From: Dokdonia sp. Dokd-P16
Lineage (GTDB): Bacteria; Bacteroidota; Bacteroidia; Flavobacteriales; Flavobacteriaceae
Direction: 5' to 3'
DNA: 64,000 bases
Assembly: GCF_003095655.1 (NCBI RefSeq)
Contig: NZ_CP029151.1
Span: 2,727,001-2,791,000, forward strand
The position numbers were made by a program, and so were the translations under genes. The notes under the pieces are model-generated. The model was not told where the DNA came from, did not search any database, and was given only the letters and a program-made list of their open reading frames with translations. This document shows, one piece after another, positions 1 to 64,000 of this stretch; positions within the stretch are counted from its first letter, which is position 1; the number at the start of each line of letters is the position of its first letter.

Positions 1-1746
1 TTTAAAACACACAAGGTAAAACGCAAGGAAACACTTTATAGCATCTCAAAAAAGTATGGTGTTTCTCAAGAAGTGATAAAACGTTTTAATAAGTCTTTAT
101 ATAGCGAAGTGTTACGTAAAGGTGATAAACTGCGCATACCTGTCAACTATAGCGAAAATAGTGTTACAGATGCAGTAGTAAATGTGCCGCAAACGCAAGC
201 AGCGTATATAACGCACAATGTAATTGCAAAAGAGACTAAATACGGTATCGCTAGAAAGTATGGAATTACTATAGCAGAGCTTGAGAGTACAAATCCATCA
301 CTTAGAGATGGACTTAAAATAGGCGATGAGCTTAAAGTTCCTAAGGCAAATTTTGCAAAAAGCACCATCATAGATAATGATGAGTATGCCTTTTATGAAG
401 TGCAAAAAGGAAACACTTTATACAGTTTATTACGCATTTTTAAACTAGAAGCAGATGAGTTAATCGCACTAAATCCAGCATTAGACGAAGGTCTTAAAGA
501 GGGGATGATCCTCAAAGTGCCTAAGGGAAGTCCAGGTTCTGGTACCCCAACGCAAGCCGTTGCAGTAAACCAAGGAAATCCTGACGTTACTATTCTAGAA
601 GGTGAAAAAGGATCTCTGGTTAATCAATTAACGGATTTCTCTCCTAAACGTGTAGCTATTATGCTTCCATTTGGTGTGGGGCGTGTAAATGCTGGTAATA
701 CTGAAGTAAATGAAAATCTACTTAGAGATGATCGTATCCTTAGACTATCACTAGATTTATATAGTGGAATGCTTATGGCAGTCCAAGATGCTAAAAAAGC
801 TGGTATAACCACAATTGTTGATACTTATGACACATCATACAATCGCAAAGATGGCGCGGCAACAAATGCACGTAAAGTAGAAACGATTATACAGTCTAAT
901 GATTTTTCTGGTGTTAATGCAGTAATAGGGCCACTTCTAGGTAATAACATAGACAGAGCGTCTTCACTACTCAACGCACGTAAGATACCAGTAATCTCAC
1001 CTATGTCTAACAAAGTAGCTGGTGGAAATAACATTTTTGTATCAAGACCAGAAGATAATTTGTTAAGTAAAAAGATGCTTTCTTACTTAAAAGCTAATGG
1101 GGCAGGAAAAAATATTGTTGTAATAGCAGACAAGAAAAATAGTGCTACATTATCAAAGATAAAGGCAATTTTTCCTAATCTAAAGACGGTAACACCTCGT
1201 TCTAACGATAAAGGATATTTCTTGTATCCAGGAGATATCCCAGCACAGCTTTCTAGCGAACTAGAAAACTGGGTGATTGTAGAGACTAACGATGTTCCTT
1301 TGATTAGTAGTGTAACCACAAGTCTTAATGGGCAGTTAGGTACTATGAAGGTAGTGATGTTTACTACTGATAGGGGTAATGCTTATGAAAGTGATGAGAT
1401 ACAACATGATCACCTAAAGAATCTCGCTTTTCATTTCCCATCTGCCGAGAGAGAATATAAGTACAGTCAAGCAAAAGCATTTATTGATAGTTATGAAACC
1501 ATGTATGGAGTGAGTCCAAGCGAATCTGCCATAAAGGGATATGATTTGATGTATGATACTTTACTGCGTCTAGCATACTCATCAGATTTATATGCTGCGG
1601 CAGCTACCGGTGTGGAGACAGATTATGTAGAAAACAAGTTTAAGTATAGCTCCAGAGCAAAAGGCGGATTTTCAAATAACGCGGTATATCTTATGAAATA
1701 TACAGATACATTAGAGCTTGAAGAAGTACCTTTTATAGAAGAATAA
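1..1746 (+). CDS. LysM-domain / periplasmic-binding-protein-like protein, 5' truncated
   Basis: The reading frame is open from base 1, so the real start lies upstream of the window; the GTG at 73 is internal. The visible protein begins inside a LysM domain (ETLYSISKKYGVSQEVIKRF). Two more LysM domains follow, one around ITHNVIAKETKYGIARKYG and one around FYEVQKGNTLYSLLRIF, each ending in a K-VPK segment. LysM domains bind peptidoglycan. From about residue 180 to the end the protein resembles type I periplasmic ligand-binding domains (VNAVIGPLLGNNIDRASSLL, IPVISPMSN). LysM plus this fold is a known flavobacterial architecture, annotated as an amino-acid ABC transporter substrate-binding-like protein, but no permease is nearby. 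A role in the envelope, binding peptidoglycan and perhaps a ligand, is inference. A bidirectional terminator follows. Confidence 0.8.
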   Translation, partial: FKTHKVKRKETLYSISKKYGVSQEVIKRFNKSLYSEVLRKGDKLRIPVNYSENSVTDAVVNVPQTQAAYITHNVIAKETKYGIARKYGITIAELESTNPSLRDGLKIGDELKVPKANFAKSTIIDNDEYAFYEVQKGNTLYSLLRIFKLEADELIALNPALDEGLKEGMILKVPKGSPGSGTPTQAVAVNQGNPDVTILEGEKGSLVNQLTDFSPKRVAIMLPFGVGRVNAGNTEVNENLLRDDRILRLSLDLYSGMLMAVQDAKKAGITTIVDTYDTSYNRKDGAATNARKVETIIQSNDFSGVNAVIGPLLGNNIDRASSLLNARKIPVISPMSNKVAGGNNIFVSRPEDNLLSKKMLSYLKANGAGKNIVVIADKKNSATLSKIKAIFPNLKTVTPRSNDKGYFLYPGDIPAQLSSELENWVIVETNDVPLISSVTTSLNGQLGTMKVVMFTTDRGNAYESDEIQHDHLKNLAFHFPSAEREYKYSQAKAFIDSYETMYGVSPSESAIKGYDLMYDTLLRLAYSSDLYAAAATGVETDYVENKFKYSSRAKGGFSNNAVYLMKYTDTLELEEVPFIEE

Positions 1747-1767
1747 TTGATAAAATTAAATGATATT

Positions 1768-1801
1768 AAAAAAGGGATTGACTTGCGTCAATCCCTTTTT
1801 T
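1768..1801. terminator. Bidirectional Rho-independent terminator
   Basis: A hairpin AAAAGGGATTGAC / GTCAATCCCTTTT with a TTGC loop has A-runs on the left and T-runs on the right. It sits between two convergent genes and can end transcription from both. Confidence 0.85.
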
Positions 1802-1819
1802 AGTTGTTGTAATAAATTT

Positions 1820-2596
1820 TTATAATCCTCCGTTTGCTTGTAAATCTTGAATACATAACGCGTCAAAATCTGGTAGTGACGCTGTATTGCTAGTATTAAA
1901 GATGGTTGTTACCGTTTGAAAATACATTAAGCAATCCTCAACACTGCAATGTCTACCATTCTCTTCATCATGATGGTCTGATGTGAGTGGTGTTCCACCA
2001 TTTACTAGTCCAAAAATATGACCGAATTCATGTCTTATGGTAGAAGTCTCTATTAATGTTCTGCTTATGGCTGTTGTAGAGTTGTTTGCAAGTTCTAGAA
2101 AGGTTTTTTCATAGATAACCATCGATGTGTTTCTATAGGCAGTTCCTAATACTACAGAGTTGTCACTATCTCCTTCACTACTTTCATCAGAAAAGAATAG
2201 CCACACGCCCATTTCATCCCCATTATTAAAAACAGATCTGTTTGCATCTTCTATAGCTACGATGTCATTTATATCATAAGGACCTTCTGTATTTGTTGTA
2301 ATTGTAGATTCTACCAGTGTAATACCATCTGGTTTGTTAAGTCGCTCTTCAAGAAATGGTATTAATAATTCTATAGTGCTATCCGTTGGTCTAAAACCCT
2401 CTGGATATGCTATCTCTACTCGTAGGCTAGTAAACTCATCACTAGATAGTAATTCATTTGCAGAGGTTCCTAGTGGTTGTTTATTTGCAGCATTCTCTGT
2501 TGGGTCAGATGATAGTGTAGTAGGATCATCATCGTCACAACTTATAATAAAAAGAAGTGATAGTATTAAAAATGCAAGCTGTTTCAATGATTTCAT
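1820..2596 (-). CDS. Zincin-type metalloprotease lipoprotein
   Basis: This 258-aa protein starts with a lipoprotein signal peptide ending in the lipobox FIISC, followed by an acidic DDDD stretch, so it should be lipidated and probably surface exposed. Near the C-terminus lies HEFGHIFGLVNGGTP, an HExxHxxG zinc motif, and then DHHDEENGRHC and DCLMY, where the Met could form the Met-turn of a metzincin. The spacing between HEFGH and the next histidines is longer than in classical HExxHxxGxxH proteases, so the third zinc ligand is uncertain. Flavobacteria often carry such proteins under the name membrane metalloprotease. Substrate is unknown. It is transcribed towards the first gene and shares its terminator. 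Confidence 0.75.
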   Translation of the reverse strand: MKSLKQLAFLILSLLFIISCDDDDPTTLSSDPTENAANKQPLGTSANELLSSDEFTSLRVEIAYPEGFRPTDSTIELLIPFLEERLNKPDGITLVESTITTNTEGPYDINDIVAIEDANRSVFNNGDEMGVWLFFSDESSEGDSDNSVVLGTAYRNTSMVIYEKTFLELANNSTTAISRTLIETSTIRHEFGHIFGLVNGGTPLTSDHHDEENGRHCSVEDCLMYFQTVTTIFNTSNTASLPDFDALCIQDLQANGGL

Positions 2597-2639
2597 GTGT
2601 ATAATGTTCTATATTTATGCCCTTATTAGAACAACAAAA

Positions 2640-3170
2640 ATGATGAAAAAATTATTTATAGCCGTATTTCTCTTTACTTCTTTAGCTGGATACTCCCAGG
2701 AGAAAACGTATCACGAGCAAGTTTTGAGATATTTTCAAGTGAATGGTACTGCAGATCAGTATAGTAACGCAACTAATGGCCTTTTTGATTTATTAAAAAA
2801 TCAATACGCTAGCAAGAATGTTCCAGACGCTGTGTGGAACGAATTAAAGACAGAAACACCTAAACAGGTAGATCGCATCTTAAATATGCTGGTTTCTGCT
2901 TATAGAGGAAACTATAATCAAGAGGACATTCAGAATATGCTTGCTTTTTATGAAACGGGTGCAGGACGTCAAATGCTTACAGATAAAACAGCATTAGATT
3001 ATGAGCAACAGAAAGAAGTAACGGTATTTTATAATACACCTACAGGACAAAAGATCTTAACTGTAGAGCCGGATATTGCTCAGAACATAGGAGAAATATC
3101 AGAAATCTGGAGTAGAGATTTATACAGAATGATGGTAGATAAACTTGCCGAAAAAGGATATACTATGTAA
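2640..3170 (+). CDS. DUF2059-family exported protein
   Basis: The frame is open well upstream, but the sensible start is ATG 2640 (or the adjacent ATG 2643), because MMKKLFIAVFLFTSLAGYSQ is a good signal peptide. That gives 176 aa. The C-terminal half (MLAFYETGAGRQMLTDKTA, then VFYNTPTGQKIL) matches the DUF2059 pattern of helical repeats with an FY-x-(S/T)P-x-G-x(3)-L core. The function of the family is unknown. The gene ends 8 bp inside the convergent methyltransferase gene. Confidence 0.75.
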   Translation: MMKKLFIAVFLFTSLAGYSQEKTYHEQVLRYFQVNGTADQYSNATNGLFDLLKNQYASKNVPDAVWNELKTETPKQVDRILNMLVSAYRGNYNQEDIQNMLAFYETGAGRQMLTDKTALDYEQQKEVTVFYNTPTGQKILTVEPDIAQNIGEISEIWSRDLYRMMVDKLAEKGYTM

Positions 3171-3873
3171 GCGTAATTTTCGCTAGATATTCATAATGAT
3201 CACCTTCTAAAATGAGCTCACAATTGAGCTCATTTTTTTGTGCATACCATGCAAGTCTTTCATAGTCTAGATAAAGCCAGTCAAAGCTAGAGCTCTGCTC
3301 GCCTTTATAGCTCATCGAGTACGTGACCTCTCCATAGTAGTCACGATGTGTATCCATCCAGAAGCCTCCATCTTCGTCTTCAAACATAAATGCAATATCT
3401 GATCCATCTATAAGTATCTGACCATCTTTATTAAGCAGTGTTTTAAGGTGCTTTAGGTAATCGTCTATTTTTGATATACGCTCAAAAATTCCTGTGCCAT
3501 TCATGAGTAATAAAAGTGTGTCGTAGGTGTCTTTATGTTCTAGAATATTAGAGTGTACAGCTTTTTTTAAACCACGCTTTCGCGAAAGCGTAACAGCTCC
3601 CTCACTAATATCTATTCCAGTAACATCAAGTCCTTGCTCTTGTAACCACAAACTATGACTACCCGCGCCACTACCAATGTCGAGTATAGTTCCCTTAGAA
3701 AGTGATAATGCTCGTTGCTCTATCACTGGCATTTCTTCAAAAGGCCTGAATAAATATGGAATAGGGATTACATCATCTTCTGCAATAGAGGAGTGTACCA
3801 CGATGTCTTCTGTGTACTTGTTTTCAATAAAATCTTGGAGCGCTGCTCCAAAAATATCTACCTCTTTTGCCAT
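3163..3873 (-). CDS. Class I SAM-dependent methyltransferase
   Basis: This 236-aa protein has the SAM-binding motif I LDIGSGAGSHSLWL, followed by LDVTGIDISEGAV, where the acidic residue binds the ribose, and later LLLLMNGTGIF (motif IV region). It is a Rossmann-fold methyltransferase of the MT11/MT25 type. Substrate cannot be told from sequence. One exact copy of the 16-bp dispersed palindrome (3575-3590) lies within it, read as LSRKR between the motif II strand and the following helix, so the palindrome contributes normal residues rather than an obvious insertion. Its start is 23 bp from the divergent YkgJ-type gene, and its 3' end overlaps the DUF2059 gene. Confidence 0.85.
   Translation of the reverse strand: MAKEVDIFGAALQDFIENKYTEDIVVHSSIAEDDVIPIPYLFRPFEEMPVIEQRALSLSKGTILDIGSGAGSHSLWLQEQGLDVTGIDISEGAVTLSRKRGLKKAVHSNILEHKDTYDTLLLLMNGTGIFERISKIDDYLKHLKTLLNKDGQILIDGSDIAFMFEDEDGGFWMDTHRDYYGEVTYSMSYKGEQSSSFDWLYLDYERLAWYAQKNELNCELILEGDHYEYLAKITLT
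3575..3590. repeat. Dispersed palindrome, exact 16-mer
   Basis: CGCTTTCGCGAAAGCG inside the methyltransferase gene, in the LSRK reading frame. Flanks A...T extend the symmetry to 18 bp. Confidence 0.95.
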
Positions 3874-3884
3874 AGCTTTATGAT

Positions 3885-3892
3885 TACCTTTG
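3885..3892 (+). promoter_or_regulatory. Candidate -7 box TACCTTTG, leaderless arrangement
   Basis: TACCTTTG matches the Bacteroidota -7 consensus TANNTTTG and ends only 4 bp before the ATG at 3897. The transcript would start at or next to the initiation codon. A TTG lies about 15 bp upstream, shorter than the usual 19-bp spacing. Confidence 0.4.
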
Positions 3893-3896
3893 CGTC

Positions 3897-4391
3897 ATGG
3901 AAGATTTTATTAAAGCCCTCCCTCAGCTGGCCAAAGATAAGCAGAATGAGAATAAAAAGTTCTTTGCAAAACTGCGCAGTAAACCTCCAAAAAACTTGGA
4001 CTACATCATGCAAGAACTGCATGAAGATGAGTTTGAAAGAACAGATTGTCTTACGTGTGCAAACTGTTGTAAGACAACGGGACCGCTCTTTACAGATAAG
4101 GATATCCAGCGTATCTCAAAACACTTCCGCATGAAGGAATTTGACTTTATTAAAACGTATTTACGTATTGATGAAGAGAAGGATTACGTACTACAAGAAA
4201 CACCATGCACTTTTCTAGGAGCAGATAACTACTGCTCTATCTATGATGTGAGACCTAAGGCTTGTAGAGAGTTCCCACATACGGATAGAAAGAAATTTCA
4301 GCAAATTTCTAAGCTTACTATGGAAAACGTAAAGATGTGTCCAGCTGCTTTTAATATCGTAGAGGAGATGAAAAAGAGAATCAAAGTATAG
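3897..4391 (+). CDS. YkgJ-family cysteine-cluster protein
   Basis: This 164-aa protein has the CxxCxxCC cluster CLTCANCC at about residues 42-49, followed by PCTFLGADNYCSIYDVRPKACREFPH. That is the conserved zinc/iron-chelating pattern of the YkgJ (CxxCxxCC) family, with Cys residues before and after the YxxRPxxCR segment. The family probably binds a metal; its biochemical role is not established. A Bacteroidota -7 box ends 4 bp before the ATG, suggesting a leaderless or nearly leaderless transcript. It is divergent from the methyltransferase and convergent with crcB. Confidence 0.85.
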   Translation: MEDFIKALPQLAKDKQNENKKFFAKLRSKPPKNLDYIMQELHEDEFERTDCLTCANCCKTTGPLFTDKDIQRISKHFRMKEFDFIKTYLRIDEEKDYVLQETPCTFLGADNYCSIYDVRPKACREFPHTDRKKFQQISKLTMENVKMCPAAFNIVEEMKKRIKV

Positions 4392-4423
4392 TTGATATAC
4401 TTAAAAGTCAAAAGCTGGATATT

Positions 4424-4795
4424 TTAAAAACTCTTTCCTAACTCAATTCCTCCAAACACTGCAAGAATACCAAGTGTAAAACTTGCAATGGTATACAATG
4501 CAAAAGTCATAAAATCTCCAGATTTTAGAAGCACGTGATTTTCATATGCAAAGGTAGAAAAGGTGGTAAAACCTCCGCAAAAACCTGTTGCTAGTAATAA
4601 TGTAGTGTTACTATTAAGTGTGTTGTTTTTGAGAGCCCATCCTAAGATAATACCTATCAACAAGCTACCTATAATGTTTGCCGCAAAAGTGCCATAGGGT
4701 ATACCAGAACTAGGGTCATTTATAAACTTCCCTAGAAGGTATCTTGCAATACTTCCAGTACCACCACCTATAAAAACGAGTATAAGAGTTTTCAA
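4424..4795 (-). CDS. crcB: Fluoride exporter CrcB/FluC
   Basis: This 123-aa protein has four hydrophobic segments and the family signatures GGGTGSIARYLLG, TFAANIIGSLLIG (the pore Asn) and TGFCGGFTTFSTFAYE (the Phe-box and Na-binding TTFSTF). It is the usual length for a Fluc subunit, which works as an antiparallel dual-topology dimer exporting fluoride. It starts 6 bp after the preceding SRPBCC gene and is probably co-transcribed with it. I saw no fluoride riboswitch; none would be expected directly in front given the 6-bp gap. Confidence 0.92.
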   Translation of the reverse strand: MKTLILVFIGGGTGSIARYLLGKFINDPSSGIPYGTFAANIIGSLLIGIILGWALKNNTLNSNTTLLLATGFCGGFTTFSTFAYENHVLLKSGDFMTFALYTIASFTLGILAVFGGIELGKSF

Positions 4796-4801
4796 GGGAG
4801 C

Positions 4802-5833
4802 TTATTTTAAATCTTCAATTGGCACATAAATTTCAGTAATCCAATCTGCTGGGTTAGGATGATCTTGAGGGTCTGTTACATAAACCTCAAAAGGTTTTTC
4901 ATTGGAAAGTGTATATCCTTTGTCCTGCACATGTTTCATAGCAGTGCTCCATGCCTCTCCCAGATTTATATAATTACCCACTAGGGTTACTTTTACCGCA
5001 GTTACTGTAGGCATATATCCGCTAAAAACGTTTGTATCTCCAGCTACAATGATCTTCTCACGCACAGGTAATGCATTTGTCATAATAACATCACCGTTAG
5101 GGAATGTCTCATTGTAAATAGTAAAAGGCATTCCAGTTACTGCAATATTATTTTCAGACATAAATGTAGAGATGCCGTTATAATTTTGAGACATGATAGT
5201 AGGTACAGAAGGAGCTTTGGCAGAAGTAGTTCTGTAAAGATAAAAACCTCCACTGTATTGCGTTATTCCATCTATATTAACAGCGTACTTACCTATTTCC
5301 TCGCGAGCAGCCGCTTCAAGACCAGTAAGCCCTTGCTCATACATTTCTTGCATATCGGCTTCAAAGTCCATTCCTGTAAAGGCAAAATATACCTTATCCA
5401 TAAGCGTATGCTCACCTTTAATTCCCCAGGTTGCTATGGTTGCAAGTTGCTCTGTAGTTTCAAATGTCCAGTACACCTCAGGTTTACGTTCACCTCCTGG
5501 TGTTTGTAGTGTCATGTCTTGCTTTAATGAAATACCCGGAACAGCTTCTGTAGTAGTCATGCTGCCGTCCACTTCACCTTGCCAGCTGTAAGAAGCTCCT
5601 TCACCAGAAGTTTTGTCAGCATAATTAAAAACCATAGTAGGCTCTTCCTTCTTCCAAGGACCCCATTCTTCCCATGTTTTGTACTCGTTTACAATATCGT
5701 AAACTACCTCTCTTGGTGCATTAATCTCTCTAGAAGCTTCTATTTGATAAGTGCCATCCTGAGTGCCAAAGTATATTGCTCCAGCAATAACAACTATAAG
5801 AATAACGAAGAGTAAAAATTTTAAAAATTTCAT
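4802..5833 (-). CDS. SRPBCC plus GyrI-like effector-binding domain protein
   Basis: This 343-aa protein has an N-terminal membrane segment (FLKFLLFVILIVVIAGAIYFG). Next comes a SRPBCC/polyketide-cyclase-like domain (about 30-170) with the opening SREINAPREVVYDIVNEYKTWEEWGPW. The C-terminal part (about 185-343, ending ITEIYVPIEDLK) resembles AraC/GyrI effector-binding domains. The combination is common in Bacteroidota and suggests binding of a small hydrophobic ligand on the membrane's outer face; the ligand is unknown. CrcB follows 6 bp downstream, so the two probably share an mRNA, though a functional link to fluoride is not evident. Confidence 0.8.
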   Translation of the reverse strand: MKFLKFLLFVILIVVIAGAIYFGTQDGTYQIEASREINAPREVVYDIVNEYKTWEEWGPWKKEEPTMVFNYADKTSGEGASYSWQGEVDGSMTTTEAVPGISLKQDMTLQTPGGERKPEVYWTFETTEQLATIATWGIKGEHTLMDKVYFAFTGMDFEADMQEMYEQGLTGLEAAAREEIGKYAVNIDGITQYSGGFYLYRTTSAKAPSVPTIMSQNYNGISTFMSENNIAVTGMPFTIYNETFPNGDVIMTNALPVREKIIVAGDTNVFSGYMPTVTAVKVTLVGNYINLGEAWSTAMKHVQDKGYTLSNEKPFEVYVTDPQDHPNPADWITEIYVPIEDLK

Positions 5834-5921
5834 TGGTGATGGTTTGGTTTTGCAGTAAAGATAACAAAATTCATCGTGTGGAATTTTGCTATATTTACGT
5901 GCACAAATTATTAAATAACTT

Positions 5922-7946
5922 ATGAGTCACAAAGGAATATACGCGCTAGCAATTGCAGCGATTCTCGCAGTAGGATGTGGAGAAGATAATAAGGATGATA
6001 ACGCTTTCGCGAAAGCGGAAACAACAACTACAGATTTTGATTATACAGTTGGCCAGTTTGCCGATATTAAGATATTACGTTATCAAATTCCAGGTTTTGA
6101 AGACTTAACACTTAAGGAGCAAAAGCTGGTGTATTACATGACACAAGCAGGACTTGCAGGACGTGATATCATGTGGGCACAGAATTACCGTCACAATCTT
6201 GAGATAAGAAATGCACTAGAGACGATTTATACGTCTGACAAGGTTGCAAAAACAGGAGTAGAGTGGGAGCAGTTTGAAACATTCATGAAGCGTGTATGGT
6301 TTGCAAATGGTATACACCACCATTACAGTAACGCTAAGATGAAGCCAGATTTTTCTCAAGATTACTTAAAACAACTACTTACCGAAAGCGGAGCAACACT
6401 AGAGGGAGAAGCTTTTGAAGTACTCTTTAATGATAAGGACAGTAAGAAAGTAAACCTAGCCAAAGATGTTGATATCGTACTTGAAAGCGCGATTAACTTT
6501 TATGGTCCAGACGTAACGACAGCAGAGGCAGAAGCATTTTATGATGCTATTAAAGTAGATGAGAATGAGCCTATTGAAAAAGGACTCAACACACGCCTTG
6601 TAAAAGAAAACGGTAAACTTGTAGAACAAGTTTACAAGAGTGGAGGATTATATGGCGAGGCTATAGATAATATAATCGGTTGGTTAGAAAAAGCACAAAC
6701 CGTTGCCGAAAATGAGCAGCAAGGAAAAGCTTTAGGACTGCTTATTGAATATTACAAGACGGGAAGCCTTGATACTTGGGATGATTACTGTATCGCATGG
6801 GCAACCTCTACAGAAGGAAATATAGATTGGATAAACGGTTTTATAGAAGTTTATAATGACCCTAAAGGTTATAAAGGATCTTATGAGACTGTAGTTCAAA
6901 TTAAAGATTTTGACATGTCAAAAAAGATGGCAGCACTATCTGTAGATGCACAATGGTTTGAAGATAACTCGCCATTAATGCCTGAGCATAAGAAGAAGGA
7001 AGTAAAAGGAGTTTCTTATAAAACAGTGATTGTAGCGGGAGAGGCTGGAGATGCTTCACCATCTACACCTATTGGTGTAAACTTGCCTAACAATAACTGG
7101 ATACGCCAAACGCATGGAAGTAAATCAGTCTCTCTAGGTAACATAATCAATGCTTATAATAACGCTGGTGGATCTGGACGTCTTAAAGAGTTTGCACATG
7201 ATGCAGAGGAAGTCGAGCTAGAAGAAGCATATGGACAATTAGGAGATAAGCTTCACACTGCTTTGCACGAAGTAGTAGGTCATGCATCTGGACAGATTAA
7301 TAAAGGAGTGGGAACACCTAAGGAAACTCTTAAACGTTATAAGTCTACGATAGAAGAAGGTCGCGCAGATCTTTTTGGACTATATTACCTTATGGATCCA
7401 AAACTTCAAGAAATAGGACTGGTAGAAGACTGGGAAAAAACTGGAATGGCTGCTTACGATGGTTACATTCGTAACGGATTGATGACGCAACTTATTCGTC
7501 TTGAACTAGGAGATAATGTAGAAGAAGCACACATGGTAAATCGCCAGTGGGTGAGCGCATGGGCTTTTGAGCGTGGTGCAAAAGAAAATGTGATTGAAAA
7601 AGTAACTCGTGATGGTAAGACCTACTTTAACATCACAGATTACACGAAGCTTCGTACAATCTTTGGAGAATTACTAAGAGAGACACAGCGCATTACTTCA
7701 GAAGGAGATTATGAAGCTGCAAAAGCACTTGTAGAAAATTATGGGGTGATTGTAGATCAAGATATCCATAAGGAAGTGCTGGCTCGTAATAGCCAATTCA
7801 AAAGCGCACCTTACAGTGGTTTTGTAAATCCTGTAATCGTTCCGCAAATGGAAGGTGAGGAGATTACTGGCTTTACTATTGAGCAACCAGAAAGCTTCGA
7901 AAATCAAATGCTTGATTATTCTAGCAAATACGGTCATTTAGATTAA
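5922..7946 (+). CDS. Dipeptidyl-peptidase III (M49) lipoprotein
   Basis: This 674-aa protein begins with a lipoprotein signal (LAIAAILAVGC), so the enzyme is exported, unlike cytosolic eukaryotic DPP III. The M49 zinc motif HEVVGH is at residues 449-454 and the second motif EEGRADLFGLYY at about 478. Together they supply the two His and one Glu zinc ligands and the catalytic Glu450. DPP III removes N-terminal dipeptides from short peptides. An exact copy of the 16-bp palindrome encodes AFAKA just after the lipid anchor, in a low-complexity linker (DDNAFAKAETTTT), where it should be harmless. Another copy lies 12 bp past the stop. The transcript ends at a strong terminator. Confidence 0.92.
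   Translation: MSHKGIYALAIAAILAVGCGEDNKDDNAFAKAETTTTDFDYTVGQFADIKILRYQIPGFEDLTLKEQKLVYYMTQAGLAGRDIMWAQNYRHNLEIRNALETIYTSDKVAKTGVEWEQFETFMKRVWFANGIHHHYSNAKMKPDFSQDYLKQLLTESGATLEGEAFEVLFNDKDSKKVNLAKDVDIVLESAINFYGPDVTTAEAEAFYDAIKVDENEPIEKGLNTRLVKENGKLVEQVYKSGGLYGEAIDNIIGWLEKAQTVAENEQQGKALGLLIEYYKTGSLDTWDDYCIAWATSTEGNIDWINGFIEVYNDPKGYKGSYETVVQIKDFDMSKKMAALSVDAQWFEDNSPLMPEHKKKEVKGVSYKTVIVAGEAGDASPSTPIGVNLPNNNWIRQTHGSKSVSLGNIINAYNNAGGSGRLKEFAHDAEEVELEEAYGQLGDKLHTALHEVVGHASGQINKGVGTPKETLKRYKSTIEEGRADLFGLYYLMDPKLQEIGLVEDWEKTGMAAYDGYIRNGLMTQLIRLELGDNVEEAHMVNRQWVSAWAFERGAKENVIEKVTRDGKTYFNITDYTKLRTIFGELLRETQRITSEGDYEAAKALVENYGVIVDQDIHKEVLARNSQFKSAPYSGFVNPVIVPQMEGEEITGFTIEQPESFENQMLDYSSKYGHLD
6002..6017. 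repeat. Dispersed palindrome, exact 16-mer
   Basis: CGCTTTCGCGAAAGCG in the DPP III gene, read as AFAKA in the linker behind the lipobox. Context AACG...CGGA is shared with the copies at 11151, 27030 and 46079. Confidence 0.95.
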
Positions 7947-7958
7947 GTATAACAAGTA

Positions 7959-7974
7959 CGCTTTCGCGAAAGCG
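7959..7974. repeat. Dispersed palindrome, exact 16-mer
   Basis: Intergenic copy 12 bp after the DPP III stop codon, flanked TA...TA so that the symmetry extends beyond 16 bp. Confidence 0.95.
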
Positions 7975-7982
7975 TAAAACTC

Positions 7983-8020
7983 AAAACCTCCCATCTTTGA
8001 AAAAGGATGGGAGGTTTTTT
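7983..8020 (+). terminator. Rho-independent terminator of the DPP III gene
   Basis: Stem AAAACCTCCCATC / GATGGGAGGTTTT with an AT-rich loop, followed by a T-run. Confidence 0.88.
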
Positions 8021-8036
8021 TATAGTATAATATCAA

Positions 8037-8075
8037 AAAAAATCTCCACTGCAATATATAGCAGTGGAGATTTTA
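8037..8075 (-). terminator. Terminator of the FAS1 gene
   Basis: Stem AAATCTCCACTGC / GCAGTGGAGATTT with loop AATATATA. On the minus strand the T-run follows the stem, just past the stop of the FAS1 lipoprotein gene. Confidence 0.82.
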
Positions 8076-8096
8076 AATAGTTGGGTAAGTTTATTT

Positions 8097-9497
8097 TTAT
8101 AAATCTCTTAGTACTCTACTTACAGCGTGTATTACACCATTTGTAGCTTGTACATTTGTAGCAACTATTGGATTTGCATCGCCATCTGGATCAATAACCG
8201 CTGCAGGATCTGCTTGAATAGTCACATCTGCTCCTCCTAATGGAGTAACTGCAGTTCCATCAAGATCTGCAAGATCTTCTGCTCTTACATTTGAATTAGG
8301 AATCACATGCAATTCTAAAGTTGCGGCAAGTGTCTCTGTAGGGATATCTGATAAATTCTCTAACTCTAGGTCTGCTAGTAAATCTGCAAAAGCATCGTTA
8401 GTTGGCGCAAATACTGTAAACGGTGCAGGTGATGTTCCAAAAGGAGTTTGCAATGCAGCTACGTATCCGAAAGATTCATCTGCAGTTAATGCTGCAACAA
8501 GTGTAGAAAAATTAGGATCTGCAGTAGCAAATGTCGTGATATCTGGAAGTCCTATTACGGTGTCAACTACATGAATCACACCATTTACAGTTACAATATC
8601 TGCTATAATTACGTTTGAGCTTCCATTAAGCGTTACCCCATCATCTGTATTTACATAGAGACTTATAGGTGCATCTTCGTTTCCTTCAAAAGCAGCGGCT
8701 GTATTTACATATCCATTGCTTAATGTTGTAGAAATTGCAACAGCTCCTGGTACCACGTGATTAGATAAAACTTGTGCAAGCACGTCATTATCTACATCTC
8801 CAAGCATATTATCACCTAAGAAGGTAGCAAATGCATTGTTAGTAGGCGCAAAAACAGTGAAATCTGCCTCTGTATCACTTAATAAATCTGTAAAGGCTGT
8901 ATTGCCTTCATCTGTAAGAGCGGCAACTAGTGATGTTAATGCAGGATTTGTAGATGCAAATGTTACGATTGTTGGTAAATCAATTACGGTATCTACAGCA
9001 TGTATTACGCCGTTATCCGTTACGATATCTGCAGTTGTTACTGTAGATTGTCCATTAAGTACAACACCATCTGTGGTATCTACATATAGACTTATGTTTG
9101 CGTTAGAAGAAGGCTCGGTAGCTAGGTTACTTACGTATCCAGTCGATAGTTCGCTAGAAGTAACTGTCGAGTTTAGCACGTGATTTAATAGTACTTGTGT
9201 CAATACAGCGTCATCTACATCCTCTAGAGCAGCTCCATTTAAAAATGTTTCAAAAGCTGCATTATCAGGCGCAAATACAGTAAATGTTCCGCTTCCTGCT
9301 AGTGTAGCATCAAGATTGGTGCGTTGTAACGCAGCTAGTAAAGAGCTGTAATTTTCATTACCAGAAACAAAGTCGGCAATAGTGTTGCTTTCTCCTTCAA
9401 TAATGTTTGCATTATCATCATCATCGTTACAAGAAAATGTGATAAAGAGCGTTAAAGCAATAAACGCTAGTTTTGTAATACTCATTAGATTTTTCAT
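8097..9497 (-). CDS. Triple fasciclin (FAS1) domain lipoprotein
   Basis: This 466-aa protein has a lipobox ending at Cys23 (FITFSC) with an acidic DDDD stretch behind it. Three FAS1 domains follow at about residues 40-172, 176-314 and 318-466. Each contains the H1 motif (FTVFAPDNAAF, FTVFAPTNNAF, FTVFAPTNDAF) and the closing NGVIHxVD/S motif. FAS1 domains mediate adhesion to matrix or cells. The repeats resemble each other at nucleotide level, consistent with internal duplication. It is probably displayed on the cell surface. A dedicated terminator lies downstream. Confidence 0.92.
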   Translation of the reverse strand: MKNLMSITKLAFIALTLFITFSCNDDDDNANIIEGESNTIADFVSGNENYSSLLAALQRTNLDATLAGSGTFTVFAPDNAAFETFLNGAALEDVDDAVLTQVLLNHVLNSTVTSSELSTGYVSNLATEPSSNANISLYVDTTDGVVLNGQSTVTTADIVTDNGVIHAVDTVIDLPTIVTFASTNPALTSLVAALTDEGNTAFTDLLSDTEADFTVFAPTNNAFATFLGDNMLGDVDNDVLAQVLSNHVVPGAVAISTTLSNGYVNTAAAFEGNEDAPISLYVNTDDGVTLNGSSNVIIADIVTVNGVIHVVDTVIGLPDITTFATADPNFSTLVAALTADESFGYVAALQTPFGTSPAPFTVFAPTNDAFADLLADLELENLSDIPTETLAATLELHVIPNSNVRAEDLADLDGTAVTPLGGADVTIQADPAAVIDPDGDANPIVATNVQATNGVIHAVSRVLRDL

Positions 9498-9573
9498 AAA
9501 AATGTAGTTTTTGATTTTGTTTAATGTAAAATTAAAATGACTAAACAGAATAAACTCCTAATAAATAGTTAAA

Positions 9574-10266
9574 ATGTCAAGATTAACAATTGTTTTAATA
9601 ATTATAATGGCTCAATATCAGCAGTTGAGCGTAGCGCAAAGCTATAATCAATTTGATGATGAAGGTAAGCGCCACGGGCTATGGCAGAAAACTTTTAATA
9701 ATGAAAAGCAATTGCGATATACTGGAACTTTTAGTCATGGTCAAGAAGTAGGTACCTTTAATTTTTATGATATTAACGGAGGTCATCCTACGGCCGTAAA
9801 AGTATATACGCCAGATTCACCTTATATAGATGTAACTTTTTTTACAACCGATGGAAAAATGGTAAGTAAAGGGAAGATGAATGGTAGAGAACGTATAGGA
9901 GAGTGGTTATCATATCATCAAGATGGAAAATCAATAATGATAAAGGAGAATTATGATAACGGGAAGTTAGAAGGAGAGCGTACCGTTTATTTTATGAATG
10001 GCTTACTGGCTCAGCAAGAGTTTTATAAGCAAGATTTAAAAGAAGGTAAAGCCACCTATTATTCAGAAGAAAAAAAAATACTCAAGGAATTGCAATATAT
10101 AAACGATAAGCTAGAAGGCCCAGTTCGATTATATAACGGTTTTGGGCAGCTAGAGGTTGAGGGTATTTACAAGAATAACCGTAAGCACGGTCTCTGGAAG
10201 TATTATAAAAATGGTGCTGTAGATAAAGAAATTAAATATCCACGTAATAAAATAGGGGTCCAGTAA
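9574..10266 (+). CDS. Exported MORN-like (YwqK-type) repeat protein
   Basis: This 230-aa protein has an N-terminal signal peptide (LTIVLIIIMAQYQQLSVAQS). It then carries a series of MORN_2-type repeats of the form G-x-L-E-G-x(3)-Y-(Y/F)-x-N-G, for example KLEGERTVYFMNG, KEGKATYYSE and KHGLWKYYKNG. Such repeats form beta-hairpin ladders and are often labelled YwqK-family antitoxin, a name inherited from Bacillus and not supported here. Function is unknown; location is periplasmic or outer membrane. Confidence 0.75.
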   Translation: MSRLTIVLIIIMAQYQQLSVAQSYNQFDDEGKRHGLWQKTFNNEKQLRYTGTFSHGQEVGTFNFYDINGGHPTAVKVYTPDSPYIDVTFFTTDGKMVSKGKMNGRERIGEWLSYHQDGKSIMIKENYDNGKLEGERTVYFMNGLLAQQEFYKQDLKEGKATYYSEEKKILKELQYINDKLEGPVRLYNGFGQLEVEGIYKNNRKHGLWKYYKNGAVDKEIKYPRNKIGVQ

Positions 10267-10332
10267 TCTTAGTGTAAGTTTTCTCTTTAAATATCAACTA
10301 CTTCTTATGTGAAAAAATGCACTCTTATTGTG

Positions 10333-10340
10333 TAAATTTG
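10333..10340 (+). promoter_or_regulatory. Candidate -7 box TAAATTTG upstream of mnmA
   Basis: TAAATTTG followed by C matches TANNTTTG, the Bacteroidota SigA-type -7 element. The -33 element is weak. It would give a leader of roughly 80 nt before mnmA. Confidence 0.45.
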
Positions 10341-10428
10341 CATCCTCAATTATGAGCTAGAATTATAGCTCTTACAATAGCAAAGTGAAGCTATAATTAG
10401 CCGATGTTTTGCAAACATATATCAGATA

Positions 10429-11622
10429 ATGAAAACGGTAGTAGTAGGTCTTAGTGGTGGAGTAGATAGTAGTGTTACGGCTCACTTATTAAAGGAACAA
10501 GGATACAACGTGATAGGTCTTTTTATGAAGAACTGGCACGATGATTCTGTAACGATATCTGATGAGTGCCCGTGGCTAGATGATAGCAATGATGCAATGC
10601 TCGTTGCCGAAAAGTTAGGAATTCCTTTTCAGACTGTAGATTTAAGCGAGCAATACAGAGAGCGTATTGTAAATTACATGTTTAAAGAATATGAGATGGG
10701 ACGAACTCCTAATCCAGATGTGCTGTGTAATCGTGAGATTAAGTTTGATGTGTTTATGAAAATTGCACTATCTCTCGGAGCAGATTATGTAGCGACAGGA
10801 CATTACTGTCAAAAGACTTCGATTGAAGTAGACGGTAAGACAATGTATCAGCTTAAAGCCGGAGCAGACGATAATAAAGATCAATCATATTTTTTATGCC
10901 AGCTATCGCAAGAGCAATTGGCAAAGACATTATTTCCTATAGGGCATTTACAAAAGCCTAAGGTGCGCGAGATTGCCTTAGAGCAAGATCTCGTAACGGC
11001 AGGTAAGAAAGATTCTCAAGGACTTTGTTTTATAGGTAAAGTACGATTACCAGACTTTTTACAACAACAATTAAAACCTAAGGAAGGTGTGATTGTTGAG
11101 GTGATGGAAGATACTATTCCTGAAGTTGCAGGAGGTATGGAGGCTAGTAACGCTTTCGCGAAAGCGGACTTAGAAAACCTTGTAAAAAAGCCAACATATA
11201 GCGTTGCCGAAGGAAAGGTGGTAGGAAAGCACCAAGGAGCACATTACTTTACAATTGGTCAGCGTAAGGGACTCGCAGTAGGCGGAACCGTAGAGCCACT
11301 TTTTGTAATAGATACAGATGTAAATGAAAATGTGATTTACACAGGTCAAGGAAAAAATCACAGAGGATTATACCGAAAAGGACTCTTTGTAAAAGAAGAA
11401 GAAATACACTGGATACGTGAGGATCTCACGCTTGCAGTAGACGAAACTATGGAAGTTGAAGCAAGAATACGCTATAGACAACCACTAGAAAAGGCGACAC
11501 TTTATAGAGTGGAAGGTGGCATGTATGTAATTTTTGACAATCCTCAAACCGCAATTGCCGAAGGTCAGTTTGTAGCATGGCATCATGGAGAAGAGTGCTT
11601 AGGTTCTGGAGTTATTTCGTAA
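10429..11622 (+). CDS. mnmA: tRNA-specific 2-thiouridylase MnmA
   Basis: This 397-aa enzyme carries the PP-loop [10 protein letters not shown] for ATP binding, the catalytic Cys in [12 protein letters not shown] and the second Cys in [12 protein letters not shown]. It also has [10 protein letters not shown] in the tRNA-binding domain. It thiolates U34 of tRNAs for Lys, Glu and Gln. Between residues of about 212 and 258 it has the longer central insert typical of Bacteroidota MnmA. In this strain an exact palindrome copy is embedded there and read as [11 protein letters not shown]. The insertion point is outside the catalytic motifs, so activity should be retained. Confidence 0.95.
11151..11166. 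repeat. Dispersed palindrome, exact 16-mer
   Basis: Copy within mnmA, read as AFAKA in the variable central insert. Confidence 0.95.
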
Positions 11623-11664
11623 CTTACGTACTCATCTTACGGAGCTTAGCTCAACTTCTTGCTT

Positions 11665-13281
11665 ATGAATATAAAATTACTCTTAGTACTCCTATTTATG
11701 ACGGCTTATGGAAATGCTCAGCAGGATGCTTGGGTATTTTTTGTAGATAAAGAAAACGTTGCGGCAAGCCTTGATAATCCTATTTCTATACTCACACAAG
11801 ATGCACTAGACCGAAAAGAACTACACGGTGTAGCTATAGATGAACGTGATGTGCCCGTAAATGAAAATTATATCACTCAAATTAAATCTGAGCCTGGTAT
11901 AACTGTATTAGCAAAATCAAAGTGGATGAACTGTGTCCACGTAAGGGGTTCACTAGCGCAAATCGAAGCTTTAGAAGCATTGCAAATTGTTGATTATATA
12001 GAATATGCAGATCGAAGTTTAACAAGACAATCTACTCCATTTGAGTTTTTAAAAGATGATCCTTTACCTCCACAATCACGAGTTACATTTAATTACGGAG
12101 CAACAGATAATCAAGTAACTATGCTCTCTGTAGATGAGTTGCATGAGCAAGACTTTACGGGCGCAGGAATGGTGATAGCAATTATGGATTCTGGTTTTCC
12201 TGGAGTTGATGTGAATGCAGGATTCTCAAGATTGAGAAATGCAGGGAACTTGCTAGATGGATATGATTTTGTGGGAAGAAATGACGATGAGTTTGAATTT
12301 TTAAATAGTAGCCATGGAACTAGAGTAGCAAGTGACATTGTAGGTTTCATAGAAAACCAATTTGTAGGCACAGCTCCAGATGCTGCTATTTACTGTTTTA
12401 GAACAGAAGATGTGGCAAGTGAGAATCCAGTAGAAGAATCTTACTGGGTGGAAGCTGCAGAAAGAGCAGATAGCTTAGGAGTAGATGTAATAAATACATC
12501 ACTAGGATATAGAACTTTTGATAATTCTAATTATGACTACAGCTACGATGACATGGATGGTGAGACTACTTTCATTTCTAGAGGCGCTACACTTGCTTTT
12601 GAAAAAGGGATGCTGGTAGTTACTAGTGCAGGCAATAGTGGTACTGGAATGATAAGCGCTCCAGCAGATGCCGTAGGTTCATTTACAGTAGGTGCCGTAA
12701 ATGCTAGTGGAAATTATGCTAGCTTTAGTAGTATAGGACCGTCAAGTGATGGTAGGGTTAAACCAGATGTAGTCGCAAAGGGAGCGGGTAGTGCAGTTAT
12801 CGATCAGAATAATAACATTACTACAAATAATGGAACGAGCTTTAGTTCGCCGATAATAGCTGGAGCAATAGCTAGCTTTTGGCAGTCAAATCCAGAGCTT
12901 ACAAATGCCACTATAATGCAGCTCGTTCGGGAGAGTGCTAGTATTTATGATAATCCAACTGTGCAGTTGGGGTATGGTATTCCAGATTTTGGCGCAGCAT
13001 TAGAAGAGGTTTTAAGTACCTCAGCGCTTAATGAAGCTCAAGAGTTTAAAGACTATCAAATTTTACCTAACCCAGCATCTGAGATGGCAGTATTAGTATT
13101 GCCAAAGGAAGTTACTCAAGTTGAGGTGACTATTTTTGATATTTTAGGTAAGAAGATCACGACCAAACGTATGTCACAACAAGTAAATGCACTTCCTATC
13201 TCAACACTTAGAAAAGGAGTTTATCTCATACAAATTAACGATGGTACCTCAATCGTTACTCAAAAATTTATAAAAGCATAA
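11665..13281 (+). CDS. Subtilisin-like (S8) protease with T9SS C-terminal sorting domain
   Basis: The open frame reaches a TTG at 11659, but ATG 11665 gives a proper signal peptide (MNIKLLLVLLFMTAYGNAQ) and 538 aa. A propeptide precedes the S8 domain. The catalytic triad is visible as Asp175 (IAIMDSGFPG), His217 (SSHGTRVASDI) and Ser392 (NGTSFSSPIIAG), with the oxyanion Asn near TSAGNSG. The last 75 residues (YQILPNPASE ... KGVYLIQINDG ... KFIKA) are a type A T9SS sorting domain, so the protease should be secreted or surface attached through the type IX system. The stop overlaps the next start (TAATG), implying translational coupling. Confidence 0.93.
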   Translation: MNIKLLLVLLFMTAYGNAQQDAWVFFVDKENVAASLDNPISILTQDALDRKELHGVAIDERDVPVNENYITQIKSEPGITVLAKSKWMNCVHVRGSLAQIEALEALQIVDYIEYADRSLTRQSTPFEFLKDDPLPPQSRVTFNYGATDNQVTMLSVDELHEQDFTGAGMVIAIMDSGFPGVDVNAGFSRLRNAGNLLDGYDFVGRNDDEFEFLNSSHGTRVASDIVGFIENQFVGTAPDAAIYCFRTEDVASENPVEESYWVEAAERADSLGVDVINTSLGYRTFDNSNYDYSYDDMDGETTFISRGATLAFEKGMLVVTSAGNSGTGMISAPADAVGSFTVGAVNASGNYASFSSIGPSSDGRVKPDVVAKGAGSAVIDQNNNITTNNGTSFSSPIIAGAIASFWQSNPELTNATIMQLVRESASIYDNPTVQLGYGIPDFGAALEEVLSTSALNEAQEFKDYQILPNPASEMAVLVLPKEVTQVEVTIFDILGKKITTKRMSQQVNALPISTLRKGVYLIQINDGTSIVTQKFIKA

Positions 13282-14228
13282 TGAATAGAATCACATCCCT
13301 ATTTAACGTTAAGTATCCACTAGTACAAGGTGGAATGATATGGAACTCTGGCTGGCGTCTCGCAAGTGCTGTGAGTAATGCTGGAGGTCTAGGATTAATA
13401 GGAGCGGCTTCTATGTATCCAGAGGTACTAGTGGAGCATGTAGAGAAGTGTAAAAAAGCTACCAATAAGCCTTTTGGGGTAAATATCCCTATGTTATATC
13501 CTAACATAGAAGAGCACATGAAAACGGTAGTAGACTACAAAGTTCCTATTGTTTTTACCAGCGCTGGTAATCCAAAGCTGTGGACTAAAGAGTTAAAGAA
13601 GCACGGAATAAAAGTGGTGCATGTAGTAAGTAGTGTAAAGTTTGCCTTAAAATCACAAGAAGCAGGAGTAGATGCGGTGGTTGCCGAAGGTTTTGAAGCT
13701 GGAGGTCACAATGGAAGAGAGGAGACTACAACATTCACGCTGATACCTATGGTGAGAGAAAAGTTAGATATCCCACTTATTGCGGCTGGTGGTATTGCAA
13801 CAGGTAGAGGTATGCTCGCAGCAATGACATTAGGAGCAGATGGTGTGCAGGTAGGAAGTCGCTTTGCCGCTAGTGAAGAATCTAGTGCGCATCAATTATT
13901 TAAACAAGCTATAGTTGATACTCAGGAAGGAGATACCGTATTAACACTTAAAGAACTTGCGCCTGTAAGACTTATAAAAAATAAATTTTATAAGCAGGTA
14001 GCAGAATTATACACTACGGCACCATCAAAGGAGCAGCTGTCACAATTATTAGGACGTGCACGTGCAAAGCGAGGCATGTTTGAAGGAGATCTTGAGGATG
14101 GCGAACTAGAAATAGGTCAGATTTCTGGGCTTATACATGATATAAAACCAGCGGGGCAAATAGTGTCAGATATGATAGCAGAATATACTGAAGCAAAGAA
14201 CGCTTTACTCAATTTTGACAACTGGTAG
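13281..14228 (+). CDS. Nitronate monooxygenase / 2-nitropropane dioxygenase-like flavoprotein
   Basis: This 315-aa TIM-barrel FMN enzyme opens with the family signature FNVKYPLVQGGMIW and continues with AGGLGLIGAASM. It has VDAVVAEGFEAGGHNG with the conserved AGGHxG segment, and IAAGGIATGRGMLAAMTLGADGVQVGSRF for FMN phosphate binding. The family comprises nitronate monooxygenases that oxidise propionate-3-nitronate, and the related FabK enoyl-ACP reductases; sequence alone does not separate them with certainty. It overlaps the subtilase stop by one base but is functionally unrelated. A strong terminator follows. Confidence 0.85.
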   Translation: MNRITSLFNVKYPLVQGGMIWNSGWRLASAVSNAGGLGLIGAASMYPEVLVEHVEKCKKATNKPFGVNIPMLYPNIEEHMKTVVDYKVPIVFTSAGNPKLWTKELKKHGIKVVHVVSSVKFALKSQEAGVDAVVAEGFEAGGHNGREETTTFTLIPMVREKLDIPLIAAGGIATGRGMLAAMTLGADGVQVGSRFAASEESSAHQLFKQAIVDTQEGDTVLTLKELAPVRLIKNKFYKQVAELYTTAPSKEQLSQLLGRARAKRGMFEGDLEDGELEIGQISGLIHDIKPAGQIVSDMIAEYTEAKNALLNFDNW

Positions 14229-14245
14229 TGTTATCTAGATGAACT

Positions 14246-14279
14246 AAAAAATGCTCTGGTTTACCAGAGCATTTTTTTA
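14246..14279. terminator. Terminator between nitronate monooxygenase and phnA
   Basis: Stem AAAAATGCTCTGG / CCAGAGCATTTTT with a TTTA loop, followed by Ts and preceded by As, so it can serve both convergent genes. Confidence 0.85.
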
Positions 14280-14303
14280 ACTTATAGAGTAATCAGTTAT
14301 AGT

Positions 14304-14867
14304 CTAGTTACTCTTCTTTACGTATTGAGTAACTATAACAACCTGCTGTCCTTGAATGCGTCCTTCTATGTGCTCAGGATTATCATGTACAAGATTAATA
14401 TTACGCATAAACTCTCCACGTTTTGCAGTAAAGTTGGCTCCTTTTACATCTAGATCTTTAATTAAAACAACACTATCACCGTTAGCCAGTCTCGTTCCAT
14501 TGGAGTCTTTATGAATAATCGTGTTTTCATCTTCTTCTATGTGCTCTCCAGTAGCTTTTGCCCACTCTAACGTTTCTTCTTCAAGATACATCATGTCAAG
14601 AAGATCCTGTGGCCATCCTTCTTTGCGTAGTCTTGTAAGCATACGCCACGCTACCACTTGTACTGCAGGTTCTGTGCTCCACATGCTATCATTAAGACAT
14701 CTCCAATGGTTTACATCTACTTCCTCTGGATTATTAATCTGGTTAATACATGTTTTGCAGGCAAGAATGTCGTCCTCTCTTGGTTCCACGATAAATGGAG
14801 AAAGATCGTATTCGTTGCTGCATAGTTCGCAAATAGTGGTGCGTTTGTTAAGTTCTCTTAAGCTCAC
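14304..14867 (-). CDS. PhnA-domain protein
   Basis: This 187-aa protein has an N-terminal zinc ribbon (CELCSNEYDL ... CKTCINQI). Its C-terminal PhnA domain contains NGDSVVLIKDLDVKGANFTAKRGE and ends in VIVTQYVKK. Despite the name, PhnA-domain proteins are not shown to act in phosphonate degradation; the role is unknown and likely nucleic-acid or metal related. Two short palindromes lie 26-61 bp upstream of the start (14893-14906 and 14916-14928) and could be operators. Confidence 0.85.
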   Translation of the reverse strand: MSLRELNKRTTICELCSNEYDLSPFIVEPREDDILACKTCINQINNPEEVDVNHWRCLNDSMWSTEPAVQVVAWRMLTRLRKEGWPQDLLDMMYLEEETLEWAKATGEHIEEDENTIIHKDSNGTRLANGDSVVLIKDLDVKGANFTAKRGEFMRNINLVHDNPEHIEGRIQGQQVVIVTQYVKKSN

Positions 14868-14892
14868 AGTACTCGGTTTATGGGTTGTAAAA

Positions 14893-14906
14893 GCAAATTA
14901 ATTTGC
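14893..14906. promoter_or_regulatory. 14-bp perfect palindrome upstream of phnA
   Basis: GCAAATTAATTTGC is a perfect inverted repeat 26 bp before the PhnA-protein start. It could be an operator; no regulator is identifiable. Confidence 0.3.
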
Positions 14907-14915
14907 TGTCAATTT

Positions 14916-14928
14916 AAGGCATTGCCTT
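14916..14928. promoter_or_regulatory. 13-bp inverted repeat upstream of phnA
   Basis: AAGGCA-T-TGCCTT, two perfect 6-bp arms around one base, 10 bp further upstream than the 14-bp palindrome. Confidence 0.25.
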
Positions 14929-14968
14929 GATATTGCTGCGAAGTAACAAAATTTCCGTCTAAGGTGCT

Positions 14969-16084
14969 TTATTCCCTACGCTCTTTTTCTTGTTTGTAGA
15001 TCTCACGGCCTAGTTGCGCGAGAAAAGGGATACCTATATTTTCATACTCATAGGTATCATCATTAAAAATTGCATTCTCATTTACTAGGATAGTTGCAGA
15101 GAGTATAAAGCGTATGTCATTCTCGGTGTCAACAATGTATGCAGTCTCTGTGAGCGTTCCATATGCATATCCCACTTTATTGTAAATTTTGATATTACTA
15201 GGTATATCATCTTTGGAGTCTCCATACATGAAAAACTTAACATAACTATCGTAATACTTTTGGGAAGTATACTTAGCCTCGCGAGGTAATGCTTTCATTG
15301 ACGATAGTAAACGAGTTCTACTTTCTTCGGTGAGGTCAAATCGTTCTGCTTCGGGAAAGACTTCTGGTGCTATAAGCTTTTTGATTAGTAGATGTTGCTC
15401 TTCTAGTGGGAAGTAGTTTTTCTCGCTAAAGTTCATTGGAGATTCTTTTAAAACACCATCTTCTATGTATCCTTTACCTTTGTTAATTCCTTGTATAGTA
15501 ACTGGAGTAATATCGCTATCTGTTTGATTTTTTAATTCAATTACGTCTTCCGTATATCCTGGAAAGAATTGAATGTTGTTCCTGCTAGCTTTATCAGCAT
15601 CTGGCGTAGATAATCTATGGGCGATACGGGTGTTGTTTAGTCCTTTTTCGCGCAAGCGGTTATTAATATAATCTCTTCCTAAAATCTCATAAATTCTGTT
15701 GTAGGATGCATTGTCACTTACTGCAAAAATCTGTCTAATGTCATCAGACACTGTATGTAAATTGTCGTCATCACCTATAATATATGGGGTATCAAGATGT
15801 AGGTTCTCACGTACATCCATAAACTCTGCAGCTAGCAGTGCTACAGGGAGTTTTACCGTGCTCGCAGGGTAAAAATACTGGTCTGTATTTACGTTGTACT
15901 CGTAATCTGTAAATACCATCTCACCAGTACTTGACGTATCGATTTGTGTGAACAGTATTTGTACTTCGTGTTTTTTAATATCGCTTACAACGGTTTTTAT
16001 AAGCTCATTTTTTGAGCTTAATGCTGTCTCGATAGGATTGCTGCAACTTGCAAATATTACTACTATTAATACCCAATATTTCAT
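14969..16084 (-). CDS. Class A beta-lactamase-like serine hydrolase, lipoprotein
   Basis: I place the start at ATG 16084 (371 aa) rather than the in-frame ATG at 16108. MKYWVLIVVIFASCS is then a clean lipoprotein signal, and the lysA terminator reaches up to base 16109. The active-site motif SxxK is S75-T-V-K78 (PASTVKLP) and the second motif is SDN (FAVSDNASYN). The KTG box is replaced by KVG (NKVGYAYG), a substitution at a residue that helps bind the beta-lactam carboxylate. It belongs to the beta-lactamase2 (PF13354) group. Whether it hydrolyses beta-lactams, cleaves another amide or ester, or acts on cell wall is not settled. Confidence 0.82.
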   Translation of the reverse strand: MKYWVLIVVIFASCSNPIETALSSKNELIKTVVSDIKKHEVQILFTQIDTSSTGEMVFTDYEYNVNTDQYFYPASTVKLPVALLAAEFMDVRENLHLDTPYIIGDDDNLHTVSDDIRQIFAVSDNASYNRIYEILGRDYINNRLREKGLNNTRIAHRLSTPDADKASRNNIQFFPGYTEDVIELKNQTDSDITPVTIQGINKGKGYIEDGVLKESPMNFSEKNYFPLEEQHLLIKKLIAPEVFPEAERFDLTEESRTRLLSSMKALPREAKYTSQKYYDSYVKFFMYGDSKDDIPSNIKIYNKVGYAYGTLTETAYIVDTENDIRFILSATILVNENAIFNDDTYEYENIGIPFLAQLGREIYKQEKERRE

Positions 16085-16108
16085 AGTATAAATGTACTGA
16101 GTATTCAT

Positions 16109-16136
16109 AAAAAAGACCAGCTGTTTGCTGGCCTTT
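16109..16136 (-). terminator. Terminator of lysA
   Basis: On the minus strand, GCCAGC-AAACA-GCTGGTC is followed by TTTTTT. It ends the lysA transcript and abuts the start of the serine hydrolase gene. Confidence 0.75.
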
Positions 16137-16155
16137 GTGATAGTTTTATGTGAAG

Positions 16156-17361
16156 TTATTCTTTGAGAATAACTTGGTTGCTTATGAGGTCTTCAAAGGT
16201 TTCTCGTTTACGTATTAAATGCGCTTCGCCGTTTTTGATCAACACCTCTGCAGGTCTGTAGCGACTATTATAATTGCTCGCCATCGTAAAGCAATACGCA
16301 CCTGCATTATCAAAGGCAAGAATATCACCTTCAGAAATTTCTGAGATGCGACGGTTGTTTGCAAAAGTATCGGTCTCACAAATATATCCCACAACACTAT
16401 AAAAACGTTCTCGCCCTTTTGGGTTGCTTATATTATGTATCTCATGCTGGCTTCCATAAAGCATAGGTCGTATTAAGTGGTTAAATCCACTATCTACTTG
16501 AGCAAATACTGTTGAGGTTGTTTGTTTTACCACATTTACTTGTACAAGAAATTTACCTGCTTCGCTTACAAGGAATTTACCAGGTTCAAAGGTTAGCGTG
16601 AGTGGTTTTCCGTACGCTTTCGCGAAAGCGTTAAAACGTTTCCCTAATTTCTCTCCTAGTTCCTCTATGTTAGTCTCAATGTCTCCTGCTTTATAAGGTA
16701 CTTTAAAACCGCTACCAAAATCAATAAAAGTAAGATCGCTGAATTTTTGTGCAGCATCAAATAATATTTCTGTCGCATAAACAAATACATCAATATCAAG
16801 AATGTCACTTCCAGTGTGCATGTGAATTCCATTGATATTCATTCCGGTATTTTCCACAATGCGCAGTACATGCGGTAGCTGGTGAATACTAATCCCAAAT
16901 TTACTATCGATGTGCCCTACAGAAATGTTAGTGTTTCCACCTGCCATTACGTGAGGATTCACGCGGATACACACAGGTATTTGAGGATGCTTAGTCCCAA
17001 ACTGTTCTAATATAGAAAGATTGTCTATATTGATTTGAACACCCATTTGTGCTACCTCCTCTATCTCTGCAAGTGAGACACCATTAGGTGTAAAGATGAT
17101 GCGATCTGGAGTAAAGCCAGCTAGAAGTCCTAGCTGTACTTCTTGAATAGAAACCGTGTCTAGTCCAGAACCCAAGCTCTTTAGATGCTGTAATATAGAA
17201 ATGTTGCTTAAAGCTTTTACGGCGTAGTTAAGTCTTAACTGTTTTACATCCTTAAATGCATTAGTAAGTCTATTATATTGTGTCGTAATAGTCTCTGCAT
17301 CGTATACATAAACTGGACTTCCGTGGGTGTTGACCACGTTTAAAAGATCTCTATTTTTCAT
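16156..17361 (-). CDS. lysA: Diaminopimelate decarboxylase
   Basis: This 401-aa PLP enzyme decarboxylates meso-diaminopimelate to L-lysine. It has the PLP lysine in YAVKALSN (Lys49), HMHTGSDI, the phosphate-binding FIDFGSGFKVPY, EPGKFLVSEAG and the catalytic Cys in YICETDTF. Length fits the family. An exact palindrome copy is read as AFAKA in KRFNAFAKAYGKPL. Related enzymes have a helix of similar length and character here, so the copy appears to occupy normal sequence without an insertion. The gene has its own terminator and a candidate -7 box 17-24 bp before the start. Confidence 0.95.
   Translation of the reverse strand: MKNRDLLNVVNTHGSPVYVYDAETITTQYNRLTNAFKDVKQLRLNYAVKALSNISILQHLKSLGSGLDTVSIQEVQLGLLAGFTPDRIIFTPNGVSLAEIEEVAQMGVQINIDNLSILEQFGTKHPQIPVCIRVNPHVMAGGNTNISVGHIDSKFGISIHQLPHVLRIVENTGMNINGIHMHTGSDILDIDVFVYATEILFDAAQKFSDLTFIDFGSGFKVPYKAGDIETNIEELGEKLGKRFNAFAKAYGKPLTLTFEPGKFLVSEAGKFLVQVNVVKQTTSTVFAQVDSGFNHLIRPMLYGSQHEIHNISNPKGRERFYSVVGYICETDTFANNRRISEISEGDILAFDNAGAYCFTMASNYNSRYRPAEVLIKNGEAHLIRKRETFEDLISNQVILKE
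16615..16630. repeat. Dispersed palindrome, exact 16-mer
   Basis: Copy within lysA, read on the coding (minus) strand as AFAKA just before the conserved EPGKFLVSEAG segment. Flanks TA...TT. Confidence 0.95.
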
Positions 17362-17377
17362 CTTAACGTATTTAAAG

Positions 17378-17385
17378 CAAAATTA
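17378..17385 (-). promoter_or_regulatory. Candidate -7 box TAATTTTG upstream of lysA
   Basis: The minus strand reads TAATTTTG, matching TANNTTTG, 17 bp before the lysA ATG. No good -33 TTG at 19-bp spacing. Confidence 0.35.
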
Positions 17386-17505
17386 GAAGAGTTTTGTAAA
17401 TTCATAAGATACAATGTCTAGAAATGTTGAACAATAAGGTTAAAAATTGTTCATTATATAACAGTAAGCAGAAGCTTTTGTATTTTTCATACATAAAACA
17501 GTGTT

Positions 17506-18156
17506 ATGACTACAGCAATACTCCCCATGTTCCCGCTAGAAATGGTAGCCTTTCCAGGTGAGCCTCTCAATTTACATGTGTTTGAAGATAGGTACCAGCA
17601 ATTACTACAAGATTGTGAATCTGGAGGAATCACCTTTGGTATTCCCACTTATATAAATAATAGTCTTGCCTATGGTACAGAAATGGAAGTTACACAGGTT
17701 GTAAAACGTTATCCTTCTGGAGCTGCAGATATTATCTGTAAGGGCTTGAGGGTTTTTAAACTGATCAACTTTTATAATACGCTAGGAGAACGATTATATG
17801 CTGGAGGGGAGGTTACATTTATTGAGGAACGTCAAGAGCCATCTTCTTCTCGTAAAATAAGACTTATTACATTGCTATCTGATTTTTATGATGAGCTTGA
17901 TATGAAAACTCCTGAAATTAATGTGAACACCATACGAAGTTTTACGCTTGCTCATAAAATGGGATTGACCTTGGAGCAAGAATATGAGTTATTGCAAATA
18001 TCTTCTGAGGATAAGAGGTTACAATATCTTATAGAACATCTAGAGATAGCATTACCTACACTAAAGTCTGTAAATAGGACTAAAAGACTTATAGCTCTTA
18101 ATGGACATTTTAAAAACTTTGATCCTTTAGATTTTAAGGATTACAACATACAGTAA
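17506..18156 (+). CDS. LON peptidase substrate-binding-domain protein
   Basis: This 216-aa protein matches the N-terminal (LAN/PF02190) domain of Lon protease: LPMFPLEMVAFPGEPLNLHVFEDRYQQL at the N-terminus, then IICKGLRVFKL and a helical C-terminal half. There is no ATPase or peptidase domain, so this is the stand-alone form. It may bind unfolded substrates or act as an adaptor; the role is unproven. It is transcribed divergently from lysA. Confidence 0.85.
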   Translation: MTTAILPMFPLEMVAFPGEPLNLHVFEDRYQQLLQDCESGGITFGIPTYINNSLAYGTEMEVTQVVKRYPSGAADIICKGLRVFKLINFYNTLGERLYAGGEVTFIEERQEPSSSRKIRLITLLSDFYDELDMKTPEINVNTIRSFTLAHKMGLTLEQEYELLQISSEDKRLQYLIEHLEIALPTLKSVNRTKRLIALNGHFKNFDPLDFKDYNIQ

Positions 18157-18518
18157 TCAAGTCAAGATATAGAATATCTCATGAATGATCATATCATTGC
18201 GAAATCCTCAATAGTTGTAAAATTATTAAGGATAATGAATAAGATATTGTGAGTTTATTTGGATTTATTACATGTAAATAAGGAGGATTTGTCAATTTCA
18301 TTAAAGAAATTAATTTTTTTTAGGATTTTAGTTCGCTGCTTTTCAAGTGATTGATTTCAAAAAAAGGATTCCCTTTGTCGGTTTGCGAATAATTATGGGA
18401 TTTAAATAATTATATGATAAAAATAATAACGAAAACGTTGTAGTGCTATGATTACTATATTTTAATTGTTAAAAAGAGTTAAATTTGAACCAAATGTTAA
18501 CCCTTATAAACAATCCAA
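18157..18518. other. 362-bp AT-rich intergenic region
   Basis: No ORF of note and no hairpin terminator was found. It contains a 9-bp direct repeat AATAATTAT at 18388-18396 and 18405-18413, and a -7-like TAAATTTG near the 3' end. It presumably holds the promoter and regulatory region of the M57 protease gene. Confidence 0.5.
18480..18487 (+). promoter_or_regulatory. Candidate -7 box TAAATTTG for the M57 protease gene
   Basis: Matches TANNTTTG 31 bp before the ATG at 18519; a -33 TTG at correct spacing is missing. Confidence 0.35.
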
Positions 18519-19397
18519 ATGAAAAATCAATTCAAATTTAGTGCTATGGCTATCGCGATGATGGCTATTACATTCACATCATGTGAAAAAGAAACAGAAG
18601 AAGCTATCGAGAATGATCTTGTAACTGAGGAACTTGTAGCAGAAACTAGAGAAGCCGTAACAGATACAGGTGTTCTAGGCAAAATTAGAGAAGATCTTAA
18701 GCTTGATGCAGGTGCAGTAACAAAAGGAGATTTCCACCTTCCTGATGGAACAGTGCAAGAACGTATCTATATAGGCGAGGATATTGTGGTAACAGCAAAG
18801 GAGCTTAAAGAAATGACAGCAAACCAAGACACAAGGCAGTTTAGAACAAACAACCTTGTGACTGGAGCAAACAGAACCATAGATATCATAGGATATACTG
18901 GTAATGACAACTTCGGACTTTCAACAAAAGGACGTACTGCATTAGAGTGGGCTGTAAATAACTATAACCGTATCTCAGGATCTGCATTACGTTTCCGTCT
19001 TACTTTTGGGACTAACTTCAATAACAGTGATATGGTAGTGTATGATAACACTGCAAATAATCCTGGAAAAAGTGGAGGTGTAGCTGGTTTTCCAAGTGCA
19101 CAAGGGCTTCCTAATAAGTTTGTACAGATTTATGGTCTTGAGGGATCATCTACAAACGTAAATGAGCATGTAATTACACACGAGATAGGTCACTCTATAG
19201 GTTTCCGTCACTCAGATTACTATGATCGCGCGAGCTGTGGAAGCGGCGGAGGTGAGTCTGCTGGATCTACAGGAGCAATACAATTATCTGGAACTCCAAC
19301 AAGAGATTTTGATTCTATCATGCAAGCTTGTTTCTCAAACAATGAGGATGGTGAGTTTAGCTCAAATGATGTAACAGCTTTAAGAGCTATGTACTAA
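18519..19397 (+). CDS. M57-family (dual-action HEIGH) metalloprotease lipoprotein
   Basis: This 292-aa protein starts with a lipoprotein signal (MAITFTSC). The zinc site is HEIGHSIGFRH, a complete HExxHxxGxxH metzincin motif. Downstream, FDSIMQACF provides the Met-turn. HEIGH is the hallmark of the M57 family in Bacteroidota. The substrate is unknown; it is likely a surface or secreted protease. The final residues FSSNDVTALRAMY resemble the C-terminal helix of matrixin-like enzymes. A strong terminator follows. Confidence 0.9.
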   Translation: MKNQFKFSAMAIAMMAITFTSCEKETEEAIENDLVTEELVAETREAVTDTGVLGKIREDLKLDAGAVTKGDFHLPDGTVQERIYIGEDIVVTAKELKEMTANQDTRQFRTNNLVTGANRTIDIIGYTGNDNFGLSTKGRTALEWAVNNYNRISGSALRFRLTFGTNFNNSDMVVYDNTANNPGKSGGVAGFPSAQGLPNKFVQIYGLEGSSTNVNEHVITHEIGHSIGFRHSDYYDRASCGSGGGESAGSTGAIQLSGTPTRDFDSIMQACFSNNEDGEFSSNDVTALRAMY

Positions 19398-19433
19398 ATA
19401 TTATAGTTTACCCACACTATAGTTTTATATGTA

Positions 19434-19466
19434 AACACCTCGTCTGTAAAAGGCGAGGTGTTTTTT
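19434..19466 (+). terminator. Rho-independent terminator of the M57 gene
   Basis: Stem AACACCTCG / CGAGGTGTT with loop TCTGTAAAAGG, followed by a T-run. Confidence 0.88.
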
Positions 19467-19472
19467 ATGTAA

Positions 19473-19486
19473 CGCTTTCGCGAAAA
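19473..19486. repeat. Dispersed palindrome, partial copy
   Basis: CGCTTTCGCGAAAA: left arm and core intact, right arm degraded. Lies between the M57 terminator and the pirin stop. Confidence 0.8.
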
Positions 19487-19496
19487 TGTGACAGCA

Positions 19497-20510
19497 TTAT
19501 TTTACTTCTTCCCGACCATCTGCATGTAGTGCAAAACGTCCACGCTCTTTAGGATGTGTGTGATCATAAGAACTCCAAGGCCAGCCACCAAAAGCCGTCT
19601 TTCTAAATTCGGAAATGGCTTCATGAATTTCTTGAGGGCTATTCATTACAAAAGGTCCTTGCTGCGCTACTGGCTCATTGATAGGTTTTCCTTGTAAGAG
19701 TAAGAAACTTGCAGTGGTATTGCCGTTTTTTATCTCAAGCTCTTGATCACTTAAAATATCAATACTGTGATTAACGGGTATCTGATTACCTTCTATGGTT
19801 ACTTCTTTTCCATTATAAAAATATAGAGATCTATTTAGTTGAGCAGCAGCTTCGGGTAACTTCCATACGGCATTTGGTTCCATAGTAATGAGCCAGATGG
19901 CTACGTGATTACTAGCATCCATTGCCCAAGAATCTGGAGCAGCATCTGGAGCCTTTACATCATTGTAATCTCCAGATATGAGTTTTATGCTTGTACTTTT
20001 TCCATGATCATCTTGTAAGTTATGAATAGGTATGTCTTCATTCCATAGCATTTTGAAATGCGGGTCAACCAGTTTATTCTTTTTAGGAAGGTTGAGCCAA
20101 AGCTGAAATAATAACAGCGGATTTTCTTTATCGTCATGCAGTAGCGGAAACATCTCGCTATGCTGTACGCCCTTACCAGCAGTCATCCACTGTACATCTC
20201 CATTCCCAAAACGCCCAGCAGCTCCTAGAGAGTCACTATGGTCTGCAAGACCTCTCTCTACAATAGTAACAGTCTCAAAACCGCGATGAGGATGCGCAGG
20301 AAATCCTGGTACTGTAGTGCCGTGATACATATTCCATCCCTCTGCGTTGGGTTCAAAATCCATTCCTAGATTACGTCCTTGTAGTGATGCAGCCGGACCT
20401 AGCTGCTCATTACCTTTCGGGTAATTATCTAGATGATACGCACAAAAAAGAAAAGGATCTTGGGTTTCCCACTGAAAACCGAGTTGTTTGATTTTTTTAA
20501 TTGCTGTCAT
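19497..20510 (-). CDS. Pirin family protein
   Basis: This 337-aa bicupin has the pirin metal-binding signature [15 protein letters not shown] followed by [30 protein letters not shown], which supplies the three His and one Glu ligands of the N-terminal cupin. The C-terminal cupin lies at about 190-290. Bacterial pirins are iron-containing and some act as quercetinases or as redox-sensing regulators; which applies is unknown. Start ATG 20510 is supported by the usual length. Confidence 0.9.
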
Positions 20511-20756
20511 GGTGTTTTGTTTTTACATAGCGTTACAAAGGTATGAATGAATGTTCGGCATTGTTAGCTACAGTAGAATGTCAAATTTAATTAGAGATGT
20601 ATGTAAATCTGATGTGAGGTTATAATTTCCTTAAGGGCAGGGTATTCAATTTTAATTTTTTTATGTTTTTAACGTACTGTTCTAGACTGTTAAAATCCTT
20701 TTCACAACTCTATATAATTAACAAAGATTTCTGACGTTATGCTTAGGGAAGAAACT

Positions 20757-20764
20757 TAACTTTG
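20757..20764 (+). promoter_or_regulatory. Candidate -7 box TAACTTTG of the TPR operon
   Basis: Matches TANNTTTG; a TTA at 20737 with 17-bp spacing is a weak -33. The palindrome copy at 20787 would then lie in the transcript leader. Confidence 0.4.
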
Positions 20765-20786
20765 AAGTGATGTAAATAGCGTGTTT

Positions 20787-20802
20787 TGCTTTCGCGAAAG
20801 CG
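20787..20802. repeat. Dispersed palindrome, 15 of 16 bases
   Basis: TGCTTTCGCGAAAGCG, first base changed; 65 bp before the TPR protein start, in the probable leader. Confidence 0.9.
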
Positions 20803-20867
20803 TGCTTATTTTACATTTTTTAGTCTATTCCTGATAATGATCAGAACTCATAAAACAACTCTTAACT

Positions 20868-23800
20868 ATGCATAAAATCAAGTACGTACTTGTTGCATTA
20901 TTTTTATATTCAACTATTGCTGTAGCGCAACAATCGGCAATATATACGAATGATCTTGTACAATTCAATAAGGCACTTTCCTTATATAATAGCAAGCAAT
21001 ACCTAGCAGCGCAAACTCTTTTTGAAGAAGTAAAAGGAGATACAGATGATACAACTGTAAAAGGTGATTGTGCGTATTACATTGCAAACGCGGCAGTGCG
21101 ACTCAATCAGCAAGGGGCAGATGACCTCATGACTACTTTTGTAACAGAGTATCCTACGAGTACAAAACGCAACAGTGCTTTTCTTGATGTGGCACAATAT
21201 TATTTTGATAATGGCAAGTTTGCTTATGCTCGTAAATGGTATGATCGCGTAGATGAAAGCACCCTTACAGCAGGAGAAAAGGAGACTTTTTACTTTAATA
21301 ATGGCTATGCTTACTTTAAAAGTAATCGTTTTGACGAGGCGAAGAAATATTTAAACCGCGTACGTGATTCAAAAAAATATGGAGCGCAGGCTAAATATTA
21401 CATTGGCTTCATGGCTTATGAGGGTGATGATTATGAGGAAGCAAAAGAGCTTTTTGAAGAAGTAGAAGCAGAGACAGGAGGAGCATATAATGAGGATCTT
21501 GCATACTTTAAAGCAGACCTTAATTTTAAGTTAGGGAAATTTGACGAAGCAATTTCAGAAGGGAAGTCTCAGCTAGCAAAAGCAAACCCAACAGAAAAGT
21601 CTGAGCTTAATAAAATTATAGGAGAAAGCTATTTTAACCAAAAGAAGTATGCAGAGGCATTACCATATTTACAAGCCTACAAAGGAAAGCGTGGTAAGTG
21701 GAATAACACAGATTATTATCAGCTAGGATATACTTATTATAAGCAAGGAGATTATGCAAATGCTATCAATGAATTTAATAAAATTATTGATGGAGATAAT
21801 AGTGTAGCACAAAATGGATATTACCACCTAGCAGAATCTTACCTAAAATTAGATAAAAAGCAAGAAGCGCTCAATGCATTTAAAAATGCAAGTGAAATGG
21901 ACTTTAATGCACAAATCAAAGAAGATAGTGGTCTTAATTATGCAAAGCTGAGCTATGAAATAGGTAATGCTTACAAGTCTACACCTGCTGTAATTACAGA
22001 TTATATAGATGCCTATCCAAAATCTCCAGCTAAGACAGAACTAGAAGCATTACTTATAGATTCTTACATCACCTCAAAAAATTACAAAGAGGCAATGCGC
22101 TTGCTAGAAAGCAACAGCAATTTTGATAATAAGGTAGCTTATCAAAAAGTAGCATTTCTTTATGGGCTTGATCTTTATAATGAAGGTAATTATCCAGAGG
22201 CTGCTGCAGCATTTAAAAAATCTCTTAAAGAACCACGCGATCCTTTATATGTGACACGTGCGACCTACTGGAAAGCAGAGAGTGATTATGTTGCAAATGA
22301 TTTTAAAGAAGCAATTATAGGGTACAAGCAGTTTTTAAATAACAGTAATGCTGCAAGTACTCCAGAATATCAAGACATCAATTATAACCTTGCATATGCA
22401 TATTTTTCTGATAAGCAGTATGAACAAGCAGCGACCGTTTTTGAGTCGTATGCTGCAAGTAATGTGCAAGATCAAACTAAACTTAATGATGCGTATTTAC
22501 GTCTAGGTGATAGCCGTTTTATAAGCAGTAAATACTGGCCTGCGCTTGAAGCGTATAATAAGTCTATAGCGCTTAACAAGACAGATCAAGACTATGCAAC
22601 TTTTCAAAAATCGATGAGTTATGGTTTTATAAAAAAGGATGAAGACAAAATAAGCGGACTTCAAACTTTTTCGACTAAGTTTCCAAACTCTACCTATCGC
22701 GATGATGCGCTTTATGAATTAGGTAACATTTATGTATCTCAAAATAAAAATGATCAAGCAATTACTGCTTATGACAAATTAGTAAGAGATTTACCTGGTA
22801 GCTCTTATGTGTCAAAAGCAATGCTTAAAAAAGCGTTGATACTTGATAATAAAAACAAGTCTGACGAGGCACTCGCACTTTTGCGCAAGGTAGCTGGTGA
22901 TTATCCAGGGACTCCAGAGGCATTGCAAGCAGTGACTACGGCAAAGCTTATTTATATAGATCTAGGTCGTGTAGATGAGTATGGACAATGGGTGAGTACA
23001 TTAGATTTTATCGATGTGGAGGATGCAGAGCTTGATGATGCTGCATATGCATCGGCAGAGAAGCAGTATGTGGAGAATAATGTAGGTCAAGCAGAACGAC
23101 TTTTTGAGTCATACTTGAATGACTATCCTAATGGACAGCATGCATTACAGGCTCATTTTTATTTAGGGCAGCTCGCTTTCGCGAAAGCGGAATACAAAAA
23201 AACAATTCCGCATTACCAATTTGTTATAACAAAGGAGCGTAGCGAATTTACAGAGCAAGCTCTTGCACGTTTAGGGCAAGTATATCTTACAGATAAAAAC
23301 TACACGGCTGCAATTCCGGTGTTAAAACGACTAGAAACAGAAGCAGACTTCCCACAGAATATTGTTTTTGCTCAGTCTAACCTGATGAAATCTTTTTATG
23401 AAGGTGAAGACTTGACAAAAGCAGTGAGCTATGCCGAAAAAGTGCTTGGAAATGCAAAAATTGACAATGCAGTAAAAAGTGATGCGCAAATAATAATTGC
23501 TCGCTCTTCTATAAAAACAGGTGATAAAGCAAGAGCTAAAACGGCGTATGCTGAGGTTCAGAAAATTGCTACAGGAGCACTAGCAGCAGAGGCTTTATAT
23601 TATGATGCTTATTTTAAAAATGAGGCTCAAAACTTTGAAGCATCTAATGTCGCAGTGCAAAAACTAGCTAAAGACTACAGCGGTTTTAAAGAGTATGGAG
23701 CCAAAGGACTTGTGCTTATGGCAAAGAATTTTTATGCACTAGGAGATGCATATCAAGCAACATACATTTTAGAAAGTGTGATTACAAACTTTGCAGATTA

Positions 23801-23888
23801 TCCAGAAACTGTAGAAAAAGCACGTGGCGAACTAGCAATTATTAAACAAGCAGAAGGAAAAACAAATGCCTCTGTAGAAAAAGGGTAA
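20868..23888 (+). CDS. Large exported tetratricopeptide-repeat protein
   Basis: This 1006-aa protein has a cleavable signal peptide (MHKIKYVLVALFLYSTIAVAQ). Almost the entire mature chain consists of TPR-type helix pairs, with recurrent A-x(3)-Y-x(3)-(G/N) patterns such as YFKSNRFDEAKKYLNR, YYKQGDYANAINEFNK, AYFSDKQYEQAATVFE and FYLGQLAFAKAEYKKTIPHY. It is likely a periplasmic scaffold. An exact palindrome copy supplies AFAKA inside one TPR helix at about residue 770, fitting the repeat register. The following genes encode a beta-barrel and a small lipoprotein in the same direction. I do not recognise it as a named T9SS component. Confidence 0.85.
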   Translation: MHKIKYVLVALFLYSTIAVAQQSAIYTNDLVQFNKALSLYNSKQYLAAQTLFEEVKGDTDDTTVKGDCAYYIANAAVRLNQQGADDLMTTFVTEYPTSTKRNSAFLDVAQYYFDNGKFAYARKWYDRVDESTLTAGEKETFYFNNGYAYFKSNRFDEAKKYLNRVRDSKKYGAQAKYYIGFMAYEGDDYEEAKELFEEVEAETGGAYNEDLAYFKADLNFKLGKFDEAISEGKSQLAKANPTEKSELNKIIGESYFNQKKYAEALPYLQAYKGKRGKWNNTDYYQLGYTYYKQGDYANAINEFNKIIDGDNSVAQNGYYHLAESYLKLDKKQEALNAFKNASEMDFNAQIKEDSGLNYAKLSYEIGNAYKSTPAVITDYIDAYPKSPAKTELEALLIDSYITSKNYKEAMRLLESNSNFDNKVAYQKVAFLYGLDLYNEGNYPEAAAAFKKSLKEPRDPLYVTRATYWKAESDYVANDFKEAIIGYKQFLNNSNAASTPEYQDINYNLAYAYFSDKQYEQAATVFESYAASNVQDQTKLNDAYLRLGDSRFISSKYWPALEAYNKSIALNKTDQDYATFQKSMSYGFIKKDEDKISGLQTFSTKFPNSTYRDDALYELGNIYVSQNKNDQAITAYDKLVRDLPGSSYVSKAMLKKALILDNKNKSDEALALLRKVAGDYPGTPEALQAVTTAKLIYIDLGRVDEYGQWVSTLDFIDVEDAELDDAAYASAEKQYVENNVGQAERLFESYLNDYPNGQHALQAHFYLGQLAFAKAEYKKTIPHYQFVITKERSEFTEQALARLGQVYLTDKNYTAAIPVLKRLETEADFPQNIVFAQSNLMKSFYEGEDLTKAVSYAEKVLGNAKIDNAVKSDAQIIIARSSIKTGDKARAKTAYAEVQKIATGALAAEALYYDAYFKNEAQNFEASNVAVQKLAKDYSGFKEYGAKGLVLMAKNFYALGDAYQATYILESVITNFADYPETVEKARGELAIIKQAEGKTNASVEKG
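23174..23189. repeat. Dispersed palindrome, exact 16-mer
   Basis: Copy inside the TPR gene, read as AFAKA in the A helix of a repeat (GQLAFAKAEYKKT). Confidence 0.95.
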
Positions 23889-23964
23889 TTGTTGATTAAT
23901 ACATCAACACATCACTTGCTTTATAAATAAGACAAACGTCTAACGAATTAAGACAATACATTAT

Positions 23965-25743
23965 ATGAATCGTTCATTCAATACATTATATAACTTAGGA
24001 CTTGTTGCATTTACAATGCTTCTTGCACAGGTAGTTACTGCACAAGAAGAAGAGTCTACCATAGGTACAGAGGTGGTAAACGTTGTAAAAGCGTATACTC
24101 CTACCATAAGTGATGCTTTTAAAGTAAAAGCGACACCTGCGCTTAATGACTCTATCACTACGGCAAAAAAGAAGGTGACCTATAGTATCTTTTCTGTGCC
24201 TGTAGCGAGTACGTTTACTCCAGCCAAAGGTAAAGCTGCCGTAGTAAAGAAAACTAAAAAAGAGAAGTTGTATGACAACTATGCAACTGTTGGTTTTGGT
24301 AGCTATACATCTGTTTTAGCAGAGCTTTACAGTAATTTTCAAATAAGCCGTACAGAGGATTTTGGTGTCTTTTTAAACCATAACTCTTCTCAGGGCGGAA
24401 TTGATGGAACCGTAGTAGATGATTATTTTTATGATAGCAGACTTAATTTAAGTTATGGGGCACGCGAGCGTGATATGACTTGGAGAGCAGATCTTGATGC
24501 AAAGCATCAAGTATATAACTGGTATGGAATTCCTGAGGAGCTTAAAACAATTAACGGAGCGGGTAACACACCGTTATTTAATGAAGATTTTGACGTGTCT
24601 CATTCTTTTCTCACAGCGGGATTAAATGGTAGTGTGAGTTTGCAAGATTCTTTCTTTAAGAAAGCAAATGCTACGTTGAGATATTTTGGTGATGATCAAG
24701 ATAGCGGCGAACTTAGAGCGGTAGTTGCTCCTACGTTTGAGTTTCCTATTGCGGGAGAGCTTATTACTACTAAAGTAACAGCAGATTATGTAAGTGGTTC
24801 TTTTGACAACGCATTTGATACCGCAGATACAGAAATCAATTATAGCTTTCTTAATGCTGGGATTAATCCAAGTCTTGTAATTTTAAGAGATGACCTTGAA
24901 GTGACTTTAGGAGTAGAGGCAATGGTGTCGCTAGATACTGAGGCAAGTGAAACAGACTTTTTTGTGTATCCAAAAATTACAGCATCTTACCGAGTGGCTG
25001 GAGATTATTTCATTGCGTATGCAGGACTTGAAGGTGGATTACAACAAAATAACTACCATGATTTTGCACAAGAAAATCCTTTTATATCACCTACACTTAC
25101 TATCAAGCCAACAGATAAACAGTACGACGGTTATTTAGGAATGAAGGGTAAATTATCTGAAGCTTTGAGTTATAACCTACGTGCAAGTTATACGGCAGAG
25201 AGTGATAAGGCTTTATTCATTCACAATCCATACTCGCAAAGTGGTAATGGTTTTGGTGCAAATGGATATGCAAACGGAAACTCTTTCTCAATCGCTTATG
25301 ATGATATTAATACAGTAGGAGTATTTGCGGAGCTTAATTTTGATGTGAATGCAAACTTTAAAATGAAAGTAAACGGTCAATATTATACTTATAACACAGA
25401 TAGCCAGCAAGAAGCTTGGAACCTTCCAGACTTGCAAGCATCTGTTTTTGCAGATTATCAGATTACAGAAAAATGGTTTGCTGGGGTTAATTTATTTTTT
25501 GTGGGTGAGCGCAGTGATTTAGTGTCTAGTAACGATCCTACAGATCTTTTGGTTACAAATACAGTACAAACCTTAGATAGCTATTTTGATGCAAATGCTC
25601 ATGTGGGATATCGCTTTAATAATCGTTTGTCTGCATTTGCTCGTGTAAACAATATTCTAGACAGTAATTACGAGAAATGGCTTAACTATGAAGTGCAAGG
25701 CCTTCAAGGAATGGTGGGGGCTACTTATAAATTTGACTTTTAA
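23965..25743 (+). CDS. Outer-membrane beta-barrel protein, TonB-dependent-receptor-like
   Basis: This 592-aa protein has a signal peptide ending TAQ. A region of about 90 residues is followed by alternating beta strands. The C-terminus (RLSAFARVNNILDSNYEKW ... GATYKFDF) has the typical final strands of TonB-dependent receptors, including the terminal Phe. The chain is short for a full receptor and no clear plug domain or TonB box is seen, so it may be a plugless barrel. It lies 76 bp behind the TPR gene and probably forms an operon with it, suggesting the TPR protein and barrel work together. Confidence 0.8.
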   Translation: MNRSFNTLYNLGLVAFTMLLAQVVTAQEEESTIGTEVVNVVKAYTPTISDAFKVKATPALNDSITTAKKKVTYSIFSVPVASTFTPAKGKAAVVKKTKKEKLYDNYATVGFGSYTSVLAELYSNFQISRTEDFGVFLNHNSSQGGIDGTVVDDYFYDSRLNLSYGARERDMTWRADLDAKHQVYNWYGIPEELKTINGAGNTPLFNEDFDVSHSFLTAGLNGSVSLQDSFFKKANATLRYFGDDQDSGELRAVVAPTFEFPIAGELITTKVTADYVSGSFDNAFDTADTEINYSFLNAGINPSLVILRDDLEVTLGVEAMVSLDTEASETDFFVYPKITASYRVAGDYFIAYAGLEGGLQQNNYHDFAQENPFISPTLTIKPTDKQYDGYLGMKGKLSEALSYNLRASYTAESDKALFIHNPYSQSGNGFGANGYANGNSFSIAYDDINTVGVFAELNFDVNANFKMKVNGQYYTYNTDSQQEAWNLPDLQASVFADYQITEKWFAGVNLFFVGERSDLVSSNDPTDLLVTNTVQTLDSYFDANAHVGYRFNNRLSAFARVNNILDSNYEKWLNYEVQGLQGMVGATYKFDF

Positions 25744-25792
25744 AAGCAACCTTTCTGCAAGGACTGCATCTTCCATATAAACCCCTAAGGTT

Positions 25793-26260
25793 ATGAAGAG
25801 ATTAATAGGTGCACTAGCATTCATTATTATATTAAGTTCTTGTAGTAGTGATGTAGATAGTGCACTAGCAGACTGTAGTGCTGTATCTTGTGCGTCAGGT
25901 AATATTATTATACAATTTTTAGATGCCGAAACTGGAGAAGATGTGTTTTTTAACGATACATATTCTTTTGATGAGTTAGTAATTACAGATGTATCGAACA
26001 ATGCAGACTTCCCTTTTTTTACTGGAATTTCTGCTGATTCACAAATAGCTCAAGTGGCACTTAATGCCTTTTCTGAAAGTCGCTCTAATGTGATATTGCG
26101 CATAGCCGTTCCTGATGGCTTTGAAACAGATTTGTCTTTTAACGTGGAGTTTCTAGAGGGAGAATGTTGTAATATAAACAACTACTCAGATGTACAGTTT
26201 TCAAATGTTGAAAATGTAGTACAGAGTCAGGGTGGTTTTTTCTATAATGTATATCTTTAG
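25793..26260 (+). CDS. Small lipoprotein of unknown function
   Basis: This 155-aa protein has a lipoprotein signal (IIILSSC). The mature part has paired Cys residues (DCSAVSC and GECC) and looks beta-rich. I do not recognise a domain. It starts 49 bp after the beta-barrel gene on the same strand, so it is probably the third gene of that operon. Confidence 0.65.
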   Translation: MKRLIGALAFIIILSSCSSDVDSALADCSAVSCASGNIIIQFLDAETGEDVFFNDTYSFDELVITDVSNNADFPFFTGISADSQIAQVALNAFSESRSNVILRIAVPDGFETDLSFNVEFLEGECCNINNYSDVQFSNVENVVQSQGGFFYNVYL

Positions 26261-26309
26261 GCCAGTCTGTTATTAAGATATGAGCAGTTATTTAAGATAT
26301 TAGAGACTA

Positions 26310-26843
26310 TTGAATAATAATTGGCACTGCGAACTTTGTAATCACCAGCGTAAAAACTTGCGTGAGGGTTCTATTTGTAATCTCACAAAACGCAAGCCGG
26401 ATTTTAATCGCACGTGCTCAAAAAAACTGTTTTCTACAAAATTTAAAAATCGGTTAAGGGAGGTTAACGTTGTTTTTGAGTATGCTAAAGCTGAAAAACA
26501 CTCAAAGAATATTAGTGTTTTTATTTTTGGGATGTTAGGATTATTCTTAATAGGTGTTGGAGTTTATTTCCTATACTACATGTATACAATACTTGAATCC
26601 ATGAAATCCCCTGGATATTATGTAATTTTTAAATTGTATGGATTACCTTTCTTTATTTTTATTTTCGCTTATAAGTTTTTATCATATAGCATTAAGATGT
26701 ATAGTACATACGCATTAAAGCTTCACGAAGAAAAGCTCAAAAAAGATAGAATAGACGCAGTTTTGGAGCTATATAATATTACTTATGATGTAGAGATTGA
26801 TCTTCACCCCAATTATAGGTCGCCTTCAAGATGCAAAAGTTAA
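26310..26843 (+). CDS. Small membrane protein with N-terminal Cys-rich motif, TTG start
   Basis: The 177-aa frame starts at TTG 26310; no ATG or GTG lies upstream in frame. The N-terminus WHCELCNHQRKNLREGSIC ... PDFNRTC has four Cys in a zinc-ribbon-like layout. It recalls a short C-x2-C ... G-x(2)-C-x(2)-T...PDF...C motif I associate with several flavobacterial proteins, which argues for this early start. Two transmembrane helices follow (about 70-98 and 105-132), then a basic C-terminal tail. Function unknown. Confidence 0.6.
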   Translation: MNNNWHCELCNHQRKNLREGSICNLTKRKPDFNRTCSKKLFSTKFKNRLREVNVVFEYAKAEKHSKNISVFIFGMLGLFLIGVGVYFLYYMYTILESMKSPGYYVIFKLYGLPFFIFIFAYKFLSYSIKMYSTYALKLHEEKLKKDRIDAVLELYNITYDVEIDLHPNYRSPSRCKS

Positions 26844-26919
26844 TCTTGAGGTTCATAAACCTAGATAAAAATTATCAACGTAGTAGGAGTCTTTTGTATT
26901 TTTAAACAAAAAACCAACG

Positions 26920-28551
26920 ATGCGTAAAATTCTATATTCTTTAGCAATTCTTCCTTTATTATTCTCTTGCGAGACTAAGCAATCTGTAGATCTTATTGTC
27001 ACAAATGCAAATGTGTATACGGTAGATAACGCTTTCGCGAAAGCGGAATCTTTTGCAATCAAAGATGGAAAATTTATAGCAGTAGGTACGTCTAACGACA
27101 TTACTGAAAAGTATGAAGCTGCTGAAATAATAGATGCTACTGGAAAAACAGTATTGCCAGGACTTATAGACGGCCACTGTCACTTTTATGGATTAGGTCA
27201 AAACCTCCAAATTGCAGACCTCGTTGGTACTGAAAGTTATGATGAGGTAATTGCAAAAGTATCTGAGTTTGCAAAGGCAAATCCTGATGCAACAGTCTTG
27301 AGAGGAAGAGGATGGGATCAGAATGACTGGGCTGTAAAAGAATTTCCAACTAAAGATAGATTAGATGTTTTATTTCCAGATGTTCCTGTTGTTTTAGAAC
27401 GTGTGGATGGTCACGCATATTTAGTAAATCAAAAAGCGTTAGATCTTGCCAGTATTGACGCTTCTACAAAGGTAAGTGGAGGAGAAGTAGTACTTGTAGA
27501 TGGCAAAGTGACGGGTGTTCTTATTGACACACCGCAAACATTAGTTGACGCAGTATTACCACAACCTAGCACTGCCGAAAGTGCTCAAGTCTTACTAGAA
27601 GCACAAGAGCTTTGTTTTTCTTACGGCCTAACTACAGTAAACGATGCAGGTCTTAACAAAAACATTGTAGAACTTATAGATAGCCTTCAGCAAGCTGGAA
27701 GTTTGCAAATGAGAGTATATGCAATGTTATCTAATAATGAAGAAAATCTAGATCACTACCTAACTACAGGAAAAGTAAAAACAGATCGTCTTAATGTGCG
27801 TTCTATAAAGGTGTACGGAGATGGAGCTCTTGGTTCTCGTGGTGCAACAATGCGTGAGGCTTATAGTGATAAGGATGGGCATTTTGGAGCGATGATCACA
27901 CCATCTGAAGAGATGAATGATCTTGCAAAACGTATCGCCGCTGCAGATTTCCAAATGAATACACATGCAATAGGTGATAGTGCAAATGTTGTCGTGCTTA
28001 GAGCTTATGAAAAAGTACTTGCATCTAAAACAGATCCAAGATGGAAAGTAGAACACGCACAAATAGTTTCTAGAGAAGATTTTGGCGTTTTTAGCGATAA
28101 GATTTTACCATCGGTACAGCCTACACACGCTACTAGCGATATGTATTGGGCAGAAGATAGAGTAGGAGCAGAGCGCATCAAAGGAGCATATGCATACAAA
28201 GACTTATTAAATCAATCTGGAATTGTAATCCTAGGAACAGATTTTCCTGTAGAGCAGGTAAGTCCGTTTTATACGTTTTATGCATCTGTTGCTCGTAAAG
28301 ATCTTAAACAATATCCAGAAGGTGGATACCAGATGGAGAATGCACTTACTAGAGAAGAAACATTAAAAGGAATGACAATCTGGGCTGCTTATTCAAATTT
28401 TGAAGAAGATGAGAAAGGAAGTATTGAAACTGGGAAGTTTGCAGATTTCATCATCATGGATGAAGATATTATGACGGTAGAAGAGGATAAAATTCCTAAC
28501 TTAAAAGTCGCTGCTACGTATGTAGATGGTGTAAAAGTGTATCAGCAGTAG
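26920..28551 (+). CDS. Amidohydrolase (YtcJ-like) lipoprotein
   Basis: This 543-aa protein has a lipoprotein signal (LAILPLLFSC). Its amidohydrolase core includes LPGLIDGHCHFYGLG (HxH metal motif), the later His in NTHAIGDSAN and KVEHAQIV, and the final Asp in LGTDFPVE. The GRGWDQNDW and GDGALGSRGA segments are typical of the YtcJ/amidohydrolase_3 group. The physiological substrate is unknown. An exact palindrome copy encodes AFAKA in the N-terminal beta sandwich (YTVDNAFAKAESFAIKDGK), in place of the loop and strand normally found there. Confidence 0.9.
   Translation: MRKILYSLAILPLLFSCETKQSVDLIVTNANVYTVDNAFAKAESFAIKDGKFIAVGTSNDITEKYEAAEIIDATGKTVLPGLIDGHCHFYGLGQNLQIADLVGTESYDEVIAKVSEFAKANPDATVLRGRGWDQNDWAVKEFPTKDRLDVLFPDVPVVLERVDGHAYLVNQKALDLASIDASTKVSGGEVVLVDGKVTGVLIDTPQTLVDAVLPQPSTAESAQVLLEAQELCFSYGLTTVNDAGLNKNIVELIDSLQQAGSLQMRVYAMLSNNEENLDHYLTTGKVKTDRLNVRSIKVYGDGALGSRGATMREAYSDKDGHFGAMITPSEEMNDLAKRIAAADFQMNTHAIGDSANVVVLRAYEKVLASKTDPRWKVEHAQIVSREDFGVFSDKILPSVQPTHATSDMYWAEDRVGAERIKGAYAYKDLLNQSGIVILGTDFPVEQVSPFYTFYASVARKDLKQYPEGGYQMENALTREETLKGMTIWAAYSNFEEDEKGSIETGKFADFIIMDEDIMTVEEDKIPNLKVAATYVDGVKVYQQ
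27030..27045. repeat. Dispersed palindrome, exact 16-mer
   Basis: Copy in the amidohydrolase gene, AFAKA frame, context AACG...CGGA. Confidence 0.95.
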
Positions 28552-28620
28552 GCGATACTGCTTTAGAATCCAGGTGAGGCTAGCAGTTTTTTATATTAAT
28601 CACAATCACACTATAACTCT

Positions 28621-29334
28621 ATGAGCTTCCTTACTGCAGCATGGCGACAGCTTGCCTTTATTAATTATGAGGTAGAGCCTGCTCTTTTAGAACCCTATGT
28701 CCCTTATGGAACAGAGCTAGATTTTTATGAAGGCAAATGTTATGTGAGTGTCATTGCCTTTATGTTTATGGATACACGCATAAAGGGTATTAAAATCCCC
28801 TTTCACGTAAATTTTGAAGAAGTTAATCTACGTTTTTATGTGCGCAGAAAAGATGGTGGTATTTGGAAACGTGGAGCAGTGTTTATAAAAGAAGTAGTTC
28901 CTAAACCTGCGATTTCTATTGTAGCAAACGCACTCTATAACGAGAGCTATGAAACGTTACCCATGCGACATGAGTGGGAAATTACAAATGAAGAGCGTAA
29001 GATCTCATATGGATGGAAAAAAGATGGTACCTGGCAGTCTATTGATATAGAGGCTGCTGTAGCTTCACAACCCATCGAGAAGAATAGCGAGATGGAATTT
29101 ATATCAGAACATTACTGGGGATATGCGAGTCCTTCTAAGTTTAAAACGAATGAGTACGAGGTGACGCACCCGCGATGGAATCATCATCCTATAAAGAAAG
29201 CAACGTTTGATATTGACTTTAGCGCAATGTATGGTGCTAAATTTAGCTTCCTGCAAACACAGAAGCCTACCTCTATTTATTTGATAGAAGGTTCGGCAAT
29301 AACGATTGAGGGTAAAACGGTGATTAAAAAATAA
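28621..29334 (+). CDS. DUF2071 (YqjF-like) protein
   Basis: This 237-aa protein opens with FLTAAWRQLAFINYEVEPALLEPYVPYG and contains YVSVIAFMFMDTRIKG and the strand FEEVNLRFYVRRKDGGIW. This is the pattern of the DUF2071/YqjF acetoacetate-decarboxylase-like fold. No catalytic Lys assignment can be made with confidence. It is followed 5 bp downstream by the DUF3820 gene. Confidence 0.8.
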   Translation: MSFLTAAWRQLAFINYEVEPALLEPYVPYGTELDFYEGKCYVSVIAFMFMDTRIKGIKIPFHVNFEEVNLRFYVRRKDGGIWKRGAVFIKEVVPKPAISIVANALYNESYETLPMRHEWEITNEERKISYGWKKDGTWQSIDIEAAVASQPIEKNSEMEFISEHYWGYASPSKFKTNEYEVTHPRWNHHPIKKATFDIDFSAMYGAKFSFLQTQKPTSIYLIEGSAITIEGKTVIKK

Positions 29335-29339
29335 AAAGC

Positions 29340-29597
29340 ATGGCAGACATACATAAAGAAGCACAAGATCACCTTATCGAGATGGCTTATTATAGAATGC
29401 CTTTTGGTAAATACAAAGGTTGGTACCTAGTAGATCTGCCAGAATCATATTTTGTATGGTTTAGACAGCAAGGTTTTCCAGAAGGTAAGCTGGGAAGGTT
29501 ACTTCAAGAAATGATGGAAATAAAAGTAAATGGTCTAGAACCTATGATTAAAAAAATCCATCAAAAATACCCTAGGCCAGCTAATTTAAGGCGCTAA
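29340..29597 (+). CDS. DUF3820 family small protein
   Basis: This 85-aa protein has the DUF3820 signature MPFGKYKGWYLVDLPESYFVWF followed by FPEGKLGRLLQEMMEI. The family, sometimes called quorum-sensing-regulated virulence factor-like, resembles a small domain found with exonucleases; its function is unknown. It starts 5 bp after the DUF2071 gene and ends 1 bp from the convergent methylase gene. Confidence 0.85.
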   Translation: MADIHKEAQDHLIEMAYYRMPFGKYKGWYLVDLPESYFVWFRQQGFPEGKLGRLLQEMMEIKVNGLEPMIKKIHQKYPRPANLRR

Positions 29598-29598
29598 G

Positions 29599-30324
29599 TT
29601 AATACGACTTGTGAATTATAAAAATAGCAGGTCTTTTGTGTAGATCTGGTGCATTAGTTTTCCAGAAAGAAGCATTTTTTGTTACAATATATTCTGTAGG
29701 AAGCGTGATGTCACATGCAATACAAACTTGTGTTTCAGGATGAACAGTATTGCAAATGTCTTCTAGCATTTTATTATTGCGATATGGAGTCTCAATGAAT
29801 AATTGCGTTTGTCCCTGCTCAGAAGATAGTCGTTCTAATCGTTTTAACTCTTGCTTGCGCTGTTGTGCGTCAATAGGTAGATATCCATTAAAAGCAAAGT
29901 TTTGACCATTCATACCGCTACTCATCATTGCCATAAGTATAGATGATGGACCTACAAGTGGCACAACTTGGATACCTTTTTGATGTGCAATTTTTACGAC
30001 TTCTGCTCCGGGATCTGCGACACCTGGAACTCCAGCTTCAGATAGTAACCCTACAGATTCTCCTTGTAAACATGGCTCTAAATAAGATGGAAGCTCAGCA
30101 ATATCTGTGTATTTATTTAGTGGAAATAATTTTAATGAGGGCTGCGATTTACCTGGAGATATCGCTTTAATGGAGCGACGCGCCGTTTTCTCATTTTCTA
30201 CGATGTACGTATCTATAAATTCTACTACCTTTTTTACAGAGATAGGCATTACTTCTAGTGCGCTTGTGTCACCTAGAGTAGTGGGTATCAGATATAATTT
30301 TCCAGTAACAGTAAATGAACTCAT
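29599..30324 (-). CDS. RsmI-like SAM-dependent (tetrapyrrole-fold) methyltransferase
   Basis: This 241-aa protein belongs to the tetrapyrrole methylase fold: LYLIPTTLGD at the N-terminus, then GLLSEAGVPGVADPGAEVV (SAM-binding GxPxxxDPG loop), VVPLVGPSSILMAMMSSG and FIETPYRNNKMLEDI. These are signatures shared with RsmI, the 16S rRNA C1402 2'-O-methyltransferase. It is shorter than E. coli RsmI (286 aa) and divergent at the N-terminus (TLGDTSAL instead of GNLEDIT), so it may be a Bacteroidota paralogue rather than RsmI itself. Confidence 0.8.
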   Translation of the reverse strand: MSSFTVTGKLYLIPTTLGDTSALEVMPISVKKVVEFIDTYIVENEKTARRSIKAISPGKSQPSLKLFPLNKYTDIAELPSYLEPCLQGESVGLLSEAGVPGVADPGAEVVKIAHQKGIQVVPLVGPSSILMAMMSSGMNGQNFAFNGYLPIDAQQRKQELKRLERLSSEQGQTQLFIETPYRNNKMLEDICNTVHPETQVCIACDITLPTEYIVTKNASFWKTNAPDLHKRPAIFIIHKSY

Positions 30325-30445
30325 AGGTACGTAGTTTATAGGTTGGGGTTATGGTATAGATTGCAATATAATTACATCGCGGGATATGGGCAATAGTTAC
30401 TTTTGCAATGTCTATAATTTCTAATGAGATGTATGATGTAATAAA

Positions 30446-30919
30446 TTACGCTAGTTCTTTTGCAATCTGGTCACAGGCTGTATCTAGCATTTCATACACT
30501 CTCTCAAAGTCTTCTGCACTTCCATGATATGGGTCTGGAACATCTACTTTTTCTCCATGAAAAACCACATCAAGAATCATTACCACTTTACGGCGTTGCT
30601 CGTCAGTAGTTGCTTTCGCTAGCACATCTTCTAGATTGTTTTGATCCATCACATAAATATGGTCAAAATCATTAAAGTCACTTTCAGATAACTGTCGTCC
30701 TCTAAGTCCTGAGATATCTACACCATGAGATAAACCTACTTTTACACTCCTAGGGTCTGGCGGATTTCCCACATGCCAGTCTCCTGTGCCTACGGAGTCT
30801 ACATTAAAATGGGTTGCATCTAGTTTAGATCTTAAAATACCTTCGGCAAGGGGAGAGCGGCATATGTTTCCTAGACAAACCATCAGGATATTTGTAACTG
30901 TAGTGGGTGTTTCATTCAT
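30446..30919 (-). CDS. Low-molecular-weight protein-tyrosine phosphatase
   Basis: I set the start at ATG 30919 (157 aa), because the open frame upstream runs through the dispersed palindrome and gives an atypical basic leader. The catalytic P-loop CLGNICRS (C-x5-R-S) lies close to the N-terminus and the general acid Asp is in VPDPYHG, as in all LMW-PTPs. It dephosphorylates phosphotyrosine or, in some bacteria, phosphoarginine. In related flavobacteria as I recall them this gene stands next to dnaA; here a 9-kb nitrogen block separates the two. A palindrome copy lies in the leader 26 bp before the ATG. Confidence 0.92.
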   Translation of the reverse strand: MNETPTTVTNILMVCLGNICRSPLAEGILRSKLDATHFNVDSVGTGDWHVGNPPDPRSVKVGLSHGVDISGLRGRQLSESDFNDFDHIYVMDQNNLEDVLAKATTDEQRRKVVMILDVVFHGEKVDVPDPYHGSAEDFERVYEMLDTACDQIAKELA

Positions 30920-30944
30920 TACTCTAAGGTAATTAAATTTATTA

Positions 30945-30960
30945 CGCTTTCGCGAAAGCA
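30945..30960. repeat. Dispersed palindrome, 15 of 16 bases
   Basis: CGCTTTCGCGAAAGCA in the 5' leader of the phosphatase gene, 26 bp before its ATG. Confidence 0.9.
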
Positions 30961-30984
30961 AAACCAAAAACCCTAAAAACAGTA

Positions 30985-31010
30985 AACCCCGACCAAAAAT
31001 GGTCGAGGCT
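30985..31010 (-). terminator. Probable terminator of the porin-PII-AmtB operon
   Basis: Near-perfect hairpin CCCCGACCA / TGGTCGAGG downstream of the amtB stop on the minus strand; the following T-run is weak. Confidence 0.5.
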
Positions 31011-31037
31011 TACATACACATAGCACAAAACTCAATA

Positions 31038-32273
31038 TTAATGCTCGTTTAAACGGAAATCTGGATAAGCACTCATTCCGTGTTCGTGAGGGTCAAGTCC
31101 CTCAATTTCTTCAGTTTCTGAAACTCTAATGCCAACTGTCTTCTTAAGAACAAACAGTATAATAAATGAAGTGATAATACAGAAAACAGCATAAGATCCT
31201 ACACCTATAAGCTGGCTCACAAATTGAGCTCCACTAGCTAAGCTTCCAAAAATACCCACTGCAAGTGTTCCCCAAATACCACAAATTAAGTGTACTGCAA
31301 TAGCTCCTACAGGATCGTCTAGTCTTAGTTTGTCTACAAGCGCAACACCAAACACAATGATAGCTCCTGCAATAGCGCCTATGGCAATCGCATCTGTAGG
31401 GCTCATTACATCTGCTCCCGCGGTAATACCTACAAGACCTCCTAGTATACCATTTAAAAACATGGTGAGGTCATAGTTTTTATACATTAAGGTAGATACA
31501 AGAAAAGCAAATACTCCTCCAGCTGCTGCTGCAAGTGAAGTTGTAACAAGTGTAAGTGAAGTAAGCGCAGGATCTGCAGATAGTACAGAACCTCCATTAA
31601 AGCCAAACCAACCTAACCATAAGATAAGTACACCTGCCGTTGCGAGTGGTACATTATGTCCAGGGATGGCTTGTGGTTTACCATTTTCATCAAACTTCCC
31701 TATACGTGATCCCAGTAAGAATACGGCAACGAGTGCAGCCCATCCTCCTACAGAGTGAACAAGTGTAGATCCAGCAAAATCATAAAAAGGTGTTTCTAAT
31801 GTTTGTAAAAATCCACCTCCCCATTTCCAAGAACCAGCGATAGGGTATACAAATCCAACATAAAGTAATACGAAGATCATAAAAGGACCTATTTTAATAC
31901 GCTCTGCTACGGCTCCAGATACAATGGTTGCTGCTGTTGCTGCAAACATCCCTTGAAAAAGGAAGTCTGTCCAGTAGGTGTAGCCTTCGTTATAAGTAAG
32001 ATCAAGAACACCTTCTGCGTTAAGAGGTGCATTTAGGCCAAAACCTGCAAAGCCTAAAAACCCATTAAACTCTCCGGGATACATAAGATTAAAGCCTACT
32101 AAGCAATAAAGTAGTAGACCTACTGTGATGATAAAAATATTCTTAAAGAGAATGTTGATGGTGTTTTTTTGACGAGTAAGACCTATTTCTAAAAATGAAA
32201 AGCCAAGGTGCATGAAGAAAACAAGACCAGTACAGATCATCATCCATACGTTATTTACAGTTAAAATTTCCAT
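31038..32273 (-). CDS. amtB: Ammonium transporter AmtB
   Basis: This 411-aa protein has about eleven transmembrane helices and Amt signatures: DFAGSTLVHSVGGWAALVAVFLLG with the first pore His, FGFNGGS, and IAVHLICGIWGTLAVGIFG with the second pore His. It conducts ammonium into the cytoplasm. P-II lies 35 bp upstream in the same direction, the classic amtB-glnK pairing in which P-II plugs the channel when nitrogen is plentiful. Confidence 0.95.
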   Translation of the reverse strand: MEILTVNNVWMMICTGLVFFMHLGFSFLEIGLTRQKNTINILFKNIFIITVGLLLYCLVGFNLMYPGEFNGFLGFAGFGLNAPLNAEGVLDLTYNEGYTYWTDFLFQGMFAATAATIVSGAVAERIKIGPFMIFVLLYVGFVYPIAGSWKWGGGFLQTLETPFYDFAGSTLVHSVGGWAALVAVFLLGSRIGKFDENGKPQAIPGHNVPLATAGVLILWLGWFGFNGGSVLSADPALTSLTLVTTSLAAAAGGVFAFLVSTLMYKNYDLTMFLNGILGGLVGITAGADVMSPTDAIAIGAIAGAIIVFGVALVDKLRLDDPVGAIAVHLICGIWGTLAVGIFGSLASGAQFVSQLIGVGSYAVFCIITSFIILFVLKKTVGIRVSETEEIEGLDPHEHGMSAYPDFRLNEH

Positions 32274-32308
32274 AAGTTGTTAATGCTATATTATTATAAG
32301 TTTTTAGA

Positions 32309-32647
32309 CTACTTGAGTGTTTGATTTCCTTTCTCTCCGGTGCGTATGCGATAGCACTCACTTATATCTGAGACAAAGATTTTACCGTCACCTACATCGC
32401 CAGTACGAGCAGACTCGATAATTGTTTTAATGGTAATCTCCTCAAATTCATTATTTACTACGATGCTTAAATAGCGTCTTTGTATGTCGCTGGTGCTATA
32501 GCTCACGCCGCGGTAAACAGAACCTTTTTTTTCGTTACCAAGTCCAGTAACATCCCAATAGGAGAAGAAGTTTACACCTACATCATGCAGTGCTTTTTTT
32601 ACTGCAGAGAATTTGGATTTGCGTATGATTGCTTCTATTTTTTTCAT
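32309..32647 (-). CDS. glnB: P-II family nitrogen regulatory protein (GlnB/GlnK)
   Basis: This 112-aa protein has the P-II fold. The T-loop reads GSVYRGVSYSTSDIQRR, retaining the Tyr (Y50) equivalent to the uridylylated Tyr51 of E. coli. The ATP/2-oxoglutarate site TGDVGDGKIFV and the C-terminal RIRTGEKG are present. The T-loop tip differs from the proteobacterial EYMVDFLPK. It probably regulates the adjacent AmtB and perhaps GOGAT. Uridylylation cannot be inferred, as no GlnD is in the window. Confidence 0.93.
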   Translation of the reverse strand: MKKIEAIIRKSKFSAVKKALHDVGVNFFSYWDVTGLGNEKKGSVYRGVSYSTSDIQRRYLSIVVNNEFEEITIKTIIESARTGDVGDGKIFVSDISECYRIRTGEKGNQTLK

Positions 32648-32659
32648 GTTTTAGGGTAT

Positions 32660-33700
32660 TTAAAATTTATATATGCCTGCTATTAGAAATGAAGATAATG
32701 AGCTGTTAGGTTCAAGGTCAGTATCAAGGAAGGTGTCTTCACTTGCACTGTCTAAACGAAATTCTGGTTTGATGGTTAGATCACCTACGGTATAACTTCC
32801 AGTAAGAGTAACTGCAAGTACAGATGCATCTCCTTCATCATCATAACCTCCTATGGCTCCAGCACCACCTTCTGCTTCTGCAAAGTATTCTCCTCTCAGT
32901 CCTAGTGTAAAGGATTCTGATGTTTTGTATTGTGGATATAGCGCAACACCATAAAATGAAGCTCCGTCTGTATCATTATATGTAGCGTTGAGACCTAGGT
33001 AAAAGTCATCTGATAGATCGTGACCAGTAGTAAGATCTACTTGGAACGTACTTTCTGTGCTTCCTCCTTGTTTTCCATATAGAAAGTTAAGGTAAGTGGT
33101 TTTATAACCTAATTGAGCGCCTAATGTATAGTCGTTGTCAAAATTAAATTCTGTTGCATCTGTTTGGTTGAGTACACCAAGCATTGCGCTCCAATCTTCA
33201 GACAGTGTAAAATCTGCTTTTATACCTGTATGAGAAAATGGTCCATATGAAAACATATAAGACGTAGAGTAGTTGAAGTTAAGAGTGGGAGAGATTACTT
33301 CATAACCTAAGAACGTATTGAAATTTCCTAAAGTAAGTTTTACTTTTTCCGAAACATTCCAGTAAACGTATAGTTGGTTTACAATGTTTGAAGAAGGTCC
33401 AGATAGGAAAACCGCTTCTTCACCTCTAGGGCCAAAAACTAAATCTGCGACTGCACCTACTTTTCCATTTTCACTTTCAAAAGAGCCTATCACATTTGCC
33501 ATACCTATTGCAAAGCCATTGCGATTTGCAAAAGAGGTGTTTGGAGCGATAGCATCCTCACCATTTGGTCCAGAAAGATTTTGTCTAAAGTAAGTATCGA
33601 CGCTTCCCTCTACACTAAATTTTTTCTTTGTTGATTCTTCTTGAGCAAATAAGGAAGTGGTGGTAATGGCCAGCACTAAGAACGTAATAATGAACTTCAT
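32660..33700 (-). CDS. Outer-membrane beta-barrel porin (OmpL-like) of the ammonium operon
   Basis: This 346-aa protein has a signal peptide (TTTSLFAQ) and a strand-rich chain. Segments such as FSVEGSVDTYFRQNLSG, VNQLYVYWNVSEKVKLTLGNFNTFLGYE and the C-terminal SSFLIAGIYKF match putative beta-barrel porin-2 (OmpL-like). It sits 12 bp upstream of the P-II gene, making porin-PII-amtB an operon. This suggests it carries ammonium or small nitrogen compounds across the outer membrane under nitrogen limitation; that role is inference. Confidence 0.85.
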   Translation of the reverse strand: MKFIITFLVLAITTTSLFAQEESTKKKFSVEGSVDTYFRQNLSGPNGEDAIAPNTSFANRNGFAIGMANVIGSFESENGKVGAVADLVFGPRGEEAVFLSGPSSNIVNQLYVYWNVSEKVKLTLGNFNTFLGYEVISPTLNFNYSTSYMFSYGPFSHTGIKADFTLSEDWSAMLGVLNQTDATEFNFDNDYTLGAQLGYKTTYLNFLYGKQGGSTESTFQVDLTTGHDLSDDFYLGLNATYNDTDGASFYGVALYPQYKTSESFTLGLRGEYFAEAEGGAGAIGGYDDEGDASVLAVTLTGSYTVGDLTIKPEFRLDSASEDTFLDTDLEPNSSLSSFLIAGIYKF

Positions 33701-33729
33701 AAGAGTGTGATATTTTGTTGATTAGGTCT

Positions 33730-33737
33730 CAAATGTA
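33730..33737 (-). promoter_or_regulatory. Candidate -7 box TACATTTG of the porin-PII-amtB operon
   Basis: The minus strand reads TACATTTG, matching TANNTTTG, 29 bp before the porin ATG at 33700. Confidence 0.4.
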
Positions 33738-33805
33738 TCTTAAAATTTAGTTAAGGGTGTGAAATATGCAGGTGTTTTGTAAATTTTTATGGTTTTTTTA
33801 AAATG

Positions 33806-33825
33806 ACCCCTATAAAATTAGGGGT
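33806..33825. promoter_or_regulatory. Operator-like dyad ACCCCTA-N6-TAGGGGT
   Basis: Two perfect 7-bp arms separated by TAAAAT, about 105 bp before the porin gene and 315 bp before gltB. GC-rich arms stand out in AT-rich surroundings. It could bind a nitrogen regulator acting on both operons. Confidence 0.4.
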
Positions 33826-34139
33826 GTGGCAAATAAAATGTGATTTTATTGAGATATGTGTTTTGAGGTTATTGCGTTTTTTTTAAAAATCAAGCGTTAT
33901 TGTTGAGGATATTGTTGATTTTAACAGTATTCATTAAAATAGCTATAACGTTTTCGTGGTTTTTAAGATAATTTAAGAATCAGAATATGATAAAATAACA
34001 TACCTAATAATGAACTTTTGTGAAATATTAAGTATCTATATTTTATTAATCGTAATAATGAGATGTGATTTTTGACCCTTAGATAAGTAGGATTATCTTG
34101 TGAATAAGTAATAATGGTTTTACCATAAAAATGTAGACA

Positions 34140-37100
34140 ATGCTTAAGGATCAGGGATTATATTTAAGAGAATTTGAACACGATGCTTGTGGAGCAGGAT
34201 TCATTTGTAGTTTAAAAGGAATAAAGTCAAACGACATTATCCACAAAGCACTAGAAATTCTTGAAAAACTAGAGCATCGAGGAGCGGTAAGTGCAGATGG
34301 AAGAACGGGAGATGGTGCAGGAATACTTATAGATATCCCTCATGATTATTTTCAAGCGAGCTGTGATTTTGAGTTGCCACAAGAAGGAAGTTATGCAGTG
34401 AGTAATGTGTTTCTCCCTCGTAAACAAAATCAACGAGATTACTGTATTTCGGTGTTTGAGAAGAGTCTTACAGATCAAGGCATTCATATTATAGGATGGA
34501 GAGATGTGCCGGTAGATAAATCTATCTTAGGTGAGATTGCTCAGGTTTCTGAGCCCTTTGTAAAGCAAATCTTTGTTTCATATGACGGTGGTGATAAAAA
34601 TCCCGCTTTCGCGAAAGCGCAACAAAAACCCACTCCAGAATTTGCATTCAACTTAAAGTTGTTTACTGCACGTAAAATTGCAGAACACACTATATATGAT
34701 TCTAAGCTATCTGAAAGTTCATTCTTTTATGTACCTAGTTTTTCAACCAAAACAATCATTTATAAAGGGCTGTTAATGCCTCAAGACATTAAAGTTTATT
34801 ATAAAGACTTGATGGATCCTAGGGTTGTGACGCGCCTGGCACTTGTGCATCAGCGTTTTTCAACAAATACATTCCCTACTTGGGATCTTGCACAGCCTTT
34901 TAGATATATGTGTCATAATGGAGAGATTAATACATTGCGAGGCAATGTAACTCGTATGTACTCCAGAGAAGAACTTATGGAAAGTCCGCTTTTTGGAGAG
35001 GATATTAAAGCTGTTCTTCCAGTGGTAATCCCAGGCAAATCTGATAGTGCTTCTATGGATATGGTGGTGGAGCTGCTATTAATGACAGGTCGCTCACTTC
35101 CAGAGGTAATGATGATGCTCGTGCCAGAAGCGTGGGAGAAAAATAAGGAGATGTCTCCTGCAAAACGTGCTTTTTATGAATTTAATTCCTGCCTTATGGA
35201 GCCTTGGGATGGTCCAGCGTCTATCCCGTTTACAGATGGTAATTATATAGGAGCGGTACTTGATCGTAATGGATTGCGTCCATCTCGTTATTCTGTGACA
35301 AAGGATGGCTACGTGATTATGGCTTCTGAAATTGGTGTGGTAGATATTGAGCCTAGCAATGTGCAGTTCCATGGTCGTCTCGAGCCTGGTAAAATGTTTC
35401 TAGTAGATATGGCGCAAGGCCGTATCATTAATGATGAGGAAATAAAAGAGGAGATTGCAACGCGTCACCCGTATCAAGAATGGCTTGATGAAAATTTAAT
35501 TCACTTAAGGGATATTCCTTATAATGAGTGTCCGCTATTTTTAAATGAAGCACCACTCAAGGAGCGTTTGATCACCTTTGGGTACACACAAGAAGATATA
35601 AATACCATCATATTACCCATGGCTGCAAATGCTAAAGAACCTATAGGTTCAATGGGTAATGATGCTCCTATTGCTGCGCTTTCAGAAAGACCGCAGCTCA
35701 TTTATAATTACTTTAAACAATTGTTTGCTCAAGTAACAAATCCGCCTCTTGATGGAATAAGAGAGGAGCTGATTACAGATATTTCTCTAACCCTGGGAGC
35801 CGATTATAATATTTTTGACATTAATGCTGCGCATTGTAGAAAACTTAAAATCCAAAACCCAGTTATATCAAAACAAGATTTAGACAAGATTAAAAGTCTA
35901 GATGACAAAAACTTCAAAGTAGTTTCTGTACCGATGTTATATCAGGTAGAGAGAGGTCATAATGGCCTCGAGGAGGCACTAGAAAAACTCTTGCAAAACG
36001 TAAGCAAGCAGCTTGATGAGGGAGCAAATATTGTTATTCTATCAGATAGAAATACGTCAATTACAGAGGCACCTATACCAGCATTGTTAGCATGTTCTTA
36101 TGTAAACAACGGACTAGCAACTCATAAGAAGAGATCTCAATTAAGTTTAATTATTGAGTCTGCAGAGCCTAGGGAAGTGCATCACTTTGCACTATTATTT
36201 GGTTATGGTGCGAGCGCGATTAACCCATATATGGTAAATGAGATTATAGAAAATCACCCAGAAGATCTTGAGCTTGCTAGTGTAGATGTAGAGGAGGCTA
36301 TTCAAAACTTCAATAAGGCTGTAGGTAAAGGCGTGCTCAAGGTGATGAATAAGATTGGTATTTCTACACTTAATTCATATCGCAGTTCGCAATTATTTGA
36401 ATGTATAGGTATTAGTAAAAAAGTAGTTTCAAAATACTTTCCGCGCACAGTGACTAGAATTGAGGGTGTAGGATTGCATCAACTAGAAGGAGAAATAAGT
36501 AAGCGTCATACAGCTGCTTACGATAAAAAGGAAATTGCTGCAGACTTACCACTAGAAATAGGTGGTGAGTATAGATGGAGAAGAGATGGGGAGGCGCATT
36601 TATTTAATCCGCTTACGATTGCAAAACTTCAAGAATCTGTACGAAGCAATAAGCCAGTAATTTATAAGGAATATGCAGATCGTGTAAATAATCAAGCTAA
36701 ACAACTAATGACTATTAGAGGCTTGTTTGAGTTTACAAACTATGATCCTATAGATATTGACGAAGTAGAGCCGTGGACGGATATAGTAAAACGTTTTAAA
36801 ACGGGAGCAATGTCTTATGGATCTATTAGTAAAGAGGCACACGAGACACTAGCTGTAGCGATGAATCGTATAGATGGTAAATCAAATTCTGGTGAAGGAG
36901 GAGAAAATCAAGAGCGTTTTTATAAAGATGTAAATGGTGACTGGAAAAACAGTGCAATCAAGCAAGTAGCTTCTGGGCGTTTTGGTGTTACTTCAAACTA
37001 CCTGACAAATGCTGCAGAGATTCAAATAAAAATGGCTCAAGGAGCAAAACCTGGTGAAGGAGGGCAGTTGCCTGGGCCTAAAGTAAATCCAGAAATTGCA

Positions 37101-38678
37101 AAAACACGTAATTCTACTCCATATGTAGGATTGATTTCTCCACCACCACACCATGATATTTATTCAATTGAAGATTTATCACAGCTTATTTATGACCTTA
37201 AATCTGCAAATAGAGAGGCACGTATTAATGTGAAATTAGTATCAGAAGTAGGTGTAGGGACTGTGGCCGCAGGTGTTGCAAAAGCTAAGGCAGATGTGAT
37301 TTTAATCTCTGGGCATGATGGAGGTACAGGTGCAACGCCACTTACTTCATTAAAACATACGGGGCTTCCGTGGGAGTTAGGACTCGCCGAAGCACAGCAA
37401 ACACTCGTTATGAATGATTTGCGTGGTCGTGTGAGGTTAGAGTGTGATGGCCAACTTAAAACCGGTAGAGACGTAGCAATCGCATGTCTTTTGGGAGCAG
37501 AGGAATTTGGATTTGCCACAGCACCACTAGTAGCTTCTGGATGTATTATGATGCGTGTATGTCATTTAAATACTTGTCCTGTGGGAATTGCAACACAAAA
37601 TCCAGAGTTGCGTAAACGTTTTAAAGGAAAGCCGGAGCATGTGGTAAACTTCATGTATTTCGTAGCGCAAGAGCTTCGTGAGATTATGGCAAAGCTTGGC
37701 TTCAAGACGGTAGATGAGATGGTCGGGCAAGTACAAAAGCTAGACCGCAACAAGACTATCGATCAGTACAAAGCATTAGGACTCGATTTGTCTCCTATTC
37801 TTCATAAAGTAGAAGTTAAGGAAGGGCAATCCTTGAGAAATATCGAAAAGCAAGATCACGATTTAGAAAAGGCATTAGATTTTAAAATTATATCTCAGGC
37901 ACACCCTGCATTATTCAGAAAAGAGAAAACCACGCTTGATCTTAAGATTACAAATGAAGACAGAGCAGTAGGAGCCATTTTAAGTAATGAGATTTCAAAA
38001 ATTTATGGAGTTAATGGATTGCCAGAAAATACATTAAAAATCAACTTTGAAGGTTCGGCTGGGCAGAGTTTTGCGGCATTTGCAACGCATGGACTTACAC
38101 TTTCGGTAACTGGAAATACAAATGATTATATAGGTAAAGGGCTTTCTGGCGCAAAAGTGATTGTAAAAGTACCTGTAGAGGCGACCATTATTCCTGAAGA
38201 TAATGTCATTATTGGAAACGTAGCATTTTATGGTGCCACTGCTGGAGAGGCTTACATTAATGGAAAGGCTGGAGAGCGTTTTTGTGTACGTAACTCGGGA
38301 GCTAGAGCTGTGGTAGAAGGTATAGGTGATCATGGTTGTGAGTATATGACAGGAGGAGTAGCAGTGATTTTAGGAGCTGTGGGAAGAAACTTCGGGGCTG
38401 GAATGAGTGGCGGAATTGCATATGTGTATGATGTTGATAGCTCGCTTTCGCGAAAAGCAAACTCAGAAGGCTTAAACTTCTTAAAGGTAGAAGAAACTCA
38501 AGACCGTGAGGAGCTTAGACAGTTGGTTGAAAACCATTATAATGCCACACAATCTCCACTAGCACAACGTTTTCTAGAAAATTGGGATGTGGAAATAGGC
38601 AATTTCACGAAAGTGTTACCAGAAGAATACCGCCAGGCTTTAATTAGGTTAGAGGAAGAACAAAAATTAGCAAACTAA
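34140..38678 (+). CDS. gltB: Glutamate synthase large subunit
   Basis: This 1512-aa protein has an N-terminal glutaminase domain whose nucleophile is Cys17 (HDACGAGFICS) after a short propeptide. A central domain and the FMN-binding synthase domain follow (GEGGENQERFYKD, SGHDGGTGATPLTSLKHTG). The 3Fe-4S cysteines are CIMMRVCHLNTCPVGIATQ, and the C-terminus is a GXGXG beta-helix domain. It transfers the amide of glutamine to 2-oxoglutarate. Two palindromes lie in it: an exact copy (NPAFAKAQQKP) in the glutaminase domain and a near copy (SSLSRKANSEG) near the C-terminus. gltD follows 3 bp downstream. Confidence 0.96.
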   Translation: MLKDQGLYLREFEHDACGAGFICSLKGIKSNDIIHKALEILEKLEHRGAVSADGRTGDGAGILIDIPHDYFQASCDFELPQEGSYAVSNVFLPRKQNQRDYCISVFEKSLTDQGIHIIGWRDVPVDKSILGEIAQVSEPFVKQIFVSYDGGDKNPAFAKAQQKPTPEFAFNLKLFTARKIAEHTIYDSKLSESSFFYVPSFSTKTIIYKGLLMPQDIKVYYKDLMDPRVVTRLALVHQRFSTNTFPTWDLAQPFRYMCHNGEINTLRGNVTRMYSREELMESPLFGEDIKAVLPVVIPGKSDSASMDMVVELLLMTGRSLPEVMMMLVPEAWEKNKEMSPAKRAFYEFNSCLMEPWDGPASIPFTDGNYIGAVLDRNGLRPSRYSVTKDGYVIMASEIGVVDIEPSNVQFHGRLEPGKMFLVDMAQGRIINDEEIKEEIATRHPYQEWLDENLIHLRDIPYNECPLFLNEAPLKERLITFGYTQEDINTIILPMAANAKEPIGSMGNDAPIAALSERPQLIYNYFKQLFAQVTNPPLDGIREELITDISLTLGADYNIFDINAAHCRKLKIQNPVISKQDLDKIKSLDDKNFKVVSVPMLYQVERGHNGLEEALEKLLQNVSKQLDEGANIVILSDRNTSITEAPIPALLACSYVNNGLATHKKRSQLSLIIESAEPREVHHFALLFGYGASAINPYMVNEIIENHPEDLELASVDVEEAIQNFNKAVGKGVLKVMNKIGISTLNSYRSSQLFECIGISKKVVSKYFPRTVTRIEGVGLHQLEGEISKRHTAAYDKKEIAADLPLEIGGEYRWRRDGEAHLFNPLTIAKLQESVRSNKPVIYKEYADRVNNQAKQLMTIRGLFEFTNYDPIDIDEVEPWTDIVKRFKTGAMSYGSISKEAHETLAVAMNRIDGKSNSGEGGENQERFYKDVNGDWKNSAIKQVASGRFGVTSNYLTNAAEIQIKMAQGAKPGEGGQLPGPKVNPEIAKTRNSTPYVGLISPPPHHDIYSIEDLSQLIYDLKSANREARINVKLVSEVGVGTVAAGVAKAKADVILISGHDGGTGATPLTSLKHTGLPWELGLAEAQQTLVMNDLRGRVRLECDGQLKTGRDVAIACLLGAEEFGFATAPLVASGCIMMRVCHLNTCPVGIATQNPELRKRFKGKPEHVVNFMYFVAQELREIMAKLGFKTVDEMVGQVQKLDRNKTIDQYKALGLDLSPILHKVEVKEGQSLRNIEKQDHDLEKALDFKIISQAHPALFRKEKTTLDLKITNEDRAVGAILSNEISKIYGVNGLPENTLKINFEGSAGQSFAAFATHGLTLSVTGNTNDYIGKGLSGAKVIVKVPVEATIIPEDNVIIGNVAFYGATAGEAYINGKAGERFCVRNSGARAVVEGIGDHGCEYMTGGVAVILGAVGRNFGAGMSGGIAYVYDVDSSLSRKANSEGLNFLKVEETQDREELRQLVENHYNATQSPLAQRFLENWDVEIGNFTKVLPEEYRQALIRLEEEQKLAN
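34604..34619. repeat. Dispersed palindrome, exact 16-mer
   Basis: Copy in gltB, AFAKA frame, in a surface-like segment of the glutaminase domain. Confidence 0.95.
38443..38458. repeat. Dispersed palindrome, near copy
   Basis: CGCTTTCGCGAAAAGC in gltB, read as LSRKA; right arm carries an extra A. Confidence 0.8.
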
Positions 38679-38681
38679 GAG

Positions 38682-40145
38682 ATGGGAAAAGTAACAGGAT
38701 TTTTAGAATATAAGCGTAAAGATGAGAGCTATGTAGCTCCGGAGGAACGCTTAAAAAATTATAAAGAATTTACCGTTCCTCTTGAAGAGTCAGATCTCAA
38801 AAAGCAGGGAGGAAGATGTATGGATTGCGGGATTCCGTTTTGTCATTCTGGATGCCCACTAGGGAACCTCATACCAGATTTTAACGATGCAGTGTATAAA
38901 GGTCGCTGGCAAGAGGCTGCAGGGATACTGCATGCGACAAATAATTTTCCAGAATTTACAGGAAGACTTTGTCCTGCTCCATGTGAGGAGGCTTGTGTTC
39001 TTGGTATTAATGAAGACCCTGTAAGTATTGAAAATATTGAAAAAAATATAGTAGAGCGTGCATTTGACGAAGGTTGGATTATAGCGCAACCACCTTTAAA
39101 ACGTACGGGGAAATCTGTTGCTGTTATTGGATCTGGACCTTCTGGACTTGCTACAGCACAACAGCTCAATAGAGCTGGACATACGGTAACTGTTTTTGAA
39201 AGAGACGCAAAAGTAGGCGGATTATTACGTTATGGAATTCCAGATTTTAAGATGGAGAAAAATGTAATAGACCGTCGTCTTGAGGTTCTTGAAGAAGAGG
39301 GGATTACCTTTAAAACGAATGCAAATGTTGGGCAAAATATAAGTGTAGAGGCGCTCCAAGATGAGTATGATGCTATTGTACTTTGCGGTGGGGCTACTGT
39401 GAGAAGATCTATTCCCATTAAGGGTGCTCATCTCAAAGGAGTGTATCAAGCAATGGATTTTTTAAAACAAAATAATGAGCGTCAAGATGGTCTAAATGAT
39501 TGGGAAGAAGAAATTGTAGCAACCGGTAAAAACGTTGTTGTAATAGGAGGGGGAGATACAGGTTCTGATTGTATAGGCACGAGTAATAGGCAAGGAGCAA
39601 GTAGTGTGACTAACTTTGAGATTCTTAATAAGCCTACTGTAGAGCGACCTACAGAACAGCCTTGGCCATATTATCCTATGCGACTGCGCACAAGTTCTTC
39701 ACATAAAGAAGGGGTTGATCGTGTGTTTAGTATATCAACCAAAGAATTTGTGGGGGACGCTGCTGGAAATCTAACAGGATTAATTACTTCAGAGGTGGAG
39801 TGGATTACTCATGAAAGTGGTAGACGTGAACTAAAAGAAGTTCCTAATTCAGAAAAAAAATGGGAATGTGACATGGCATTTCTAGCATTAGGTTTCACCG
39901 GACCAGAAAAAACATTAATTGACCAATTACATCTCGACACAGATTTGAGAGGTAACATTAAGGCAACTGATTATAGCACCAATGTCTCGGGGATATTTGC
40001 AGCAGGTGATATGCGTAGAGGGCAATCACTTATCGTCTGGGCAATTTCTGAAGGGCGTCAAGCAGCACATCACGTAGATAAGTTTTTAATGGGAAGTTCT
40101 GAGCTTCCATTAAAAGATGAAGAGAGTGATTTGCCTAGGCGTTAA
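38682..40145 (+). CDS. gltD: Glutamate synthase small subunit
   Basis: This 487-aa FAD protein has the 4Fe-4S cysteines in CMDCGIPFCHSGCPLGN and CPAPCEEACVLG, the FAD-binding GSGPSGLATAQQL and the NADPH-binding GGGDTGSDCIG. It transfers electrons from NADPH to the large subunit. The FAD C-terminal motif GIFAAGDMRRGQSLIVWAI is present. It is separated from gltB by 3 bp and is certainly co-transcribed. Confidence 0.96.
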   Translation: MGKVTGFLEYKRKDESYVAPEERLKNYKEFTVPLEESDLKKQGGRCMDCGIPFCHSGCPLGNLIPDFNDAVYKGRWQEAAGILHATNNFPEFTGRLCPAPCEEACVLGINEDPVSIENIEKNIVERAFDEGWIIAQPPLKRTGKSVAVIGSGPSGLATAQQLNRAGHTVTVFERDAKVGGLLRYGIPDFKMEKNVIDRRLEVLEEEGITFKTNANVGQNISVEALQDEYDAIVLCGGATVRRSIPIKGAHLKGVYQAMDFLKQNNERQDGLNDWEEEIVATGKNVVVIGGGDTGSDCIGTSNRQGASSVTNFEILNKPTVERPTEQPWPYYPMRLRTSSSHKEGVDRVFSISTKEFVGDAAGNLTGLITSEVEWITHESGRRELKEVPNSEKKWECDMAFLALGFTGPEKTLIDQLHLDTDLRGNIKATDYSTNVSGIFAAGDMRRGQSLIVWAISEGRQAAHHVDKFLMGSSELPLKDEESDLPRR

Positions 40146-40197
40146 CTATGTGTGTTGTTAGTTGTATATTGACATTTCTAACAATAGAAATAGTTTC

Positions 40198-40401
40198 ATG
40201 AAAATTCAAAAAAGCACAAAAGGAGAATGGGTGTCAACTTTTGGTGGCGTACTTATAACTACTGGTATTATGTGTATGACATTTGAGGCTAGTAATTATT
40301 TTGTATTTGGATTTCTTTTAACGGCTATGGCTGTAACGATTTACGGTATAGTTAGTTCTTCTAGAGAAAAGGCTGCGAGTGACAAGATTAAAAAGAAATA
40401 A
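40198..40401 (+). CDS. Small two-helix membrane protein
   Basis: I take ATG 40198 as the start (67 aa); the frame also reaches a TTG at 40162, but the residues between look uncharacteristic. Two hydrophobic segments (about 14-27 and 35-54) are followed by a basic tail with KIKKK. No known family. It lies 52 bp after gltD, in the same direction, and ends before a bidirectional terminator, so it may be the last gene of the GOGAT transcript. Confidence 0.55.
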   Translation: MKIQKSTKGEWVSTFGGVLITTGIMCMTFEASNYFVFGFLLTAMAVTIYGIVSSSREKAASDKIKKK

Positions 40402-40436
40402 GTGCTTCAATAGTTTTTATTCATTCCTAAAAATTA

Positions 40437-40470
40437 ACAAAGCCTCTACATGAAAATGTAGAGGCTTTGT
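40437..40470. terminator. Bidirectional terminator between the GOGAT operon and dnaA
   Basis: Stem ACAAAGCCTCTACA / TGTAGAGGCTTTGT with loop TGAAAA, A-rich on the left and T-rich on the right. Confidence 0.88.
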
Positions 40471-40495
40471 TATTATAATGAATTCAAGTTAGAAG

Positions 40496-41923
40496 TTACA
40501 CAGAGAGCTTCTTTCCTAAATCTTCTACGTATTTTCTAAACTGCTTATCTGTACTAGCAAGGTTATCTACCGTTTTACAAGCGTGTAATACGGTTGCGTG
40601 ATCGCGTTGTCCTATTTGAGAACCTATACTTGCAAGTGATGCTTTAGTAAGTTTCTTTGCAAAGAACATTGCGAGCTGTCTTGCTTGTACGATGTGACGT
40701 TTACGAGTTTTAGACTGTAGTGTTTCTACATCCATCTGGAAGTAATCTGACACAATCTTTTGTATGTAGTCTATAGATACTTCGCGCTTCGTGTGCTTCA
40801 CGTAGTTATCTACAATTTTCTTAGCTAGATCTAATGTGATTTCTTTCTTATTGAAAGAAGAGTGAGCAATAAGTGATATAATAGCACCTTCGAGCTCTCT
40901 TACATTTGTTTTGATGTTATTTGCAAGAAATTCTACAATTTCTTCTGGCATCTCAACACCATCTTGATAAAGCTTTTGCTTTATGATGGCTATACGTGTT
41001 TCAAAGCTTGGGTGTTGCAGCTCTGCGCTTAATCCCCATTTAAAACGAGAAAGAAGGCGTTGCTCAATGTCTTGCATATCTACTGGCGCCTTATCTGAGG
41101 TAAGAATTACTTGCTTACCATTCTGATGTAGGTGATTAAAGATATGGAAGAACACATCCTGAGTTCCTGCCTTACCACTTAGTAATTGAATATCATCTAC
41201 AATAAGAACATCAATAACTTGATAGAAATGTATAAAATCATTTCTGTTGTTCTTTTTTACAGACTCAATATATTGTTGTGTAAACTTCTCAGCAGAAATA
41301 TATAAAACAGTCTTTGCTGGATATTTATCTTTTATTTGAACACCTATAGCGTGTGCAAGGTGTGTTTTTCCTAAACCTACACCACCAAAAACGAGTAGTG
41401 GATTAAAAGATGTTCCTCCGGGCTTATTTGCAACTGCCATTCCAGCAGATCTTGCAAGACGGTTGGACTCACCTTCAAGGAAGTTATCAAAGTTATAGTT
41501 AGGGTTGAGCTGTGATTCGATTTGTAAATTTCGGATTCCCGGAATTACAAAAGGATTTTTGAGCTCTGGATTCTTGTTTTTAAATGGAGCATCAACATCT
41601 TGAGATTTCATGGCACTACGATTAGCGCTAGGAATCTTTTCTGTAAACGGTTGATTGTTTCCATAAGTGTTTTCCATTCTGATCACATAGACCAGTTTGG
41701 CATTTTCACCTAGTACTTTGTTAAGCGCAACTTTAAGAAGTTTAACATAGTGCTCTTCTAGCCATTCATAAAAGAATTTACTAGGCACTTGTATGCTTAA
41801 TGCGTTATCTGTGAGCTTGACCGCTTTAATCGGTTCAAACCACGTCTTGTATGCCTGGGGTGTAATATTGTCCTGAATAAATGCGAGACAATTATCCCAT
41901 ACAGATTGCGCAGTTAGAGTCAT
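40496..41923 (-). CDS. dnaA: Chromosomal replication initiator DnaA
   Basis: This 475-aa protein has all four DnaA domains. An N-terminal helicase-interaction domain (WDNCLAFIQDNITPQAYKTWFEPI) leads to a linker (about 95-135) and the AAA+ domain, with Walker A GGVGLGKTHLAHAIG and Walker B VLIVDDIQLL. The C-terminal helix-turn-helix carries the signature IGQRDHATVLHACKTVDNL for DnaA-box binding. No cluster of TTATCCACA boxes lies around the gene, so I see no evidence that oriC is here. Confidence 0.97.
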   Translation of the reverse strand: MTLTAQSVWDNCLAFIQDNITPQAYKTWFEPIKAVKLTDNALSIQVPSKFFYEWLEEHYVKLLKVALNKVLGENAKLVYVIRMENTYGNNQPFTEKIPSANRSAMKSQDVDAPFKNKNPELKNPFVIPGIRNLQIESQLNPNYNFDNFLEGESNRLARSAGMAVANKPGGTSFNPLLVFGGVGLGKTHLAHAIGVQIKDKYPAKTVLYISAEKFTQQYIESVKKNNRNDFIHFYQVIDVLIVDDIQLLSGKAGTQDVFFHIFNHLHQNGKQVILTSDKAPVDMQDIEQRLLSRFKWGLSAELQHPSFETRIAIIKQKLYQDGVEMPEEIVEFLANNIKTNVRELEGAIISLIAHSSFNKKEITLDLAKKIVDNYVKHTKREVSIDYIQKIVSDYFQMDVETLQSKTRKRHIVQARQLAMFFAKKLTKASLASIGSQIGQRDHATVLHACKTVDNLASTDKQFRKYVEDLGKKLSV

Positions 41924-41959
41924 TCGTTGAGTTAAATTATTGGTTGTTTTTTAGTACAG

Positions 41960-42010
41960 AATGCCTTTTAAAAAGATTATCGTATTGTTGATAATGCCCC
42001 TTTTAAAAGC
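41960..42010. promoter_or_regulatory. Repeat-rich segment upstream of dnaA
   Basis: AATGCC-TTTTAAAA occurs twice (about 41960 and 41993) around the inverted pair ATTATC (41976-41981) and GATAAT (41990-41995) with 8 bp between. It lies 37-87 bp before dnaA and may be its regulatory site. Confidence 0.35.
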
Positions 42011-42126
42011 TAAGCAAATATGTGAACAAAAAAAGTAATAAAAAAACGAGTGGAGGGTTGTTTTTTCGCAAATTTTGTTGCATCATATATTAGATTTAAA
42101 ATTACAAAAAATTAGACCTCCCTGCC

Positions 42127-42519
42127 GTGAAAAACCATAATACTTTTGTTAAAGTTCGCTACTCAGAAACCGACCAGATGGGCTTTGTGCACCATAGTAA
42201 CTATGCTCAATATCTTGAAATTGCGAGACTTGAATGGCTAGAACAATTCGGAATTTCTTATAAATGGATGGAAGAAAATGGTGTAATGCTACCAGTTTAT
42301 AATTTAAATACAACATTTAAAAAATCTGCACTTTTCGATGATCGCCTTAAAATAGAAACCTCACTTAGGGATATTCCTACGGTGCGTATTATGTTCGATT
42401 ATAAAGTTTATAACCAAAATGAAGAGTTATTAACAGTGGCGAGTACAGAATTGATCTTTATGAATACAAAAACTGGGCGACCTATGAGGTGCCCAAAATA
42501 CATTTTAGAGAAGCTCTAG
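42127..42519 (+). CDS. YbgC-like acyl-CoA thioesterase
   Basis: This 130-aa hotdog-fold protein begins with GTG and has the 4-hydroxybenzoyl-CoA thioesterase signature VRYSETDQMGFVHHSNYAQYLEIAR, where the Asp of ETDQMG is catalytic. It hydrolyses short-chain acyl-CoA or acyl-ACP. It is divergent from dnaA. Its stop codon is immediately adjacent to that of the convergent YigZ gene, with no bases between. A dnaA-thioesterase-YigZ order is one I recall from other Flavobacteriaceae. Confidence 0.88.
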   Translation: MKNHNTFVKVRYSETDQMGFVHHSNYAQYLEIARLEWLEQFGISYKWMEENGVMLPVYNLNTTFKKSALFDDRLKIETSLRDIPTVRIMFDYKVYNQNEELLTVASTELIFMNTKTGRPMRCPKYILEKL

Positions 42520-43131
42520 TTATTCGTCTTTAAGGAGGTTAATTCCATAGACTTCATTAAAAGCCTCAATGACCTTTTCAGACTCTTTTCTTCGTATGGC
42601 GAGATGAAACACACAGTCCATTTCCATCTTCTGTTCGATTATGGTCACCTTATGATCATTTATTAAGCGCATCGCTTTATTGAGTAGAGGATATTCAAAT
42701 TGTACAGAAAAAGGGATGTCAATTGTTTTCTTTACGATACGAGCATTCTCAAGTGCAAGTTGTGCTCCGGTTCTATAAGCATTGATTAGACCGCCTACAC
42801 CTAATTTTGTCCCACCAAAATATCGTACCACAACTACAAGCACATTAGTAACATCAAAGGATTGTAGTTGACCATATATAGGGGCACCTGCACTATTAGA
42901 AGGTTCACCATCGTCATTTGCGCGGTATTGTTCGTATTCCTTACCTAATACATACGCATAGCACCAGTGTCTGGCTTGGTAGTGCTGTTTTTTAAGTGCA
43001 TCTATATGTTCCTTGACTTCTTCCTCTGTGGTAACGGGAAATGCATAGCCAAAGAATTTGCTATTACGATCCTTAAAGAGTGTTTCTTCAGAAGGTGATA
43101 AAATGGTGTTATAAGTGTCTTTTTGTTCGAT
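42520..43131 (-). CDS. YigZ/IMPACT-family protein with non-canonical (ATC) start
   Basis: Translating the minus strand from the in-frame stop at 43144-43146 gives a full-length YigZ protein: EQKDTYNTILSPSEETLFKD, then SKFFGYAFPV, NDDGEPSNSAGAPIYGQL and VRYFGGTKLGVGGLI. There is no ATG, GTG or TTG before the conserved region. The first standard start is GTG 42843, inside the conserved core, which would leave 107 aa and lose DGEPSNSAG. Homologues begin with M before EQKDTY-like sequence, matching ATC at 43131 and giving 203 aa, the usual length. So the gene either uses ATC or has lost its start by point mutation. The palindrome copy at 43151 lies 19 bp upstream. Confidence 0.75.
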   Translation of the reverse strand: MEQKDTYNTILSPSEETLFKDRNSKFFGYAFPVTTEEEVKEHIDALKKQHYQARHWCYAYVLGKEYEQYRANDDGEPSNSAGAPIYGQLQSFDVTNVLVVVVRYFGGTKLGVGGLINAYRTGAQLALENARIVKKTIDIPFSVQFEYPLLNKAMRLINDHKVTIIEQKMEMDCVFHLAIRRKESEKVIEAFNEVYGINLLKDE

Positions 43132-43150
43132 ATTGTAATTGTTTTAGGTA

Positions 43151-43166
43151 CGCTTTCGCGAAAGCG
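43151..43166. repeat. Dispersed palindrome, exact 16-mer
   Basis: Intergenic copy between YigZ and the oligopeptide-binding gene, 19 bp before the proposed YigZ start and 8 bp after the binding-protein stop. Flanks TA...TA. Confidence 0.95.
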
Positions 43167-43174
43167 TAATCACA

Positions 43175-44824
43175 CTACTTTTTACTCTTTTTCATATGTT
43201 TCAACACTAAGAAGTTCTGAGCATTTGGTTCAAAACCTGAAATGGTCTTCTGTGTAAAGCGTACGACCTCATCATAATATAGTGGAATTATAGGAGATTG
43301 CTCTATAATAAGAGAATCCATCTTGATATAGTATTGCTTGCGCTCATCTATGTCTGTAATGCTCAAGCTTTTCTCATAAAGACTATCAAAAGTCGCACTT
43401 TTGAAGTGTGTATAGTTAGGTCCGTTAGGAGTGAAGTTTTTACTATAAAATAAACTCAAGTAGTTTTCTGCATCTGGGTAATCTGCAATCCAGCTTGCAC
43501 GGAAAGCGTCTAGCTCACCACTACTTTTCATCTGGCGCAATGTAGATGGAGGCATTACATCAATTTGTACTTCCAGTCCTACTTTTTGCAGCTCTCGCTG
43601 TATGTACTCACAGATATCAAGATATTGACTATTCGTACCTATAGTGAGTTGTGGCGACTGGTCCCCAGTTTGTGCGATATACTGAGCTACAAGTTCCTTA
43701 GCAAGTGTAGGATTGTAGCTGTAGCCTTCAATATTATTAAAACCTGGAAGTCCCTTGGGAATAAAACCGTTTACTGCGGGTTTTCCTATTCCATTACGCA
43801 GGTAGGTGATCATTTTCTCGCGATCAAAACCGTAGTTTACAGCTTTGCGTAATAACGTAGATTGCACTTCTGGAGTGTTACTATCTAAAAAGAAACCTAT
43901 GTACTCAGTGTTGAGCCAAGGTGTTTTTTCAAAATTCACTCGATCTTCATACTTCTCGCGTAGCGTTCCAGAGGCAGTGAGTATCTCATCTTTATAGGAA
44001 GGGTCAAGGCTATTTAAAAAATCTATATTACCTTGAGCAAACTGTAAAAATTCGCTTTGCTTGTCTGGTAAAAAAGTAATGGCAACAGCTTCTAGATAAG
44101 GGAGGTTATTCCCAGCAGCATCTTTCTCGTAATACAATTCGTTTTTACGAAGTACTAGTTTTACACCTTCTTCCCATCGCTTAAATTTAAACGGACCAGT
44201 ACCTATTGGGTTTGATCGAAATTCATTACCATAAAAAGTCGTTACTTCCTTAGGAACAACAGAGCAGTATCTCATGCTGAGTAATCCTAAATATGCTGGA
44301 AAAGGCTGCTTTAATTGCACTGTAAAAGTGCTATCATTATCTGCCTTATAATGTTCCACATTACTAAGCACCCAACTTCCTGGGGATGCGATAGCTGGAT
44401 CTGTAAGTCTATCAAAAGAATACACGAAGTCACTTGCAACTACGTTCCTTGTACTATCTACAGTGTAAAAAGCTTCATGTTTATGAAACTTTACATCATC
44501 ACGTAGCGTAAAAGAGTAGGTAAGTGCATCTTCAGAAATAGACCAAGACTTAGCGATATCTGGCTGCACATTAAGGTCATTATCTAATTGAACAAGTCCA
44601 TTAAATAGCTGATTTACCGGCCAGATAATAGGTGGATTGCGGGCAAAAGCAGGATCTAGTGTAGAAATCTGGTATTGCTCGTTGTATCTAAACACTTCAT
44701 GATCTCGCTCTGTACTTTTACTATTTGAGCAGCCTACTGTACACAGACTTAAAAGCACGACAGCAAGCCATGCAGCTGCTGTCATTGTGCTAGATTTTCT
44801 TAAAAAAAGATTGTTATGATACAA
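43175..44824 (-). CDS. Oligopeptide-binding lipoprotein (SBP family 5), orphan
   Basis: This 549-aa protein carries a lipoprotein signal ending SLCTVGC. It has the SBP_bac_5 signature (YSFTLRDDVKFHKHEAF, GTGPFKFKRWEEGVKLVL, RKAVNYGFDREKMITYL) of DppA/OppA-type proteins. The ATG at 44785 is an alternative start that shortens the n-region. It would bind peptides outside the inner membrane, but no dpp/opp permease or ATPase genes are near. The 3' end is 8 bp from a palindrome copy. Confidence 0.9.
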   Translation of the reverse strand: MYHNNLFLRKSSTMTAAAWLAVVLLSLCTVGCSNSKSTERDHEVFRYNEQYQISTLDPAFARNPPIIWPVNQLFNGLVQLDNDLNVQPDIAKSWSISEDALTYSFTLRDDVKFHKHEAFYTVDSTRNVVASDFVYSFDRLTDPAIASPGSWVLSNVEHYKADNDSTFTVQLKQPFPAYLGLLSMRYCSVVPKEVTTFYGNEFRSNPIGTGPFKFKRWEEGVKLVLRKNELYYEKDAAGNNLPYLEAVAITFLPDKQSEFLQFAQGNIDFLNSLDPSYKDEILTASGTLREKYEDRVNFEKTPWLNTEYIGFFLDSNTPEVQSTLLRKAVNYGFDREKMITYLRNGIGKPAVNGFIPKGLPGFNNIEGYSYNPTLAKELVAQYIAQTGDQSPQLTIGTNSQYLDICEYIQRELQKVGLEVQIDVMPPSTLRQMKSSGELDAFRASWIADYPDAENYLSLFYSKNFTPNGPNYTHFKSATFDSLYEKSLSITDIDERKQYYIKMDSLIIEQSPIIPLYYDEVVRFTQKTISGFEPNAQNFLVLKHMKKSKK

Positions 44825-44863
44825 TATGGAAGTGTCTCTTTAATGATATTAATTATTGCGTTA

Positions 44864-46273
44864 TTATTTCTCCCACTCTGTGTGGAAGATTCCCTCGCGG
44901 TCTAATCTCTCATAAGTATGGGATCCAAAATAATCTCGTTGTGCTTGTATAAGATTAAGTGGTAATCTCGTTGAAGTATAAGCGTCAAAATAGGTTAACG
45001 AGTTTGATACTCCAGGAAGCGGGATACCATTAATAGCTCCGTAAGCGACAAGCTCTCTAGCCGAGTCTACCGTGCTTTGTATTTTTTTGATAAATGACGG
45101 GGATAATAAAAGGTTAGGTAATTCTGTATCCTCTGTAAAAGCATCTGTGATATCTGCGAGTAGCTTTGCTCTAATGATACATCCTGCTCTCCATATTTTT
45201 GCAATTACTGCAATATCGAGGTCATAACCATATTCCTTAGAGGCATCTGCTAGCTGATGCAAACCTTGAGCATAAGTAATAATGTAAGAGAAGTAAAGCG
45301 CCTCTTCTGTAAGCTTTGTTAGCTTTTCTTTATCCATTGTTGCCACTTTTGGGCGATCGTATAGAGAATCTGCAATGGTACGCTCATCTTTAAGTGCAGA
45401 GATTTCTCTCATACTCACAGCGATATCGATAGAAGGTACGGGAATACCTAGATCCATCGCGTTTTGTGAGGTCCATTTTCCTGTTCCTTTTTGTTTTGCT
45501 TTATCGAGAATCTGATCTACAAGGTCATCACTAGTAAGGGTATCCTTTTCGGCAAAAATCTCTGATGTAATCTCTACTAAGAAGGACTGTAAACGTCCTT
45601 CATTCCATGATTTATAAGTCTCGTGTAGCTCTTGATTAGATAAGTTTCCAGCTTTTTTAAGCACGTCATATATCTCAGAGGTAAGTTGCATGAGTCCGTA
45701 CTCAATACCATTGTGCACCATTTTTACATAGTTTCCAGCAGATTTAGGTCCTAAGTAAGCAACACAAGGTTCTCCATTATATTTGGCAGATACTGCTTCA
45801 AAAATGGGTTGTACCGCAGCATATCCAGGTTTGGATCCTCCAGGCATGATACTTGGTCCTATACGTGCGCCTTTGGCTCCTCCAGAAACTCCTGCTCCAA
45901 AAAAGTGAATTCCTTTTTCAGATAAGTACGCTTCTCTTCGGTCGGTATCGGTAAAGAAAGAGTTTCCTCCGTCTATGATGATGTCTCCTTTATCTAAGTG
46001 TGGCAGTAAACTTTCTATGACAATGTCCACTACTTTGCCAGCGGGAACTAGTAACATGATTTTACGTGGGGATGATAACGCTTTCGCGAAAGCGGATACA
46101 TCAACCGTAGCATCTACGCGTTTTGGGTCACCGCCTTCTTCTATAAGTGCCTGCACTTTTTCTGGGTCAAGGTCATTGCCCATTGCGCTAAAGCCATTAT
46201 CGGCTACATTTAATATAAAATTGCGTCCCATTACGCCCAGTCCAACTAAGCCAAAATCGTAAGAATTTTTCAT
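44864..46273 (-). CDS. gnd: 6-phosphogluconate dehydrogenase, decarboxylating
   Basis: I place the start at ATG 46273 (469 aa, the standard length) rather than the upstream in-frame ATG 46306. The NADP-binding motif GLVGLGVMGRNF, the substrate motif IIDGGNSFFTDT, FFGAGVSGGAKGAR and KMVHNGIEYG (catalytic Lys) are all present. It makes ribulose-5-phosphate and NADPH. An exact palindrome copy encodes VSAFAKALSSPRK in the helix preceding the PRKIMLLVPAG strand; other Gnd enzymes have an equally long helix here, so nothing appears inserted. It faces zwf-pgl across a 176-bp region. Confidence 0.95.
   Translation of the reverse strand: MKNSYDFGLVGLGVMGRNFILNVADNGFSAMGNDLDPEKVQALIEEGGDPKRVDATVDVSAFAKALSSPRKIMLLVPAGKVVDIVIESLLPHLDKGDIIIDGGNSFFTDTDRREAYLSEKGIHFFGAGVSGGAKGARIGPSIMPGGSKPGYAAVQPIFEAVSAKYNGEPCVAYLGPKSAGNYVKMVHNGIEYGLMQLTSEIYDVLKKAGNLSNQELHETYKSWNEGRLQSFLVEITSEIFAEKDTLTSDDLVDQILDKAKQKGTGKWTSQNAMDLGIPVPSIDIAVSMREISALKDERTIADSLYDRPKVATMDKEKLTKLTEEALYFSYIITYAQGLHQLADASKEYGYDLDIAVIAKIWRAGCIIRAKLLADITDAFTEDTELPNLLLSPSFIKKIQSTVDSARELVAYGAINGIPLPGVSNSLTYFDAYTSTRLPLNLIQAQRDYFGSHTYERLDREGIFHTEWEK
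46079..46094. repeat. Dispersed palindrome, exact 16-mer
   Basis: Copy in gnd, AFAKA frame on the coding (minus) strand. Confidence 0.95.
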
Positions 46274-46394
46274 AAGTAAAGTTTCATTCCCCACAAAAGA
46301 GCTCAAAAAAGCAACTCAAAATTATCAGTGGGTATTGCTCATCAAAAATAGTGGAAAAATAATTGTTTTTGTGAGTAAGTGGTGGGGAAGTCGG

Positions 46395-46425
46395 TTGGGA
46401 ATGGACGAAAGTTTCAATACTTTTG
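46395..46425 (+). promoter_or_regulatory. Promoter of zwf-pgl
   Basis: TTG at 46395-46397, then 20 bp, then TACTTTTG at 46418-46425: close to the Bacteroidota consensus TTG-N19-TANNTTTG. Predicted transcription start is about 20 bp before the zwf ATG. This is the best -33/-7 pair in the window. Confidence 0.55.
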
Positions 46426-46449
46426 AAGCACCTTAAATAAGTACTTCAT

Positions 46450-47961
46450 ATGCGCAAGACAGAGAATCAGTTATTAGTCATTTTTGGCGCTTCGGGAGAC
46501 CTCACTGCCCGAAAATTAGTTCCTGCTCTATATAAATTATATAAAGACAAACACCTGCCAAAGCATTTTGCCGTACTCGGTGTGGCGCGTAGTTTTATGA
46601 CGGATGAGGAGTTTAGAAAACGCGTAGCCCTAGAAAGTAAATATCTTGATGATAGTGAGGAGTTTATTGCCGCATTTTCTGAGAAGTTATTTTATGAAGA
46701 TCTTCATAAAAAGTACGATGTAGATTACCGTGAGCTCAATGAGCGCATACAAGACATCAACACGACGTACCAGTGTGATAATAATATCATCTTCTATTTA
46801 TCTACACCTCCTAGTTTATTTGAAGCCATTGCAAAAAACCTTACTGCAAAAGGACTTAATGATGAGCGTCTAGGCTGGAAACGACTTATTGTAGAAAAAC
46901 CCTTTGGCTACAGTCTTGAGACTGCAAAGTCACTTAACGAGGGATTACATAGATATTTTAAAGAATCGCAGATTTATAGAATAGATCATTACTTAGGTAA
47001 AGAGACGGTTCAAAACATACTTGTTACTAGATTTGCAAATAGCATTTTTGAACCTTTATGGAATCGTGATTACATAGATCACGTTGAGATTACAAATGCA
47101 GAGAGTGGAGGCGTAGAGTCTCGTGGTGGTTATTATGACAAGTCTGGAGCTTTACGAGATATGTTTCAAAGTCACTTATTACAGCTTGTTGCATTAATAG
47201 TAATGGAACCACCATTAAGTGCAGATCCAGAAGAAATACGTAACGAAAAATTAAAAGCACTCAAGTCATTACGATTAATGACAGATCCAAAAGTGCTAGA
47301 AGAAAATACTATACGCGGGCAATATTTAAGCAGTGAGATAGATGGCGAGCGTGTAAATAGCTATCGTGAAGAAGAAGATGTAGATCCAGATAGTATTACA
47401 GAAACCTATGCAGCGGTAAAGTTTTTTGTAGATAACTGGCGCTGGGCAGATGTTCCTTTTTATGTGCGTACAGCAAAGCGTATGCCTACAAAGGTTACAG
47501 AAGTTGTGATACACTTTAAATCGCCACACCACCAGATTTTTAAAAACTCAGACATTAATAAGGATAATAAACTCATCATACGTATTCAGCCAGATGAGGG
47601 TATCTTAGTAAAGTTTGGTGTGAAAGTACCAGGTCAAGGATTTAAGGTAGAACGTGGTAATCTTGATTTTTACTACTCTAGCTTAGGTGATACAGATATT
47701 ATGGAAGCTTACGAGCGACTATTACTGGATGCAATGCAAGGAGATGCTACCTTATATTCTCGTGCAGACGAGGTAGAAGCAGCATGGAGATTTACAGACC
47801 CTATACTTGAATACTGGACAAATCGAGATGTAAAGATGTATGGATATGCGGCAGGAGTCTGGGGTCCAGAATTTGCAGATGATCTCATAGAAGGTCGAGG
47901 CGGCTGGCGTAATCCAGGAGCCCATCTGGCAGATGATCCAGGATACTGTGTGATAGAATAA
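46450..47961 (+). CDS. zwf: Glucose-6-phosphate 1-dehydrogenase
   Basis: This 503-aa enzyme has the NADP-binding GASGDLTARKLVPAL, the catalytic RIDHYLGKETVQN (substrate His and Lys) and EKPFGYSLETA. It commits glucose-6-phosphate to the oxidative pentose phosphate pathway. It is the first gene of a zwf-pgl operon and is divergent from gnd. All three oxidative-branch enzymes are therefore in one locus. Confidence 0.96.
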   Translation: MRKTENQLLVIFGASGDLTARKLVPALYKLYKDKHLPKHFAVLGVARSFMTDEEFRKRVALESKYLDDSEEFIAAFSEKLFYEDLHKKYDVDYRELNERIQDINTTYQCDNNIIFYLSTPPSLFEAIAKNLTAKGLNDERLGWKRLIVEKPFGYSLETAKSLNEGLHRYFKESQIYRIDHYLGKETVQNILVTRFANSIFEPLWNRDYIDHVEITNAESGGVESRGGYYDKSGALRDMFQSHLLQLVALIVMEPPLSADPEEIRNEKLKALKSLRLMTDPKVLEENTIRGQYLSSEIDGERVNSYREEEDVDPDSITETYAAVKFFVDNWRWADVPFYVRTAKRMPTKVTEVVIHFKSPHHQIFKNSDINKDNKLIIRIQPDEGILVKFGVKVPGQGFKVERGNLDFYYSSLGDTDIMEAYERLLLDAMQGDATLYSRADEVEAAWRFTDPILEYWTNRDVKMYGYAAGVWGPEFADDLIEGRGGWRNPGAHLADDPGYCVIE

Positions 47962-48022
47962 CAATAATGAGTTTTACCCGTATTAACTAGCTTCTGCAGT
48001 TGCAGTTATAGAATAGAAAATA

Positions 48023-48736
48023 ATGACACTACATATATCAAAAACAAAACAAGAAGTAGCTCAAGATTTTGCTACTTATTTAATGGAAGCTGCAAGCGGT
48101 AAAGAACGTTTTACTGTAGCGCTATCTGGAGGAAGCACTCCGAAAATTGTTTTTGACTTACTTGCAGAGAAGCATAAAGATGCCGACTGGTCTAAGTTTC
48201 AGTTTTACTGGGGTGATGAGCGTTGTGTTGCGCCTACAGATGAGCAAAGCAATTACAAAATGACCGTCGATCATTTGTTTTCAAAAATCAATATCCCTGC
48301 AGGAAATATACACCGTATCCTTGGCGAAAATAATCCAGAAGCAGAAGCTATACGTTATGCAGAGGTTTTAGAAAGTACGCTCGCTTCAGAAAATGAGGTG
48401 CCACAATTTGATTTAGTCATATTAGGGATGGGAGATGATGGTCATACAGCTTCTATATTTCCACATGAAATAGAACTGTGGGACTCGTCAAACTGGTGCG
48501 AAGTCGCAACACATCCAGAATCTGGGCAACAACGCGTGAGTATTACGGGCGATATTATCAACAATGCGCAAGCCGTAGCATTTCTAGTTACTGGCGCATC
48601 AAAAGAAGAAAAGATAGTGACTATCATTAATCAAGAAGAAGATTTTAGAGACTATCCAGCAAGTCTTGTGTCACCACTCTCTGGAGAACTTCGTTGGTTT
48701 ATGGATGAGGAAGCAGCAAGTGGTTTAGGCCAATAG
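48023..48736 (+). CDS. pgl: 6-phosphogluconolactonase
   Basis: This 237-aa protein is of the DevB/Pgl type: VALSGGSTPKIVFDLL near the N-terminus, FYWGDERCV and LGMGDDGHTASIFP, the conserved substrate-binding motifs. It hydrolyses 6-phosphogluconolactone between Zwf and Gnd. It starts 61 bp after zwf and is probably co-transcribed. Confidence 0.95.
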   Translation: MTLHISKTKQEVAQDFATYLMEAASGKERFTVALSGGSTPKIVFDLLAEKHKDADWSKFQFYWGDERCVAPTDEQSNYKMTVDHLFSKINIPAGNIHRILGENNPEAEAIRYAEVLESTLASENEVPQFDLVILGMGDDGHTASIFPHEIELWDSSNWCEVATHPESGQQRVSITGDIINNAQAVAFLVTGASKEEKIVTIINQEEDFRDYPASLVSPLSGELRWFMDEEAASGLGQ

Positions 48737-48778
48737 ATTTACCCGAAAATAATAATATGTTGTCGTAATTTATATCTT

Positions 48779-49780
48779 ATGAAAGTAGCTAGTTGTATTG
48801 TCTTTTTTCTTTTTGCGATAACAATACATGCTCAAGATGTAATTACGGGAACGTTACTAGCCACAAAAGATAGTCTAGCCATCGAGAATGCTTCTGTCTA
48901 TTTTAATAATACTACCATTGGCGCTATATCTAATGCGCAAGGTAACTTCACGATAACAAGAGATAACAACATACAGACAGAACTAATTATAAGTGTTTTG
49001 GGTTTTGAGACGCTTATTATCCCTCACAATCAATTAGGCTCTTTAGGAACGCTTTACCTCAAGAAAAGCATCGATTCACTAGATGAAGTGATATTAGATG
49101 ATGATACTTGGAGTCGCGAGCGCAAATTGAGAGCTTTTAGAAGATATTTTATCGGTCCTCTCGTTAGCGCGAGCGATGTGAAAATATTGAATGAAAAAGA
49201 TATTCGGTTGAGATATAGCGCTACTAACGGGATGCTATATGCGGACAGCAAGGTGCCTATTAAGATTAAGAATAAAAACTTAGGGTATCTCGTATCTTAT
49301 GACCTTATGGACTTTGAGGTTACTTATGAGAAAAGTCTCAACGGATTTAATATGGCAAGCAAGTCCTTTTTTGTGGGTACTGTATTTTTTGAAAATATTA
49401 AAGAAAAAACGAGCCGTAAGATTTTAAAAAATAGAACTGCAGAATATAATGGCTCATTACTTCACTTTCTAAGAGCCTTACGCGATCATAAACTAGTAAA
49501 AGAAAAGTATAGAGTTTTTCTAGGTAAATATGAGACTGCTCCATATGCACCTTTTAAAATAATTCCTACAGATAAAGGGCATGAAGTAACCCTTCTTGAA
49601 GAGGATATCCAGATTCTTTATAACCAAGACGAGCAATCTAAACTTGAAGCTACAGCTCCATTTTTGATTGATTCATTTGGAAATCATAGTCCTGTTGATG
49701 TCTTGTATACAGGAGGTGCGATGGCAGCACGTAAGGTAGGAGCAATGCTACCTTTGACTTTTGAACTAGCAGAAGAATAG
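48779..49780 (+). CDS. Exported carboxypeptidase-regulatory-like domain protein
   Basis: This 333-aa protein has a signal peptide (IVFFLFAITIHAQ). The N-terminal domain (about 20-100) is a CarboxypepD_reg-like beta sandwich, as in SusC-type proteins: ITGTLLATKDSLAIENASVYF ... ISNAQGNFTI ... LGFET. The rest has no recognised family and contains basic stretches. Outer-membrane or periplasmic location is likely; no SusD or TonB receptor is near. Function unknown. Confidence 0.75.
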   Translation: MKVASCIVFFLFAITIHAQDVITGTLLATKDSLAIENASVYFNNTTIGAISNAQGNFTITRDNNIQTELIISVLGFETLIIPHNQLGSLGTLYLKKSIDSLDEVILDDDTWSRERKLRAFRRYFIGPLVSASDVKILNEKDIRLRYSATNGMLYADSKVPIKIKNKNLGYLVSYDLMDFEVTYEKSLNGFNMASKSFFVGTVFFENIKEKTSRKILKNRTAEYNGSLLHFLRALRDHKLVKEKYRVFLGKYETAPYAPFKIIPTDKGHEVTLLEEDIQILYNQDEQSKLEATAPFLIDSFGNHSPVDVLYTGGAMAARKVGAMLPLTFELAEE

Positions 49781-49825
49781 TATGCAGATTTTTTATCTTT
49801 CCGCTTAGATTCTTATTTTGAAATT

Positions 49826-49840
49826 ACGCTTTTGCGAAGG
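49826..49840. repeat. Degenerate copy of the dispersed palindrome
   Basis: CGCTTTTGCGAAGGC, two mismatches to the consensus; 60 bp before the ABC-F gene. Probably a decayed copy. Confidence 0.5.
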
Positions 49841-49874
49841 CATACTAATCTTCACACAGCACCACTTAATATAG

Positions 49875-49882
49875 TATTTTTG
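49875..49882 (+). promoter_or_regulatory. Candidate -7 box TATTTTTG of the ABC-F gene
   Basis: Matches TANNTTTG 18 bp before the ATG at 49901; TTC at 49851 with 21-bp spacing is a poor -33. Confidence 0.4.
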
Positions 49883-49900
49883 CAATCTTAAATTTATATT

Positions 49901-51541
49901 ATGATTGCAGTAGATAACCTTGCCGTTGAGTTTAGCGGAGACACACTTTTTGCAGATGTTTCTTTCTCTATTAATGAGAATGATAAAATTGCCCTCATGG
50001 GTAAAAACGGAGCTGGTAAGTCTACCATGATGAAAATTATCGCAGGAGCGCTAAAACCTACTCGCGGTAACGTGCGAACTCCAAAGGATGCAGTCATAGC
50101 ATACTTGCCACAGCACTTACTAACAGATGATGATTGTACGGTAATGGAGGAGGCTTCTAAGGCATTCTCTACTGTTTTTACAATGAAGGAGGAGATGGCT
50201 CGTCTTAACAAGGAACTTGAAACTCGTACAGATTATGAGTCTAAGGAATACATGGATATCATCACTAAGGTGACAGATCTTGGCGAGAAGTTCTATGCGA
50301 TTGAGGAGGTGAATTATGAAGAGGAAGTTGAAAAAGCATTAAAAGGACTTGGGTTTAAACGCGAGGATTTTACAAGACCTACGAGCGAATTTTCTGGAGG
50401 ATGGCGCATGCGTATTGAGCTAGCCAAAATCTTACTACAAAAACCAGATCTTATCTTACTGGATGAGCCTACAAACCACGTAGATATTGAATCGGTGATA
50501 TGGTTGGAGGATTTCTTGTTGAATAAGGCAAAGGCTGTCGTTGTGATCTCTCACGACAAGGCGTTTATTGACAATATTACAAATCGTACGATAGAGGTTA
50601 CGATGGGTCGTATTTACGATTACAAAGCAAATTACTCGCACTATCTTGAGCTACGTGCAGATCGTCGTACGCATCAAATTAAAGCCTACCAAGAGCAGCA
50701 AAAATTTATTGCAGATAATCAAGCATTTATAGACCGTTTTAAAGGAACGTACAGTAAGACAAATCAAGTATCTTCTCGTGAGCGCATGCTAGAAAAGCTT
50801 ACCATTATTGAGATTGATGAGGTAGATAACTCGGCACTAGCATTGAGATTTCCGCCGGCGCCTAGATCTGGAGACTTTCCTGTAAAGGTGAAAGATCTTA
50901 CTAAAAAGTATGACGATCATACGGTGTTTAGCGGTGCAAATATGGATATCGCTCGAGGCGAAAAAGTAAGTTTTGTAGGTAGAAATGGCGAAGGAAAATC
51001 GACGATGATTAAAGCCATTCTAGGAGAGATAGAAGTAGAAGGTGCTTGCGAACTAGGACATAATGTGAAAGTGGGTTATTTTGCTCAAAATCAGGCTGCT
51101 TTATTAGATCCAGATCTTACCGTTTTTCAAACAGTAGATGAGGTTGCCAAAGGCGATATGCGCACGCAAATTAAAAATATATTGGGTCGCTTTATGTTTT
51201 CAGGAGACAGCCTTGATAAAAAGGTAAGTGTACTTTCTGGAGGAGAGAAAACGAGACTAGCAATGGTGAAGTTACTTCTTGATCCCGTAAACTTATTAAT
51301 ACTGGATGAGCCTACAAACCACCTAGATATAAAGTCTAAAGATGTTTTAAAAGAAGCACTACAAACCTTTGATGGAACACTTATCCTAGTTTCTCACGAT
51401 CGTGATTTCTTACAAGGACTCTCTAAGAAAGTTTTTGAGTTTAAAGAAAAACGAGTGATTGAGCACTTTGAAAGCATAGATGACTTCTTAAAAAGAAACC
51501 GTATTGAAAATCTTAAGGAAATAGATTTAATGAAGTCTTAG
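49901..51541 (+). CDS. ABC-F family ATPase
   Basis: This 546-aa protein has two ABC domains in tandem without membrane segments. The first has Walker A GKNGAGKSTM, signature FSGGWRMRIELA and Walker B LILLDEPTNHVD. The second has GRNGEGKSTM, LSGGEKTRLAMV and LLILDEPTNHLD. Between them is the charged linker (P-site tRNA-interaction motif region, about 240-305). Length and sequence resemble YbiT-type ABC-F proteins that act on ribosomes. A precise subgroup cannot be assigned by eye. Confidence 0.93.
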   Translation: MIAVDNLAVEFSGDTLFADVSFSINENDKIALMGKNGAGKSTMMKIIAGALKPTRGNVRTPKDAVIAYLPQHLLTDDDCTVMEEASKAFSTVFTMKEEMARLNKELETRTDYESKEYMDIITKVTDLGEKFYAIEEVNYEEEVEKALKGLGFKREDFTRPTSEFSGGWRMRIELAKILLQKPDLILLDEPTNHVDIESVIWLEDFLLNKAKAVVVISHDKAFIDNITNRTIEVTMGRIYDYKANYSHYLELRADRRTHQIKAYQEQQKFIADNQAFIDRFKGTYSKTNQVSSRERMLEKLTIIEIDEVDNSALALRFPPAPRSGDFPVKVKDLTKKYDDHTVFSGANMDIARGEKVSFVGRNGEGKSTMIKAILGEIEVEGACELGHNVKVGYFAQNQAALLDPDLTVFQTVDEVAKGDMRTQIKNILGRFMFSGDSLDKKVSVLSGGEKTRLAMVKLLLDPVNLLILDEPTNHLDIKSKDVLKEALQTFDGTLILVSHDRDFLQGLSKKVFEFKEKRVIEHFESIDDFLKRNRIENLKEIDLMKS

Positions 51542-51659
51542 GTCACTCTAACTTACAAACCCCTTGATAATTAGTCGAGTACGCTCTAGGTGAGTTTGTA
51601 GATTTTATTTTGAATTAGAATATACTTAGCAATAAAACTGTATCATTGAATAAATTATG

Positions 51660-53303
51660 CTAATTACTTATGCGTCTAAAAACGATATTTCGAGCACGTT
51701 CATTTGCCGTTCCTTTAAAGCCATTTACTACGTTATCTTTTCTTGTGAATTCTAGAAAAAGTCGCTCACAGTTGCCTCTATCGCGAGACACCAATAATGA
51801 ACTAGACAGTCCTGGAGAAAATTTTATAACTAGCTGACTATCTTTAATTAAAATAGTATAAGTTGTGTCTAGTTCTTCTGAGTAGTAATTACCAACATAA
51901 TCATTGAAATTTATTTCTCCAGAGGATTTTGCTAATCTTTTGAACGTTGAAGTCGTATTATCTTGTTTGATTTCTAATTTTTGAAATTTTTCAAACTTAT
52001 TTTCTAAAAATGTAAAAGAAAGAGAATTGTCTTCTGGAACTATATAGGTATTACCTTCCTTATTTTTCAATAAATAATCTTGTTCATCCCATTTCTGAAA
52101 AACTTTTAGTGTTTTGTTCTCAATAGTGATTTCCATTTCAATGCCTGGTTGTAACTCGTATGCACCTTTGAAAAATTCTAAATCTGTAATTGTAACTTCA
52201 ATATCTTCTATTTGATTATTAGGTTCCTTTTTTTCTACTTTATTTATAAATAGATTTAAGATTTGATAAGTCTTCTGATATTTTTTAAAGTCATCTCTAT
52301 TTGCGAAAATTATAATAGATAGATGTAGTTCAGGTACTCTTAAATATTGAGTTTTAAAACCAGCTTTATCTCCTCCATGAGATATAGTTTTATAGCCTTT
52401 GTAACTTCTAGGAAATTGACCAAAACTGTAACCTGAATCTCTGCCATCATTGAGTTTACTCTCTGATTGCATTTTATCAATAATTTCTTGATTTCCTTTT
52501 CCTAATTTATTGTCATAGAAATTTTGATCCCATAAATATATATCTTCTATTGTTGTATATATACCGCTTGGACCAACGATATCAGAGCGGATTATTTGAT
52601 TTTCAAATTCACCATATTCATTATGATGGTAACTAAATACCCTGTTTTTTATCAATTTTGTATTGTCATTATAAAACACAGTATTAGACATACCCAGTGG
52701 TTTAAAAATATAATGTTGACCAAATTCATCTATCGATTTACCACTTACTTTTTCTATTATTTTTACTAATAAGAAGTAACCACTGTTGCTGTATGAGAAT
52801 TCTTCTCCGGTGGGGAAGTTTAGTTCTTTCTGAGATTTTATAAGTTTATACAGATCTGCAGGATCAATATTGTCTAGACTATTGATTCCTTTCAAATATA
52901 ATAATACACCGCTATCTCTAAGACCACTTGTATGATGAATGAGATGTGATAACGTTATAGGAGAAGCATATTCTGGAAAGTCAGGTAAATGTTTCTGAAT
53001 AGGATCTTCTAGGTTTAATTTACCTTGCTCTTCAAGTAAGAGGATAGAAAAAGCTACAAACTGTTTTGTTATTGATGCTATGTTAAATACAGAATATTCT
53101 GTTAATGGAATACTGTGCTCTAAATCTGCATTACCATATCCTTTTTTGTAAATAAGTTTACCATCCTTAATTATGCCTACAGAAGCACCAGGAAGGTCCA
53201 CATTTCCGTATTCTTTAAATAGAGAGTCAACTTTTGAAATTGAAAAATTTTGACTAAAAACAACAGTCGAAAATAAGATTAAGATAATTTTTAAAAACTT
53301 CAT
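51660..53303 (-). CDS. Class C beta-lactamase-like serine hydrolase
   Basis: The start is set at ATG 53303 (547 aa), giving the signal peptide MKFLKIILILFSTVVFSQ; the frame extends further upstream without a plausible signal. The active-site SxxK is S77-I-T-K80 (NIASITKQF), the YxN motif is in FSYSNSGYF and the HxG box in HGGDKAG. A C-terminal lipocalin-like domain (about 350-547) follows, as in many flavobacterial members. The gene is visibly more AT-rich than its neighbours and isolated, which may point to transfer. Substrate unknown; it could be a D-aminopeptidase or esterase rather than a beta-lactamase. Confidence 0.85.
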   Translation of the reverse strand: MKFLKIILILFSTVVFSQNFSISKVDSLFKEYGNVDLPGASVGIIKDGKLIYKKGYGNADLEHSIPLTEYSVFNIASITKQFVAFSILLLEEQGKLNLEDPIQKHLPDFPEYASPITLSHLIHHTSGLRDSGVLLYLKGINSLDNIDPADLYKLIKSQKELNFPTGEEFSYSNSGYFLLVKIIEKVSGKSIDEFGQHYIFKPLGMSNTVFYNDNTKLIKNRVFSYHHNEYGEFENQIIRSDIVGPSGIYTTIEDIYLWDQNFYDNKLGKGNQEIIDKMQSESKLNDGRDSGYSFGQFPRSYKGYKTISHGGDKAGFKTQYLRVPELHLSIIIFANRDDFKKYQKTYQILNLFINKVEKKEPNNQIEDIEVTITDLEFFKGAYELQPGIEMEITIENKTLKVFQKWDEQDYLLKNKEGNTYIVPEDNSLSFTFLENKFEKFQKLEIKQDNTTSTFKRLAKSSGEINFNDYVGNYYSEELDTTYTILIKDSQLVIKFSPGLSSSLLVSRDRGNCERLFLEFTRKDNVVNGFKGTANERARNIVFRRISN

Positions 53304-53386
53304 TAATTGTTTTTCAAATATAAGTTGCTGAGTAAATATAAGCTTCAATGTTAAGGTATCTCCATACATTCCCTATACTTTCCATT

Positions 53387-53893
53387 TTAATTAAACTGCT
53401 TCCCATCATTTACTTCCACCCAATATCCATCTGGATCTTGGAAGTAGAGTTGGCGCACTTTATCTGGACGTGTTGAAATTTGGTTAGCACTTCCTGGCCA
53501 GTCATAGTAGTTGAGATTTCTTTTTTCTATGCTTTCGCGAAAGCGGTCAAAATCACCTACAGCAAGCGCAATATGAACTCCTTTAGGTATTTTCTTATCA
53601 AGGCTATCTACTTGAATGATATGCAATTCTTGCGATAATCCTAGTCCAAACCATCTTATATGCGGCTGCTCTGTACCATCTTTAATTTCCTTCAAACCGA
53701 AAACCTCTTGATAAAAAGCGACACTTTGATCTAAATCTGTAACGTTAATCGCATAATGATCTATCGCAACTTGAAATCCTGACGCTGAGTCTGAATTAGT
53801 GGTTTCTGTGCTTGTTTTTTCTGCACACGAGAAAAAGCATAACGCAGTAACTACAATAGCTACTGCGTTTGTAAATAATTTATTAGTCATCAT
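53387..53893 (-). CDS. Exported VOC-superfamily lipoprotein
   Basis: This 168-aa protein has a lipoprotein signal (VTALCFFSC), then a single glyoxalase/bleomycin-resistance (VOC) domain: IDHYAINVTDLDQSVAFYQEVFGL, then KGVHIALAV and LYFQDPDGYWVEVND. The conserved metal ligands His (DHYAIN), His (GVHIAL) and Glu (WVEV) are visible. Export of a VOC protein is unusual. A 15-of-16 palindrome copy is read as RFRES in GDFDRFRESIEKRN. The start overlaps the stop of the upstream peptidase by one base, so the two are coupled. Confidence 0.85.
   Translation of the reverse strand: MMTNKLFTNAVAIVVTALCFFSCAEKTSTETTNSDSASGFQVAIDHYAINVTDLDQSVAFYQEVFGLKEIKDGTEQPHIRWFGLGLSQELHIIQVDSLDKKIPKGVHIALAVGDFDRFRESIEKRNLNYYDWPGSANQISTRPDKVRQLYFQDPDGYWVEVNDGKQFN
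53531..53545. repeat. Dispersed palindrome, 15 of 16 bases
   Basis: GCTTTCGCGAAAGCG in the VOC gene, read as RFRES on the minus strand, the third possible frame. Confidence 0.9.
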
Positions 53894-55326
53894 TATTTTC
53901 CTTGGTTTACTGGCGGCGGTCCTGCTGGTACAATCGCTTCGTACACGGCATCACCTTTACGTTCTTTATATTCTGCTTTCACTTCTTTTACAAGCGCAGG
54001 ATCTTCAAAAAGATCAAGCATCGTCATACTCATTGCTTTACTAGCATACGTCATTCCTTTGTGACCAATAGACATCCCGCCACAAGCCACGACAGCCCAT
54101 GAGTGCCATGGTGTATCCTTAGGAGCAGTGGTAACTCCAAGGTTGATGTTTGCAACATTCCAGCTTACATCTCCCACATCTGTACTACCACCACCTGGAT
54201 TTTCTCTAGTCGCTTCAAGTGGTTTTATAGCACTGTCCATACCCACCTGAGGCTTCCCGGTTACTTCTTGAATTTTTTTACCAAAGGCAATTTCTTCTGG
54301 CGTGTATGTGATAGGTCCTAGAAGTTCGAGGTTATTTTGCATTACCGCTCCACCAGTTCTATTTACAAGTACTTCATAAATTCCAGAAATTAGAGAGACC
54401 TTATAATCCACATCTGCGAGGATGGCTGCGCCTTCTACCATTTCTTGTAAGCGCTCATACACAGGCATCATGCCTTTGCGTTCTGTGTCGCGCACACGCA
54501 TCCAGAGACGCGAATAATCTGGTACTACATTTACCACTTGACCGCCATCTTGTATGTGGTAGTGCATGCGTACGGTAGGCTTTACGTGCTCACGATAATA
54601 GTTTACACCTGTTGTATAAATTTCAAGCGCATCAGAGGCAGAGCGTCCATTCCATGGGTCTGCACTGGCGTGTGCTGCTTGACCAAAGAATTCTATTTTA
54701 AAATCTACAAGCGCGAGAGAGCTTTGTACATCTGCTTTCATTTCTGCTGCTGGATGCCAAGAAATATTTACATCTACATCATCCCAAAGACCTTCACGCA
54801 CCATCCATATTTTTCCAAAGAACTTTTCTTCAGATGGTGTTCCCATGAACTTTACGGTTCCTTTGATTTTTCCGGCTTCTATTTGTTCTTTTATGGCAAT
54901 GGCAGCACCTAAACTCGCTGCGCCAAACATATTGTGACCACAGCCATGACCAGGCTCACCTTCATTGAGCGGATTCTTTGTTGGCTCTGTTTTTTGTGAA
55001 AGTCCTGGAAGTGCATCAAACTCTCCCAATACACTAATAACAGGACTGCCAGATCCATACGTAGCGACAAAAGCCGTAGGCATTCCAGCAACGCCGCGAT
55101 CTACGGTAAATCCATTTTTTTCGGCATAACTAGCTAGAATTTCAGCCGACTGGGTTTCTTCAAAAGCAGTTTCGGCGATAGACCATATCTCATCAGAAAT
55201 ACGGATGAGTTCTTTTTCATGTTTTTCAACAGCGGCAATTACTGCTTGTTTGTTTTTTGATAGTTTTTGAGCAGAGACGCTTAGCGTGATCATACTCAAA
55301 ACGTAGAGGAGTGTCAATTTTTTCAT
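53893..55326 (-). CDS. Exported M20-family amidohydrolase/peptidase
   Basis: This 477-aa protein has a signal peptide (LYVLSMITLSVSAQ). The M20 metal ligands are in GHGCGHNMFG, TPSEEKFFGK and DVNISWHPA, with a dimerisation domain inserted (about 205-320). It resembles the M20D group, including AbgB-like aminobenzoyl-glutamate hydrolases (PFGK-like GRSASDALEIYTTGVNYYREH and STDVGDVSW). It cleaves an N-acyl or amide bond; the substrate is unknown. Translational coupling with the exported VOC protein suggests both act on related small molecules in the periplasm. Confidence 0.87.
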   Translation of the reverse strand: MKKLTLLYVLSMITLSVSAQKLSKNKQAVIAAVEKHEKELIRISDEIWSIAETAFEETQSAEILASYAEKNGFTVDRGVAGMPTAFVATYGSGSPVISVLGEFDALPGLSQKTEPTKNPLNEGEPGHGCGHNMFGAASLGAAIAIKEQIEAGKIKGTVKFMGTPSEEKFFGKIWMVREGLWDDVDVNISWHPAAEMKADVQSSLALVDFKIEFFGQAAHASADPWNGRSASDALEIYTTGVNYYREHVKPTVRMHYHIQDGGQVVNVVPDYSRLWMRVRDTERKGMMPVYERLQEMVEGAAILADVDYKVSLISGIYEVLVNRTGGAVMQNNLELLGPITYTPEEIAFGKKIQEVTGKPQVGMDSAIKPLEATRENPGGGSTDVGDVSWNVANINLGVTTAPKDTPWHSWAVVACGGMSIGHKGMTYASKAMSMTMLDLFEDPALVKEVKAEYKERKGDAVYEAIVPAGPPPVNQGK

Positions 55327-55393
55327 TAAAGTCTAACATTTTGGTTGGTAGCTTCTAAGATACACAAAATCAAAACTCTAGAAAATGTTATCG

Positions 55394-55765
55394 TTACGAT
55401 AGGTTACTGCTTATCACTCCATACCATAATAACGCAGCCCACGCCCAACATATCAGCGCATATATAACTCTCAGAATATGTACAGAATGTAGTTTGTTGC
55501 GTAGAAAGTGCCAAGCAAGCCCAGCCCAAATAAAACCGAAAGACCAGAACATACCAACACCTATGGTTGCCGGCCATACCCAATCACCTGTCCAGTCATT
55601 GAGGGTAGGATAGGAGGTAAACAAGAATGAAACGGGATAATAGAGTAACGCTCCTAGAATCCCCATGCTAAAGAGTCCCATAGGAAGTATTGCGATAAAG
55701 GCTATGATGGAGAATCTTGTAGTGTATGATAATGACTTCCAGAAAGTGAGTATGGATGATAGCAT
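55394..55765 (-). CDS. Small integral membrane protein
   Basis: This 123-aa protein is very hydrophobic with three probable membrane helices (about 18-52, 66-89 and 96-119) rich in Trp. I recognise no family. It precedes the M20 gene on the same strand by 67 bp; a partial palindrome lies 33 bp before its start. Confidence 0.6.
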   Translation of the reverse strand: MLSSILTFWKSLSYTTRFSIIAFIAILPMGLFSMGILGALLYYPVSFLFTSYPTLNDWTGDWVWPATIGVGMFWSFGFIWAGLAWHFLRNKLHSVHILRVIYALICWAWAALLWYGVISSNLS

Positions 55766-55798
55766 GGGAGATTGTTAGCTACTAATATATAAAAAGTA

Positions 55799-55812
55799 CG
55801 CTTTCGCGAAAG
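55799..55812. repeat. Dispersed palindrome, partial copy
   Basis: CGCTTTCGCGAAAG, last two bases lost; in the gap before the small membrane protein gene. Confidence 0.85.
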
Positions 55813-55883
55813 AATAATGAAAGAAGGTTACGGCAACATGCCAGTATTATTTGTAATTATGTGTAAGCTTTTTAAGGAAGCCA

Positions 55884-56267
55884 TTACAAAGTACTTTCAA
55901 AAACTCCTTTATACTCTAAAATCTCCGTTGATTTTAATTTAGATTTGTTACTATCTATTGCCTTTTCAAATATTAAAATAAGTGCTTTCTTGTCTAGTTC
56001 TGATTTTAAATGTCTTACATTCTTTGGGTTTTGTATCATTCCACATAGATATTCAAATTTGTCACCCTCAGTAATTGTTTCAATAAAATCTCCATCCAAA
56101 TAGCAGTTTAAATCAGATTTCATTTTCCATTTTGGATTACTATTTTCCCATATTTCATAATCTCTATCAGATACAGCTTCATTAGGTTCAGTCTCCCAAT
56201 ATGATTCAGTATAAGATGTCGCATCTTTTCTAGTTTCAAACTCTCCTAAAAAAACGTGTACTTTCAT
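55884..56267 (-). CDS. Imm22-like orphan immunity protein
   Basis: This 127-aa acidic protein opens with MKVHVFLGEFETRKDATSYTE, which resembles the Imm22/DUF4284 pattern, where a strand-rich N-terminus (V-x-(I/V)-(W/F)-x-G-x-F) starts the domain. No polymorphic toxin with a matching nuclease tail is adjacent. The gene is AT-rich and lies in a patch of small or broken genes, so it may be a relic of an interbacterial toxin locus. The family match is by eye and uncertain. Confidence 0.4.
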   Translation of the reverse strand: MKVHVFLGEFETRKDATSYTESYWETEPNEAVSDRDYEIWENSNPKWKMKSDLNCYLDGDFIETITEGDKFEYLCGMIQNPKNVRHLKSELDKKALILIFEKAIDSNKSKLKSTEILEYKGVFESTL

Positions 56268-56440
56268 TTATTTGACATTTTTTCAAATTTATGACAACAG
56301 CCCATCACACAAAGCAAATACACCTTCAAATAGCTATAAGAATTGCGACTTGCTTTAATATCTGGTCTTATTTATTCGACCTAAATATACAATGAATTTG
56401 CAGACAGAGCGTAGCGCTTCAAAAGGCGCTTGAACAAATA

Positions 56441-56456
56441 CGCTTTCGCGAAAGCG
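56441..56456. repeat. Dispersed palindrome, exact 16-mer
   Basis: Copy 4 bp beyond the stop codon of the SDR remnant, in an otherwise gene-free stretch. Confidence 0.95.
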
Positions 56457-56460
56457 AAAA

Positions 56461-56580
56461 CTATACGATACCACCATTTGTGTATAGCACTTGGCTAGAC
56501 ACCCATTTTGAATCATCGCTTACCATAAAAAGAACTGCTTTTGCAATATCTTCTGGTTGTGCAAGTCTGTTAATTGGGAT
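56461..56580 (-). pseudogene. C-terminal remnant of a short-chain dehydrogenase/reductase
   Basis: The minus strand here encodes RLAQPEDIAKAVLFMVSDD followed by SKWVSSQVLYTNGGIV and a stop, which is the conserved C-terminal end of SDR enzymes (P-x-D-(I/V)-A, SDxSxW(V/I)xGQ, DGG). An in-frame stop (56581-56583) precedes IPIN, and nothing of the Rossmann core is left. The intact photolyase gene begins its 3' end 33 bp away. The fragment is a relic of a deleted SDR gene, possibly another copy related to the SDR at 58035, though the sequences differ. Confidence 0.75.
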
Positions 56581-56613
56581 TTATTTTTAAGTTGGCCTAT
56601 TAATATTTTATAA

Positions 56614-57924
56614 TTATGCCACCGCTTCTTTATACTTCTTTAGACAACGCTCTCTAGCTTCCTTGTGGTCCACCATTTTCTCAGGATACTTATCTGTATC
56701 ATGCTCTGGAATCCACTTTGAGATGTATTCTTTTTGCTTGTCAAATTTATCCACCTGCGTTATGGGATTAAAAATGCGGAAGTATGGTGCTGCATCAACC
56801 CCAGAACCTGCTGCCCACTGCCAGTTTCCTACATTTGAGCTCATCTCATAGTCCAATAACTTTTCGGCAAAATAAGTTTCTCCCCATCTCCAGTCTATAA
56901 GTAAGTGCTTACACAAAAAGCTCGCCACCAGCATACGCACTCTATTGTGCATATATCCCGTAGTGTTGAGTTCGCGCATACCAGCATCTACAAGTAAATA
57001 ACCAGTCTCGCCATTTTTCCACTTTTCAAATTCGTCTTCATTATTTCGCCATTCTATGCGGTCGTATTTTGATCTAAATGCTTCATCTTTTGTATGTGGA
57101 AAGTGATACAGAATTTGCATAAAAAACTCCCGCCATATGAGTTCGCTCCAGAAAATCTCGTTGGTTTCTGCAATAGCTTTTTTCATCATCTTGCGCACAC
57201 TTACGGTTCCAAAACGCAAATGCGGACCTAAATGTGAGGTACCATCTTGCGCAGGGAAGTTGCGAGTGTCTTCATAATTTTGAATAAGGGTAGGAGTAAC
57301 TTCATACTCAGGGACCTCAATAGAAGATTTTTCAAACCCCATGTCTGATAAACTCAGATTAGGCAATCGACTATGCTCAATAAGATTATCAATGTGTTGT
57401 GAGGTGTAGTGTATTTTGAGATCCTTGTCTTCATCAAAATGTTCTTTCCACTTATTCTTAAACGGTGTGTAAACTACGTATGGATCGCCATCACCTTTAA
57501 CCACCTCGTCTTTTTCAAATATCACCTGATCCTTGAAGGTCTTAAAATCAATATCATTATCCATGAGCAATGATGTAATCGCCTCATCTCTCTCCTTTGC
57601 ATATGGCTCATAATCACGATTTGTAAAAACCGTAGCAATCTCATAATCTTTACTGAGCTGCTTGAAAACTTTTTCTGGCGTATTGTAATACATGGCTAGC
57701 GAACTACCATGCTCGTCCTGCAAGGTGCTACGCATTTTTTGAAGCGTTTCAAAAATGAACGTCACGCGGGCATCATCTTTTGGTAATTTATCGAGAATTT
57801 CTTTGTCAAAAATAAAGATAGGAAGCACCGGTAAGTCACCTTTAAGTGCTTCTAGAAATCCTACGTTATCATCTAATCGTAAATCACGACGAAACCAAAA
57901 AATATTTACTTTATTACTGCTCAT
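56614..57924 (-). CDS. Deoxyribodipyrimidine photolyase / cryptochrome
   Basis: I set the start at ATG 57924 (436 aa), just before VNIFWFRRDLRLDDN; the longer open frame runs into a palindrome copy. The N-terminal Rossmann domain binds an antenna, and the C-terminal FAD domain has SELIWREFFMQIL, GMRELNTTGYMHNRVRMLVASF and NVGNWQWAAGSGVDAAPYFRIFNP, all hallmarks of class I CPD photolyases. It repairs pyrimidine dimers with blue light; a cryptochrome role cannot be excluded. It is followed upstream by SDR and SRPBCC genes in the same direction, a light-response grouping I recall from other bacteria. Confidence 0.92.
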   Translation of the reverse strand: MSSNKVNIFWFRRDLRLDDNVGFLEALKGDLPVLPIFIFDKEILDKLPKDDARVTFIFETLQKMRSTLQDEHGSSLAMYYNTPEKVFKQLSKDYEIATVFTNRDYEPYAKERDEAITSLLMDNDIDFKTFKDQVIFEKDEVVKGDGDPYVVYTPFKNKWKEHFDEDKDLKIHYTSQHIDNLIEHSRLPNLSLSDMGFEKSSIEVPEYEVTPTLIQNYEDTRNFPAQDGTSHLGPHLRFGTVSVRKMMKKAIAETNEIFWSELIWREFFMQILYHFPHTKDEAFRSKYDRIEWRNNEDEFEKWKNGETGYLLVDAGMRELNTTGYMHNRVRMLVASFLCKHLLIDWRWGETYFAEKLLDYEMSSNVGNWQWAAGSGVDAAPYFRIFNPITQVDKFDKQKEYISKWIPEHDTDKYPEKMVDHKEARERCLKKYKEAVA

Positions 57925-57989
57925 AGTTGTTGCATAAGAAAGCCCAAAGATACTAATCGCATCTTTGAGCCCTGTGATAATGAGTTCCA

Positions 57990-58005
57990 CGCTTTCGCGA
58001 AAGCG
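57990..58005. repeat. Dispersed palindrome, exact 16-mer
   Basis: Copy between the photolyase and SDR genes, 65 bp before the photolyase ATG. Confidence 0.95.
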
Positions 58006-58034
58006 CACCATCCATAATTGTTAAATGTAGGGGT

Positions 58035-58733
58035 TTAATTTACGTTAAGCGTACTCATTCCTCCGTCTACACCAATCACTTGCCCAGTAATCCAAGAGCT
58101 CTCATCGCCTAATAAAAAGGCAGCAATGTTTGCAATGTCTTGGCTAGTCCCTACGCGTTTAAGAGGGTGACGAGCATCCATCATTTCTTTTTTCTTGTCA
58201 TTACTTAATAATCTTTTGGCAAGAGGAGTATCTGTAAGTGATGGTGCGATTACATTTACTCTTAGTTTAGGAGCATACTCTGCTGCTAGTGCTTTTGCAA
58301 AACCTTCGATAGCGCCTTTTGCCGCAGCTACACTGGTGTGGAAAGGCATACCAACCTTAACCGCTACAGTACTAAAGAAGACTAAACTCGCTTGCTTAGA
58401 TTTTTTTAAGTGCTCCATAATCTGGTGAACTACTTTAATCATGCTCAAAAAGTTGAGTTCCATATCATCTCTAAAGGTATCTACGCTTAGCATTTTAAAA
58501 GGCTTAAGGTTAATAGTCCCAGGACAGAACACAAAACCATCGATATGATCTGGCAGCTGGCTCAAATCTAGTTCGTCTTTTTCTGTGTCGTACTCGATGT
58601 AGTTTACATCAAGATTTCCTAGATTTTCATTAGTACGCGATGCTACGTAAACTGTGTGATCGTGGTGTAATTTGCTGGCTATTTCAAAACCAATTCCGTG
58701 ACTTCCTCCTATTAAAAGTATGTTTTTGCCCAT
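58035..58733 (-). CDS. SDR-family protein lacking the catalytic Tyr
   Basis: This 232-aa protein has the nucleotide-binding loop IGGSHGIGFEIA and a conserved Ser in FFSTVAV (Ser121). The YxxxK motif is altered: FHTSVAAAKG carries Lys139, but the residue four before it is Val135. The C-terminal APSLTDTPLAKRLL and DESSWITGQVIGVDGG are typical SDR. As the usual proton donor is missing, it may not be a standard dehydrogenase, or another residue takes over. It is 29 bp from the SRPBCC gene and precedes the photolyase; the three probably form one operon. Confidence 0.85.
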   Translation of the reverse strand: MGKNILLIGGSHGIGFEIASKLHHDHTVYVASRTNENLGNLDVNYIEYDTEKDELDLSQLPDHIDGFVFCPGTINLKPFKMLSVDTFRDDMELNFLSMIKVVHQIMEHLKKSKQASLVFFSTVAVKVGMPFHTSVAAAKGAIEGFAKALAAEYAPKLRVNVIAPSLTDTPLAKRLLSNDKKKEMMDARHPLKRVGTSQDIANIAAFLLGDESSWITGQVIGVDGGMSTLNVN

Positions 58734-58761
58734 AATGTTATTTGTTATTGTGGTGATGCAG

Positions 58762-59271
58762 TTATGCGATTATATCTTGTTTTAAGGTTGTGGTAGTATC
58801 TGAAGGAGCTTTGTACACTCCAAATTTTTCTTCAAGCGCTTTCTTTCTATATTCAAAAATCTCATCAAGCTTAGGTTGTACTAGATATGGATGTGCAAGT
58901 CTACCTAAGAATCCTGCAGGTACCGCATAGTCTACAATATCTTCCATCTCTACACCACCAGGAATTGCTTTGATAAAGTGTTTGTGATGCCACAATGCGT
59001 ATGGACCATACTTTTGCTCATCTACAAAGTATTCTCCTTCCTTTACACTTATAATTTCTGTCACCCATTTCATTTTAATATTAGAAATAGGAGTCACCGT
59101 ATATTGTATAAGCTGTCCCGCATACACTGGTCTATCGGCACCAGATAGAATGTTGAAATTCATATATGATGGCGTGATAGTACCTAGGTTACGTGCATTT
59201 GATAAGAAATTCCAAGCTTCTTCCACCGTGATAGGAACATTTTGCTTGGTATGTATTTGATAGATTTTCAT
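58762..59271 (-). CDS. SRPBCC-family ligand-binding protein
   Basis: This 169-aa protein has the START-like fold: IHTKQNVPITVEEAWNFLSNARN, then VYAGQLIQYTVTPI and FVDEQKYGPYALWHHKHF, with the C-terminal helix PYLVQPKLDEIFEYRKKALEEKF. Homologues are often annotated as cell-division inhibitor or CDP-paratose epimerase-like in photolyase gene clusters. It may carry a hydrophobic pigment or lipid; no catalytic residues are evident. First gene of the SRPBCC-SDR-photolyase set. Confidence 0.85.
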   Translation of the reverse strand: MKIYQIHTKQNVPITVEEAWNFLSNARNLGTITPSYMNFNILSGADRPVYAGQLIQYTVTPISNIKMKWVTEIISVKEGEYFVDEQKYGPYALWHHKHFIKAIPGGVEMEDIVDYAVPAGFLGRLAHPYLVQPKLDEIFEYRKKALEEKFGVYKAPSDTTTTLKQDIIA

Positions 59272-59531
59272 AGTCGCTTTATTGAGAGTTTAAAAATACA
59301 ATCAAAATGTTTAATAACAAGTGACTAAAGGTTAAACAAAAATTAAAATAAAGTTGTATTGAGTTATGGGAATCTGTCTTGAGAATAGCTTAAGGAAAGA
59401 GCAGATTAAGTAAATGTATATAGAGTAAGCGCAGACAATCGGTAATGTTTACAGAAAGAAACAGCATCAAGCCATTTAAGAGAATGCGCTGATATTAAGA
59501 TTTTGTTAACATTTGCCCTTTAAGAACGCCT

Positions 59532-59539
59532 TATTTTTG
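59532..59539 (+). promoter_or_regulatory. Candidate -7 box TATTTTTG of the DUF2911 gene
   Basis: Matches TANNTTTG; TTTG at 59513 lies only 15 bp upstream. The predicted transcript would carry the palindrome copy in its leader. Confidence 0.4.
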
Positions 59540-59548
59540 TGAAAGATA

Positions 59549-59562
59549 TTTTCGCGAAAGCG
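59549..59562. repeat. Dispersed palindrome, partial copy
   Basis: TTTTCGCGAAAGCG: core and right arm intact, left arm degraded; 32 bp before the DUF2911 start. Confidence 0.8.
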
Positions 59563-59594
59563 TAAAAATCACCTTAACTAAAAAAACAACAACA

Positions 59595-60440
59595 ATGAAA
59601 AAATTACTTTTTGTAGCCTTCTTGGGGCTCATGACAGCGGGCGTTAATGCGCAAATTGACACACCAGCACCAAGCCCAGCGGCTAAAGTGATGCAAGTAG
59701 TAGGTCTTACAGATGTGACATTAGAATACTCACGTCCAGCAATGAAAGGACGTACTATTATGGGCGATCTTGTGCCTTATGGAGCAATGTGGCGTACAGG
59801 AGCAAATGCAAATACTACGGTAAGTTTTTCTACTCCAGTAACAGTAGGAGGGAAGGAACTTAAAGCAGGTTCTTATGCAGTATACACAAAGCCTATGCAA
59901 GATGCGTGGGAAGTATATTTTTATACAGATACTAGCAACTGGGGAACTCCAGCAACTTGGGATGATAGTAAAGTAGCAGCGACTGTTACAGCAAAAGTAC
60001 AGACTACAAATATGGCAGCAGAGTCATTTACTATGGGAATCAACCATATTAATAATGATGGTGCACACTTAACTATGCAGTGGGATAAAACGTATGTTGC
60101 AGTACCTTTTAACGTACCAGCAAACGAGACTGTAATGGCGCAAATTGATAAGATTATGGCTGGACCAGCAATGGGCGATTATTATGCAGCAGCAGTATAT
60201 CTTTCTAGCACTGGGCAATCTCTAGAAAAAGCAAACACCTACATGGAGAAAGCAATGGCGATGAACAAAGAACCTAAGTTCTGGCAATTACGCCAGCAGT
60301 CTTTATTACTTGCAAAAGTAGGCAACAAGAAAGGCGCTATCAAAGCTGCACAAGCATCTCTAGAAGGAGCAAAGGAGGCAAATAATCAAGATTACATTAA
60401 GATGAACATGGACTCTCTAAAAGAATGGGGAGCAATGTAA
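59595..60440 (+). CDS. DUF2911 exported protein
   Basis: This 281-aa protein has a signal peptide (MKKLLFVAFLGLMTAGVNAQ). The DUF2911 domain spans about 25-170, with the signature VTLEYSRPAMKGRTIMGDLVPYGAMWRTGANANT followed by LKAGSYAVYTKP and WEVYFYTDTSNWGTP. The C-terminal 90 residues form helices resembling TPRs. The family is widespread in Bacteroidota without known function. Palindrome copies stand on both sides of the gene, in its leader and 12 bp after the stop. Confidence 0.9.
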   Translation: MKKLLFVAFLGLMTAGVNAQIDTPAPSPAAKVMQVVGLTDVTLEYSRPAMKGRTIMGDLVPYGAMWRTGANANTTVSFSTPVTVGGKELKAGSYAVYTKPMQDAWEVYFYTDTSNWGTPATWDDSKVAATVTAKVQTTNMAAESFTMGINHINNDGAHLTMQWDKTYVAVPFNVPANETVMAQIDKIMAGPAMGDYYAAAVYLSSTGQSLEKANTYMEKAMAMNKEPKFWQLRQQSLLLAKVGNKKGAIKAAQASLEGAKEANNQDYIKMNMDSLKEWGAM

Positions 60441-60452
60441 GTGATAATTTTT

Positions 60453-60466
60453 CGCTTTCGCGAAAA
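60453..60466. repeat. Dispersed palindrome, partial copy
   Basis: CGCTTTCGCGAAAA 12 bp after the DUF2911 stop, directly before the terminator; right arm degraded. Confidence 0.8.
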
Positions 60467-60470
60467 TTTT

Positions 60471-60496
60471 AAAGCCCTCACTAGAGGGCTTTTTTT
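60471..60496 (+). terminator. Rho-independent terminator of the DUF2911 gene
   Basis: Stem AAAGCCCTC / GAGGGCTTT with loop ACTA, followed by a T-run. Confidence 0.9.
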
Positions 60497-60578
60497 ATGG
60501 AAAATTAGTACTGGATATTATGATGATTTTATACAAAAAAGGAGTCTTGTTTATGTTTTAAACTACTGCTCATATTTG

Positions 60579-60586
60579 TATCTTTG
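60579..60586 (+). promoter_or_regulatory. Candidate -7 box TATCTTTG of lpdA
   Basis: Matches TANNTTTG 21 bp before the ATG at 60608; no TTG at the expected -33 position. Confidence 0.42.
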
Positions 60587-60607
60587 AATAACTTTTAAAA
60601 ATAAATT

Positions 60608-62005
60608 ATGAGTTCATACGATGTAGCCGTTATAGGCTCTGGTCCTGGAGGATATGTTGCAGCAATACGCTGTGCACAACTAGGAATGAAAACTGCAATT
60701 ATAGAGAAATATAGTACACTAGGAGGAACATGTCTTAACGTAGGGTGTATCCCTTCTAAGGCGCTTCTAGACTCATCACACCACTATGAAGATGCTATCA
60801 AGCACTTTGAAGAGCACGGTATCGAAGTAGGTGATGTAAAATTTAACCTAGAGAAAATGATTTCTCGCAAGCAAGGAGTTGTAGATACTACTACAAAGGG
60901 TATCGAGTTCTTGATGGGTAAAAATAACATAGACGTTTATCAAGGTGTAGGTTCTTTTAAAGATGCTACACACATCAATATCGCTGGTGAAAAGAACGAA
61001 ACTATTGAGGCAAAAAACACCATTATTGCCACAGGTTCTAAGCCTAGTACATTACCTTTTATCACGCTAGATAAAGAACGTATCATTACTTCTACAGAGG
61101 CGTTAAAACTTCCAGAAGTACCTAAACATCTAGTTGTAATAGGTGGAGGAGTAATAGGTCTTGAGCTTGGTCAAGTATATAAGCGTCTAGGCGCAGAAGT
61201 AACAGTAGTCGAGTATATGGATCGCATTATCCCAACTATGGATGGCGCGCAAAGTAAAGAACTACTTAAAGTCTTCAAGAAGCAAAAAATGAAATTTGCA
61301 CTTTCTCACGGTGTTACTGCTGTGGAGAGAAATGGAGATGAAGTAACTGTAAAAGCCACAGATAAGAAAGGACAAGAAGTTGAGTTTAAGGCAGATTACG
61401 TGCTTGTAGCCGTAGGTCGTCGTGCTTATACAGATGGTCTTAATCTTGATGCTGTAGGTATAAAGACAGATGAGAGAGGAAAAGTTGAGGTAAACGAGCA
61501 CTTGCAGACTAATGTGTCAAACATTTATGCAATAGGTGACGTGATTAAAGGAGCAATGCTTGCTCACAAAGCAGAGGAAGAAGGAACACTCGTTGCCGAA
61601 ATCATGGCAGGTCAAAAACCTCACATTGATTATAACTTAATTCCAGGTGTTGTATACACATGGCCAGAAGTTGCCTCTGTAGGTAAAACTGAGGAGCAAC
61701 TTAAAGAAGCTGGTGTAGCCTACAAGTCTGGGCAGTTCCCTATGCGTGCACTAGGACGTAGCCGCGCAAGTGGTGATACCGATGGATTTGTAAAAATCCT
61801 TGCAGACAAGGAAACAGATGAAGTACTAGGAGTACACATGGTAGGAGCTCGTGTAGCAGACTTAATTGCTGAAGGTGTAACCGCAATGGAATTCCGTGCA
61901 AGTGCAGAAGATATTGCACGCATGAGCCACGCACACCCTACGTATGCAGAAGCTGTAAAGGAAGCAGCACTAGCCGCAACCGAAGATCGCCCGATACATA
62001 TCTAA
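60608..62005 (+). CDS. lpdA: Dihydrolipoyl dehydrogenase
   Basis: This 465-aa flavoprotein has FAD-binding GSGPGGYVAAIRCAQLG and the redox-active disulfide Cys42/Cys47 in GGTCLNVGCIPSK. The NAD-binding GGGVIGLELGQV and the C-terminal His-Glu motif HAHPTYAEAV are present. It is the E3 component reoxidising lipoamide of pyruvate and 2-oxoglutarate dehydrogenase and glycine cleavage complexes. It stands alone here, with its own promoter and terminator. Confidence 0.96.
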   Translation: MSSYDVAVIGSGPGGYVAAIRCAQLGMKTAIIEKYSTLGGTCLNVGCIPSKALLDSSHHYEDAIKHFEEHGIEVGDVKFNLEKMISRKQGVVDTTTKGIEFLMGKNNIDVYQGVGSFKDATHINIAGEKNETIEAKNTIIATGSKPSTLPFITLDKERIITSTEALKLPEVPKHLVVIGGGVIGLELGQVYKRLGAEVTVVEYMDRIIPTMDGAQSKELLKVFKKQKMKFALSHGVTAVERNGDEVTVKATDKKGQEVEFKADYVLVAVGRRAYTDGLNLDAVGIKTDERGKVEVNEHLQTNVSNIYAIGDVIKGAMLAHKAEEEGTLVAEIMAGQKPHIDYNLIPGVVYTWPEVASVGKTEEQLKEAGVAYKSGQFPMRALGRSRASGDTDGFVKILADKETDEVLGVHMVGARVADLIAEGVTAMEFRASAEDIARMSHAHPTYAEAVKEAALAATEDRPIHI

Positions 62006-62023
62006 AAGACATTAGAATGATAC

Positions 62024-62056
62024 AAAAAAAACCTGCTAGTGATAGCAGGTTTTTTT
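62024..62056 (+). terminator. Rho-independent terminator of lpdA
   Basis: Stem AAACCTGCTA / TAGCAGGTTT with loop GTGA, followed by a T-run. Confidence 0.9.
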
Positions 62057-62185
62057 GGTTTGTGGGGTATTTCCCGGGTTAGTAAAAATCCGTTGAAGGA
62101 TTATCTAAATGTATATGGAAGTTTTTAGGATGCAACATCCGTATTTCTCAATTATATGGAGAATCGAGACTTAAGTTATCTTATG

Positions 62186-62500
62186 CTAATTTTTATCTTT
62201 TAAAATTTGTAATAATCTTTTTGGATTTTGCCTATTATCCCAAAATGCGGTAATTAATATTTCCTTATCGGTCACTTTATAAAAAATACTAAAGTTTCCA
62301 ATCGACGATACTCTTGTTTCTTTGAAGGGAGCTTCTTTATATATAAAAGGTGTTTCCGCAATTAGAGTTGTTCGTTTAGCTACAGTTTGAATAAGCTTTT
62401 TTGAGTATATCGCAGATTTGTTATGTTTTACCCAATATTCAAGTATTCCAACATATTGAATATCGGCTGTACTAGTCCATCTTACATTTCGTTTAGCCAT
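62186..62500 (-). CDS. RelE/ParE-family toxin
   Basis: This 104-aa basic protein has the RelE/ParE fold pattern: VRWTSTADIQYVGILEYWVKHN, then helices to IAETPFIYKEAPFKETRVSSIGNFSIFYKVTDKEILITAFWDNRQNPKRL. The final W-x-N-R-Q-x-P segment is typical of ParE-like toxins. It overlaps the upstream antitoxin gene by 19 bp, which is the usual order (antitoxin first). Whether it cleaves mRNA or poisons gyrase is not decidable by eye. Confidence 0.88.
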   Translation of the reverse strand: MAKRNVRWTSTADIQYVGILEYWVKHNKSAIYSKKLIQTVAKRTTLIAETPFIYKEAPFKETRVSSIGNFSIFYKVTDKEILITAFWDNRQNPKRLLQILKDKN

Positions 62501-62724
62501 TCAAGATTCCGTTTATCCATTGCTTCCTGTGAAATCAATCGTCCGTACTTTATGTCAGCTTCGCTCATTTCAAGCATTTCTTTTTGTTCATCAGTTAACT
62601 CTACAATATTATTTTCTGCTGAGCTGGAAGAAATTATATTATCCAGCGCTACCAAAAAGTCTTTATTCTGGATAGACAAAATTTTGTCAATCAGTTTACT
62701 ACGTATTTTATCAACTGTTGCCAT
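62482..62724 (-). CDS. Antitoxin of the RelE/ParE pair
   Basis: This 80-aa acidic protein precedes the toxin and overlaps it by 19 bp, implying translational coupling. It has an N-terminal helix-rich part (MATVDKIRSKLIDKILSIQN) and a C-terminal segment (EADIKYGRLISQEAMDKRNLEW) likely to wrap the toxin. It is of a type common in Bacteroidota. It would also be expected to repress its own promoter. Confidence 0.82.
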   Translation of the reverse strand: MATVDKIRSKLIDKILSIQNKDFLVALDNIISSSSAENNIVELTDEQKEMLEMSEADIKYGRLISQEAMDKRNLEWLNEM

Positions 62725-63051
62725 AATTGTTCAATTTATATTACAATTTCGGAAATTTAAGTGAAGTTTCATAATATTTGACAACAAGACATTGTAAAAG
62801 GTAAATTTGGCATTTCACGGTTGAGGCTGTAAATTTCCCTCATTCTAATTGTTTCTTTTAATACAACATACAATTAATTCTTAAATAGTCTTTTACTTTC
62901 AAAGTTATCAACATCTTATGCGCTGAGGAGACTGTTGCCAACTTTCATCCACCTCAAAAAACCTTACCAAATAAAAGAGCTAAACACAATGTGTTTAGCT
63001 CTTTTATTACGTCGTTCTCAAACTGTAATAGCAGCTTGAGTTTGTATCGAA
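62725..63051. other. 327-bp intergenic region
   Basis: Carries the antitoxin promoter region and the terminator of the next gene (62970). I found no ORF or RNA gene. Confidence 0.5.
62970..63008 (-). terminator. Terminator of the surface-protein gene
   Basis: Stem AATAAAAGAGCTAAACAC / GTGTTTAGCTCTTTTATT around AAT, 44 bp past the stop on the minus strand; almost perfect and long, and symmetric enough to act in both directions. Confidence 0.85.
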
Positions 63052-64000
63052 TTATTTAATAGTCTTTACTGTAAAAATCAAACCATCTGTATCAATCGCA
63101 GCATTAGTTACATTTGCTATTCGTATTCTTACGGTGTCATCTCCTGTAATAAAGCAGTTCCACATTAATCCTATTGAAGGTAGTGTTTGAGGTGTGCAAT
63201 TACAAGTCATTCCTACTCTAGCACCCGTAACAGTAATATCTCCGGAATCAAAAGTGCTTTGTGGATTAACTGTTTCAGTTATACTTGGTGAATCAATACT
63301 TCTACCTACGTTTACTATGTTGCGAGTACCAGTATTATCCGTAAAATAAAGATTAGTTCCACTATACTCAAGAGCTCCAGCTTCTGGTGTATTCATGATA
63401 TTACCTTGACTAAACTTTATAGGTGCAGATTGAGCAGCTGTTGTTCCAGGTCTTATGTGTAAAGTAGCAGTAGGGTTTGCTTCAGAAAGTCCAGTATTAC
63501 CTGTACTTTTTACAATAAGACGTTTTTCTCTTGATGTGTTGGTTTCTGATGCTAAATCTAATTCAAAACGTGTAGGTACACTTCCAGGTGATCCTGTATC
63601 GTCCATATAAAATCTCAAACCACCTATTTCTTGTACAACATTGTTATCGTGAGTTTTTGCTATGAATGAACCTACTTCTTGATCTAAAGGTAATGCCGTT
63701 GGTGCATCTAGTGTACCTCCTGAGTTATAAACAATTACGTTAGGCGGATTTGAATTTGCACTTGTAATTTGAAAATCATTATCTCCAGGGCCTCTAAACT
63801 CAAAACGCTCTATAGGATCTTCTGTCCCAAAACCTATACGACCATCATCGGTGATTACGATTTGTGTGCCTGTAGTGCTGGCTTGAGATGCAAAAATTAA
63901 ATCATCTCCAGATGCGTTCATACCATCTCTCCACTCATCTGCAAAACCCACCCACCTAGTTTGCGAGTGATCCCAGTAATAAAACCCACGATTATCTGTG
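63052..64000 (-). CDS. C-terminal part of a large tail-fibre/adhesin-like surface protein, 5' truncated
   Basis: The frame is open to the window edge, so the start lies outside. The GTG at 63951 is internal: upstream codons read RGFYYWDHSQTRWV, a module seen in flavobacterial surface proteins. The visible part has GFGTEDPIERFEFRGPGD (a G-x-G-x-x-P-x-E-R motif of fibre-type repeats), LHIRPGT and GALEYSGTNLYFTDNTGTRN. The last 70 residues form a compact beta-rich domain with CNC, ending in FTVKTIK. No peptidase S74 chaperone domain or T9SS sorting domain is seen. Likely a secreted adhesin; function inferred only from architecture. Confidence 0.7.
   Translation of the reverse strand, partial: TDNRGFYYWDHSQTRWVGFADEWRDGMNASGDDLIFASQASTTGTQIVITDDGRIGFGTEDPIERFEFRGPGDNDFQITSANSNPPNVIVYNSGGTLDAPTALPLDQEVGSFIAKTHDNNVVQEIGGLRFYMDDTGSPGSVPTRFELDLASETNTSREKRLIVKSTGNTGLSEANPTATLHIRPGTTAAQSAPIKFSQGNIMNTPEAGALEYSGTNLYFTDNTGTRNIVNVGRSIDSPSITETVNPQSTFDSGDITVTGARVGMTCNCTPQTLPSIGLMWNCFITGDDTVRIRIANVTNAAIDTDGLIFTVKTIK

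Follow-up and report, generated by a model that had tools for sequence, protein, structure and literature searches.

A dispersed, evenly spaced palindrome with G-poor flanks in Dokdonia sp. Dokd-P16, a possible DNA-uptake signal or chromosome-organising site

The window, i.e. the whole stretch of 64,000 nucleotides of the Dokdonia sp. Dokd-P16 chromosome that was analysed, was searched for a 16-bp palindrome with up to three mismatches, and the matches were compared with ORF positions; window coordinates are used and strand is given as '.' for every site. 22 matches were observed, 12 of them exact and 10 carrying one (three sites), two (two sites) or three (five sites) mismatches. Exact sites were located in ORF 3163-3873(-) (3575..3590), the M49 peptidase ORF 5922-7946(+) (6002..6017), the tRNA methyltransferase-family (MnmA-like) ORF 10429-11622(+) (11151..11166, reading AFAKA in a variable linker), the decarboxylase-family ORF 16156-17361(-) (16615..16630), the TPR-protein ORF 20868-23888(+) (23174..23189), the amidohydrolase ORF 26920-28551(+) (27030..27045), ORF 34140-38678(+) (34604..34619), the 6-phosphogluconate dehydrogenase ORF 44864-46306(-) (46079..46094) and the N-terminal end of the photolyase ORF 56614-58011(-) (57990..58005), and three more are intergenic (7959..7974, 43151..43166 and 56441..56456). 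Sites with one mismatch lie upstream of ORF 20868-23888(+) (20787..20802), at 30945..30960 and in ORF 53387-53893(-) (53530..53545). One-armed sites with two mismatches were found between convergent ORFs (19473..19488) and in intergenic DNA (55799..55814), and those with three mismatches in ORF 34140-38678(+) (38443..38458), upstream of ORF 59595-60440(+) (59547..59562) and directly after the same ORF (60453..60468). The two remaining sites, with three mismatches each, are a weak one at 15643..15658 and a decayed, intergenic one with a broken core at 49827..49842. All 12 exact positions of the original prediction were confirmed. Its one-mismatch sites at 20787 and 30945 and its partial sites at 19473, 38443, 55799 and 60453 were also recovered, the sites given as 53531, 59549 and 49826 start at 53530, 59547 and 49827, respectively, and the site at 15643 was absent from its list.

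Dinucleotide shuffles of the window (n = 100) contained a mean of 0.06 matches and never more than one, and Markov models of orders 1-3 predict 3.3e-6 to 4.8e-6 exact copies of the 16-mer in it. Genome-wide (3.62 Mb), 556 exact copies were counted, or one per 6.5 kb, versus none of a reversed control. In the 2.06 Mb of chromosome that were read, 312 exact copies compare with expectations of 1.0e-4 to 1.6e-4 (orders 1-3), 0.0014 (order 4) and 0.30 (order 5), and the runner-up 16-bp palindrome reached 8 copies. These counts, far above expectation, exclude both outcomes that had been named as fatal to the prediction, a number near the Markov expectation and a single local expansion. The predicted density of about one copy per 3 kb is right for the 10-bp core, present 618 times in the 2.06 Mb or about 1100 times by extrapolation to the genome; exact copies are sparser. 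Copies are isolated and not of the REP type, as had been described. A dispersed 16-bp palindrome is confirmed as real and genome-wide, and hundreds of near-identical, evenly spaced and strongly kept copies look like the address label of a DNA-recognising system.

The genome encodes a rhodopsin 98% identical to KR2, in keeping with Dokdonia. The exact palindrome was found 138-711 times in the 17 other genomes of the genus that were searched. Two further genera, that of G027, G305 and G457 and that of G254, were motif-rich, and the remaining samples of the family and phylum held 0-13 copies, with 3, 0 and 8 in three genomes of Leeuwenhoekiella, apparently the sister genus. This contrast is abrupt, so that the protein concerned should be findable by gene-content comparison. 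In other named genera, sampled at 21-227 kb per genus, no comparable palindromes were seen at the threshold used. Closer relatives retain the sites in place despite sequence divergence: where flanks differ by about 20%, sites were unchanged in 18 of 18 (overlapping) comparisons, versus 5 of 170 controls, and above 22% in 0 of 10 alignable ones. Tailed-phage contigs, one with an integrase gene, also carry the palindrome, at least two phage lineages having several sites each, and two cultured Nonlabens phages have none. Since the reversed control hit 14 IMG/VR contigs with one copy each, motif matches on IMG/VR contigs above 50% GC are probably due to chance.

The surroundings of the palindrome were then characterized. 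Of 613 fully flanked cores, 310 had both GCG arms, 256 had one and 47 none. TA was present on both sides in 83 of 312 exact copies, bearing out the T or A extensions noted originally. On the outward strand, G is depleted over about 18 bases to either side, making up 0.08 of positions 12-25 (counted from the centre) versus 0.17 of positions 41-60; this was alike for coding and intergenic sites, and values of 0.06-0.10 were obtained in six of seven other genomes (0.17 in the seventh, G254). Half-sites are not enriched, because matches with four mismatches numbered 96 versus 80 for shuffled palindromes. When the 25 arm positions were compared with permuted partners, excess matching was confined to positions 9 (z 2.4) and 24 (z 2.7); the other 23 had none at a z of at least 2, five matched less (z -2.0 or below), and no stem kept by compensatory change was detected. 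Because the arms scarcely covary, the palindrome is read as duplex and not as a hairpin. On the best reading, the palindrome and about 18 bp of G-poor DNA per side, some 50 bp in total, would constitute one duplex recognition site, and we infer that its reader is a dimeric protein. Even spacing, G-poor flanks, independent arms and phage copies had all been absent from the original prediction.

The flanks also bear on a Chi-type site for recombination or self-marking, at which a helicase-nuclease or its road-block would halt and self DNA would be protected. The GT-rich DNA 5' of the site on both strands, complement of the A/C-rich outward strand, would suit RecA loading, Chi density is of the same order as that of the palindrome, and phages carry the sequence. 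However, the Chi sites known so far act as single-strand signals and are short and asymmetric, whereas the element described here is a palindrome devoid of half-site excess and missing from the two cultured phages, making this explanation improbable.

In 124 of 142 one-mismatch copies the deviation affected the outermost base. One-base deviants of the cyanobacterial palindrome HIP1 (GCGATCGC) likewise cluster at the outermost bases, according to the part of Elhai's account considered here (PMC4390886), and both elements are highly iterated and patchy among relatives. A methyltransferase-linked palindrome of this kind, with TTTCGCGAAA as the candidate modified sequence, should have a cognate enzyme. 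However, among 15 motif-rich genomes PF00145 (C5) was absent from 9, PF01555 (N6/N4, matches over the cut-off) from 13 and PF02086 (Dam-type) from 6, and the Dokd-P16 genome lacked matches to all three. The palindrome differs from HIP1 also in its length of 16 bp and in that flanks matter, which a methylase would leave unexplained. The methylation target proposed originally is weakened by the lack of a common enzyme of these three classes, and an equivalent of HIP1 is very unlikely.

With a home-made ORF caller, 332 cores were assigned to 0.40 Mb of intergenic DNA and 286 to 1.65 Mb of coding DNA, in agreement with the intergenic enrichment first reported. AT-rich 5-kb bins were poorer, with 0.38 cores per bin at GC 0.31-0.34 (16 bins) and 1.00 below 0.31 (5 bins) versus 1.56-1.79 at GC 0.36-0.40. 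Gaps of 60-600 bp contained 1.97 sites per kb between convergent, 1.29 between divergent and 1.35 between tandem genes, sites in the latter leaning toward the upstream stop; no promoter preference was seen. An RNA or DNA hairpin, either a bidirectional terminator or a REP-like self-spreading palindrome, would fit the dyad, the intergenic excess, the richness of convergent gaps, the lean toward stops and the slight excess matching at arm positions 9 and 24. It is at odds with the other 23 arm positions, five of them matching below expectation, with the frequency of one-armed sites, with the 286 of 618 sites inside predicted genes and with the lack of any T-run found after sites. REP/BIME elements are likewise dispersed palindromes in intergenic excess, served by RAYT transposases, whereas here no stem covaries, nearly half of the sites are genic and no RAYT is common, the Y1 (REP/RAYT) transposase being absent from Dokd-P16 itself and from 11 of the 15 motif-rich genomes examined. 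Self-spreading, another of the roles first suggested, is weakened by this absence and by the conserved places among closer relatives; the hairpin reading is largely contradicted already and hardly credible.

Spacing was compared with random placement preserving the coding/intergenic split. The coefficient of variation (CV) of gaps was 0.617 versus 1.028 ± 0.038 in 3000 simulations (minimum 0.921), and 59 gaps under 1 kb were observed versus 177.5 ± 9.5 simulated. Very even spacing is shared by this genus with both other motif-rich genera, eight of nine other genomes being more even than 95% of simulations. Lists of exact copies provided weaker evidence: the CV was 0.683 in G016 (313 of 20000 simulations as low) and not significant in G006 (0.893), G011 (1.043) and the first 100 exact copies of the Dokd-P16 genome (0.922), and gaps under 1 kb numbered 1, 1, 1 and 0, respectively, versus 6.3, 4.4, 5.7 and 12.5 expected.

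Such regularity, together with a perfect dyad of largely independent arms and indifference to promoters, points to the main rival of the reading preferred below, in which a nucleoid-associated dimeric protein would bind every 2-4 kb chromosome-wide and bridge or loop the DNA; we regard this as possible but doubtful. Since that chromosome is their habitat, temperate phages would acquire the site too, and its presence on tailed-phage contigs (including one that encodes an integrase), its absence from the two cultured Nonlabens phages and the kept places among closer relatives are in line with this. In its full form, a regular whole-chromosome lattice of palindromic 50-bp sites, independent of transcription and replication, organising the nucleoid and joined by temperate phages, the proposal is rather unlikely. 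The sites of parS, Noc, SlmA and MatP are 12-16 bp palindromes bound by dimers, as is putatively the case here, and those of Noc, SlmA and MatP show an ori/ter trend. By contrast, the present palindrome has 556 exact copies instead of tens and no common ParB paralogue, and its density, judged by eye with chromosome ends inferred from cumulative GC skew, was flat, with neither an ori/ter trend nor the terminus-depleted or terminus-restricted pattern of nucleoid-occlusion and MatP sites. Also against a chromosome-organising role, strand-asymmetric flanks are left unexplained, two stretches (18.5 and 19.6 kb) made up mostly of giant genes are free of sites, Leeuwenhoekiella manages without the palindrome, and we know of no precedent for a whole-chromosome lattice of such a kind. 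Should the role be real, a chromosome lattice would be at hand with its protein reachable by one probe.

Candidates for the reader were sought among ParB proteins. Of 13 motif-rich genomes, 12 had one ParB_N match and G010 had two, and a Noc/ParB paralogue, not being common to them, was rejected. A switch in ParB specificity was not clearly apparent in the aligned recognition region, where one lysine is replaced by N or S in all eight motif-rich proteins shown, N occurring in the motif-free G024 as well. A sample covering 57% of the genome showed no parS-like site with up to two mismatches.

Of the four roles suggested originally, the chromosome-organising site and the DNA-uptake signal both remain. 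We tentatively prefer a duplex site of one symmetric (dimeric) host protein, most like a DNA-uptake signal, while granting this somewhat less than an even chance. A single symmetric host DNA-binding protein would read the ~50-bp duplex, and kin DNA carrying the site would be preferentially bound and taken up, the site acting as a self-DNA signal like the USS of Pasteurellaceae and the DUS of Neisseriaceae. One site every few kb would suffice and extra ones nearby would add nothing, which is the proposed reason for the even spacing. Like USS and DUS, the palindrome has hundreds of host-genome copies with a strict core, a weaker periphery and contributing flanks, is clade-limited and is in intergenic excess. 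In the portions of the literature drawn upon, uptake sequences are in excess in non-coding DNA (PMC1939737), combine a strict inner core with a flanking contribution and arise by point mutation (PMC7811141). Even spacing is reported there for USS (Karlin et al., as cited in PMC1939737), whereas PMC7811141 calls the USS distribution uneven, which counts against the parallel. USS and DUS are described, again in the portion used of PMC1939737, as not palindromic, in contrast to the perfect dyad of 16 bp with two symmetric G-poor flanks found here; a palindromic uptake signal would be new. The present case differs further in belonging to another phylum and in being found on tailed-phage contigs, and its uptake role is putative.

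Several points weigh against an uptake signal. A dimeric protein acting inside the cell would more typically be expected behind a perfect dyad, and to our knowledge competence has not been reported in this genus. Several sites per phage lineage are not required by uptake, and the lack of unchanged sites above 22% flank divergence was also noted as contrary to it. On the supporting side, the Haemophilus phage HP1c1 carries uptake sites. Also in favour, in Riemerella columbina, of the same family, own DNA is preferred in transformation by a signal described as unknown in the part of PMC7965970 consulted. An uptake role would bear on self-preference in this family and would provide, as far as known, the first palindromic uptake signal and the first in Bacteroidota. 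Under either the uptake or the organising reading, G-poor flanks, the spacing rule and phage copies impose sharp, testable constraints.

A crude filter for DprA-like motifs had no match in 57% of the genome. An equally crude filter for ComEC (length, transmembrane segments and motif) retained eight long membrane proteins from the same share, of which seven match other NCBIfam families and the eighth matches none in NCBIfam or Pfam; neither DprA nor ComEC thus had a clear candidate in this share, a point against uptake. An autoregulated binder beside clustered sites was rejected, nine of ten neighbour proteins scanned being ordinary and one a DUF6567 protein. The ordinary neighbours were gcvH, EF-P, YicC, SAICAR synthetase, topoisomerase IB, a MoxR-type AAA protein, a hydrolase and others.

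The 16-bp palindrome CGCTTTCGCGAAAGCG was found in the window as 12 exact copies plus 10 carrying one to three mismatches, against a mean of 0.06 in 100 shuffles. In the genome of Dokdonia sp. Dokd-P16 (one contig, 3,623,447 bases) it has 556 exact copies, while the reversed control is absent. In a sample of 98 blocks covering 57% of this genome (2,057,682 bp), 312 exact copies were counted where Markov models of order 1–3 predicted 1.0e-4 to 1.6e-4, and the runner-up 16-bp palindrome had 8 copies. Two 16-bp palindromes, CCCGATAGCTATCGGG and CCCTCTTCGAAGAGGG, reach this number in the sample and are possibly ordinary terminators. No description of the motif was found in titles and abstract openings of open-licence papers, among them 10 whose text includes the core string.

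Exact copies (138–711) were present in all 17 other Dokdonia genomes searched. A family sample returned at least one match in 48 of 397 genomes: Dokd-P16 itself, G011 of the same genus, three genomes of genus g11 (448, 495 and 579 exact copies), one of genus g219 (153) and 42 with only 1–13 copies each. Matches in a phylum sample were limited to 11 of 395 genomes, namely Dokd-P16 and ten with one or two copies, and among 33 genomes with public titles to Leeuwenhoekiella polynyae (3) and L. palythoae (8), L. aestuarii having 0 copies. A tree of MnmA, read without support values, grouped Dokdonia with Leeuwenhoekiella, g219 and g11. Copies in low-copy genomes were often clustered, with spacings of 933, 2446 or 2479 bp recurring across different genera (G029, G142, G151, G165, G208, G372 and both matching Leeuwenhoekiella species). 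Because these clusters repeat identical spacings in different genera, they suggest a mobile island that may have moved horizontally from a motif-rich donor. The copies of G208 lie at the same places as in L. polynyae, and a copy of G029 (L002) falls inside an efflux-type gene whose product has AcrB-like and outer-membrane-efflux domains. The sodium-pump rhodopsin KR2 derives from Dokdonia (Krokinobacter) eikasta. The rhodopsin of Dokd-P16 is identical to KR2 (PDB 7q36; also 4xtl) at 274 of 279 aligned residues.

The Dokd-P16 sample also contained 142, 100 and 92 copies with one, two and three mismatches, respectively; at four mismatches the excess almost vanished (96 versus 80 for shuffled palindromes). 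The changed base was the outermost one in 124 of the 142 one-mismatch copies. The inner 10 bp, TTTCGCGAAA, occurred 618 times and, among 613 cores with full flanks, 310 had both outer GCG arms, 256 had one and 47 had none. TA was favoured immediately outside the 16 bp, and over the next ~18 bases on each side the outward-running strand was poor in G, at coding and intergenic sites alike. Its G content was 0.08 at positions 12–25 from the centre and 0.17 at positions 41–60, arms without any G amounting to 35% and 7%, respectively. G-poor flanks (0.06–0.10) were also observed in genomes G004, G011, G013, G016, G017 and G305. In G254, the g219 genome, flank G was 0.17, the bias being nearly gone, and only 6 of 30 cores were exact versus 45 of 50 in G016, G305 and G011 combined; strictness therefore differs between species. 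Across loci L309–L316 of G254 cores were retained while arm strictness and flank bias were largely lost, as if the site system were decaying or had changed.

A structural role of the palindrome as terminator, REP stem or cruciform is disfavoured, given that the arms scarcely covary and do not fold better than swapped arms. When the two arms of 586 sites were compared at 25 positions against permuted partners, they matched above the permuted level at positions 9 (z 2.4) and 24 (z 2.7) only, and below it at positions 6, 7, 10, 12 and 15 (z −3.4, −2.5, −2.0, −3.8 and −2.4), all others being inside z 2. It is as if, at the under-matching positions, a good arm compensated for a poor partner. RNA folding energy showed no gain for real over swapped arms (−13.2 versus −13.7 kcal/mol). 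Both comparisons speak against a hairpin and fit additive binding, in which the motif would be read as duplex by a dimeric protein. None of the families tested as readers (ParB, methyltransferases, Y1/RAYT) explains the motif. Of 13 motif-rich genomes, 12 had a single ParB match and G010 had two. Among 15 motif-rich genomes, PF00145 was absent from 9, PF01555 (over cut-off) from 13, PF02086 from 6 and Y1/RAYT, the REP transposase, from 11; Dokd-P16 lacks all three PF families. The 57% sample of Dokd-P16 contained no parS-like site with up to two mismatches, yet parB is present.

Conservation was assessed in alignments anchored with the site included, few sites being alignable at depth. Between G016 and G003 (4.6% flank divergence), all 19 alignable exact sites were unchanged, whereas random 16-bp blocks were so in 71 of 149 cases. 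Going from these two genomes to the window and G008 (19–20% divergence) the figures were 18 of 18, pooled from four comparisons that share sites and hence are not independent, versus 5 of 170 controls. Window sites were unchanged in G016 (4/5), G003 (4/5), G008 (11/12) and G006 (7/8). In the distant members G004, G010, G013 and G011 (22–28%), none of 10 alignable sites was unchanged and three retained the core; in the G004 comparisons, site difference was 0.50–0.56 versus 0.26–0.29 for control blocks. Sites are therefore kept among closer relatives, up to ~20% divergence, and undergo turnover at the depth of the genus. For the site in MnmA, motif-less genus members (L158, L159) share the linker length, so that the motif difference there arose by substitution; the linker is longer in L161 and L162.

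With a home-made ORF caller, which covered 80% of the sample and missed short genes, 332 cores were assigned to intergenic DNA (0.40 Mb in total) and 286 to coding sequence (1.65 Mb), in-gene sites using the AFAKA frame in 153 of 280 cases. In gaps of 60–600 bp, sites were densest between convergent genes (1.97 per kb), with 1.35 for tandem and 1.29 for divergent pairs; within tandem gaps they lay nearer the upstream stop codon (34, 23, 18, 22 and 11 in successive fifths). Because of the intergenic excess, the convergent-gap excess and the bias to the upstream stop, sites seem to be located where they would disturb least. Density per 5 kb was 1.56–1.79 in bins of GC 0.36–0.40, 0.38 at GC 0.31–0.34 (16 bins) and 1.00 below 0.31 (5 bins). 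Eighteen stretches longer than 7.5 kb lacked even a relaxed site: three consisted largely of giant genes, with frames of 5511, 5968 and 3211 aa, six were AT-rich (GC 0.303–0.343), two had masked runs and seven were ordinary. The siteless frames of 5511 and 5968 aa correspond to L225 and L244, their lengths being those within the blocks read.

Core-to-core gaps had a CV of 0.617, versus 0.958 ± 0.037 under uniform placement (minimum 0.840, 2000 runs) and 1.028 ± 0.038 when the coding/intergenic split was kept (minimum 0.921, 3000 runs); with the latter, 177.5 ± 9.5 gaps below 1 kb were expected and 59 observed. Per-block counts were under-dispersed (variance/mean 0.556 versus 0.985 ± 0.141, with no simulation of 2000 reaching so low a value). 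Spacing evidence was less clear for exact copies only. Gap CV was 0.36–0.67 in nine other genomes, at most 3.9% of 3000 simulations being as even in eight of them; G010, with 10 cores, was not significant (19.8%). No origin-to-terminus trend in density was seen by eye, the ends being taken from cumulative GC skew. The sequence data show a duplex site of about 50 bp that is maintained and regularly distributed, favours no promoters and follows no replication pattern that could be seen.

We tentatively consider, with somewhat less than even confidence, that the motif is an uptake signal, which would cover the strictness of the core, the grading of the arms, the flanks, the regular spacing, the excess in intergenic DNA and the scarcity of sites in AT-rich DNA. 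PMC1939737 and PMC7811141 on uptake sequences offer parallels to its features, the latter however terming USS distribution uneven, and PMC7965970 concerns a relative with self-preference. HIP1, the iterated cyanobacterial palindrome, was compared with the motif as described in PMC4390886.

IMG/VR contained 41 stretches with the exact motif, versus 14 contigs with one copy each for the reversed control. Two groups of motif-bearing contigs are clear tailed phages: one includes L037, with portal, major head and tape-measure genes, and a relative (L336 and L015) with terminase and integrase; the other includes L027 (terminase, portal, protease, tail sheath) and L044 (baseplate hub), and a contig of 37,380 bases in this group has 6 exact copies, approximately the exact density of the host. 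Sites in contigs below 50% GC had G-poor flanks like those of the host, outward G being 0.105 versus 0.201 in those contigs (92 arms). Ten of 11 contigs found through protein alone were also among those bearing the motif, several being near-identical to the query; L330 and L331, 74% identical, have 2 and 3 cores, and the sole core-less one, L332, is 34% identical. Among contigs selected for carrying the motif, aligned site pairs were unchanged in 28 of 33 cases (flank divergence 0.12) versus 124 of 412 control blocks (0.17). The Nonlabens phages P12024S and P12024L (35,000 of 35,652 bases) showed no core, and their host may not be motif-rich. A chromosome-organising site would account for the phage copies and the dyad symmetry better than an uptake signal does, but leaves the strand-asymmetric flanks unaccounted for; we hold it only slightly less likely than the uptake reading, and know of no precedent for chromosome-wide organising sites at such scale. 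In L015 (9147–10361), a phage core site at 10352 starts 9 bases past the end (10343) of the integrase gene.
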